DNA from: Branchiostoma floridae
Lineage: Eukaryota; Chordata; Leptocardii; Amphioxiformes; Branchiostomatidae
Direction: 5' to 3'
Assembly (NCBI RefSeq): GCF_000003815.2
Contig: NC_049983.1
Coordinates: forward strand, 20,304,553-20,368,552
Length of the DNA stretch: 64,000 nt
In this document: positions 1-64,000 of the stretch, one piece after another
Numbering within the stretch: the first letter of the stretch is position 1
How the letters are laid out: each line of letters starts with the position of its first letter
The notes under the pieces: model-generated
Database searches by the model: none
Told to the model about the DNA's origin: nothing
What the model saw: the letters and a program-made list of their open reading frames with translations, nothing else
Translations under genes and position numbers: made by a program

Positions 1-110
1 TGTTGACATACGTACTCACGCATTGCCCTCTCTCTGTGTGTCAGGGCAGCAGTTGGAGCAGACGTCACATCGATCGACCACACCCATCGACCCATAGGAT
101 ATCTGCCGTC

Positions 111-638
111 ATGTCCTCTGGCGATGACGCAAACATGACGTTTGCTATCATTGATGACGTGGCCATGACCAAGGGTCCTTACGAAAACATGACCTACTCG
201 GAGAGTACCGGGCAAGGTCAGACTGAGATCGAAGTTGTTCTGCTGTTCTTTATCTTGATGTTTGTGATCGTGATGGCCAGTGTGGGAGTCAGCAGTGCCT
301 GTAACAAACTCGCACGTCACTTGGATGACAGGAAAAGGCGGGCTAGGATCCTGCCTCAAGACACAGAAGACTCTTACTTCGACTCTGCGGAAGGCGCAGA
401 GGACAGGAGACACCTGGAGGAGGAAGACACGGGGTCAGATATGGACATGTACAAGAATGATAACGTCTATATCGTGACGAGGTCGTCTCCGACTGATGGG
501 AAGAGACAGACAGTGATAGACGTGGTGCCTTTGTCCTCTCCAGGGTCATCTTGTGGAAACTCTGTGTACGGCAACGCCAAGGTGTTCTCACGGACTTCCC
601 TCAATCCAGATATTTTACTTCATTCTAGTTCCTGTTAA
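111..638 (+). CDS. Small single-pass membrane protein, family member A (unknown function)
   Basis: I do not recognise this gene. The frame codes for 175 residues. A pyrimidine-rich tract ending in AG at 43-44 is a good splice acceptor, so the coding exon starts at 45 and the ATG at 111 is the first in it. The N-terminus has no signal peptide but has two N-glycosylation sequons (N8, N26). One hydrophobic helix spans about residues 41-63. It is followed by the family motif SVGVSSACNKLA (57-68), a basic stop-transfer stretch (DDRKRRAR), an acidic patch and a Ser/Thr-rich tail ending in SSSC. The predicted topology is N-outside, C-cytoplasmic. The closest relative in the window is gene B at 14736-15500, which shares the CNKLA motif and an MSSxxxAN[MV]T N-terminus. 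The upstream exon lies outside the window. The reading frame is confident; the function is unknown. Confidence 0.75.
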   Translation: MSSGDDANMTFAIIDDVAMTKGPYENMTYSESTGQGQTEIEVVLLFFILMFVIVMASVGVSSACNKLARHLDDRKRRARILPQDTEDSYFDSAEGAEDRRHLEEEDTGSDMDMYKNDNVYIVTRSSPTDGKRQTVIDVVPLSSPGSSCGNSVYGNAKVFSRTSLNPDILLHSSSC

Positions 639-1251
639 GACAATTAAGTTTATTTCATATATGTCGACGCAATAATCTATGGAACAGTGCGTTTAATTTT
701 TCTACCTGACAACCGTGCAGATATGGCTGATGGTTTCGTTTGAACCATTTAAGAACATATGCACATCTGGTGCGTGCTATGTCGCAGCATGTCCAGGAAC
801 AAACTTTCAGATTATTGATTGAAGCCCTGGAGGAGCCAAGATAGCAGAGCAACATCAGAGAAAAAAATGTATCCTTCCGGCGTTGGAAGTCTGTTTTATT
901 ACACAAGACCATTTTGTTCAGCAATCTTCTGACTGTGAATTCCATCACAGACGGCAAGGGGTTTCAAAGTACGTCATAGATCTACCGACACCGTGGGCTC
1001 AGAAAAAAACAGGCGGACAGAGAATGGTGATGAATAACCACTTCAGCAGACTTACCGTTAAGACCAGTGCCAGCCTCAACCGCATTCACATGCGATAACA
1101 TCAGAAATATACGAGAAACAAAGGCTATCTATGCACTTTAAATGCTGTAATACTTGCCAATAGAAGATATCGCATGGTAGATTGAAAATGGCCAGTGTAG
1201 CTACGTCTTTATATAATAGTTTCACGAATTATCAAACAAGTAACAACCGAA

Positions 1252-1257
1252 AATAAA
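1252..1257 (+). terminator. Candidate polyadenylation signal of gene A
   Basis: AATAAA about 610 bases after the stop codon of gene A. It is the first canonical signal I see downstream, so 639-1257 is probably 3' untranslated region. No other coding signal is visible in that stretch. Confidence 0.4.
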
Positions 1258-4200
1258 CTGGAACCGACCCTACAGAATCGTAGACAATTTTCTAAAACAA
1301 AAACAAATTTGAAAACTATCTAAAACAATCGGGTTGTTTTGTGTAGCTCTCTTGTGTGACACTCCTTTTCAACACTTGTGCAGAGATGGAGACTCCCATA
1401 TATCACGTTCAAGAAAGCCAAATACATTCTTGCACGTTCTTGCGTATGTTTGCGATTTCCCTGAATACGAGTATGTGCATGACTTCAGAGTTACCATGTG
1501 TCTGAAGACTTATATTGTGCCTAGCATTTTATTGCGAATATCGATGTGAGATAAACGTTTTCTTCTTATTCCTGTGTGTTTTTTCATATCTATCAAAAAC
1601 AGCGTTCTAGATACTGTAGGTGAATTTTGGGGCGTTTTTCTTTGGCGTTCAAAACGTTTTAAAATTTCTTGATAGGAAGAAATGACGCTATATACATCGG
1701 CTCTTCATTTATCTAGTCTGTGGTATGCGTGCAAGAAAAAAAGAACTTACAGAGCTGTTTGAGGGTTAAATGGTTTCGAAAAAAGAATCACATAGCCGCC
1801 AGCGTATGGATTCGGATGATTTCTTATCAAAATTGAAACCATTTTAGCCTTTTCAATATGTCAGAGCTGATTGAAATTGCTTAAAGGCAGATTTCCAGGA
1901 GAGTGTATTGCATTAGTGTACGGAGTAGACTGTTTCAAAGACGCCGCATTCACCAATACATTGCAGTAATGCTATCACGGCTGCCTCAGGCCGAAAACGT
2001 ACACTGCGCACTACAGAGCTACGGGGTATTACTATAAGTACCATATTTCATCTTCTAGCTTGCTTTAAGTCAGTTTTCTTATCATACAGCATAGACGATT
2101 GATCTATCCATCAATTTTCCCTGTTTCTCTTGATGTATGAACTGAACTATGAAGCGTCTTTAGTCTTAACCTGGCAGCGCTTTAGACTGATTTTCACTGA
2201 AAGGCAAATCTAACAGAACTTTGGAGCGTGTTTTCAAAATCGACGCGTAGTTTTTGTGAAAGTCCTTTCATACCTATTGACCTGATCAGTTTCAAGTTTC
2301 TGTATGCGTCCATGGCTGAGCTTCTAGACTGGTGGCCATGCCAGAAGCCAAAGAAACCCGATCACCGTGACATCCCCATCGTTTAATGATACATATGGCG
2401 GAGAGCAGAGGGGCATTGTGGACACTAATTTCTGCGCTCACAGCGCTCTTAATTAGTCATGGACCCAAATATTGCGCTGGGTACACTAAACGTTCCGTGT
2501 TGGATAGTTCACATTGATTGGTATGCCGAAGGCGGAGGGATTTTCTAGTACGTTGCTCATACAAATTTTGAATTCTTACATTTCATTTATCTTTTTCATT
2601 GAATAGATATCACATAGACCAGTGCTGCACTCAAGTTTCAATTTATATCAACGTTAACGGCGCCACTTAACATGTAAAATTTGACATTACATTAGATAAA
2701 CGTTTACATAAAACTCCGTTAACAAGAATTAAGAATACTAGTAGATATATCATTTAAGAATAAATGTGTGCGCTGAATGACCGCTCCCCACATATAAATA
2801 TATTAGCAATAGAAGGAATAGAAAAATAGACTCAATAAATTACATATGGATTAATAAAACTTGTATAAATGCAACACCTATGTATAATGATTATTCGTCT
2901 CACAGATCTAAGTGTGTTCCAAAAATATGGATTCCGTTAAGGGCATGAAATAAACATTTTATGTCAGATCATATTATTCAGCTATATGAAGCATTCAGCA
3001 TTTTTAATGCCACTTGTGACAATTATTACTAAGAATTGAGTAGATTTCGACAATCGAATTGGAATCTTACAATGCTACCAGTACCACGACTGTTCTTGTG
3101 CAAATACAATAGGACGGCCACACGATTCATGTTTCCGTTGTGAAATCCAAATATCGTCAATTATGTTCCATCACAGTTCTCGTTCTCTTCGATATGGCAC
3201 TTCGAACACGATATCAGCTGTCGCTTTTGCATGACAATTACAGCATGATCTCAAATCGCACACTTCCAATCACAATCGCTAGTCGGCGCATATAGTTGGA
3301 GCGACCATCAACTCATCATGAACTAAGCTTGCGACTACGTTAATGTACGCTTTGTGCCCACTTTTCCGTCCAAAGAGAAAACGACAAGAAAACAATAAAA
3401 TGATCTACAGAATTCAAATACAATTCAATCTCTACAGATCTACAGAATTCTTTCTTCATTGGTTTGGCTGTGCAATACGAACAGCTAGCTATAGGGTTGC
3501 CCAACTTTCAGAATGAAACAGTCACGAAACATTTACGTTCTTCTTCTTCCGTCACTATCGTCAGGCTTTATTGTTCTCAAGGTCTCATATTTATGATTGA
3601 AAGCATATATGATCTTGTTTCCTTCCCAAATGTATTCTATGAAACAATACTTATGGCATTTTCAACTGCACTTAGCCACTATCAGCCGGATGCCTTCCGG
3701 CGCCAACAATGCTTAACCACAGAAACTTATATCTGAAATACTACACGACTACAAGTGCACTGGTGAGATATGAAATTGAATTTCTGATCGATCTGATCAT
3801 AATGTTAAGTTTGTTTTTTGGCTCAACATCAATCATGTTTAGACCACACTCTTTCTGCGTTCCAACTCTGAATAATCCATGTGCAGCAAAGTTGCTGTTT
3901 CTATCAGTTACACTTTTTTTCAACCTTTGCAAAGGTGACAGAATATATATCGATGGCACTCAAAGGTTTCTATCGATTTTAAACGACTACACAACTCAGG
4001 CGTTATTCTCCGGACACGGTCGATTGTACTGAAGCCCGGTTGCCTACAGACGTCGATAACTCATCATACATATGTAGGTGACAGCTGTCGCGTCGGTCAA
4101 CCCACATCTAGAAAATAGTTGGCATTTCTTTACATGGCCGATGTCAAGAATGTTGTGTTTGTATTCAGATAGCTATGCCAATCATAGTAGGCGGCTCAAA

Positions 4201-4278
4201 AAGACGTGTTTTGTTTGTAAACTTTTCGGGTATTTTGACATTTCCTTCCCGAATTCAGTATTTCCGTAACCTTTTTTA
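1258..4278. other. Intergenic, nothing recognised
   Basis: AT-rich sequence with only short, non-homologous open frames. No splice-flanked exon, RNA gene or obvious terminal repeats are visible. Around 3405-3450 the string CTACAGAATTC or a close variant recurs, a trivial short repeat. Confidence 0.5.
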
Positions 4279-6993
4279 TATTTCAGCCATACCATATATG
4301 GTATGGTGAAATATATTGTATTCGTAATGTTTCTTTCTTTCTTTCTTTCTCCTGTCAAATCTTCAAAGCGATTCATCTCCGTCGTTCCGTGACCGAATGA
4401 CCTGAAATTTGGCACAAGGGTAGAGTGGGTCAATACCGAGGTGCTTTTTTCTCATTTTTTTCATATCTGCCTCTAAAATGATTTTATTGAAGTTTAAAGG
4501 TCATGTTTTGACCAAAACGGTATATTGTGGCCCCCTGTTCCCTTGAATTACAATGGAATGACCTTAAATTTGGTGTAGATAGGCATTAGATAGTTGGTAA
4601 AATGATCCAAGTAAAATTTTGGGCATAAACTACTTTAAAATGCTTAATTTCAGCGCTTTTCTGAGTTGAAATTGGTTTTCTTTCGGCTTCCTGCCGTGAA
4701 CTCCCGTGACCCCAGAGCCCACAGGTGCCAGGTGCCAGCGGTCTGGGGAGAGCGAGAGATAATTACTTTATGGACGCCAGCCAATCAGCGACGAGAAAGG
4801 CGAATGCTAGTTAATATTCATAAGCGGGGCCTTGCAATCCCGTATATACACAAACAGATGCATATTACAGCCTTACAGTGGCCATATGGCACCCTGTGCC
4901 GGGTTTGAAATTGTAGTTTGCGAGGATTTGGAGTTCAGACAGGGTCATTTGAGCGGTAGCGGACGGTACGCGTGCATTGAACGTTAGTGTCGATGAATTT
5001 ACCAACATTCCGCATGGCACTATCAATCATTTTCGGCAGATTTGGACAAGGAAAATTGGACGGCTTGCGTTTAGTTTTGATAGGTAAGTTTGACAGTGGC
5101 GAGAATGCATGTATTTTTTCCCGAACAAATGTACGGTAGGTACTTCTAGTGTTGTTGTTGTTCTTTTTTGACGTAAACTTTGTACATTCAAATTGTAAGT
5201 AACTTTAAACTGCCAGAGTTTGAGCCCAATAAAACACTCTCAGTACCAGAGTATCACCACTGACCTCCGAAAAGAAACCCCCGAACAAAGTAGAAACACC
5301 TATCCTCCAGGTCTCGCACGCTACGAGCAGGAAATTATAACACTCAGACAAGATTACGTCCGATGGCTGATTGCATACAAAGTAAAACAATTTAACAGTG
5401 GTATGCAGGGGCATATACTTAACAACGAATTCGAAGGAAAATGAAATATATAGATAATATCTATTATCATAATACCGGTACGTTTACGACGATTTCTCTA
5501 GCCATACTGATTTGACAAATTGTCAACGCATCATTTTCTCCAGTTACATGTTGCTGTTATAGGTTACCCTTGCCACTTCTTCTGTGTAACTTTTCTGCCA
5601 CTCTTGTCTTGCTAAAAGCGTAATATTGTAATTGTGACACGCCGCGGAATTACACGGCGAACGGGCGCGTGGTTGGGAGGGGGTACAAAATACCGGTAGG
5701 AAGAAACACGGCACAATTAACTGCCGCTATGTACATTTATACATCCTCTGATGTTCCTTCCTTTTCTGTCAGTAAATGCATAAAACATAAACCTGCTTGA
5801 GCATACAAAATGTCATGAGAAAACGGACGTATACTGTCAAGAATTTTCATTTAACTCCTGTCCGTCACAACCGCTATGACGTAACACTTCACTGCTAGCG
5901 TAGATATAAAAATGGCGGGAAAATGGCTGCGTACGTTCAATTTTGCCCATTCAGTCGTAGATCCGGGCTATTATGCAACGGTTCTTCACACTTTTACATG
6001 AGTTGTAGGTCACCAACAGAAATTCAAGATTGTTGTTGAATCATGTTCGTCTTGTGCCGTGAGCATGTGTAATTATGATCTATAAATTTGGCAATGAATG
6101 TGACAGTGTGTTCGTCCCACGACGAGCTGCCTTCCCCGAAAAAGGTACTGAAAACTTTTGGACTTGTTGTCTTCGAATACATTGTTATCGATGCTTTGTA
6201 AATGATGTATTGGACACCTAGATGTCTGAAGTGTGCACAGCTCAGAAATAACTATTGTTGCATGTGTCGATCTCTTTAAGTTCTAGTATTTTTAATCTAC
6301 CGGTATAAGTCTTACTACCGGTATTATGCCAATGCATGTTAAAGCAAAATCAAATTAACTTGTTGGTCCTGGGATCTTTCAGAAAAGAAATGAAGCGACA
6401 GAGTGGTAGAATTCTTGTAAAATTTCGAGACGTCTCCGTTTATGTAATGGCTCATACAAAACAAGAAGAAGATTGAAGTTTTTAGCTTGAAAAAAAAAAA
6501 AACAACACTCCTACTACACAGTACCTGCACCTGACAATTATTAAAACGTATGCCCTACTTGCTTAAAAAAAAGTTCACTGCAATAATAAATGTACCCACA
6601 TCACAAGGAGATTATGACGGTACTTAGACCTAGTTATCGAAGTGGAAATTGTTGAATGGCGTCATGTAATTTCATGACGAAAATCTTCTGAATGGAAGAT
6701 GCGTTTTTTTTCACTCTCGGAAAAATAGGAGCTGCCGCAATTCTAAAAACCAATCAGTTATGCATAGGCGCTCCTGTGGAAGATTATATTCTTCTATATG
6801 GGCCCGGGGCATATTGGGCAAGCTCTGTTTTGACATGGAATCAATTCACAATATTAGTTCTCTTTTGGGGATAACTTACATTAAAATATTGCATTTTTGC
6901 GCAGGGGTGACTTGGAACAGTCCAATGTTGCGTGGGAATGGGTATGGCTGAAATATGCTGTATTTGCACCCAAGCAAATGTCGGCCTTTCTAG
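4279..6993 (+). mobile_element. Non-autonomous DNA transposon-like repeat, long copy
   Basis: This segment recurs in reverse complement at 55540-57074. Similarity begins at TATTTCAGCCATACC (4279) inside a near-perfect palindrome and stops at GGCCTTTCTAG (6993). The first 15 bases recur in inverted form at 6941-6955 (GGTATGGCTGAAATA), about 38 bases before the end of shared sequence. This copy carries about 1.2 kb (roughly 5164-6357) that the other lacks. It also contains a TTTC microsatellite near 4330. No intact transposase is visible. The flanks read TTA on the left and TGA on the right; the other copy has TAA on both sides, which would fit a three-base target duplication. Assignment to PIF/Harbinger is only a guess from that. 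Confidence 0.6.
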
Positions 6994-7875
6994 TGATTGT
7001 TACATGGTCGTTAGTACCATGAAGGTTTGCTCAGTTAAAATTGCAATATTCTAGACATTTCACATCAAAAGTTACCGTTGAAATCGTTTGAAACTTGCTG
7101 TTGAAATTCCGAATTACTATTTTAGTGTTTTAATAAGACGTGTGGAAAACACATGTTTCCTGAACGTTGGGACATGAGATATGTTGAGATTGTAAGCTTT
7201 GCGTTTTTTCTTAGATTTTTATCAAATCGTCATAAGATCTATTTACTAATCGCTTTCAGAGCGCACAGCGTACAAGAAGGAAAAATCTTGATAAAATTCT
7301 TCCGGTCCTTTATCAGACTAGCCTTGCTGGCGTCCGATTCACTCTTTAACGAGGGTCCCATTTCCAAACCGGCGCTCGGGCAAACAGTTTGCGGGAACGA
7401 AAAGTATTTAATAAAAGACAGACATCAAGACAAGAAAACGTAACAAAAAGTAGTCATGGGAGTGATAATTTGTGTGTACTTCTTAATATACGCTTTTATT
7501 TTTCGTTCACGTAAAATCGCACCACCGGGCCCTGCTTTGGAAAGATGACTCCAGTATAACTAAATGTACAGCGTTGAGAAACGGCTACTGCATGTATGTA
7601 TGTAGGAGTTTTACTGCGACAGCTGCGCTGGCCGGTTTCCATGGCGCTGGTAGGATTGATGCGCGCCGGACGTGCGGCCAGCCGTATACATTACTGGTGG
7701 GTTCGGGATCCGTTCGGTTCCTGATCGTCACACAGCTGATCGTCCCACCGTGAGCGCTCGTCACATGCATCTGTCATCGACCGACTCCGAGAAGCACCCC
7801 TCCCATCCCATCCCAGCATCAGCCGCCTCAAAATAGCGCGCGTTACGCCATCGATGCCGGCCGTCAGGGCCTCTC
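6994..7875. other. Intergenic, upstream of the alpha-tubulin promoter
   Basis: No coding signal on either strand. From about 7600 the sequence becomes GC- and CpG-richer, as expected near a promoter. GGTTTCCATGGCG at 7634-7646 resembles the first half of an RFX X-box, but its second half is poor, so I do not claim a site. Confidence 0.4.
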
Positions 7876-7884
7876 TATAAATAG
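7876..7884 (+). promoter_or_regulatory. TATA box of the alpha-tubulin gene
   Basis: TATAAATAG in a GC-rich setting, 137 bases before the tubulin ATG. A start about 30 bases downstream (near 7906) would give a 5' leader of roughly 107 bases in the ATG-only first exon. Confidence 0.6.
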
Positions 7885-8012
7885 CAGCCGGCTGTTTGCG
7901 ACATATCCATTTGCAGTGCTTCAAGAGATCCGTCGGACATCTCCAGAAGCCACGTCCGTACCAGTTTGTCTTCTGTCTACCCCAATCCAAGTGCCAAGGC
8001 CGACTACGTAAA

Positions 8013-13974
<5,962 letters not shown>

Positions 13975-14313
13975 ATCATTAAGTCAACGCCAACTCAAAA
14001 CTACACAAAAGAAGAAATATCCTATTAATGTACTGTATGATGACAATTCTACATCGGATTTAAGATCTGCACTTCCTTCTCAAACCTTAAAGAAAGAGCC
14101 AAAAATTCCATCGTTTCAATGATCAACCGATTGTCTCCGTAAGGTAACTCCTGTTCATGTCTGTAGAAAGCAGAATATGAAATCAACAAGTGTTGTTTTT
14201 GTACTACGAAATGACTGCATAAGGTCAGAAGAAAAGGGTACGAAGGCAATCCTTTGACGTTGCCAGAGTGCTCTTTCGTCGAAGTTTAAGTAAGTTATAA
14301 CTATGTCAAACAA

Positions 14314-14319
14314 AATAAA
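14314..14319 (+). terminator. Candidate polyadenylation signal of alpha-tubulin
   Basis: AATAAA 340 bases after the tubulin stop codon; a second AATAAA lies at 14494-14499. Both precede the 3' end of the convergent gene B. Confidence 0.5.
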
Positions 14320-14552
14320 CAAATGACTTTAAAAAGTCATATTTGCGACAGTCTTTGTCGTCATTTGCATTTTAAGTATGAAACACGCACCAGTGACCGT
14401 GTGTTGACATTGAACATTCACTGTACATGCACATGGTATATAAGGCACCAAGAAGAGTTTCTTGAATATATTACTTTGGCAGAAAAGTCAGTGAATAAAG
14501 CCTCGTGCCAACAGTTGAAAATATCAGATTTTTAACACGCAACAATCAGCCA

Positions 14553-14558
14553 TTTAAT
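14553..14558 (-). terminator. Candidate polyadenylation signal of gene B
   Basis: ATTAAA variant on the minus strand, about 180 bases after the gene B stop. It would leave a short gap between the converging tubulin and gene B transcripts. Confidence 0.3.
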
Positions 14559-14735
14559 CACATACATTTTAGATATCATTTTTCAGCAGCAATATTTTCT
14601 TGAAAATATCTCTTAAATTACCTCAAAAGCATTCTTAACGAATGATGACATGTATCTCCACGGTGAAAATTCACTCAGTGAATGGCTTTTCGTGAACAGT
14701 TTTTAAAACCAGCACGTATTGAACTCCCCCTTTGC

Positions 14736-15500
14736 TCATATTAGTTCCGTCCGGTCACATTCGAATCTCTCTCTGTATACTTGTGCCGGGTATGTACAAG
14801 ATAGCCCCTTTTCGTTTGACACTGTCGTGTTAGGCAATATGAGTTTCTTGTATCTATTTTCTCCCATATTTGGGATAGTCTCTGATATTGTAGGAACATT
14901 TTCTGCTAGACTATCTGTTTGTATAGGAGGGAGCCTAATACGTCCTGGGTGTGGAACATCTTCTGAAGGAGGCTTTAAGTGTTCTAAACCGTCTTTGTTC
15001 GCCTCGGTTTTGCTTGCTTCCGGAGTTTCTTCTTGACTGTGTGACGTCTCAGCTGGCTGTATCTGTATCTTCGTTTTGTTGACTGCCTTTCTCCAGTACG
15101 ATGCTGCCCGAGTCTTTGGTTTGTTGGGTTTGAACAGGGGCGCCACCTTGCGGAGTACTTCTCGCTCGTGCATACAGGTTGCAAGTTTGTTACAACAGTT
15201 GCTGATCGCAACGGTTAGTAGGATAATGGCAATCATAACGATAACGAAAGCTAGCACCACAGGGAATTCCTGTATGGGCTCAGGCGCAGCCGGTCCCTGC
15301 GTTGTGTTCGCATTGGCTTGAAACGTTGAAACGGTCGACATGATGGCGTCATCAGTTTGTAACGTGACGTTGGCGGCAGGTGTTGATGACATCACGAAAG
15401 TGCCGTTGAATGAACGAAGTAGCAACGTAGTAACGCTGTTGGGTTGTGGGGTCGTTTGGGAGCTTCCTTGGTCTTCAAAAGGTATCACAGCAAGGAGCAT
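14736..15500 (-). CDS. Small single-pass membrane protein, family member B (unknown function)
   Basis: I do not recognise this gene. The open exon codes for 254 residues. On the minus strand the acceptor TATGTTTTAG ends exactly at the ATG at 15500. A second in-frame ATG at 15392 begins MSSTPAANVTL, which matches the start of gene A (MSSGDDANMTF), so translation may start there and give 218 residues. The Thr/Ser-rich N-terminus has sequons at N32, N44 and N65. One helix spans about residues 80-103, carrying the family motif TVAISNCCNKLA (96-107). The tail is Lys/Glu/Pro-rich and ends ECDRTELI. The predicted topology is N-outside, C-inside. A candidate donor CAAG|GTAAG at 16733 (minus) could mark an upstream untranslated exon. 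The gene converges on tubulin. Family membership is confident; the role is unknown. Confidence 0.75.
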   Translation of the reverse strand: MLLAVIPFEDQGSSQTTPQPNSVTTLLLRSFNGTFVMSSTPAANVTLQTDDAIMSTVSTFQANANTTQGPAAPEPIQEFPVVLAFVIVMIAIILLTVAISNCCNKLATCMHEREVLRKVAPLFKPNKPKTRAASYWRKAVNKTKIQIQPAETSHSQEETPEASKTEANKDGLEHLKPPSEDVPHPGRIRLPPIQTDSLAENVPTISETIPNMGENRYKKLILPNTTVSNEKGLSCTYPAQVYRERFECDRTELI

Positions 15501-15502
15501 CT

Positions 15503-18500
15503 AAAACATACAAAGAGGACACAAAACGATTTTGAGAAGAATGATTAAACTATACTCTGCTGTAGTAATTATTGTATTTACAGTATACATTTATTTCAGA
15601 CCGAACTTATAACAAAAACTGAGATACGCAAAAATTATGTTGAAGATTTACAATTCACGTGATTTACGGTGTAACCTTGTGGTATGATAACCGATATATC
15701 TACCGCTGCCTTTTCCTGTTTATGACCGTTGATCGTGAGGTATAGCTTATCACAGGTCGCCGATTAGTCATCAATCAATTTTGCACCATGCGGGTTCATG
15801 TATTATATATTACGCCCGTACAAAAATAGGTTATCAACAGATAGATCAGCGTTTGTACATGTCCGATCAACTATAATTTCTGACAAAAGAATGCATGGAT
15901 ATCAATATTTGAACATCACTTATGGTTTTTACTATTCAGAATATCTGGTCGTAGTTGGTTTATTATCAAAATTTAATAAAAGGTACTAGGTTGAAGGTAC
16001 AATGTTCGAGTTTGATACAAATATTCTGACTTAACTGTGGAAACGGCTGGAGTAAAGAAAAGTCTGTTTTAACTCCGAATTCCCTATTAGAGTGTGTACT
16101 TAGGACAAAACAGAGTAACCACATGGTCCGTTTCAGCCAGTTGTGCTGAGCTCTGACTTAACTGGGTTACAGAATGTTGGTGTAACCAAGCCATGTTGAC
16201 AGGTGCGATTGAGGAAATGTACGGTATGCGGAATGCTCTGTACCGCCGACAGGTCCGTAACCGACCCGGTAACCCTCAGTACCTTATCTCAGGAGAGTTA
16301 ACAAGGTGTGAGCTTTATCAAAAAGTCATTAGCGACTAAACAATGTCAACACCTTGGCACATTTACAACATTAAAACGAGCGCGACAGAATACAATGTAC
16401 ACGGTAGGTTGCATTAGTCAGGCAACACCGCATATCATATGAATTGCTAGAAGATAATTGTTTTCAACGAAGAGTTTCATGTCATCCTGGTACGTTTTCG
16501 ACAAATATGGGTCCAGGAATGAACGTTACGTTTGTTCTAAAGATTCAGACTCATTTCGACCAATAGCCTACTAAGAATGTACGTAAAGAAGGTTTCGTCA
16601 GACGTTTTGTCACCGGACAATCAAAAACAGTGATTCCGTTTTAAGATACAAGTAACTAGTTCACAAATGGGACACGGCAAATACCAGAGCCCCTAGAAAA
16701 ACATGGCGGCGCAGTCGAGCATGGTGGCTTACCTTGCAAAACGGAAATGTTGTCTTCTTCCCGCTACCAGGCTTCGGCTTGGTTCTGCTGCTGTGTTGGT
16801 ATTTCCCCTGACGTGGTTACCGATGCCTCACAGAACGTTACAGTGGCGTCGTTTTGGCGTAAACAGGTCTAAATTATTCCTAGTGTCTTCCAGTCTCTGT
16901 TTGAGCAACTTTTGACCCCAAGGGTCCTGGTTACTGATGTTGATCCAACAAAACACCGAGAACAAACACTTCAACACACCAACCTATCGAGTAAATACTG
17001 TCACATCCGTTAAGCTGTCAAGCCGTTAAGCATTGCTCTTGTACAATTAGCCACAGTAGGCACTAGTCTTCAGGAACGGACTCTCATTGAAATAATTGTT
17101 CATTTTCCAGTTGCTCCCGGCATTTCGGTCGGTGGTGATAGGGCAGTTATAAGCTGGATTGATAATTTTCCAACACGTCAAGTCATCCGCGGCCAACCTT
17201 TCGGTACACTTCACGGTAATTTGGCTTGAAAGTCCCCGCCTGTTGACTCTTGATGTTGCGCAACGCTAACACCCCGTCTTCTGTGTACTTTCGTCACGGC
17301 TTGAAGATGAAAAGCCGTCGATTTTCAGTAGCTCGATTGGGAGACCAGACTGAAGCTTTGCCGTGAGAGTTGGTGCACTTGCGTACCCGCGAAACCACAG
17401 CTCGGCGTAATCGGACGTGATCCCAGCACGAAGGTGTCCATTGTTCTCAGATTATTGAGTTTTCTCTCGCTATAGAGACGACCTCGTCATCCACAAACAA
17501 AACACTCCGTTTTTCCCAAGTAACAAGGGGCTGGACTAATGAGTTTTGCACGCATGCTCTCGCATGTAGTGTATGGTCATTTGTGATAGAGAAAAAAGTT
17601 TCGGATTTTCCCTGTGGCACGTTTTAAAGATTTTTGCTCACAATGCATTTCCTGTAACTCCTGGGTCTCTGCCTAAACGATAAATGGAAAGCTAGATTGG
17701 AAGTATGATGGTTTCCCAAGTGATTACAATGCCTAGCAATGAAGGATATGATGACTCATTCATACTTCCCTTATATTACCAGCAGCGTCTGCTATAGATA
17801 CATAGATAGCATTACATCCAGGAAGACAGTATAATATGTCATTGATGTATTGATTCCGGTAGATAAACGAGAATGAGTCATCACAAAAGGAAGTGGTCAG
17901 AAATAGAACAAAGTAGTTCTCAATTTTATGGACCCATTTCAGAGTAAATTTTATGAATGACACAGATCTACACAGATCTTGAATACAGGAGTGAATGCCT
18001 TGTTGGCTGTGATACCATGTTTCATCACTTCAATTCTTGTTACAACGTTTATGGTGTCTGTTTTGAAAATGTAGCCATCTTGTTTTTATTTGTACCATCT
18101 TGTATTCTTTCGCCCCATCTCACTATTCTTTGCAATCTGAAGAGGATGTCATCTGTAAAAGTTTCTTGCTATGGCCTAAAGATGACTTGCAAAGGGCTGA
18201 ACAACATTTTCTTCCAGCAGCAATAAGCTTTCCAACAACTGAAATGAAACGTCTTAATTTGTTTAAACAACGCTGTATCAAGAGCACTATTGCAGTGTCA
18301 AGTTGTCGTTTCGTTTTCGCTCCGTGTCTCATGCCCTGTGATGTACTTGCATACATTGTCAGTAGATGGCACTTTTCGTCTTGTCGATGCGCAGGCGGCG
18401 GTGGCACTTGACTGGAAACACCTGTGCCCGACCTGAAATTGTGGGGGAAACGGCTATAATCCACCCATGGAGCTACTTCTACATGTAAGGCTAGTGGTGA

Positions 18501-19583
18501 CCTTACCTACATAGGTCGCACTATCTATCACAATTAGACATTTAAGATAAACATAATCCTATTCTACCTAAAACCAAGGACGTTATCTGATATAACGTCC
18601 TTGCTAAAACTAGTAAGTTAATCCCCCGGGAAGTTATATCCCCTCCTTGCCCTCTTTTATTCAAGTGGCACAGTCCATCCCCCCCCCCCACACACACACA
18701 CACACTACCCAGTCTAGTGAAAAATTCTAGTTCATTTTCACATACATCTTTCCCATTTTTGTCATCCACTCCAAATATTGTTATCTATGATCTGTTTTAT
18801 GTATTGTCATATATTTATTATATTCTCTATACAATGTTTTGTGAATGTTAATAACATTTGTTAAAAACAATTTTCAACAAATCCTCTCCAAATATTTTAA
18901 ACTTCGTTTATGCAAATAGTCCGATTGTCAAGTTAACGAAAAAGTCACATTTGAACTTACATCCTTGACTCTACACGAGTGTCGTTGCTTCATGTTTTTA
19001 AAATCCTAAGTTAGTGTCATTATCATCACTTTATACATCTTGATATGCAAGAAATTGTAGCATATTTTGTCATCATACTAGTGTTCAACAGAAATAACTC
19101 ATGTTATGATCCGAGGGGCATGACAACGTTATAAAGTAGCTCAATTCATACATTACCTCATGTGATGCTGGACCCGTGGTACGTGCAAAGGGCGCACCTT
19201 CATGTTGTGTAACAGCGCACGGAGCCCCAAATTAAAGTCAAGGGCCACAGGAAGACACGTGCGTCTCTTTCCCCAGTCTTCCTGTTGACATCCCTCCATG
19301 TACTTGTTCATGGTGGTGATAATTGCGGAGTTATATGGACATCCTCAGACGTCATTATAGGAAATCTTGTGTGTCTTCTTTGATTTCTGGGATATGAGAA
19401 ATGTACAAGACAATTGACTTGTATCATGACATGTCTTACGTTTTTCAAAATCACGTGTTATTGTTGGTTTTCTGTCCAGGCACGTACACAAACATTGTTG
19501 ATGATGGAACACGTTATTGTAACTTGAGCACGTGACAGTCAAAACGTGACATGACAGTACGTAGTGTCTGTTCCTCGCTTTTG
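15503..19583. other. Spacer between genes B and C, with a possible 5' exon of gene B
   Basis: No coding homology. The minus-strand sequence CAAG|GTAAGCC with its boundary at 16733/16732 is a strong donor consensus and could end a 5' untranslated exon of gene B, giving a 1.2-kb intron to the acceptor at 15501. Downstream of gene C (below 19584) I see only AT-rich sequence, a C-run plus CA repeat at 18679-18705 and chance open frames. Confidence 0.35.
18679..18705 (+). repeat. Poly(C) run followed by CA microsatellite
   Basis: Eleven C residues followed by about eight AC units. No coding meaning. Confidence 0.9.
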
Positions 19584-20213
19584 TTATGGCGGATGGACAA
19601 TGACAACCGGGATGTCCACCCACTGCGTTCTGTCTGATTTAGTTCTGCAGCTTTTGCTCCTTTTTTTCGTCCAGGGCAGACGGGGGCTGCTGATTGTGTC
19701 CATCCTCAACGATGATCTACTAGAATTCCGGAATTCGTCGGGTCTAGTCCGGACGTCCGCTATTCCGTTCCGGACGTCGGTAATATCCGGCATGGAGACG
19801 GTGTGGGGAGGACGCAGCCCGGCATCAGACGAATGTTTCCGTTCTCTTGTGCTGGCGTCGTCTACCGTCGAGGCCATGACGGTGTTTCCGTTTCCGTTGA
19901 GGAGTCCGTTTACGGCAACCAGCCGACTTCTCGCGTCATTTCGTCTTCTCGATCGTCTCGCGAGAGAACTGAGACTGATTCTGCTGGCGCGGATCCGCCG
20001 GCCCCCTGGCGGCTGCAGTCTGTCCTCCACCACGGGAACGATCAAATTCGTGTTGTTCACCAGGTACTGAAACGCCTTGCTTATCAAGATACTCAGCAAG
20101 AAGCAGACGAACAACACCGCGGAGACGATCACGGCGATCGGCGGCAGGCTCCATCCGCTGCCCGCGTAAACCTCCTCCGGCGTCCCGGTGCAGTTCACCG
20201 TCTCGTTCATCAT
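19584..20213 (-). CDS. Small single-pass membrane protein, family member C (unknown function)
   Basis: I do not recognise this gene. The predicted protein is 209 residues. The minus-strand acceptor TTCCTTCTGCAG ends at 20216 and the exon opens with GT then two consecutive ATGs; the first (20213) is used here. The short N-terminus has sequons N3 and N7 and no signal peptide. The helix spans about residues 24-44, followed by the motif SILISKAFQYLV (41-52). The tail is very Arg-rich (residues 72-97), contains RERKHSSD (123-130) and ends VDIPVVIVHPP. Gene D shares both the QYLVN juxtamembrane segment and the R-[RK]-HSSD site, so C and D form a subgroup. The coding part is GC-rich compared with its flanks. 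Long frames on the opposite strand are shadows. Confident frame, unknown role. Confidence 0.75.
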   Translation of the reverse strand: MMNETVNCTGTPEEVYAGSGWSLPPIAVIVSAVLFVCFLLSILISKAFQYLVNNTNLIVPVVEDRLQPPGGRRIRASRISLSSLARRSRRRNDARSRLVAVNGLLNGNGNTVMASTVDDASTRERKHSSDAGLRPPHTVSMPDITDVRNGIADVRTRPDEFRNSSRSSLRMDTISSPRLPWTKKRSKSCRTKSDRTQWVDIPVVIVHPP

Positions 20214-20572
20214 ACCTGCAGAAGGAAAGCACAAGCTGACGTTACGGGCTCCGTATCTGTAAATGCTCAAAATTATTCTTTAGGTGACTGAAATTGAAAC
20301 TCCGTTGGTGTCATCCCGCGTAAGGAAAACCCTTTCATATGCATTTACCACAAGTTCCTGGACTGATTTTGTCAACGTGTAAATCACTTCTTTCAAAGGC
20401 CTTTCATGCATTAAGCATATCTATGACGCACTTTCCTCGAAATGGTTGGGAGACCCTGTCTGCAAAATAGTGGCGTAATGCAAAGGAGTCGAGGGAATCT
20501 TAAGTACATAGAGGCAATCGCTACAGATATTTTTCAACGCAATGTATCTCCTTATTTTCTATGACATTAAAC

Positions 20573-21583
20573 AACTAGAGTTCGGCGACCTTATACCTCC
20601 ATGAAAATTTAGAGCTTTCCTACATTTAATGAAATTGACTAACACATAGACATAATTTATGCATGGTGTTGTTCATCATTGACTAACGTACACATGTCAC
20701 AATCATAAAATTCCCATTACTAATCATAAAGCGGTTTTGCAATTTTTACATAAATTACGCAAATAAGCTCCTCATTACCATATTTGGTATCTGCTTATAC
20801 TCCACCTATCATAATAATTAACATGTGTTACATTTATTGAAGTCCAGTTATTGAAAACAATGGAATTATACAATTTCCTCATTAATTATGCAAATTAAGT
20901 CCTCATTTGCATAACATGTATATCATTATGAACATCTTTGTCTAAGGTACCCGCATGCCTAATATGATGCCAATCTGTCAATCCTTTCTGCAGTTATCCG
21001 CTTTGGAGTGTCTTGACAAAAACGCCCCTGCAGTTCCACAATTAAATGTTAGAGGGCTGAAACTTGCTCCACTTGGTCATGGCACTATAAGCTATCTACC
21101 AGCTAAATGTCAAGACCATAGCATGTCTGGAACAAGAGATACATTGAAAAAACTGCTATGATATAATATTCTCATTAATTATGCAAATGTACTCCAATTT
21201 TGCATAATTAGTATCTTATCTTGTACAACATTGTCTAAGGTACCTACATACCAAAAATCATGAAAATTCGTTGTTCCCTTCTTGAGTTATCCTCTTCAGA
21301 AGTTTTTGACAAAAATGCCCCTGCTATCCCAAAATTAGACGCTAGGGGGCCCAAACTTATGTCATTTCTTTTTGAGCACAAGAACTATCTAATACTAAAA
21401 AATCGTGGCCATAGCTTGTTCAGAACACCGAGATAGCAAAACCGGAAGTTGCGCTGCAGTACCAAGGGGAGCCGCTAGCTATAGGGGGCCCAAAATCTAA
21501 TCATTTCCAGCTTTCATCACACACTACCAACACACCAAGTATGAAACCAATCCACCCAGCCGTTCTTGAGTTATTTTGTTTAC

Positions 21584-21614
<31 letters not shown>

Positions 21615-21660
21615 AACGCGGGGTAAAATATAATCTCCATGACATTTCATGGAGGTAACT
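20573..21660 (+). mobile_element. Repeat element with tandem ATGCAAAT-containing modules
   Basis: The segment is bracketed by ACCTCCATGAAA near 20594 and its inverse TTTCATGGAGGT near 21645. Inside, a module of about 290 bases starting CATTAATTATGCAAA occurs at 20879 and 21173, with a weaker relative near 20745. Each module continues with GTCTAAGGTACC, GAGTTATCC-like sequence, GACAAAAA(A/C)GCCCCTGC and AGGG(G/C)-rich strings. A CA microsatellite (21582-21616) lies near the right end. The same organisation recurs at 48660-49160. No coding capacity is visible. It looks like a non-autonomous, high-copy element. Confidence 0.6.
21582..21616 (+). repeat. CA microsatellite inside the module-rich element
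   Basis: About 17 CA units with two interruptions by CAAA, next to the right terminus of the element. Confidence 0.9.
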
Positions 21661-24600
21661 AATCATATTGTCTTCATAGTTTGCACAGTTCTATCAAACA
21701 TTCATACCCCGCAACCATAATGGAGTCATTGAATTCTTATCTCGAGACAGCAGTGTTTTCTTAAGAACACATTGAATGGCTAGGGCGCCGGACGGATTTC
21801 AGTCAAAAGCGCACCTAAAAGACACGTAATTTTGCCTGGCTAGCTTCCTTGTATAAGCAGAGAAACCAGGCTGAATGTAGGAGATAAGTACGGTGAACTC
21901 GGGTAACTGCAACGACACGAAAACCCACTTTAATTATCGTCTTGAGGTCGTGCATCAGAAAACTAGGGCCTAAAGTGGGTATCTCACTGGAATGCGGCGC
22001 ATCGGTAGAATCCATCAGCGGCTTTACAATGGGAAATCCATTAAAAACCTACAAGTATGACTATGTTTCCGCCGAATCTTCAGTGAGACATCCAAATTGC
22101 AAATGTATCAACCCATATTGCCTCTTAGCTACATCAGTACTGCAGAATATATTTTCCTAGTATGCTATAACCCTATTAATGATAGAAATCGAAATTAGGG
22201 CAATGCTCCAAATTCGAAGTACGTATACTAGTAAACCATAAAAGAGTTGCTCGTTCCTACCTTGAATCCCACCCCTGATCGTTAAAGTTTTTAAAGAGTT
22301 GACGAATGTGTACATGCCCTGCGGGAGGTTAGAGCCCTGTATACACATGCCCACGCTAAATCCTAAGTATTCATCTTCTGCAACACGATGGGCAAGACTT
22401 CTTTGTGCCAACCCGTCAACTTCACATCACGCATGCTGGGAGTGCGACACGCCACACTGAGGTTGTAGAGAAGGATGAAGCAGAAAGCAGGAGGAAACGG
22501 GAAGCCACCATAATTTCCACAGTGAAAAATCACCCTGCCATTTCTACAGCTTGAGGAAAGCCCAAGCTCCGCGGGGAGCTTTATGCAACAGGTGAGTTGT
22601 TCGTATTCAAAAAAGGATTGCACATTTTTTTGCTATTCGCTAGTAGGTTTCCTCGGCCTAGGCACAATGCTTACTATGAAATATGTGGCTACTCCACAAT
22701 GAACTCCGCTGAGGTAGGATTGAGTGCGTCCCAAAACGGCAAAACGCGAAATCGATTTGAAGAATAGGTACATTGAGGTCTGCAAATCATCTCCAGACTG
22801 CAATACATATGTGTTTGGCTTTCTTTCAACCCCAAGACGAATCTTATTTCCTTCCAAACTTGATAAAATACCTGTAAATCACTTATAGATATATGCGTCT
22901 CCAATAATTTGCCCCCTTGACCATCAATCCTACGTTAACAAGGCGGCCGTGCCGTCCATGTACCCATATTTCCTTATCAGTTCGTAACAGGAGACTACAC
23001 AGCCTCGTCTAAACATGCACTTTGAATTACTTTCTCCTCAGCAAGTACTTCTCAACCAGAGGTCGGACCAGGTCCATCGATTACCCAGTGCCTATAGGAA
23101 TAACATGAAAGCGCCGAGAACCATCGCTCTACAACTTACGTACTAGAGACAAAGCCAACTGCTCCCAGGTGAGACCCTCTGTGAAAACACACGATCTCTT
23201 GATCGATTTGCCGATACGTTCAAAGCGCATTTATGACTTAATTGGTGGAACATTGGTCCTTAAGTGTTGCCTGTCAGATGTCACAGGAATGTGCAAATAT
23301 CTCATTTACACCTGTTCATGTCTACAGACGACCGTCGAATTTGTTACTGCACTGCATGAGCACATAATCTTCACAGTAGAATTCAAAAGGTAGCGAAAGA
23401 GAGAGTGTTATCATCTTGCGTGCAAAGCAAAGGAAAATACTAAATGGCAGGCATGACTATCTCAAGATGTAATAGCGTTACGTTTTGAAGGCGTATCCGT
23501 TTTTCCTGGTTCACTTACCTGGAAGCTTGATAGATCCTAATGTCTGACTTTGATGCAAACTCTCCAAAGCAGCGCCAACGGTATCTAGCTGTCTGTCCAG
23601 ACAGACTCAGCGGCATTGTTGCCATTCCGGTTCTCCATTGCCTAACCGCTCAAAGGACCAGTTGTCAATTCTCGTACACAGTCAAAGTGATTCAACTGGC
23701 AAGGGATGCTGCAACAGTGGAGACTCACTCATTTAAATGCGCAACACTAACTCGTGGCAATGGTAGTGCAATTATGTGTAACAGGTCTCTGCAACGGCTT
23801 TTAACTTTGAATGGTTGGCAAAAGCATAGACACGATGCATCAAACATGAGTGTATATCTCCCACTCCCGCCCGCTGAAACTGTACCATTACCGGATGGGT
23901 TCCAATGACTACCTACATCGCTAAGTCACATCATTTAGAGAGAAAATAAACAATCAAACAAACAATCAATCAATCAATCACTCAATTACACATACATGTA
24001 CATGTACATGTATAGCCTATGTCTCTCCATGCTGATTCAACAGCGTAGACAAGATTTTTAATACGATGTCCTAACATTTTGTACGAGCTAGTAGAGTTAC
24101 TTCCTTTCTAGAATATAGTAGAGGTTTCTGATGAGATGGACATGTGTATTGGACCCGCTTATTGACACTAGCAAGAGAAATTCATTTATATTGTATACAT
24201 AATTGTGCGTTTGGGCTCAATATCAAAGAGGCTTTTAAACTCCTGGCCCTGAGTAATGTTGCAACAACTTCCACGAGGTATCTGTGGTATGAACACGGAC
24301 AGTCCAGCAGAGTGTTGATTAGTGGGAGCACTTGAAGGAAATGTCACCATTAGCATGGAAGGTACACACAATGTGGACCATAGAACATCATTCCTTTCCT
24401 GTGGCTACGATTTCCGCAAACATGGTGAAACAATAATCGTAAAACATCGTAATGCGGACGCATTATTACCTGTACCCTACAGGATGTTGTATCTAAACCG
24501 CATTGAGGCCCGATAAATAATGATTCCAAGTCAGGAAGCAGGAGCTTTCCTTGCTATTGTTGAGGGTGTAAAACTAGACGGAAAGATACTATTAACTTGT

Positions 24601-25449
24601 GATACGATTTTGGAATATGTGCGCATGTTTAGTAAATGGTCTTTACACACACTTGAATAAGCTCTCTACATATACATGGATGCTACATGAGGTATATTTC
24701 AGCGCTTTTGTGTTGATTAAATGTATCATGCACAATCTAACATCCTCTATTTGATTGCGCTCTCTTAAAAGCACTGTAATAAATCTGGCATACGTTTTAG
24801 TAGTAGACTTGTTATCCTAAAATGTGGTATGTTACTCTAGTCTTGTTTGTAAATGTGTTTAGTGTTTTTATGGATCCAGGAAGAGCAGATTTTTTTTCTG
24901 TAATGGATTTCTGATTATAATCATAGCATTGGGTCTTTCTACTTGGTACAAAGAAGCAGGCTCATATCCATACACAATATTGTGCGGACACTACAGAGAC
25001 CGGTTTGATAGTGTCGAATGAACCTTCAACATTCCCCTTTCAATGTCTTCTATAAGACCTCTAGAGTCACAAAGGCCACCAAGCCCATGCCATATAGACC
25101 GACGTAACGACCACTTAGAAGATTTTGGGAGACCACCGAATGGATCTGCACCCAAATGGAATAGGACTGTAACTCTCGACATGACTGCAATGTTAGGACC
25201 TTCACCAGCCGTACAATCTGCAACAACACAGTATAATCGGTCCTGTTGCATTACATATCCCTGCCTGTCCTTTACCAACAGCATGTTAAAAATAGTTCAA
25301 TACATTTTTATCGTAAGGAGTCGTGATGATTGAACTAGCAAGCGCAACAGGAATCTACCTGTATTATCAGTTTTCTGCGTCACAAGAAGAGAAGTACCAT
25401 GAAGTTCGTAAACCATTCTCCATTTATCTATTTATTCATCTCAAAACAT

Positions 25450-25498
25450 GTGGGTAGCCCCTTCAACTTATTTGAAGTTGATTTCCAAGGGGGCCCAC
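25450..25498. repeat. Nested hairpin
   Basis: GTGGG and GCCCC pair with GGGGC and CCCAC, enclosing a second stem TTCAACTT/AAGTTGA. The outer arms are GC-rich in an AT-rich setting. No T-run or other terminator context; the function is unknown. Confidence 0.5.
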
Positions 25499-25931
25499 TA
25501 CATAAATAACAAAAACGAAACGTGTTACATTCAGTAAGACAACCAGAGGACAACAAACAATATATACAAATAAACCGAAGCGTCTTTACCAAGAACAGTT
25601 GTCAATGTCAACCAAAAACGTCAACGGTGGAGGTCAGAATCCATGCACCTGTTACTCAAGTAAAGTAAGTTAAAACTTAAGTTGAATGTTCCTCATGCTA
25701 CATAATGGGCACCATAGTAGGTCCCCTATATAGGTCTTCTAAGAGGCAAAGGATAACATTAGAAGTTATCAAACTATTGAACAAAGGGAAAAGAATCTAG
25801 AGGATCATCCTCGGGGTGTTTTGTGCACCGTGTAATTTACTGCTGGGGTTTATGATATCCATGGAGAGCGCTTCACAAGGAGAGTTAGGCGGAAGTGATG
25901 GAGTACAACTCGGGGAAACTGAATACCTTAC

Positions 25932-26040
25932 CTCCATTAGGATCGCTTCTGCTTCAGCTTTACGAACTGCTATGAATTTTTCACGTCCCAAGCAACACTA
26001 ACGAGGCCCTTTGAGAGTCTAACCGTCGTTCTATATATAT
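25932..26040 (-). promoter_or_regulatory. Candidate TATA box and first exon for gene C
   Basis: On the minus strand ATATATATAG (26040-26031) is followed about 100 bases later by a near-ideal donor GGAG|GTAAGG (boundary 25932/25931). A short leader exon from about 26005 to 25932 spliced to the gene C acceptor at 20216 would match the leader-plus-coding-exon layout of the family. This is inference; a competing donor sits at 23519. Confidence 0.2.
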
Positions 26041-29000
26041 CCTCTCTCCAAGGTAAGAGGATTTATGCAGCAATTGGACACGCATCTTATTCATTTCTTG
26101 CAATTGATTCTGCACTTGTCAGTGTTTATGAAATTGAGTAATAAGAACATAGGACTATATCTACCAAGACAAACATGTCTGTAGATATATGCATATAGAC
26201 AGAAATATAGACATGTCGCCTGTCAGCATATAAACTGAATGAAAACCACACATGTAGATATTTCAGATAAAATAGACGTGGAAAAAATGTAGTTTCTACT
26301 CGTACGTACAGCATCTGTTCATCTCGAAATGGAGAGAAGAAAACAATTTATTTATCTATTACTATCCAATGTAAACGCCCTGTACATTACATATTTTGGA
26401 AGGACTGTAATTCCTACAAACAACTGATGATAGTTTGTTTTCAAAACCTATCAGTCTCATTACGGATCAAATGTAGGAAAAACAACAAAACGTCGGACTA
26501 TACCTGTAACAGCTTATTTCTCCTTGCTCAGGATGATCGTTCCGCTGATGTGAGAATTCTCTCTAACGTAGCGGATAACGAGCTAGTATCGCCAGCAGCT
26601 ATGTGCTGTACATTACTCCCCCATCACCGGTACCTTGTGAGCCAGCCAGATGCTGCTGCAAATTCTACCTGAGGCGAAGCCTCCCTTATCGCAAGCACGA
26701 CAACCGACTCTTAACTCCTGAGGGAAGTCTGAACGATACAGTAGTGCCGTCTCCACAGCCTTATCACCCAAACCGCCGCACTTTTCACAGCACTTAGCGA
26801 CAACCTGCTGCCCAGAGGTGCAACACTTGGCGAGGGAAACGTGCTTCTGGAATAGCAGGCTAGGTGGTGTGGCAGTTATATCATGATGACGGGTGGTTTG
26901 TAATTAGTTTGATTGATTGATTATTCATCAACTCTGTAGATAGATTATTTACGGATGCACCAATGCAATCAATATGTACACCCTTCTCATAGAAATGTAA
27001 TGAGGACATGTATCGCACAGTTACGTGGGGAGGATTATGTGCCTTGTAACAACAAAGCGCATACGCGCAGCGTTGGTTATATGAAAGGATCCCCTGTCTC
27101 GGCAGCCGACACAAAATTAAGAATGCCGCCTCATATCCGTTGTGTCAGCAAAAGCGTTAATCTGTCTGACGCCTGCAGAGTTAATTATGCCATGATCGTT
27201 ATTTTCGCAAGGAAAGAACCGCCTTTAGCACTCATCATACATCGGGTCTGTTTGCAAGCAAGTGCGCATGCGGTTCTAAGCATTGAGCTGAAAGTGACAG
27301 GGTCGCAACAACGATAGCTTAGTCACCTGTATATATCTACATACAAGACTAGAACATCTAAGACAGTCTTACTGTCAAGTGTCCACGAGGATGTCTTCAA
27401 TAAGCTTCACAAATAATTAGACAATGCTACTTCAAACTCAAGATAATGGATGGAGACCTTCTTTTCATTCACTATTGATATACATTTGCATTTGCAAATT
27501 GTGTGCGGCATCGTTACTGGAAATGGAAAGGGATCAAGAAGAAGGAAAAGCAATTACTTAGCACCGAATTCCCATGAAAGAGGGTGTAGAAAATGTAATA
27601 CACACTAGGAGAGCGCCAAATAAGTGCCGTACAGTTCTGCACACTCTGCAAATAGCACCGAAATTGTTAATTTCTCGGCAGCGTGCATGTGAAATGAAGT
27701 CGCTGATGATGGAGATCCGTTCTCTCCGCTGCGCTGCTTCAACTGCCGATGCTCAACGCACAGGGAATAGTCGCTCAACAGACACTTTCCTCGCATTACA
27801 ATAGATATAACATGGGCCTTTATGAATTTCAACAACGCCCTTTTTCACGTACTACGTATTTTCATTCAAAAATAAAAGAAGAAAACTCCATTAAACAAAA
27901 TCTTGCGTATAAGATGTACATTTAAGGCGTCCTTATCTATTTTTCTATACGGAGAAGTAATTCGTATGACTGACAGTAATAATAAGCAGTGATATGAACG
28001 CGAAAGAGCAGACGTTACTTAAACTTGACTTGCCAAACCCCAGCCTGCCTGGCTGCCAAGATAAGGTTTCACCTACCAAGGAGAAATGTTTAAAAAGTCA
28101 GTCACAAGCTTAGGAAGCGCTTAAAAACATTTCTGCTGACGGAGTTCTTGCAACATCCAATATCATATCTTACATTTACTGACTGCGTGTATTCAAACCT
28201 GTAGGAGGATGACTTATTCTAACTTCTTCAAAGGAACATGTAACTGTGTCTATTATGTCACTTCTTCATTTTGAATACATTCATTTGCAAAGCTATGTAT
28301 TCACAGCAATTAAAAGCTACAGGAATTTGCAACAATCTGAAGCACAATAGATTTGAATATTTGCCATTAGAGCTAATTCAAAATTCCTATCAAATTGCAT
28401 AACACGTAAACGTAATCATTTCCTTAATACAAATCTTGTTTCTGTAACCGTGTAAGCTATTTTTCATGTTACCTTGAGTTATTCAATGCGGTCCTGGGAT
28501 ATATATCCACACATTGCCATTACAGTTTAATTTGTGACGAATGGCACAGTAATGCATTACACACCTGTGCATTGAGGTCCTATTGATTCATACACAACAG
28601 TTTTGGATACTACAGAAAGTCACAGGGTGACCTCCCACTCATCGATCATACGTGAACCATCTTTTATCAAGCCCTACCTGATAAAGGCTGGTTCCGTGCG
28701 CGGAATACACGCCAGATCAAACGTCGGTTTCCACGTTATCAAGTCACAATCCTCAGTCGTGCCATTATCCATGGCAAACATTATCAATGTTGCTGCTACG
28801 GCCAGATGTTTTAAAGACACTGCAAAACATTTTATGTTTTATCACCAGGCTTATATCTCTGACAGAGGACCTTTGAAGCCTGAAGGTCATTGCCATGTAC
28901 GGTTCATGTCCTCTTGTTGAAAGCAATGCCTTAATCGCTGCTTCATTCTGTGAGAGTTGTTGGAGAATATTTGTATCACAATACATCACGGAGACTTTCC

Positions 29001-29736
29001 CTTCACTACATTAATCTCTATGTCTGAATAATACTCGGGTAGCGATTGAAAGAGCTGTACTTATAGTCCCCTCTGATTCTGAATGAGGCATAGCTGTTTA
29101 ATATACGAACAAGGATGAACATTTCATTCATTCAATGGACGACAAAGATCCGTGCCTCTTACACTCATTTATGAAACCGTTAAATAGACACATATTGAAT
29201 CTTTTAGCTATATCATAATTGCACCATGGATATTGTTAATACAAGAAGATTCATTCTATAGCTAACAGAATGAGTCACAGGTAGGCACGTAAGTAACGTT
29301 CTAAACGAGTTCAGGTGCAGGTCGAAGTTAGGTGTACTGTTAGTGAGGACTGTCGTCTGCGGCGGGAAAGATGTCGGTATATAACGTTAGCTGAGGAATG
29401 ATTCAACTCAATATCTAACGTTACTGTGTCAAACAAGCTGTGTGGGATTACAGCAAGGGACAACGATCTATCACATGCCAGGGTTGTGTGAAGTAAGAGG
29501 CCATAGATAAATCTATAGAAACAAATCACACTATAACGATACCCTTCGTCCTTTCATCACGGTTATTTGGTTGAAGGTCATGTGTTAAGGTCGGAAAACT
29601 GAACAGGTCGCAGTTATCCTATGAAATCCAAACGTGTTGATTTGACTGACACGCTGTTAACTGTTTAACAAATTATGAGCATAATATCAGGGGATAGAGG
29701 TCAATACGTTGACCCTTTATGCCGTTGATCGAAGAA

Positions 29737-29749
29737 CCCCCCCCCCCCC
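29737..29749 (+). repeat. Poly(C) run, 13 bases
   Basis: Homopolymer of 13 C on the + strand in non-coding sequence. Confidence 0.95.
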
Positions 29750-30586
29750 ACTCAAACTTTGATAATTCAAGCCACCACAAGAAGGACTATTAGGCATCTG
29801 CACAGGGCTCATGGTGAGTCAGTGATAAAATAGATGTAAGAAAACAAATGGACGACATATCTCATATTTTTCTTGCATACACTACTTTGAATGGCGTTGT
29901 GTCCAAAGCGTACTTAACTTGCATCCTGTTCCAAAGCACGTGATAAATCAGCCAGAAGGCTCAGGCGTTTTACATTCCATCATACACATGGAACTAAAGA
30001 CGGAGGTGCTAGACATCAATAAAACACTGACAACAACCAAAGACAAGTACTATTGATCTTGAAAGGGATTTTGAAACGCTTCCATCTGTCGACAAAAGTG
30101 AAAAGTACATAATATGGCATTTGCATTCAACAGATACACATCCTAGGCACTAGTGGTTTATGGCAGCATAGAAAGTAATCACAATGCACAACAGCATCGG
30201 AACGGGAAACAGATTCAGGCCTACCTTTGTCGTTATCCCTTCCAATATGACCGTAGCAATAATTTCGTATCCTGTAGAGATATATCTTACACACTACAGC
30301 ATCTTGGTCCGCTGGGTTAATTACACTATACAGAGGTCAGGAGATATCGAATAACATATCAAATCAAATCCCGAAAGATATTGGGAAATGGCTCAAGAGA
30401 CCGATAAAGGATCAGACTATTAGTAAAGGACCTCAACAGTACCTATTAGACTTAATTGATTGTACCAGCTAGCATGTATCGCACCATCTCCCATTCGACG
30501 AGAAGCTTTCTGCAGAACTCAGAAATTTGTACAAGAGCAGGACTCTTGACATGCTCTATTAGAGTCTATATCACTGTCATGATATT

Positions 30587-30991
30587 AGAAGAAGACTCAA
30601 GTCCAGAAAGAGCTTCATGACCATACAGAGTTTGAACCCTAAGGAGTTTGACAAATACAGAGTCGATCGCTGGACAGCTTCCGACACTCTTCAATCAAAT
30701 GAAGCACTCTAGACCCCTTGTGAGTCCCTTCCTCATGGCACTCACCTACCCAGAAGGGAATGGGTGGACCTGAACAGAGCAAGGTGCGGAGTAGATAGGA
30801 CCAGAGACAACCTACTGAAATGGGGACGAGTGAACTCAGCTGAGTGTCGTTGTGGTCACCCTACCCCCAAACCATGGGACACAAGACTGCGTATTAGGCC
30901 CCAATACCTCAAACCAGGACTACCTGCTTGAAGCTAATGAGAAGGCCGTGGCCAGGCTGCAGTACTGGCACGGAACGATATTATGATAAGA
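30587..30991 (+). pseudogene. Degraded non-LTR retrotransposon (LINE), C-terminal part of the RT protein
   Basis: One reading frame from 30587 to 30931 carries the conserved C-terminal tail of LINE reverse-transcriptase proteins: RLKSRKSF near the start, then LPRREWVDLNRARCGVDRT, LLKWGRVNSAECRCG and a zinc-knuckle-like CxCG. It has an internal TAG after residue 43 and ends at TGA 30929-30931. A second frame resumes the same type of sequence (DYLLEANEKAVARLQYWHG) up to about 30985, so a frameshift is also present. The element is 5' truncated; I see no recognisable polymerase core upstream. It is inactive. Confidence 0.65.
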
Positions 30992-32689
30992 CTTAATTGA
31001 TAGGTCTTTGCTGAACTGTTCCTACACTCTGAAGTGGTTCATTTCAACAGTCATATCTATGCTATATCCGCCATTTTGAAACTCCGCATAAAAACTTGCA
31101 AGGCAAATAATACCTCCTATATAATAGATTCGCACGTTTCAGACCAAGTCTGAAATCGTCGATCTACAAATGTACGTTGTGCACCTAGATGAGATGTACA
31201 AATTGTCTACCGTACCCCCCCCCCCCCAACGACCTGGAGGTCAAGATAACTAGGTAGGTAGATAGGTACTATGCCTCAACAACTCGTGACCTGTTATGTC
31301 TGAGTTTTTGATCTCCGTATCCTAAATCAGTACCAAGGACAGGCAAGTACACCTGGGGTCAAACTGGCCACACATCAGGCCTGAAGCAATGTACATTTCT
31401 AATCTGCTCACGCATTCTCTCTCCATTTGCCAACCGCATTTATGTGAAAACAGGTGACCGCGAGGCTATCTGTGCAGCGGATTGCTGACCTCTTTAACGA
31501 TATCGAGGATGGTGTTATCAGTGAATTCTTCTTAATGGTATTCCAGCGGGAAATACTCTGATCACTCTGATTGTTTCACCGACATTATGTTTTACTCTAG
31601 CAGCGTACTGTTCTGACATATGAATTTGTCACTAGTTTTTCGGGTCATTGACTTCTCTGAGAATGCATAAAATGCCCCTCTTTATATTATAATTTAGTTA
31701 TCGAATTGTGTTATACATCATGCAGGAGAATCACTTTATGTAGGCGATCTATGCAGGCTTACTGGTTGTGTATGGTTTATCGTTATTTTCTTTACGATAC
31801 GTCCAAACTGTTGAAAACAACTATCTGATAAGAGTTTTCTTGGTGCTTTAATGTGTTATACTGTCATGACTCCTTTTTGCAATAGCAAATATACGTACAT
31901 TTTAAAAGCATTCTTCTCTAAAACCGATCTAACCTTTACTCTGTTATGACAACCGTACATTTGCACGTACAGGAGGAGCTACGAGGTCAGACAGATGATA
32001 ATCTATATGACGTATTCATGACGCAGGTTACGTCCATATGCTTACAACAGTAGCACTCTAAACCGTCTTCCGGGATTTTGCTTTATCCTGGGACACTTGG
32101 GACAATCACTATGAATACGGGAAATGCCAAGGACAAACAAGCTCATTGTCGTCACATGAGATGTCATATGTTCACAAAGGAATATATCTTACAGGATTCA
32201 ATAAACCTGTTTTAACCAACAAAACCACAAACATTTGACAAATCAACGTCACTATATCCTGTTATGTTATGTTAATTGCGTTCATATTTTTCTTTAACTT
32301 TAGAGATATAGATGTTCTTCAAATCATGCAACAGGTTTTTGCAGCTATCCTCGTCAACATCCATTCTGCATTTACGTTGAGAACCCTTTGAGTCAGTTGA
32401 GAGTGCTAGATTTTTAAACAATGTATATCTTTCATACATTTCAAAAAGTATATCTATATTCTTTAAGCGTGCCTTGTACGTTTGGACATATTGACATCCT
32501 CCCCTGACTACATCATGTACATTTACTAGCTATTATCAAAGACAGCGGTACTCCCAATAGAAACAGTACTAGTGTTGCACTCATGATGGATTATTTTTCA
32601 GAAAAACAAAAAAAGGGAATGACGTACTCTAGACCTCCTGGGACACCACAGCCTGTTCGATAACTGACAAAATGTCGCTAAAAGCGCGG
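30992..32689. other. Intergenic, nothing recognised apart from a poly(C) run
   Basis: Contains a 13-base C run at 31215-31227. No exon, RNA gene or element boundary is visible. Confidence 0.5.
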
Positions 32690-32997
32690 AAATACCGAGG
32701 TCTACCAGGACCGGAAGTAGAGGTGATGAATTCATGTTTTCCTGGAAATCTGGGTCGTTGTGTAAGTACGAAATGTACTGTTGACATCATAGTTGTGCCA
32801 TGCTAGAGTTTTAGAAGCTCTGCAAAGAGTGACCAGAATCGTTGCGTAAGCTGCTGCTGGTATAAAATACAACGCCTCTTACAACAAATTTGATGTATGT
32901 GTTCAGGGATACTCTTTTTCAGCTCGCAACAGCGGCAAGGTGGATCATGAAGCTTATATTTCTGAGTGGTTACAGATGGAATGTGCACTTTGGTCAA
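32690..32997 (-). pseudogene. Possible relic of a P2X7-type cysteine-rich C-terminal domain
   Basis: The minus-strand frame from 32997 to 32803 contains CRCCELKKSIPEHIHQICC followed by KRRCI. The spacing from the Pro to the paired Cys and the CC...CI ending resemble the zinc-binding C-terminal domain of P2X7-like proteins, which occurs in many copies in invertebrate deuterostomes. About 15 codons after the stop, another frame reads WHNYDVNSTFRTY, similar to the NYD...FR segment expected next in that domain, followed by a stop. The two pieces are in different frames, so if the reading is right this is a broken copy. The match is short and made by eye. Confidence 0.22.
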
Positions 32998-33997
32998 GCC
33001 TTGGAACGGTAACGTAGCTCATGGTGAAACCGAAGACATTTTTAAAATCTAAGGTGGCTTAAATCACCGCGATGCCGACAGAAACTGGTCTTACGTGAAC
33101 GGCCAGCTCAAAGATGTATACTGCAGGCAGCTGAAGCATTGCCGCCTCAGGAAGAACCGGGTATGTAAGGAAATTAAAGAGACCAGCCGCAGACAAAATC
33201 ATACCTTAATCATGTCGTGACCGCGGCATCTAGACAAATGTATAAACTCTTAGGGCCACTCCTTCGTCTTCTTGCTGTACTTTATCCACTGGAAATTTAC
33301 CTCATTAGGGGATGGGGTGGGTGGCTCCAAGGAGTAGCCTGCGGACTCCTGGCAATGTGAAGGACGATGAGCCGGTAAAGGTACAGTCCTTGTGCAACTT
33401 CACGGGACGAGCAAGTGTGCCCATAACTGGAAATGGATGAACAATGATGGTGTTGATCATGAAGTGTCGCCCGGACGAAGGTTCTGTGTAGGATTAGTTA
33501 TTTATCCTATTTTTAGGCATGAAAACAATCATTTGGGAAACACGCGCTAACTACAAAGAGATGTGCTAATATAGGGTCCAAAAATAATTCTTAAAAATCT
33601 TACTGATAAAAAAAAATGGGATAACACCCCTGTGCACCCTGTCCCATTTTTACCATGTCTATTGAACTCTTACTGGTAAAAAATTGGGACAACACCTCGC
33701 TGTCACTTTTCTATTACACATAAAAACGTTCTGGCAACGATAAGAAACTTCCTATCGCAGACATTACCATCGATCCCTAGGACTAACGCTTAGAAACACA
33801 ACCTAACAAAGTAGTAAGTGGAATACACAAGTAGTAAACAAATTACTACGTACATACAAACTTGTAGAAAGCTTTTCAAACTTAGATCAAGGCAAAGACA
33901 ATTTCACATGCAGCCTGAACGTGCAAAAGATTAATAGGTTTCAAGCTACTCCAAGAGGATGATTAACTAATAAAAAGGCAGGATGTAATAATATCAC
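32998..33997. other. Intergenic with a small palindromic duplication
   Basis: No gene signal. A 70-base-spaced direct repeat with an inverted arm lies at 33599-33697. Confidence 0.5.
33599..33697. repeat. Short direct and inverted repeat
   Basis: CTTACTG(A/G)TAAAAAA...GGGA(T/C)AACACC occurs at 33599 and again about 70 bases later. TGTCCCATTTTTACCA at 33640-33655 pairs with TGGTAAAAAATTGGGACA at 33674-33691, so the locus can form a stem-loop. Confidence 0.7.
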
Positions 33998-34224
33998 CTG
34001 TGTACGTTAAACCCCATGGCGAGAAGTACAGAATATCTACAGTAACCTCCCTTCTCTGTCGGTTTTATCAATATCTCGAGAGGTCTGTTTCTATAAGCAG
34101 TGACATTGGGACTTTCGATGGTAGCTGACGCAGGCACGGGACTTATGGTTGATCCTCGAGTGACGGACATATATGAACAGAAAGTCGAGTGTAAATCTTT
34201 GGATGTCGTCAAAGCTGTGATGAT
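33998..34224 (-). other. Candidate coding exon, unassigned minus-strand gene
   Basis: A 227-base open segment is bordered by a plausible acceptor (TAGCTACAG, exon from 34224) and a donor (CACAG|GTGATA, boundary 33998/33997). Its frame (starting IITALTTSKDLHSTF, including IKPTEKGGYCRYSVLL) is varied and protein-like, but no domain is recognised. Whether it belongs with the segments at 35057-35239 and 37146-37665 is unknown. Confidence 0.22.
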
Positions 34225-35056
34225 CTGTAGCTACTTCTAGAAGGTTCAGTGGCATCAGAGCTTATCTACAGTTGCAAGAGAGCGTAAATAAGCATGCCTG
34301 GAGATTATGGAGAAACTCTCGTGTGGCGAGCAGATGACGTCAACTGGAGCATGAGATCTAGCCTGGGATCTCTGCCTGCTGTCATTGATGTGAAACCGTG
34401 AACATCACAGAGAAGGTCACAGACTTACCAACAGTGCAGACGGGTATTAGGGATTTGTTACCGGGTGGTTGATATCAGCATGAGCAGTTGGCTATCTTTG
34501 TATGCTGTCTTTAATCAGAATTTGCAAAATCTCTATATCTAAAGAGGTTGTCTTGCGAAGGGTGCAGAATAATGTTTGAGCTTTAGGGAGAAATTCCCTT
34601 GTTGTGAAGAGATAGTGGCATTGCAAGCCCTGGATCTAGCGCGATATCTTTGCGTGCTTTCAACATTTTAAGAGCTTGCCAAGGACACCGAGATAACACG
34701 AAGAATATTAGCCATGGGACCTACACATGGCATGACTACAACAAATTGCGGTTTCTCGGTTAGATATAATTGACCCTTTTGTTTCCAAAATATTGTCTGT
34801 CAACATGTCAAATTCATCATAGTGTTAACATGATGTTCACGTGCTAAGTTGAACCCTGGCGGGCATCTTACGGAGATATGATGGTAACATCTGCAGGCTA
34901 TGACGTCAATGGTGACTGCTTTGATACTTTGTTTGAGTGAGATGTACAATCTGACCTAGTTTTCCAAAAACATATAGCCTCTATATGTAATAAAACATGC
35001 GCATGGTAAACACATACCTGTGTACCTGTAGTAATACATATTCAGCTGTGACTCAC

Positions 35057-35239
35057 CTAATGATGATTTGGGTCGACAATGGTTGGGACACGGCTGTTGA
35101 ATACTTTTGAATACACCGCAGCTATTATCGGGTAAGCGCTACATGTATCCAAAACTTTGGTAACCTGTCCTATCACACATACGCACCAATCTTGCTTATT
35201 TTGCCCTTGCACTGTTGTGCTTCCGATATCTAAGCGCTC
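35057..35239 (-). other. Candidate exon, unassigned minus-strand gene
   Basis: A strong acceptor CCTCCCTCACAG precedes 35239 and a strong donor-like GTGAGT follows 35057. One frame is open throughout but its stop TAG forms the last three bases before GTGAGT, so this could be a terminal exon or a chance frame. The other two frames are closed. No domain is recognised. Confidence 0.18.
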
Positions 35240-37145
35240 CTGTGAGGGAGGAATTTCCATGGCGCCAGCTGTAATATCTGCCATCTATGGCGTTACCTCC
35301 CGCGTCGTAATGCATTGTGCCTTGCCTAGCTATGAGACTAGATTTCAACATTACATTTCAAGGTGTCGTCTGAGTGACGTTGTCTGCTTTCCAACAGAAA
35401 GATGAATATTTCAATAAAAGACAACTAAGCCGATACCTCGAGGGAACCCAGGAGAAAGTCGAGAGACAGGGAACATTTTTGTGGTTCCTGGCAAACTTTG
35501 CAGTTAATTACAGTGATAATATTGTATGGCTCGACTACTTTTAGCCAACTTCAAATCGTGCAAAGTGTATCAATGCATTTGCTCAAATATAGCTGATTTT
35601 TCATTTTCTTCTACGTTATGAGCTCCACAAAAAACAAGTTAACAAATGCCAGTAATCTTCAGAAACAAGGATAATGCCTCAGGTTACGTAGGGTCAATTT
35701 CTCATCCCCAGTTTCTAGAAGTGGAACTAAGTTGGTTGCTGCCGCCTCTGGCCACTTTTGTCCCAATTTCCCCGAATCCGCCAAGGGATATATTACTGGT
35801 CAGGGACAGTCATTACTCACACTGTGTGCTCCAGACTTCGGTATCGTATAACTGCTCCGTTTTCTAAACTACCCCGGATTAATCAAAGAGATCATGGTAC
35901 AATTTGGAATGTTGTGTAATGGACGAATTGTTTATTCGTCTGTCGTCGTATTCGCTAAAACAAGCTTTCTCTTGGTGGTAAATAATGATGGATTTACCGT
36001 TGCGTAGATTGCTATAGATATCATTCATAAGTTTAAATTACTAAGACCAAAATGAAAGTGGCAACCAGAACACTATATAACCTGAAAAAAACTGCTCAAC
36101 AACAAAAATCTGCTAGGGTGGGTTGGGTGTAGATGTCAGGGCCAGTCGAGCGACAGCCCTTATTGGTCTGTGCTTCTCTACCGTCCAGACAGCCCATTCT
36201 AGCTAGGCAGAGAGTCCGACGGCGCAAACCGCCTGTGATATCAAGCAGATGACCTTAAACTTCAGAGCTGGCCTAAGACCTGAACTGTGCCTGCGGACCC
36301 GTACCTGGATACATTGTAGAACCAGTTTGACGTTAGAAATGGCCATATGTGGCAGACATCTTGCAAGGAAAGTGCTATCAACCCAGGTCTACGAAACAAT
36401 ATGTGCATATACAACAATGCCATTTAACAAGAACGAAGGTTTTGTACTACTTACGACTGCATCGAATTATTGATCATAAGACCAACCACCTTCGACATAA
36501 TTACGCATCGATGGCAAAGTAAACAACCCGGCCAGGCAAAAAAATGACCAGGAAAGGTAGGAGAGGGGAGCATACTGAGTAGAAATCTCTACAGAGGCAA
36601 GCAACCTCATAAGTTGGTAAGGGAACACCATCATGAGTTTACGGAAACTATTTTATCTCACAAGTATCAATGAAAATGCCAACCATGTAATGTACATGTA
36701 GTACAACAGAACATGGCCTAAATAATCGGCAAGGTACTTGACGACCACGGAAAAAAATGAACGACAACTAACGTCAACAACTCAAAACAGCCAGTACATA
36801 ACAGGACGCCTCAACCAGCCAGTTGAACAAATGCCGCCTATAGTAATTTCATCACCAGCGACCAAGGGTCTATATGGTGATATCCAGATTACGGCATGCG
36901 CTAATTGTAAAAAGGTATACGTAACATTTCACAGTAAATCCAGGTAGGCTAGCTTACATTTGTGATCAAATACTTCCAGCAAATAACGCGGAAAATATTG
37001 GGCTTCTCTTCTTTTGAGAATGAAATGCTTTTCATCGTGTTACAGAAAATCGCGTACAGACCCCATGCAGACCCTTCACGGCAGCCTGTCGTACTACTCT
37101 ACTAAGCAGACAATATTCAAGTGCTAACAGAAACAAAGTACTCAC

Positions 37146-37665
37146 TGGCAGGTATTACTACCGACATTTGATCTAGCTTTTACATATCCTTTCTTGTTTA
37201 CTTCTTGTCCTGTATTTCCATGTTGCTTATTACAAAGATCGAGGCCCGATTCTGGTGTGTTGGTGTAGTTTGACACTTGGAGCCTACCAGGTGTACCAGA
37301 CTGCGGATAAATATCATTTGTATTACCATATGAGAACAATTTGGTCACCTGTGATGAAATGTGGCTCCATTTTGGCTGTCCGGATTTCTGGTGTTGGCTG
37401 GGTTTCTTCCTGGCTCTCCTGAACTGTTATCGTCGTTCTTTTACATGGTCAAATGTTTTATATGGCCCAAAAGAATCACGTCGACTGCTTGGGTTATGTT
37501 CTATTGTGCTAGATGAAATTGGTTGGCGTTTTTTATTGACACTAGTATTGTAAAACGGTTTGCGTAATGACCGAGGTTGTATGCCCCCTCCCCATCCCAA
37601 ATTTGTCACTTTTCCAGGATAGCTACTATCAATTAGCCTCTTTGTGGTGATTGTGCCCAGTATTT
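37146..37665 (-). other. Candidate coding exon(s), Ser/Asn/Lys-rich, with one in-frame stop
   Basis: On the minus strand a single frame runs from an acceptor-like CATACTCAG (exon from 37665) to a strong donor CCA|GTGAGTAC (boundary 37146/37145), about 173 codons, broken once by TAA at 37429-37427. The stop would be removed if 37349-37444 is a 96-base phase-0 intron (donor CAT|GTAAAA, acceptor TTTCATCACAG|GTGACC). The sequence is hydrophilic and low in hydrophobic clusters, like a disordered tail. It may be a real two-part exon or a decayed one. No homology is recognised. Confidence 0.27.
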
Positions 37666-38094
37666 CTGAGTATGTAAACGGTGCAGTAGTCAGTAAGAGA
37701 TTTCAATACTTGTTATGACATGCTATCATGAAAAGGCATTGTTCAGTTAACTTAGATGTATATAAAAAAACCTAGATTGCTCTTTCTTAGTGAGATGTCT
37801 TCCTCATTTGATGCTTTTTAGTGTTCTGGTGAGATAGCCGTCCTGGTGAAATAGCCGTCTATATATAAACTGCTTCTACAATTTCTTGGGTACCAGACTA
37901 GGCTTTCTAATATTTTTGCCGACTATACAGCAACATCGTTTGATAACAGCTATTATAAGTCTTATCTATTATATCTATCAGTCTCAATGGTACAATACTG
38001 TGGTGCTAGAGCAAATACCAACGCATAACTTGTTGCATTCTTTCCGCCATGGCAGAACATCCAGCTTACTCAGGGTGTTGTTACATCCTAGAAT

Positions 38095-39005
38095 GTCGTC
38101 TATCCTAAAAGCGCTTTTAGGATAGAAGCGCTTTTAGGATAGACCGGCATCTAAAATGTGCTTCTATCCTAAAAGCGCTTATGGGATATCCAGAACACGT
38201 CGCAAGCGAGGAGCACATTCTGGATATCCTGAAAGCGCTTCTGTCGGAGCGCATTCAGGATAAGCCGACGTGTTTATCCAGAACGTGCACTTGTGGGAGG
38301 AGCTTTGTGTCTCATGAGGTGGAGACTATCTTGCATGTGATTTTTCGTAGTCAAAAGGCCGCCATCTTTGTTCTCCCCACCCGATCACTTCCGGGTTTGA
38401 TTGTGATAGAAGATCGCATATACTTACGCCAAATTAACGCAGTTTGCACAAACCAAATAATTTTTTGGGACTCCGTGGGCCGGTGTAACCCTCACATAAT
38501 CACGTAAAATCTAGGTTCAGAGGTTGCTTTATAAAATGCGGATTTCGATCACGTAGATTACGGCAGGTGTCGCCAGGCCGGAAATTACCGCTGCCATTTT
38601 CTCGCGACGTGTTGACTGCATGGAACCCTACACACCGAGGTAGTATCGCTATCTCCGGTTTGATAGTTCGAAACAAACCAGAAGCTGAAATTCAGCAAAC
38701 CAGTAACAAACTTTACAAAGTCACCCTGGGAGAAGACAGATGTCGGCCTCCTTCGACAGGAGCGCATTCAGGATATCCAGAATGCGCTCCTTCGCTTGCG
38801 ACGTGTTCTGGATATCATAGAAGCGCTTTTAGGATAGAAGCACATTTTGGATGCAGATCTATCCCAAATGTGCTTCTATCCCCAATGCGCTTCTAGGATA
38901 TCCAGAATGCGCTCCTTCGCTTGCGACGTGTTCTGGATATCCCAGAAGCGCTTTTAGGATAGAAGCACATCTTATCCCAGAAGCGCTTTTTATAGGATAG
39001 ACGAC
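38095..39005. mobile_element. Foldback-like element with long arms made of short palindromes
   Basis: The element begins GTCGTCTATCCTA (38095) and ends with TAGGATAGACGAC (to 39005). Its arms (about 38095-38270 and 38750-39005) are imperfect inverted repeats of each other, built from reiterated ATCCTAAAAGCGCTTTTAGGAT-type palindromes and GATATCC-bordered blocks such as TCCAGAACACGTCGCAAGCG. The 480-base centre is unique and has no clear gene. AAT flanks both ends (38092-38094, 39006-39008), possibly a target duplication. The structure resembles foldback/Galileo-type elements, whose terminal repeats are themselves internally repetitive. Confidence 0.6.
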
Positions 39006-39030
39006 AATCTACTATTCTTGTTAGACGAAC

Positions 39031-39075
39031 ATCTGCTTCTGTCCAAGAAGCGCTTTTGCGATAGAACACAACCTG
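39031..39075. repeat. Stray copy of the foldback palindrome unit
   Basis: CTTCTGTCCAAGAAGCGCTTTTGCGATAGAACACAA is a diverged unit of the palindromic array. It lies outside the 38095-39005 element and may be the left end of a second, larger element ending near 41580. Confidence 0.45.
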
Positions 39076-40511
39076 TGAACTGAATGGCTTGGGGAATGGA
39101 TCAATGTGCAACTGGACGTTTTCATTGACTGTCATCATGTTTTATGGTACATTTTGTAGTACTTTTTATGGTACATTTTGTAGTACATCTTGGGATGCGC
39201 TATTAAGAAGTGCTTTCTGTGTTTTCTTTGCAAAATAAGATGGATAAAAATCATATAGTTGCAATCAAAAGGACAAAATAGTGTTTAATCTGCATGGAAT
39301 TAAGTTTGATAAATTTCCCATTATCTGTGCACACTGTATATATATTGTAGTCAGCAGTGTGCAATTACCTCTGTGCAGTAACTTGCAATGAAGGTAACTT
39401 TTATCATAAGATTTGTCATCTTTTCTTTGCCTAATAAATAGATTTATCCATGAAAGAGAAATAGAAGTTACTATACAGTACGGGCTTTGAGAAATTTTAT
39501 CATTAACTAAAAGGACTGTTGCAGATATATATCATCTCATTCAGTTCCTCCATGCTTTTATTTCAGAAACAAGATGTCTTAGATAAATGACTGGGTCAAT
39601 ATCATTTCAAAATTCTAATAAACCTTCAAAACAGTATGTTTAGGTTCAACCAGATAATTGAACATTTGTCAACACGACAATTGTACAACATACTTTCAAC
39701 ATACCCGCAGCTCCTCCTGTGTCAAAGTGTAACTCTACTCTACTCTGAAAATGCTCTGAACACAAGGGCACTCTTTCCAGATGAATGAGCATTTTGCTCC
39801 ATGAAATCTATAGCTAACTTGTGAAACATGTTACACAAAAATATTGTGTGTAAGAATATAAGCTCATGTGTGAAAGAATATAAGCTCCTGACTGCACTTT
39901 TTATGTACACGTTTTTGATTACCATCAAGAACTAAAAATTAAGTCAACATCTTACATATCTGGGTGACATTTTGTAAACAGCCAAGATGATTAAACAGCA
40001 CTAGACGGAAAATAGTATTATCTTACAGACCAGTAATACAGACTTTCAGGAGATGTAACACCTGCTTTGAGAATAAAAGAACTAATGCAATATAATACCA
40101 TACTCAATGATGAGGGATCTAAAGGAAGGCACTTTTTTAAACAACATCAAAACAAGGACACTCTTTCCAGATGAATGAACAATTAGGTCCATGAAATCTA
40201 ACTTGTAAAACATGTTACACAAGAAATATTGTGTGTTTAATAATACTAATCCCGAACTCCTGCTTTCCGAACACAATCCCTAGCCTCCTGTAGGGTGGCC
40301 GTGCCTTTGTGAGTAGGGCTGGCAGATTGCAGCCAAAGCTTCAGGAAGCACTACCATCACACCATACTCCAGCCGCTGTAGCCAAAAGAAGGTTGTTAGA
40401 ATGTGTGTTCTCTCTGTCAACATTATTCTCACGAGAACACAAGGGTGCTTTGATAGAGTAATTATTTACAGCAACATGGTAAATACCAGTAATATGTATT
40501 GAATGCATTAC

Positions 40512-40759
40512 CTTTCGCTTCACTACTGTGATGCCCGGGTGTGAGGCGACATCATGACAAACACGTATGATGTCTTTGAAGTCCTCCTGAATAAGAACAA
40601 GTTTACCATTCTTGTGGAGCTTCCCCTCCACATTGGAGTAGCTCCTGGCCTTGCGCTGGAAGTTCAGGGTCTGGCGTTTGCCCCCAGTCGGTGCCACCGG
40701 GCCTTTCTTTATCCCTGTCCAGGTAGTATTGCAGGACAACAGCCTCTGCTTTACTGATC
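40512..40759 (-). pseudogene. Integrase-type H2C2 zinc-binding region of a retrotransposon-derived gene, frameshifted
   Basis: The minus-strand frame reads GGKRQTLNFQRKARSYS, then VEGKLHKNGKLVLIQEDF, then IIRVCHDVASHPGITVVKRK. This is the pattern of the region leading into the H2C2 zinc finger of Ty3/gypsy-like integrases (a basic linker, an 'x-G-x-L-x-x-x-G' hairpin, then H-x(4)-H-P-G). The exon ends at a donor GCGAAAG|GTAATG (40512/40511). Upstream coding similarity continues in a different frame (EAVVLQYYLDRDK), implying a one-base frameshift in the purine run near 40710. No finger Cys pair or DDE core is found nearby, so this is a fragment of an element or of a host gene derived from one. 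Confidence 0.4.
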
Positions 40760-41043
40760 GGCACTTGAAAACAAAAACAAAACTTGTAGGCGGATGTAGA
40801 GTAGATTGCCTCCGCCCCCTCCCCCTATAATATTTACTAAAAGTAAAAGTGAAAACATGAATATCGATCGTCTAAGAGAAACACTCAAATTTCCAAGCTC
40901 CATTCTGACTTCTGCTATAGTCACACAAATGGTTCACAGGAAATATACAAAAGTAAACAACAACGACAACAAAAAAGGATCTTACTTGCGGTGGTGGAAT
41001 TCGCACAAAATCAGCCAGCATTCAGCGCAAGAGAAGTTTTGTC

Positions 41044-41297
41044 AGCACGTCACCGGAACGTACTGCGCCTGCGCGAAAAGTATAGACATGCTAAACCTTG
41101 CTAAACCCCCGGTTTACTAAAGGGCCGCATTTAAGAAAGTACGTGCGTATATAAGGGTAAAATCCCGTGTACGTTTTACATGAAACCATGTCTCTAACAT
41201 ATACTGTGCAACAAGCGGGATTTCAATGCAACGTTGACCAAACCAAGCCCCAAAACACCAGGGTTCGCGCAGGCGCAGTACGTTCCGGTGACGTGCT
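41044..41297. mobile_element. 254-bp MITE with perfect 34-bp inverted termini and 9-bp target duplication
   Basis: The left arm (41044-41077, beginning AGCACGTCACCGG) is the exact reverse complement of the right arm (41264-41297). The direct repeat AGTTTTGTC flanks it at 41035-41043 and 41298-41306. The interior has no coding capacity. A nine-base duplication is typical of Mutator-like elements, though other superfamilies (hAT, Merlin) give eight to nine, so the superfamily is a guess. Intact arms and duplication point to a recent insertion. Confidence 0.85.
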
Positions 41298-41440
41298 AGT
41301 TTTGTCGAACTTTTTAAACTCTCGCAAGTAGACTCTCGCGACGTCTCGCGATCGCCAGGTCGAACCAAATATGGAAACCTGGGCGTAAATAATCGCCGCT
41401 TGCGGTCCTGTCAATCACCAAGATTGACGGCGACAAAGAG

Positions 41441-41580
41441 CGCGTCTGGGATATCCTGAATGCGCTCCGGTTCAGAGCGCTTTTGGAATAGAAGCACATT
41501 TAGGATGCAGGCCTATCCCAGAAGTGATTCTATCCTAAAAGCGCTTTTAGGATAGAGCACAATTGGGATAGTACAGTGTG
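41441..41580. repeat. Second array of foldback-type palindromes
   Basis: GATATCCTGAATGCGCTCC, TAGAAGCACATTTAGGATGCAG and ATCCTAAAAGCGCTTTTAG blocks match the arms of the 38095-39005 element. It may be a solo arm or the right end of a second copy. Confidence 0.6.
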
Positions 41581-42705
41581 TTAGGTTGTAGTCAGGGATC
41601 TTCTTTCAGCTGTCCAGTCTCTTGGAAACCCAGACTTCGGGGACTGTGCCTGGCGCAGTGGGGGTTGGTTCAGCTGCAGGCAGCTTAGTTAGATGGGTTT
41701 GCTGGATGTTAACGCCACGGTTAATTTTCTTTCTAATGTGGATTGGTATTTTCTCTTCCTGGCATTTGTACTAGCTTTGATGAACCTAGCGGATGTGTCG
41801 AATGGACCGATTAACGCAAACACTTCACATTAAATATAGATATAGATATATATATCAAAGGTTTGTTGATAGTCTGTATGTCTTTTACCCATAATGTTTT
41901 CGCTTGCCACATTTCACTGCCAAGTGATCCATAGCATTTTCTTGATTCAGATAATTGGAGCACTATATTCACTGCGAGTATTCAAATATGTCCTTTGTTG
42001 TCACAAGATAAGCACGTCACTGTCAATATCTAAGGACTCAACCTATACATATTTCAAAGCCAGGCTTAGTCAAAATGTCTTTTCGTGTTCATCTTTATCT
42101 GCACTAGGCATTTCTGCCCCTCACTAGCCCCGTTGTGCATGTCCCCGGAGGCTTTGAGGGCTATCGAGAAGACGCCTCTTAGTCATGATGGTTTTGGCAT
42201 CACGCGTTCTACAACAGGTAACAGGTTCTGACGCATTTACTCCCGTGTGCATGCAAAATGGCTTCTTCTTCACGAGTCTGTGACTGCTGCTACACTTCGC
42301 CGCGTCAGTTCAGCACGCTTGATCTTCATTTAGGGCGACTATCACGATGTGTGATTTTCTGTAGGGTTCCTTCAGAAGAGTAAAGACACAAGATGGTAAG
42401 CATACTAAAAAGGACCCCCCCCCCAAAAAAAAAATCCTGGCTATGGGCATGCGCAAGCCTTTGTTACAGGGTGCTGCTAATGGGTGATTCCACGGAAGCT
42501 TTTTCTTGATTTGCGAGTGGTAGGATCATCTTGTTGGAGTTTCTCCTCCATGTTATTTCTTTTATACTCGGATACTGTATTCCATTCGCTAGGAAACATA
42601 AATCTAAGTAGCTTACCATCCTGGAAATAGTATACAGCTAGTATTTACAGCTACAATCAAATTACTGATTTACATACATAAGAAGCCCCTGCCAAAACGT
42701 AAATT
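41581..42705. other. Intergenic, nothing firmly recognised
   Basis: Chance open frames only. A run of ten C followed by ten A lies near 42415-42435. Confidence 0.45.
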
Positions 42706-42903
42706 TTAAGCACATTGTATGTCATGTGGCAAAGTGTTCCATATAGGTATGGACCTGGAAATGAAGTCTTTCCATGGCTGCTGCTTTTCCGGCCCGGTGT
42801 GTGCGGGAACGATATCAAACAGCAGGTACATGTCGTTAACTTGGTAGGTGGGACACAGCTGGGGTCGGCTCTGTAGCGCAGGTAAAATTCCATTTCGTGC
42901 CAT
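42706..42903 (-). pseudogene. LINE fragment, extreme C-terminus
   Basis: The minus-strand frame contains KDFISRSIPIWNTLPHDIQ, the F-x-x-R-[ST]-x-x-x-W-N-x-L-P signature that closes many LINE reverse-transcriptase proteins. It stops at 42706 and no upstream RT motifs are evident, so it is a short truncated relic. Confidence 0.45.
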
Positions 42904-45900
42904 TTTAAGTCCAGTTATATGATTGTCCTTTGTTCAGCTTTGCATTTTGAGGTGATCTGCACCTGTGACAAGCGTAAATTTGGCGGCATCTCGCCATGAC
43001 ACTTTTACTTAGTTTTCAGGATTTTTCTTCCTCATTGCAATTCCACGAGAGCATTTAAGATGATCTCCTGTATATCTCAAGTCCATATCGACCAGGCGAG
43101 GTGCGAAAGAAGCAAACACCTCGCCATTTCATCACAAGGAGATAATAACGGGTTAATGGGATGGCATTGGCACGTATAAGCCAGTGGGTTCCGTAACTAA
43201 TTCCATGTAAGCTTTGGCTATTTCTGTTCACGCCCTCCTCCCGTCCACAATGTCTGCTATTAGCACGCTGTACAGCTGTAGTGTTTGCTGTAGGGCGAAA
43301 TCCGGGATATCGGATTGTACGAAACACGCCCCAAAGAAAGTGATTTGTGATTTTGAATACTAGAAAAAGTTCAAATCCACACTGTACAGCGCCTGTCTTT
43401 GTCAATGAATGGGCAACTTATCGCAATTATGACATCAGTGGATTACCTGTTGCAGGAAGTTTATGACGTCCCCCGTCTATACTTAACGCATTGAAATGAA
43501 TGGTTCGTCAGCCAGACCTGTCAACGGCGTCATGTTCTCCCGTAGGATTGATTCATTCCAGTGGAACGGACCGTCACAAATAATCCACCCCACAGGAGCT
43601 AATTTGGGAGAAGTTAGCGCACAGAAAGAAGATGCGAGGGCGGAACGCGGAGTCGTTGTGTCGGAACCGTGAATCATACTAATGGCTGAGCGGAAATTAC
43701 AGCTGATAAGACTGAGACCAGTTTAACTTAAATATTCATTCGTCGGTGTAATGACCTGCAGTCGGCCTTCACTTTACTAGGAACTCATTTGCAAGTCGAG
43801 TTCCAGAACCAACACACACAAAGTGAATAACCTACACAGGGACTAGTAAGTTTTACCCAGTGTAGCCAGACATATAATCAGACCTGTATAAATGGAACTA
43901 TGAATGACCATGACAAGAAAAACGCGCCAAAGTCCCATTACAAGCCCCCCCCCCCCCCCCCCTTCTTACACTGTAACGAAATGAGACTACAACATATCAA
44001 GCCAACGAAAAACCACTGGATATGCAGCGCGACAAGAGAACGTTATTAGCATATTGAAATTCTCCCATACGTGGAATTCCTGCCGTTCATTCTAGTTTCT
44101 CGCCTTACCCTGCCAACAATCTTTCAAAACTCCTCAAGTGGTCTCTGAGTTGCAACTATGCCCACCATGCACAGACAAGAGGCTCTCATTTGATGATCAA
44201 TAGTGTCGCTCACGTCATATCTTAATGATACTCGGCTGCAGCAAGTGAAAACCTCTGATTCTCACATTAATGTGTAATATTATCGTATCATAGCAATGGA
44301 GAAATACACGCTGGGAATTTGAAGAGTATACGTAGGGTACTACAGGTCATCCTCATTGCAAAGCAGTTTTATCCGAGGGATTCTTCATTTACCAAGCTAG
44401 TAGGAAAGGCCCTCATAATATACTGCGTGTACAAGGATAGATCTAGACATACATACATACCAGATATACATACATGACTTTTTCTTTAAAAACATTGACT
44501 CGTACGTACATAAACACTTGTCAGGGCATAAGGGGCAACAATGTGCTGATGGTTTTTTTTTTAATCATTATGTCGCCGTCCATTCTGAATATTACCCGGG
44601 GACATATCTGGGTCGGTTAAAGCCTTACTGTACTCCAGAGGAGAGTGTTCCAGTTCTGCCAGTAATATTTTTCTGAATCCCCAAACGTAATTGTATTGGC
44701 CACTTGACATTGAACCTGGACAAGGGAGCAGTTGCGTTATAAAGCATTAACCCCCCGAGTACCCTCCAATTAGATTACAGCCAGGTGTAACACGTTATAA
44801 GGTGAACAACCATTGGACAAACTTCAACTTCGCAGCTCTTAAGAAATATCTGGTTGAGCTTGAAAATTACTTGCAATGTGTATCTGGATACTTATTTGAC
44901 AACTTGTAGCCTTGGTAGCTTTATTTACTACTTGATTTTGGTCAAAAATGGGCTTTGATCTTTGTCAATCATCCCATTGAAACCCTTACTTAAGACTTGA
45001 AAAAAAGGCCTTCATAAAAAATGGCAGCTATTAGGAAGTCGAGGTCCAATCTTAAAAACAATGTTTGCAGCAAGTGTGTGAATAGTTGTTCATCATTTTC
45101 CATCCTTATCAAGTTAATTCTTCTATTAATTTGACCCCAAAATTGACCTGGAACTTTAGCAATTATCCCATAGGAAACGATAGTTAAGGCATTATTCCCA
45201 TCATGCATCACACCAGATGGGTCTGCATGAAGGGGCATATTTAGTTACTGGATTATAAATGGTCCATTTATTTACTCATCTGTGATTAGTTTTTACAAAT
45301 TTTGTCGGTTTTGTGTACCTAAAAATATGGTCTTCTAGGAAATAGCACTCTTCTCTGGATTACAGTGTGCTTTTAACGATATATGTGGAGGTTATGCGAT
45401 GACTAAATAAGTGACCAGAAGAAACTAAAGAAGACAAAGTAACACTTATTGAAGTCTCCAAACGAAACTTTATTTTTTGGTGATGTTTGATGATTTGGCA
45501 TGCTTGTACGTTGTATAGTGTAGGGCTTCTTTTACTGAATCGGGATTTCAATCCCCGTAGGCAAGTACAGCACCATATGGAGACTAGTTCTTTTACCAAC
45601 AGGAAGTAAGAAATAGATTCAGTGAAGAATTGCTATGCATAAATCATCTATCGCATTGAAGTACGTCTTTTCGTTTCGTGAGATGTTTTACATCAACGCT
45701 TCATATAAAGGGCTGAATAGTTTTCTGTGGTGCTACGTTACTTGTTACGCAAGAGAAGGAAAGTGTAATGAACACCAAACCCTCAAACGCTTACTAAATC
45801 CGCACGCAGGAAATGTAATCAAGCAAGAGTACGGAACGCGCTTGAACAGAAAACGCCGCCAAGATTTTATCGTTTTCCCGTCTAGTGGCCGTCTGTGTAA

Positions 45901-48659
45901 TCCAAGGGATTTTGTGATGATACGTTGCAAGGCGATCTGAGATCTGTGGATTACCTCTCCCCCCCTCTCTCTCGTGTCTTGAATGTGGCATTTATCATTC
46001 CTTTCATTAGCAGAATTCATCTCGCAAAGGCGGTGTGGGAGCTGGTGCACAGGAGCTTTGCTGTGTAATAAGTCTGGCAGATGTGAAGGCGGACCATTTT
46101 GTCCTGCTATAGTCATGTTTCTGTTGTCTGTAGGGAAGGATTTGTGGACTGGCTTGTCTTTGATGTGTAGATTATTTTACCAGAGTTGTGCACATTGACA
46201 AAAGTAGATTTCTGTATGTTGTGTTCGCACAACTGTTGAAATATTGTGACGAATAGAGGCGAGACAATTTGAAGGGTAGGCAAAGCGACAGTCTTGCATT
46301 TCAAGCGTTTCACTACATTTCACCTTTCAAGAAAATGAATGCGATGGTGTCTACCTTCGTGTAACACCAATGAATTACAGTTTTTCAATTTCCATTTCCT
46401 TCATAAATCTTTAGTTTTGGGACCGATCGAATGTAATCTTCCGTTTTGATATTGTAGATGTCCTTCCTCCAACTACAAAGATCTGACCAAAGTACAATCA
46501 ATGTGCTGTCGCTCACACTTCAAGATATGTTGCTTGATAAAGGGGTGCCATTGACATGCTCGCGACAGCGTTACTTTGATCAGAATTACCCTAATAGAAA
46601 AGGAGACGTATTTCGCCTCCGTTTTAGACCACACACGGCATTTGTTTTCTCACAGTATACGAGAGTACTGATCATGTAATGTCGTCTTATTTTCCCCTTG
46701 CCTGGCGCTTAGCACAAACAGGTCACAACCCGGTAGCTATCACTCAGAAACCTGCGTGTATTGTACGGAAGCTAGACGTATTACGCTTTCACAAGTCGTC
46801 GGCGGCATGGATCACACCGATAAGGGTTTCTAACGTGGTTCACCGTGCGTGGTTAGCGAGCACTGCCGTCACATTTCCGCTCATTTATCACACAGTATGC
46901 AGGAATAAAGACGCTGTGGGCGCACCACAGGTTCTGTTCAACCTTACAGGAACTACCTGTTCAACCGCGATCATTACTACCTGCTGATCAGCACAATTGC
47001 TACCATCAACTACTGCTTTAACTCGGAAAAGATGCACGGTTTCCTATTGCAATGCCATTTACGCTTAATTAGTAAAGGAAAACACATTCCGAGACATTCA
47101 ATCTATCACGTCTACTCGGTTGTCAAAATAGTTAAAATGCGTCTCTTACAATTTCCTTTTTTATCTTCCAATATCACACTTCCTACATCCCCATTATGGT
47201 TATAAAATCACGTCGTATTTAAGGAAAGATTTTAGGAAAAGAAAATTTCTTACCTTTGATTTGTTGGTGTCTGGGTAGTAGTATTTACCCGACGATCCAC
47301 ACAGCACAGAAATGGGACGCCTTCTTCTCTCTTTGATTCTCGCCCGAATGAGCTTTTATCCACACTGCAAGAAACTCCTCATTCTAAAACCTCAAGCTGT
47401 ATAATACCGTACCGTCTCCTGTGCGGTCCGCTACAAGAGCTTGACGTACAGCCTCCGTCATGAGATTTATGTAAGGGATGTCTCGTCACCGGGGAATGAA
47501 CGCACGTCAACATACAGCGCACCGTCCTGCCACTCCACAGCCCACGCAAAACTCTCCACAGGCATGAGTTTATGGAACTTGAACGGAATGCCCCTCCACA
47601 TTCTTGTCTTATGACCCCTGTCGGGAATGATTGATTGTTTGGGACATAGGTTTTTATTTTGGACACATGGTTCGCGCCAGTCCCTCTGTTCTGCATATGC
47701 ATCATCTATTCTGTCGAAATGAATATCGTGTCCACACCGATGGATAAATTCGAAGTGAGGACGCTAATGCAAATGTCGGATACATGCAGATACATGTTTA
47801 TCTGTTTTTGTAACTAATTCTTAAAAATTGCATAGATAGTTATGATTTCAATTCGGCTTATGAATAATTTGTTGAAAATAGCCGTCCATGAAGGACAGTT
47901 TGTCAGGTTTCCTGAGGTCAGCATCTATTGAATGTTAAGTGAAGACTGGCAGATTGCCAACGTTGGTGTTAAAATCTCATACTTACAGCCGTTGCAATGT
48001 ATCCAAAGCCGACTCCACAGATCTTAAGAGGTCTCAACCTTTTGTTAAGTCCATGTGGGAACGATTGCAAAGAGGAGGCTTTACGTAATGTGAGCAAAAG
48101 TGTGAGCAAGGTCTTTGAAGGAAGAATTGTTCATAGGAATATATCAGTAAATGCTATGTCATCGAGGTTCATTACACAGATTAATAGGTGCTTGATTTTC
48201 CGCATTAGACCTAAACTATAGCATCCTTATCAATGCCGATATGATTGATTCGAACTAGTCCTTTGCGCTCTTAATCGGCACCTATCACACTCTGGCCATT
48301 CATACCTAAATGTTCCGACGAAAAACCATCTCGTAAGAGGAAACTGCTCCTCCGTGCGACATGCGTGGCAAGTGCAGAGGAGAGATACGCAATTCAGTGA
48401 TGATGTATTTAGTTTTGACTCAAGAGCACTTATTTAAGAAACGTCTAAACACACAGTTGCAGATCTCATGTCACACTGTGAGAACAAGAAATTTCAATCG
48501 AAACTGCAAAATATGTCTTTTATATTCGATACTAATTGTATGATCTTTATTCGGGCATTAGGAACTCACTTGTAACTTCTCAAAGAACAGTATATCACTA
48601 TTTCAAAACTACGTGATTATACAAATCAAAATAAGTCCTATGTTGCAGGCTAATTGTAA
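42904..48659. other. Gene-poor region, no supported gene
   Basis: Only chance-length open frames and an 18-base poly(C) run at 43945-43962. No splice-bounded exon, RNA gene or element termini could be supported. Confidence 0.45.
43945..43962 (+). repeat. Poly(C) run, 18 bases
   Basis: Longest homopolymer of C in the window, in non-coding sequence. Confidence 0.95.
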
Positions 48660-49033
48660 CGGAATTTTATGGAATTTCTTCGTTCCGTTATTCAGCTATC
48701 AACTTTGAATGATTTGTACAAAAATGCCCTGTTAGTTGTAGCTAATGGGGAGCCATGGTGGTTCGGGTGGCAGAGGAAAAGTGGCACCCCATGCCAGATA
48801 TTGACGTAAAGTCATTAAGTCGAGTTCCAGAACAAGCTTCAAGGGGGGCCCAAACCTACACCACTTCTTTCTGACATCAAAATGTACCTGCCACTAATAA
48901 ATGAACCCAGTATTAGATCTAGGACAAAACTTTATAAGTTCCAAGTTTCAGTACCAAGGCCAGCCACAAGGATGCCTTATTCTTACCTTCAAAAGACCTA
49001 CTCACGTATCAAACATCATTACAATCCATCTGA

Positions 49034-49101
<68 letters not shown>

Positions 49102-49165
49102 AAACACAAAGATACACAACAACGACAACAATACTCCAATTTTTCATGGAGATATTGGATCAAAT
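48660..49165 (+). mobile_element. Second, shorter copy of the module-rich repeat family
   Basis: The string from about 48660 (GAATTT...CGTTCCGTTATTCAG) to ACAAAAATGCCCTG, then GGGGGGCCCAAAC, then a long CA tract and TTTTTCATGGAGATAT aligns by order and sequence with 21268-21650 of the element at 20573-21660. It is more diverged and keeps only the right-hand part. Non-coding; the His-Thr repeat frames through the CA tract are artefacts. Confidence 0.5.
49035..49094 (+). repeat. CA microsatellite, about 29 units
   Basis: Nearly uninterrupted CA dinucleotides; the longest microsatellite in the window. Confidence 0.97.
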
Positions 49166-52100
49166 ACTAGTAGATACTTTTATAAGTAACAATTTAATTG
49201 TGAACCACAGCACGCGAGGTTTTCATAAACTTTAGTTTATTTTCTCATTAATCAGAATACAGAGAGATTTGCCTACCATGTGATAAATAAGTGTTCGAAT
49301 AAAAAGGTGAAAAGGATTTGGTAAGGATTGTGAAGAAAAATTGCTTATGTCTGTTTCTGGCAGCTTTATCTATACGAATGTTGCAATTATCGACTGCCAA
49401 CAGTCAAACGTACAACTTCTGTAGTTTGATGGTTTCTTTGGATGCCTAACAGGGTTATCATTCCATCAATTGCAATACACAGTTGATAACTATACTCCTT
49501 TATTTACCAGTATTTATGAAACTCCATTCGGCACCTGATCAAAATCTATGATTACAGCTTTGCGAGAGGCTGGTACATAATTAATCTACGAGGCAGTGGG
49601 TGTGAAAACGAGCAATTGAATATGAAGTAACGAGTTGTTGACTAAGCCTATTGGATTATGTGTAGTCTCATTTGTACAATTAGAAATTACATTAATCTTT
49701 ATCTACTTACTATGTATGAACATACTACAAATCGCACACCGGCTCTGCAACTTTAAGAATACAAACACATGGAATAAAATTGTTTCCTTTCTCATTGGTA
49801 AATCAATGGATAACTGTATAACACACAATCGAATGACTGCTCGCCCTTAGGCGAAGCTAGATTGAACATTGGATATGTGTATAAATGCAAATATAGGAAG
49901 AGCCATAAATCATAATTCAAATATCGAAATATCTATTAATCATAGACTCCTACTCAATTAAAGGGCTGTCTTTCCTGAGAATGGTTATTGAACTTTTTCC
50001 ATAAAATAGATGTCCTTTGCAGAAGGGGTCAGACAGGGCGTTAATGGTGTCGAGGCTGAGGTATGGACAGAATGACACAAGTTACATACTATTCGTTTGC
50101 AACGACCAGAATATAAAATTGCCTGCGTGGGAACAAATGATCAGTCAGCTGAGATAGTTATATGAAAATATGACAGTGTAGTATCTCTCACATATCCAGT
50201 ATTTGGGCACAGTGCTATTCATTTCCTTTGCCAGTTACACGAAAAAAGGGTTTTGATACGTAATCCGCTGTAGCACATATTGCACCAGCAGCGTCATTTC
50301 GTGGTTGAGCGTACTTCATGGGATTCATCTTAATGTCGCTTTGCCAATTTTCTCCTTGCAAACAGCAATAAAAATATATATTCTTGACGTAGATGTGGTA
50401 GTTAGTCTCTTGTTAGCCACATTTCCCTCAGAGCGGCTTTGAGTGGGATAAGGTATTTGAAGGAAGCATAAATCATACATTTGATGTGAACATGATAACT
50501 CTTCATCATTCCATATATTGGAACATATTATGAACTTTTTTTTTTAGTTTTCATGTGTTTGAGCCTGTTTCCGTGTCACCTTATTATATGCTTTTATGAT
50601 TTCCCCTATCGCTGTGGGTGTGTCAATCCCATATACCCTTTCCCTTGTTGGTCACATTTCCGTGTCCCTCGATATCAATCATCCAGGCCAATTTGAGTTT
50701 CTGTTCAAACAAAGGCAGAATACTATTAGTGAGTCTGTATTTTCGTTAAGAGTTGTATGGGCGTAAAGGAAAATGTTCTAAGATGTCGAAATGCTAGAAT
50801 AATTCAACGTCGACTGTATCGAACATGACATACAATATACATACTTGAACAAGCTGACTGAGTTTGTGTCAGTTGATATCAAACGTTTTCAGGGTTGCCA
50901 GGTCTTAGACGGATGGACCTCTTCACCTCCATATATTCTCGCTCTTCTATGTGCGTCACAAAAAATTTATCATCCAGCTAACAGTGTGCGAGCCAGCTAT
51001 CTTTAGCTTGAATTCCATACCTTATCAATTTGTGCTCCTCCAATCTGAAACAATCACACGATCCCCATAAGTAAGACTATCATGATGTGATTTTTTGGAG
51101 AAAGTCCAAGAATCGATCCTTGCAGCGCGCAGTATCATCATCAAACCCAGTCCTCAGCCCGGCCTCTCGCAGGAAACCGTCCTTAATGGCGGCTATTTTG
51201 GAACGATAATTTGCAGCTTTACTGATAACGTTCCCCTGAAGGATGTGCGAAGCTTTATTCTTTGTGAGAAAGATTTGCACGGTGGGCTGTAAAAGTTTGC
51301 GACAATGACGATGGGATAGAGCACAGGCGCAGATTCAACATGTGCGCTGACTGCAAGATTTATAAGATATCGACCTGACCGACTGGACGACTCCAGAAAT
51401 GGGCTATGAATTTTAATCGTGGGGCAATGAGGTTGAATATGGATGTAAGAAAAGGGCGAGTTCATGGTGAGATTGGGGGAAGAAGGGGCCCAGAGGCGCG
51501 AAGGGTGAGTGGGATGTGTCGTGATTGGATAAACAATAAATGTATCACACTACACAGTGTTAATGATCACCTATTTCCCTTCCTGTTGGCACAAAGATGC
51601 TTGATGTTGATAATTATGAGGTACACTCACGCAAATAGGTTTATTTGTTTTTGTCACCAAAAGCATTACATATAGCCACTGGGATTTGTCGATATACAAT
51701 TCCACTCGAGCTAAATATACTTTTCTTATCAACAGAGTACAACGATCGCAATCACGGTTTGCTTATTCTCAATCATTACTAACGCTTAACGCGTCCACAA
51801 AATGGATTAACGCCGCTAAAACCTTAAGAACAATTGATTTATGCGTAACCCACCTTACACGACGTGTGGGGCAAAGGGAGTTGTTACATGTTGGAATACT
51901 GTACCAGATGATTTGACGTTTTCTCTACGAAGATCATAAGGTCTTTCATTACCAATGCCGGCATCATCGCGGCGTGAGCACGTCCTGGCTATGGTTTAGC
52001 TCCGCCCGGCTTTTGACCAACGGAGGGGAACGTAGGCTAGCGATGGGACTCACTGTTACAGCACCTTAATGGCAAATGAGGAAGCTACATCACCTTTCGG

Positions 52101-53457
52101 CCACTCTAGTGCATGTATAGACAAATGAAGCACGCTAGATTCTCAGCATGTGCGAAGGCCAAGGCGGGAAGGGTAGTCAATTGGGCTTTTCCGTTGACGC
52201 ACGTACAGTTTTAGTACTGGCGCTGATGGGATCAAAGTCAGACAAACAACATCGACAGTGACGTCCATGCATCTGAAAACGCATGAGTAAAGATCGTAGC
52301 TTTAGAACTTCAGTAGACAGGAAACAACGCTGCAATGTTTCATTGATATCACCTGCTCAAGAAATGTCTGTTGGTCTAATCATTCAACAAAGTCCTTTAA
52401 GCATGTTAAGAAAGAGAAAGTTGATATGGAATATGCTTCTGAAGATCGACAATTGCTTACATAGACAGTTCACAGCCCGCCTCACGATGGTGTCTGGCAA
52501 CAATCTGGAATCAATATAAACAGTCTTCATTGAATAACGGATATCGATTCCATTTAGCGACTGGTACACACAATACTGTAATCGGCGCCCTCGTGACGTT
52601 GACACTAAGTTTGGTTTTGCCTAGTAATAGTGATATTGGCAAGGGAAACCATTAAAAAGCATGACCCAATATGCCAATATAAGAGCGGTAGCAAGGTTAT
52701 GTACATTGGCTGCTTCGATGACTCGACAAATCTACCAAAATGCATATTCAAATACTATGCAAAATGTCAGAGCAATTGGTCCGGGAAATGCGGCTTACGG
52801 TTCCACTCCGTCAATCAGGATGAGACATGTGATACCATTTCTCTGAGGAACCCTGCGTATGACCCGGGCTACGATCCAATAAACACATTATACAGGGACC
52901 TTACCCAGCGGCTTGACCTGTAGCAGAGAAAATCGGTCTTAGAGATTATCATATCTAGCTTAATGTCATTTGAGGTCTGGCTTTAAGCTTCCGTAGTTGA
53001 GGATGACAAGAGGATGAAATAATTGTTTTGCATGTATGACGTGCCCTGGCGGTATTGATCAGATTTTCCCGCGGCGTGCGGAGCTTGTTTGTGGGGAATT
53101 ATCTCGTCTGTCTCTATCAGGTGTAGGATCGACCGATGAGCTGACTGCGGTGATGTACGAGCCTTTCCCGCGACCCTCCCAACCGCCACGCCTCCCAATC
53201 GAAACTCCAGATTTCCTCCATCTGCGAAATTGATCACCATCGCGGCCGTGAGAATCTGCACATGCACGTCTTCGCCGCGGTAACTTTCCCACGCTGCCTC
53301 TCCATTGTCATGGCAAATGCAGCCACTCTCCGGGCGGGGATGCAATGACGGAGATCGGAGTGCCTTGTGCGAAGCTATTGATTTTGAGAATCAGGCTACT
53401 GCCGTTAACATCTGAACGGTGCCCGCCGTATTGGTAAGGGGAACAAATTTACGGCTC
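49166..53457. other. Gene-poor region, no supported gene
   Basis: AT-rich with chance open frames. The sequence becomes noticeably more CpG-rich from about 53050, as near a promoter. A cysteine-bearing frame at 52630-52923 is discussed under findings. Confidence 0.4.
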
Positions 53458-53662
53458 TATATTTAGGTGGATGATCGGATGGTGGTGAGCGGTGTGTGCC
53501 CGGGGTACCGCGAGGGTCCCTGCCTCCGAGTCGACAAGAAGCAGACTCGAAACAGCAATGTCTTCTCAAATGTCTTAAGGAGATCTCTTTTTCTCTCTGC
53601 GGAAGCCACAGCTTCAAGACAAACCATTGGTATTTTCTTCAATCCCGAGCAGTTCCATTAAG
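53458..53662 (+). promoter_or_regulatory. Candidate promoter and 5' untranslated exon of gene D
   Basis: TATATTTA at 53458-53465 lies in a CpG-rich stretch (about 53050-53620). About 200 bases on, TTAAG|GTAAGA (boundary 53662/53663) is a strong donor. An exon from about 53490 to 53662 spliced to the acceptor at 58252-58253 would supply the leader of gene D across a 4.6-kb intron. This is inference; no transcript evidence is available. Confidence 0.25.
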
Positions 53663-55539
53663 GTAAGAAGCAAATCGTGTTTCATCAGTTTTCTCACCAT
53701 GTAGTCTAATCAGTCACCAGTATAGCCTTTTTTCAACTTATTCAATTGGCCAGTGGTACACGTAGGATTTTTCAATGAGCAACATTTGAAAAGTGTTGGC
53801 TTTATGACAGGGGTTGAGCGACGTGAAGGTCATCCAATAGAACATAGAACGCGACCTCGCGGTCTCGGGAGTAAGACAAATTCTAGCTGTTCTCTGTCAG
53901 CACCTATAAATATGGTAACCTCTGTCGGGGGAACAGAATGTCGACCTTTTATTGTAATCCTCTCGGTGATACTCTGGCATTTAGCCTTTTTGAGTGTACG
54001 GCGGTTTTGGGCACTAGATGGGATTTTGTCTTTAGCTACGAAGTGATTCTTCCTTGTAGGACTGTAAATGTAACATTAATCATTGTTTGCCATGTGGCCA
54101 TCATCTGTGGTATTTACACAATATTCCTCTCGCATCATTTATCCATACGCATGTATCAACTATAGCTAGTAATTGTTTACGACCGCTTCTGTTATTTATC
54201 AGCTCATCAATAGTCTTCTTAAAGCTAAAAATGCTGAAGACAAAACGAATCTTTAAAACAGTGCAGCAATGCATCTTCACGTTTTCTAAGCTGACGTCAA
54301 ACTTCTTTTGGCAATGTCTTGTAATAAATCCTCAATCTCGTCAGCGCAATAAACCATATCAAACAATTGAAATCCCAATACTTATGCAATTTCACTTTAG
54401 GAGGGGCTCCAACTCTAAGTTGAGTGTATGGGTAAGATAATTGCATTAAGCCAAGATAATGCATTTGCTCCAACAGTCCAGTGATGTTCAGAAGGCTTCA
54501 TCCTGTCTACGCTATCCATTAGATCTGCCACATTTATTTTAATCACTTTCATTTTAGATTAGTTATCGGAACCATTACCGTAATGAAGTTTGCTGGGAAA
54601 CTGTTCACAGTAAATACCATCTGGTCTGTAATTTATAAAGATTTATTTCTTTCCCTATTTGGATGCGTTGTGCACATTATCATTCATACAGTGGCAACGT
54701 CGCCAATATGAAATATGAAAGGACGTCGTCAATATGAAATTTGTAACCTCTAAGTATCAAGTTGCTCCCAAGTGTTACTGTCGATGGAGCTAAATTAACA
54801 TCTATTCTACTTTCTATTCTGTCCACGTTGCTTCAAGGTTCTGATAAAGGCACGAGGCCATCTCCCCAAATACAACTGCACGCGTAAGTGAAAAATGTCG
54901 TTGCAATTAAGACTCAATTTTCTACAATTCAGATAGATCGTCCTAAACCAAATGAAGAGATCTGGGATCCGAGTGGAGTTTTGGTGCTGACAATGATTTT
55001 TTGTGGTGAATGTTTTTCGTGGCAGCTTGAATTATCATACTATCTTGTTGTACTGCAGTGAGATAATTGTGCACAGAGATGGGTATTGGGCTGTATTGAA
55101 CTCTCAAGGGATTCCAGGTAACGAAAGGATCCTTAAGCAAATCTGACTATATATGCATAATAGCTTTATTGGCGCCGCAACAAAATGTACAATGACTTTC
55201 GTAATGTGAACAATAAACTAAAATAATTGAAATACAAGATCAATCTTACCAGCTGTGCAATTCAAGCTGATGTTACTACTTCCATCACATCATATTGCAA
55301 TTAGGTAGCTAGCTAGCATACATGGCTTATCATGCTTTTTTGCATATTTCTAATAATTACATAAACACCAGATGTATTTATGATATCTCATATTGAGTAA
55401 ATATATTTGTGGTTATCAGAACCTCTGTTACATTGATCAAACAGCACGTCAACGGATGCTTATTTCTGTTTTATTGATATACTTCACAAAACTACCGTCG
55501 GAAAACCGTTGTCTACTGCAAACACAGTAACAGTTGTAA
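53663..55539. other. Intergenic or gene D intron, nothing recognised
   Basis: No coding signal beyond chance open frames. If the candidate exon at 53490-53662 is real, this is intronic. Confidence 0.4.
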
Positions 55540-57074
55540 CTAGAAAGGCCGACATTTGCTTGGGTGCAAATACAGCATATTTCAGCCATACCCATTCCCA
55601 CGCAACATTGGACTATTCCAAGTCACCCCTGCGCAAAAATGCAATATTTTAACTGTAAGTTATCCCCAAAAGAGAACTAATATGGTGAATTGATTCCAGG
55701 TCAAAACAGAGCTTGCCCAATATGCCCCGGGCCCATATGGAAGAATATAATCTTCCACAGGAGCGCCTATGCATAACTGATTGGTTTTTAGAATTGTGGC
55801 AACTCTTATTTTTCCGAGGGTGAAAAAAAAACGCATCTTCCATTCAGAAAATTTTCATCATAAAATTACATTACGCCATTCACAATTTCCACTTGGAAAA
55901 CTAGGTCTAAGTACCGTCATAATCTCCTTGTGATGTGGGTACATTTATTATTGCAGTGAACTTTTTTAAAAGTAGGGCATACGTTTTAATAATTGTCAAG
56001 CAGGTGCAGGTACTGTGCAGTAGGAGTGTTTTAAACTAAAAACTTCAATCTTCTTCTTGTTTTGTATGAGCGGAGACGTCTCCAATTCTTACAAAAATTT
56101 TACCACCCTGTCGCTTCATTTCTTTTCTGAAAAATCCCAGGACCAACAAGACCAACAACAACGCTAGAAGTACCTACATTTGTTCGGGAAAAAATACAGG
56201 CATTCTCGCCACTGTCAAACTTACGTATCAAAACTAAACGCAAACTGTCCAATTGTCCCGCGTTTTCTGCCAAGTACCATTTTCTCGATTGTCTCAACTA
56301 ACCCTCAAAGTCAAATCTGCCGAAAATGATTGATAGTGCCATGCGGAATGTTGGTAAATTCATCGACACAGACTTGCATTCTAACGTTCAATGCACGCGT
56401 ACCGTCCGTTACCGCTCAAATGACCCTGTCTTAACTCCAAATCCTCGCAAACTACAATTTAAACCCGGCACAGGGTAACATATGGCCACTGTAAGGCTGT
56501 AATATGCATCTGTTTGTGTATATATACGGGATAGCAAGGCCCCGCTTATGAATATTAACTAGCATTCGGCTTCCTCGTCGCTGATTGGCTGGCGTCCATA
56601 AAGCAATTAACTCTCTCCCCAGACCGCTGGCACCTGGCACGTGTGGGCTCTGGGGTCACGGGAGTTCTCGGGAGAAGGCCGAAAGAAAACCAATTTCCCT
56701 TCAGAAAAGTGCAGAAATTAATAATTTGAAATTAGTTTATGCCAAAAATTTTACTTGGATAATTTTACCAACTATCTAATGCCTATCTACACCAAATTTA
56801 AGGTAATTCCATTGTAATTCAAGGGTACAGGGGGCCAAAATATACCGTTTTGGTCAAAACATGACCTTTAAACTTCAATAAAATCATTTTAGAGGCAGAT
56901 ATGAAAAAAATGAGAAAATAGCACCTTGGTATTTACCCACTCTACCCTTGTGCAAAATTTCAGGTCATTCGGTCCAGGAACGACCGAGATGAAGGGATTT
57001 GAAGATTTGACAGGAGAAAAAAACATTACGAATACAATATATTTCACCATACCATATATGGTATGGCTGAAATA
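55540..57074 (-). mobile_element. Non-autonomous DNA transposon-like repeat, short inverted copy
   Basis: Reverse complement of 4279-6993 with several substitutions and small indels, but lacking the 1.2-kb middle. The join sits where the long copy has GTTGTTGTTG on one side and CTTGTTGGTCCTGGG on the other, so a deletion at TTGTTG microhomology is likely. TAA flanks both ends, a possible three-base target duplication. The palindrome containing TATTTCAGCCATACC is kept at 57030-57074. No coding capacity. Confidence 0.65.
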
Positions 57075-58253
57075 TAATAATTGAGTACTTTAGAGACACA
57101 CGTACTCATTTTTTCATATCAAATGTAACAACATAGTGGAGATCATATATTCCATGCAATGTTCCGGGTGGTTTCCAATGACAGATACACAAATTCGTGC
57201 TGAATCTTTGCTGTTCTGAAGTATAGGGCTGTTGTATCCTATTCATCTACGTTAGTTTAGTAAAGTATGGGTTGGCACACGTACAGAACGATGCTTTACT
57301 TTACTTCGCTTGTCATAATTGGATTACGAAATCGTTCAGTAGCCATCGGCAGATCCGGGAGATCATTTTACACTAAATCAGCAGTCAATTACTCAGTCAA
57401 TACTCGGGTGGATACGGTCGGCATACAACTAACTACAGTCTACGAGCTGAAATGCGCTTTAGAACCACCCACCTCGCTACAAAATACACACCGGCAGCTG
57501 TAATCGATAGAAAGGTCCCTGTATAACAAAGGATTGTACTGCTAAATTGCAGTATTGGGTGACGTCAGATTTAAATCGATACCGTTCCTATATGAAGGCG
57601 GTTAGATTGATATCTAAAGCGTAATAGTTGGGACGGCAATTGCCTGATAAGGTAACAACTTCGGAGTGATTGAAGGGGTAAGCGGGCAGGACGTGCACCT
57701 GAATACATACCAAGATAAATGCAAGTTGGGAAAGAATCTTCAGCACAGCTGCGGTTTTACATTGGATCCTAATAGATTGTTTCCAAGACTTGTTATGCAT
57801 TTCAAAGGCAGATGTGCCTGAATGCGCCTTTAAGTCAATGTCCTTACAGCACAGGAGAACATACGACACAGTTCGTTTGTCAAGTAAATCTCCGAATAAT
57901 TTGAAGAGGATGCCTGTTAATTTTGCAATTACATACTTGCATAAGCATTTACTAGTTCAATGCTTTGGTAAAACCCAAAATATTTAATTGTTCTCATATG
58001 GTAAATGCAATTCATATATTGCATATCAAATGTTTCCACTTGCTTCGTACGTACGAATAATTATAACCAGTACACAATTTCATACCACCAATATTTCATA
58101 TTTCATTCAAGATCTCCGTCCATAACTCCATGTACTAAAGACATAAAAAGATACAAGGGGAGCATGTAACATGTATTTGGGAATGTATGGTCTTGTACTT
58201 TAATTCTTGTATCATTGTATTTTTTTGACATGGCGTCCTTTAATTTCCCACAG
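57075..58253. other. Spacer or intron upstream of gene D coding exon
   Basis: AT-rich, no coding signal. It ends in the pyrimidine-rich acceptor TTTAATTTCCCACAG at 58253. Confidence 0.45.
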
Positions 58254-58372
58254 AATTGCAGAGTCACTTCATATAAGGGTATCAACTAGCAACGGCCAAA
58301 CAAGAGGACTGCTTTCTATGCCCGCCGCCATTTTGACCGTGATTGACATGGCATGGCACCGCCCACATGTGA

Positions 58373-58906
58373 ATGAGCGTCACCAGCGTGAACAGCAGTA
58401 CCGAGGCACCGCCTACGTCATCCGAGCAGCACAGAACATCCGTGCCACCTGCCATCCTCATCCTGTGTCTTGTCGTGCTGGGGATCTGCATCCTGAGCAT
58501 AGGGATCAGCAGAGCCGTGCAGTACCTGGTAAACCACTATGACGTCTATCCTCCTCCTGACATGGAAGACGACGAACAGCGCGTGCGCGATGACCCCGCC
58601 GAAAGGAACGCTGGGGTCAAGCCATGGAGGGGGATGCTCAACTCCTTCTTGGCCACGAACAACAGAGTTGGCATTCAAATCACACCCGAGACGCCTGTAC
58701 GCCGACATTCGTCTGATTCGAGGCGCAATGCCTATAACACTGAAGACAATCATCACTGTACTGATGATACAAATGATGACATTTCTCACTCATCCGGAGG
58801 TGCAGTTCCAAACGGAACCACCGAAGTCCAGACTATGCAACGATTCTATATGCAAGATGGCAGGGATCGAAAAGAGGCCTGGGGCCCTCGAGAAGTGGTG
58901 GTTTGA
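58373..58906 (+). CDS. Small single-pass membrane protein, family member D (unknown function)
   Basis: I do not recognise this gene. It codes for 177 residues. A good acceptor (TTTCCCACAG) ends at 58253, and the ATG at 58373 lies 119 bases into the exon; earlier ATGs in the exon are out of frame. The N-terminus is Ser/Thr-rich with a sequon at N7 and no signal peptide. The helix spans about residues 26-46, then the motif SIGISRAVQYLV (42-53), a Pro/acidic stretch (YPPPDMEDDEQ), a kinase-type site RRHSSD (110-115), an Asp/His-rich segment and the end GPREVVV. Gene C shares the QYLVN segment and the HSSD site. The predicted topology is N-outside, C-inside. The coding part is GC-richer than its surroundings. 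Confidence 0.75.
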   Translation: MSVTSVNSSTEAPPTSSEQHRTSVPPAILILCLVVLGICILSIGISRAVQYLVNHYDVYPPPDMEDDEQRVRDDPAERNAGVKPWRGMLNSFLATNNRVGIQITPETPVRRHSSDSRRNAYNTEDNHHCTDDTNDDISHSSGGAVPNGTTEVQTMQRFYMQDGRDRKEAWGPREVVV

Positions 58907-61900
58907 ATTTGGATTATGCGACGTCGATGTTTCCTGCGCTTGCGGGCTATCCACTCTCGTCCGAGGATGAGAATTGTCAATCGAGCCACAGAAGCGCAAT
59001 ACACATTGGATTGGGTACTTATGGCGATATCCTATAAATGGAAAGTTCCTTTGAACACGGGTACCTTTCTGCATGTAAATACGCGAAAGAGATTTTGATT
59101 TCCTATTTGACGTTGACATCATGTCTCAGTAGACGATTGATCAAAAGGAATAATTCACCATACTGTGTATATCTCCGGCACTGTGGGAAATTTCCTGTCT
59201 CTTTACTGCTCGAACTTGACATCGGGAATCCGTTTATTGCTATGGAGAGGTCATGTAAGTTAATAAGGCCATTTCCCGTTCGATATATCTGGCACCAGCA
59301 GTAATTCATCTATCGGATGCAACTGTAGTTCAGGTTTACCTCCCACTCCTTCCCCAATACCATATTGATACAGATGATGACACGAACTACTGAAAGTTTC
59401 ATCTAGTAATTATAAATGAGGGAAACGGTAGGCTATTGAATATATCCTTCTTTCTGTCGAAAATCTGCAGGGCAATAAAAAAAAACTTTTACGCCACATC
59501 GATCACCGAAAGAAACTTTAATGCACTGCCCTCCCTGACATTGCCAGCACGACAGAACTCATTGTGCTGGTTCCAACAGGCTTCGTTACTCGTACATAAA
59601 AGATTGTCATCACTCCCAGGACTATCAGTATCTGACTGATCGGTGTAACGCCGGTAAACTATTGCCATGTTTGACCCGGAGGTTATCTCATTCTATGGAA
59701 ACGAAGCGTTGCCGTTGACAATTGACCTATGGAGTACTGCCATCTGGCTCCCGAGCTGACTCCTTCACAGATGACCAGGGCACTGTGTGAACTGAAGTTG
59801 AATAATCTTTCCTTGCCGTGGAATTTTGCAATTCTCCTCTGAATAGAAAGGTTGGGATCGATATTTTTTTCACGCCCTGGTGGCGATATGTCCCAACCAC
59901 TTTATCCAAAAAGCATGCAGCACACGTCTGGACATCATAAACAGCGCAACCGTCCGGAAAGCACAGTCCATATTTCAAACTCTGCCCTCATTCCTGCACA
60001 GTTATGGTGATTCCTGCTCTCGCTCCATTATTTCAGATGACATACGATCATGGAATACCAACATTGGTGTTTTTTTACAGCTCTAATTTCGATTTATGGC
60101 AGCGGAAGCGATTTCTTAATGGTGTGTCGTGGGGTCAAGATGGCTGACGTTTCTGATACAAATCCCATTAATCAGCAGTTCTCGGCAGTGCCAATACTCA
60201 GGCTGGATACTAGTAGTGACATTTATTACCAGACAAAATTAAAGATTCGGTCAGCAATAGCTTGAGACAGATACATCACTTATCAAGCGTGTGTGAAGGG
60301 TCATGGTATCTCGGGATTTCTTTATTAGGAGCTAGCGGTACATTTGGGATGAATAATACAAATGTTTCCATCTACCGTTGTCGAACCAGGGTTTTTACCT
60401 TTAAGAACACTCTGCCATGATGATAGAGTGGTAATGACCTGACAACTTGTAGTAGGCTGCTCCGACACTAGTCAAGGCGTTATACAGAGCTGTATTAACA
60501 CACCAAGGATTGAAATAATCCTTACTTAACTCTTAAAGATTCTTCCCAGTTCTGTAAATGGCCAAGCTTGGCCATTTCATGTGTATGGAATGGGTTCTGG
60601 CACGTAAACTTTCAATTGCACGACAGCACATGCTGGATCAACTGAAGACAAGTCTACGGTACTCGTGACTTTTACCACTGATGGGAGGCTTTGGTCAACC
60701 ATTATATGGAACCTGAAATGTTGCGCGGGCCTCTTGGTGAAGGCAGTATCTGGTGTTAGGTGTTACTGGACACAGCAATGACCTATACCTGCCGGATTTA
60801 AGCTTCCGGAGGGGACCGAGTGTAGAATACAAGGAAACTGTATACTGGGCACATGAGTACAGTGTATCTTAATTATACTATTATTCTACCAGTCACAAAC
60901 TTCCCAAGGAGTCTACAGTCTACAGACATTCCATTAATTATATGAACAGTATTAACATGCAGATCTCAGTAGTCAAAAGAAAGCGAGGTGATATAACTTG
61001 TTATTTAGAAGACAAACAACAATATTTAGACAGAATAAGACTTATAGGCTACTTATGTACAAAATACTTAACTTTTCACAATGCTGCATGCTTAAAAGAT
61101 ACCAGGCATATTCTTATGTAATAAAAACTGAATCCCATTCCAGGCTTCATTCGATAGTATTTTGCTTAGGATCATCAAAATTAGTCACTTTCTGTAATTG
61201 CTGCTGCAAAGATACCGTAATCATTGTCATTTGTATGTTATCAAACGTACTGAGATCAATGCTTTACTCGAGACCAGTCTTTTCCTGGTTACTTGTGAGG
61301 CTAAGGGCAATGAACCGTACCTTGTCGCACTCCGAAATTGGCTGCTTCCTTCTCTCTCAGGTTGGAAATTGATTTCGCCTGTCCACGGTAGCTTAGCAGT
61401 AGTGCTGTCCCCAGACAACCAATGACACCGTGGGCATTAATCAAGAACCACGGAGTGACCCTACTGCTGACCCGCCATTACTCACTCTCCTGCCTGATCT
61501 AAAGTCAATTCACTCCAGTGGGCTGAGTTGATTCAACATTTCCATAAACGTCAATAGTTTAACGTAATATCTAAAAAGAAATTGAATCTTGTACCCCCGC
61601 AATTTTTTTCTTTAATTTCTAGTATAATTCATTTTTTGTGAATTTTTTGCTGGTTCTGTAATTTTCTTGACCATGTAAGTTTGGACCCGGACTGAGCGTC
61701 CAATCTTGGGTATCAACTTTGGAAGCAGGCAAAGCAAGCCAACTTCCCCACGGTGCTAATTTCCTGTTTCACCACATTCCGCGTCACACCGTACTCTGTC
61801 GCTGTGCAATATTCAAGTGACTGCGGATAGACATCAGGACAGGCAAACATACAGTCCGAAAACAACATCAATTTATTTACGGAGGCTTAAACAGTACTTT

Positions 61901-64000
61901 ACATTGTCAACGGTTGCCATAGTCTGTTTAGTGATGAACATATGGAGGCCCGCAGAAGTTTTGACAAACTCATTCTGTTGTCTGGGTTCCAGATGTTCAA
62001 AGTCCTGAAATTGATTTACCTTAGCTTGCAGACGGCAGTAATGGGCTATTGGACCTTGAGGTTCCTGGTATAGAACATCCATTAAGCAAATATTGAACAT
62101 CAACTCAGAGGTCTAGATTTGCAGGATTCCCTTGACCTAATTCGACCAAATACGGTTTGTCCAGAGGACATAGCTGGTCATACCCTGCCCAGTGTGGTTC
62201 GGTCGGGACTCTAGCCGATATTGCTTGTGTTCACTCCTATACTCGTATGTTCCCTTTCAATAGAGCTATTCAATTCGTTAACCATGGGCACATTGATGCC
62301 CTGACATAAAGGTTGAATTCATTTCGTCAGGTCCTCGCGGGTGCCAGTAATCTAATGGTCTGCTGTGTTACTCCTGCCGTTCTCGGTGGTTTAATATGTT
62401 TAGTCCAGCAGTAAACGGTTTTCAGGCAACGCTGCAATTTAGTAGAATAACGCTGATGTCGGGTTAATAGGCTAATCTCCAGCGTATACTCAGTTAGATT
62501 ATTAGATTCAAAAATCTGTGTGTATATCCATTTTGTCCAGGCTTTCTATGCATTACACCACGTTTTGTTTGCTAGACTTTTTGACCCGACTTTTTGAGGT
62601 CCAGTTCTCTGCTCATCAAAAGGGTGCTGTGGGTACAAAATTAGAGCTAATCTCGGAAGAAATCAAGACCCTGGTCATAAAAACATGACACATATATGAA
62701 ATGTATGTCATACAATGTTGTATCGAAACCATATTTATCGATCACACAGTGAAAATAAGCTTATCGCCATTGGACTGTAATGGTATCATTTATCTGTGTA
62801 ACAAGAACTGAGGACTTTTTATAGATCATATGATAAGCTCAAAGTACCTTTGTATTTTCAGAAACTATGATTGGTAACGACATTTACGACAAAATGGTAC
62901 ACGATGCAGCTACATACATCGCTGCACACCCAAGCCATGTGGTGACAGATTTGGGTTGCTAGGGACGGTTTACTGAATCCAACAGGGCTGCAAGAGAAAC
63001 CTCCATGAATGTTTTTTTCTCGTTCAGCCTCTTCTCATTAAATCGTAGAATCAAAGATGAAACCCTTTCCAAAGAATCAATGTATATGTATTAAATTGTA
63101 CTAACTTAAATATCAGTAACATATAATGAATCAGAGGTTGTCAGGTTTGGGGTTCAATACGTGCTTAATTGGTTCCCCTTTCACCAATATACACGCATGT
63201 ACCTTTGCCCTAGTACCTCCACGATACATATCAAATAATGGGCCTCCTGTGGATAGTTTATTGATTAACTTGACGTCTAGTATGAATATGTGTACTTTCT
63301 TTGAGCCTGGCAGAAGGTCACTAATTGCCAATGACGTAGCCTGTTGTTTGTTATTATTTGTAGCATATTTCCCTACGGAAGCGATAAGACCGTGCTGTAT
63401 TTCATTGCCGTGATCAATGACCTGCTTTTCAAGGAAACGAAGAAGATGGCTTTGAGGCAGTTGATACCCGCTATCTTGTTCCGACAGTCAAGTTTGACTA
63501 TATATAGTTTGCTTTCATTGCGCCCCTAGCGGCTCTGCCAAACGTCGGTGCTCCAAATAAAGCGCTACAATAATTTCCGCATCAATGTGGCAGTTTGATC
63601 TCATGCCCCTAGCGATAGGAAAGGGCAAGACAATTATCATTATCATTGTGCAGTACTTCCATATATCGTTAGGCGACGCCACATGCGCATCTCAGCAGAT
63701 CATATTTCAACCCGAATCCTGTGTGGATGAAGGTTCGCAATGCTATGCATGTATGCCAATCACATTTGAGGTCTCCATTTATTCTGATCCTGAGTTACAC
63801 AAACTGACAGGAAAGGTCTCTACAAAAGTACGAAGATAGACGTATCTTCTGCAACACCCTTCTGTGTTCTCAATTTGATCCCACCGTGTCAACTCGCAAA
63901 GTCGTTGGGAGATTACAGCCGCCCGATCTATATCCCTGAAGCGCTGTTATAATGTACTCCGTGACGGAAGACTTTCATTTGCACACATTAGATAACAACA
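58907..64000. other. Gene-poor region, no supported gene
   Basis: A possible polyadenylation signal AATAAA for gene D lies at 59474-59479. The rest holds chance open frames only, including 60998-61372 (+) and 63585-63839 (+), with no recognisable domain or convincing splice borders. Confidence 0.4.

Follow-up and report, generated by a model that had tools for sequence, protein, structure and literature searches.

A clustered family of small, predicted single-pass membrane proteins in the amphioxus Branchiostoma floridae

Introduction

Domain libraries miss many small, fast-evolving animal membrane proteins. Among described systems, the KCNE channel subunits provide our favoured analogy for how the genes reported here may work. 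One account gives KCNE1 a gene layout similar to the one predicted here (PMC11138074), and another says that Ciona lacks KCNE genes (PMC9671499).

Here, we analyze a window of 64,000 nucleotides (C5:20304553-20368552) from the Branchiostoma floridae genome (513 Mb, 431 contigs), in which an initial annotation had proposed four dispersed paralogs, A to D, of an unnamed single-pass membrane protein family. We find that these genes very probably belong to a real tandem family, previously unrecognised, that is larger and better supported than first described. The tandem arrangement, the fixed signature in the helix, the surplus of N-glycosylation sequons and a partly conserved C-terminal motif make this a family that can be tested.

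Results

Frames A to D all translate without internal stop at the coordinates in Table 1, and the motif proposed for them, [ST]-[VI]-x-[VI]-S-x-[AC]-x-[NQ]-[KY]-L-[AV], matches all four (4/4). In the window, with a GC content of 41.9%, eight open reading frames that start with ATG are 150 aa or longer; 40 order-1 Markov sequences average 0.3, their longest single chance frames being 208 and 220 aa. A to D account for four of the eight, and two more run antisense over C. We regard all four predicted genes as very probably real. The coding region of each gene is predicted to be one open frame, with a candidate acceptor close to its start.

Table 1. Predicted genes and candidate 3' splice sites, in window coordinates. 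Splice-site ranks are by a home-made score over all AGs in the 264-kb region.
Feature	Position	Strand	Details
Gene A, CNKLA subgroup, 175 aa	111..638	+	predicted ectodomain carrying two sequons, then one helix and a charged tail; ends ...PDILLHSSSC
Gene B, CNKLA subgroup, 254 aa as listed	14736..15500	-	start Met of A aligns with the inner Met of MSSTPAANVT, 36 codons after the listed ATG
Gene C, QYLVN subgroup, 209 aa	19584..20213	-	C-terminal end QWVDIPVVIVHPP
Gene D, QYLVN subgroup, 177 aa	58373..58906	+	TGA immediately 5' of ATG fixes start
Gene G	near 71.7-72.5 kb, outside window	+	found by HMM scan of 264 kb around the window
Gene F	near 85.3-86.3 kb, outside window	+	found by HMM scan of 264 kb around the window
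Gene E	near 96.8-97.5 kb, outside window	+	found by genome search with D
Candidate 3' splice site AG, A	43..44	+	exon start 66 nt before ATG; top 0.33%
Candidate 3' splice site AG, B	15501..15502	-	directly before listed ATG (0 nt); top 4.2%
Candidate 3' splice site AG, C	20216..20217	-	exon start 2 nt before ATG; top 0.12%
Candidate 3' splice site AG, D	58252..58253	+	exon start 119 nt before ATG; top 1.5%

Candidate acceptors were sought within 120 nt of each start, a limit later widened to 200 nt, as the D site otherwise lies just outside. By the same score, the candidates of A, C and E are strong, that of D is fair and those of B and F are weak; the best candidates of E and F would start their exons 11 nt and 60 nt before the ATG, respectively. 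Among 1500 sampled ATGs, an acceptor as good within 120 nt was found for 1.9% in the case of A, 22.7% for B, 0.8% for C and 92.4% for D, whose own site lies beyond that limit, and we regard the B site as weak because 22.7% of sampled ATGs do equally well. The frames of A, C and E are open back to their candidate acceptors, as they would be if these genes were the last exons of larger receptors whose extracellular domains lie on upstream exons. However, the TGA adjoining the ATG of D is preceded shortly upstream by two more in-frame stops; the short N-terminus of D is therefore complete. A TAG likewise stands immediately 5' of the listed ATG of B. The N-termini of C and D are alike in length (23 and 24 aa before PP), those of A and B align at MSS..AN.T..DD, and sequons exceed shuffled expectation within these short N-termini, all of which makes the last-exon reading very unlikely.

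The initial annotation had described single-pass proteins whose N-termini can be N-glycosylated and which fall into two pairs, and this description agrees with what we find. In the ectodomains of A to F (for B, counting began at MSS; G could not be counted), 10 of the 11 Asn residues lie in N-x-[ST], a total reached by 0/2000 shuffles, and all six carry at least one sequon, as do only 0.1% of shuffles. AlphaFold2, run with seven sequences, predicts a single helix in C at residues 25-54, with pLDDT averaging 79, 96 and 93 in successive ten-residue blocks from residue 21 to residue 50. In the whole C model, mean pLDDT is 52.4 and pTM 0.23, and 127/209 residues fall below 50. The predicted helix would place the conserved motif at its cytosolic end and just beyond. 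At the sequence level, the tests support more glycosylation sites than chance would give and a single predicted membrane helix. The charge bias expected from the positive-inside rule fits an N-out/C-in orientation in A and B, is neutral in C and is opposed in D, where the C-side charges are +1/-4. We infer a glycosylated N-terminus outside, a helix running on to the cytosolic side and an inner tail that is long and flexible.

If A to D belong to a genuine family, then profile searches should find further relatives beyond chance, and within the animal's own genome they do. Three further members, E, F and G, lie about 8-34 kb past the right end of the window, so that A to G together span a single cluster about 97 kb long. 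F matches a C/D/E profile at E 1.2e-13; the sequence of G is incomplete, and it was counted only from its helix onward. With E up to 1, and with match counts that are lower bounds as only the best candidates were scored, genome searches with F returned no places other than F, E, C, D and G, those with C returned C, E, F and G and missed D, those with A returned A and B only, and those with B returned B, A and weak places on C13 (E 0.43) and C17 (E 0.86). Across all 513 Mb, the degenerate pattern QY[LI]VN[HN]T[ND] occurs four times, in C, G, F and E and thus only within the cluster, and its reversed control once genome-wide; D departs from the pattern, reading NHYD at that place. The count of four members was therefore too low, there being at least seven, and the genes are one cluster rather than dispersed. 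The motif as first written fits A to D but is too narrow for the family, being broken at one place or more in E (STVVSKSCQYIV), F (SIMVSQTCQYLV) and G (SIGVSKTFQYLV). A revised form, [ST]-x-x-[VI]-S-x-[ACST]-x-[NQ]-[KY]-[LI]-[AV], fits the family better.

Other candidates for membership were set aside. Two left-flank matches to the A/B profile stay unproven: that at -25401 (E 0.015) is without the motif by eye, and that at -17374 (E 0.1) has its helix at the C-terminus. The frame at the latter place (window coordinates -17374 to -16880, - strand) ends in a helix with VSTACARLFRRLY, resembling VSSACNKLARHL of A. Pattern scans of viral contigs gave 5 matches for D and 45 for A, none of them confirmed as relatives.

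In the alignment of all seven members, columns 20, 24, 25, 28 and 32, of columns 14-33 examined, are polar in 7/7, a stripe read from the same seven sequences that define it. Four of these columns (20, 24, 28 and 32) lie 4 residues apart on one helix face.

We asked how firmly the members are related to one another. The proposed pairs A/B (CNKLA) and C/D (QYLVN) are homologous: their 44-residue helix segments score 84 and 74, respectively, each reached by 0/2000 block shuffles. Between the pairs, block shuffles reach the observed score in 0/2000 for A/D, 5/2000 for B/D, 331/2000 for A/C and 660/2000 for B/C. HMMs built from one subgroup find nothing above noise in the other. The A/B HMM gives D at E 0.15 and C at E 24, with the best unrelated frame at 0.18, and the C/D HMM gives A at E 0.47 and B at E 14, with the best unrelated frame at 0.3. 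Thus, the earlier statement that a chance match among the four is very unlikely stands within pairs (0/2000), whereas for all four together common descent is only probable.

Such noise-level cross-group searches would be expected if two unrelated subgroups had converged on a small and polar packing face at the helix end, and faces of the S-x-x-x-S type are indeed common in packing helices. Column-wise comparison of the A/B and C/D profiles gives a score reached by 2/5000 two-block and 1/5000 three-block shuffles. E and F provide an independent test of the link to A/B, as E was found with D and F with the C/D/E profile, both outside the window. Compared with A+B at offset 0, E+F score higher than any shuffle (0/2000 with two blocks, 0/2000 with three blocks, 0/20000 over columns 18-33). 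This register match strengthens the case for one family. The tail ends of A and E are also similar, and the significant matches of both subgroups are, in the searches made, confined to the one 97-kb cluster. We therefore consider convergence unlikely. The link between A/B and C/D rests on register, on cluster position and on a possibly shared C-terminus (A/E, 2/1000 shuffles), and it must be old because the HMM of C to G still ranks A only eleventh (E 0.58). Collectively, homology within each subgroup and clustering are supported by the tests; common descent of the two subgroups is supported more weakly, and the between-subgroup link is weaker than the within-subgroup links.

Over a 40-codon helix region of A to F, within-group pairs have pN of 0.36-0.44 and pS of 0.64-0.85. 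Synonymous sites are near or at saturation and the helix region of the protein is conserved. Identical residues use different codons at 8/16 positions in A/B and 10/17 in C/D. Judged by their codons, A to F look like old duplicates kept as protein.

Part of the predicted cytosolic tail is conserved too. The C-terminal ends of C (QWVDIPVVIVHPP), F (GWDLPILMVNAP) and G (GWDLPMILLNPP) have W-x-[DL]-[IL]-P in common. The longer form W-x-[DL]-[IL]-P-hhhh-[HN]-x-P is clear in these three and, by shuffles, partial in E and A, whose tails contain CPEVVVHSP and NPDILLHSS, respectively; in D it is seen by eye only, and B has a weak likeness to C. In shuffles of the C-terminal 20-mers, the observed score was reached in 0/1000 for F/G, C/F and C/G, in 1/1000 for C/E, in 2/1000 for A/E and in 8/1000 for B/C. 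The other 15 of the 21 pairs, including every pair with D, lie above 50/1000. The tails of C and D also have [RK]HSSD in common, which we take to resemble a basophilic kinase site.

The initial annotation had known no named family with this motif, and our searches agree. Pfam cut-offs were reached by none of A to G (for G, the part from the helix onward was used). In the PDB, sequence searches that started from D or from the helix profile of A to D had no match below E 0.16. Among the literature matches listed, there was no description of this membrane protein family, and those for KCNE and amphioxus held nothing relevant.

If the family descended from the same stock as KCNE, its members would be invertebrate relatives of the beta-subunits of KCNQ-type potassium channels. 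Several comparisons point that way. By hhalign, C to G match KCNE1-3 with P 0.00089 and a probability of 23%, and both subgroups pick the same register on the KCNE1-3 profile, with shuffle rates of 1-3% (21 and 27/1000 for C/D/E/F, 28 and 11/1000 for A/B). Of single helices compared with A/B, KCNE2 (0.033) and KCNE3 (0.077) outdo all eight control helices, the lowest of which is 0.128. KCNE1, however, gives 0.292 against A/B, and against C/D/E/F, where it is best (0.005), two of the eight controls, APP (0.015) and GYPA (0.020), come close and are ahead of KCNE2 (0.210) and KCNE3 (0.170). In single-sequence shuffles, neither KCNE1 nor KCNE2 showed a significant match to A to D (best 103/3000). 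The D-P-[FY]-x-x-Y-I of KCNE1-3 is absent from the aligned segments of A/B and of C to G. Pfam ISK_Channel (PF02060) was unlisted for A to G at E up to 10, with HMMER filters applied and G taken from its helix. Across the genome it had three weak places, none above the cut-off; the best reached 17.2 bits against 22.1 at a place other than the cluster, and the one on C4 is a 90-codon frame that has no KCNE look by eye. With no Pfam match, no D-P-[FY]-x-x-Y-I and a signal inseparable from that of some unrelated helices, we rejected KCNE membership and kept the analogy; kinship by descent is quite unlikely.

Regulators of the mitochondrial calcium uniporter of the EMRE type were another lead. Pfam DDDD/EMRE (PF10161) matches D at E 0.029, D against a solved EMRE homologue is equalled by 7/3000 shuffles (C by 134/3000), and EMRE against C/D/E/F gives 0.007. 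Yet the D match is only 14.5 bits against a cut-off of 27, the domain is unlisted for A, B, C, E, F and G, and the sequon excess points to the secretory pathway. The lead for D falls because the genome's EMRE sits on C13, where the matches are clear (57.1 and 53.2 bits), and it is extremely unlikely that the family is EMRE-like.

The surroundings of the genes hold other features. A multi-exon alpha-tubulin gene lies between A and B on the + strand (window about 10.05-13.9 kb); two of its exons match Pfam Tubulin/Tubulin_C and the remaining exons were assigned by eye. A dispersed inverted repeat pairs 4273-5133 and 6359-6994 with 55539-57080, about 50 kb away, in pieces that are 89-99% complementary; its first copy carries some 1.2 kb of additional sequence from 5133 to 6359, and it is probably a mobile or segmental repeat. 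Short repeats based on AGCGCTTTTAGGATAGA occur at 38.1-41.6 kb in both orientations, and a weak Integrase_H2C2 match at 40344-40871 on the - strand (E 0.0068, below the cut-off) is likely a retroelement remnant. On the left flank, from about -87000 to -50000 in window coordinates (frames L017-L021), we noted by eye CUB-like, discoidin-like and Thr/Ser-rich mucin-like frames, apparently tandem receptor genes.

Discussion

As a tentative explanation, one that may well be right, we propose that the cluster is one old, tandemly duplicated family whose small single-pass membrane proteins belong to the secretory pathway. They would probably serve as accessory or adaptor subunits, possibly as helpers of larger membrane proteins. 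The accessory role is read from the architecture of the proteins. In such a model, the polar stripe [ST]20-S24-[NQ]28-[NRT]32 would pack sideways on a partner membrane protein or on a second copy. The tail could dock cytosolic regulators, through W-x-[DL]-[IL]-P and its hydrophobic stretch where members have them, and through basic serine sites such as the [RK]HSSD of C and D. The members would then act as accessory or adaptor subunits in the manner of KCNE-type channel subunits. A stronger version of the analogy, in which the cluster would be a non-vertebrate KCNE-equivalent of at least seven one-helix beta-subunits tuning KCNQ-type or other channels, whether by descent or independently evolved, seems to us improbable. 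If the members are indeed helper subunits of channels or receptors, then the cluster would bear on the origin of single-helix regulators such as KCNE, because the ascidian Ciona is said to lack KCNE genes (PMC9671499).

How does the proposed accessory-subunit family compare with known systems? EMRE (PF10161) resembles it in having one helix with a small-xxx-Ser face, and D has an acidic stretch after its helix, but the family falls below the EMRE cut-off, is without the acidic end tail and carries sequons in its N-terminus. The insect TipE-like sodium-channel auxiliary genes (PMC3240667) likewise form a cluster that encodes auxiliary subunits in the membrane, an analogy confined to how the genes are organised. 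Like KCNE (PF02060), the predicted proteins would have one helix, a cytosolic tail and, on the outside, a short N-terminus bearing N-glycosylation sites; each would be encoded by a single coding exon near a splice site, as predicted here, and the two match weakly in the same register at the inner end of the helix. Unlike KCNE, the amphioxus family forms a cluster of at least seven genes without a Pfam match or D-P-[FY]-x-x-Y-I in the aligned segments, and its tails are longer, about 115-250 aa beyond the helix core, and end in a C-terminal motif of their own.
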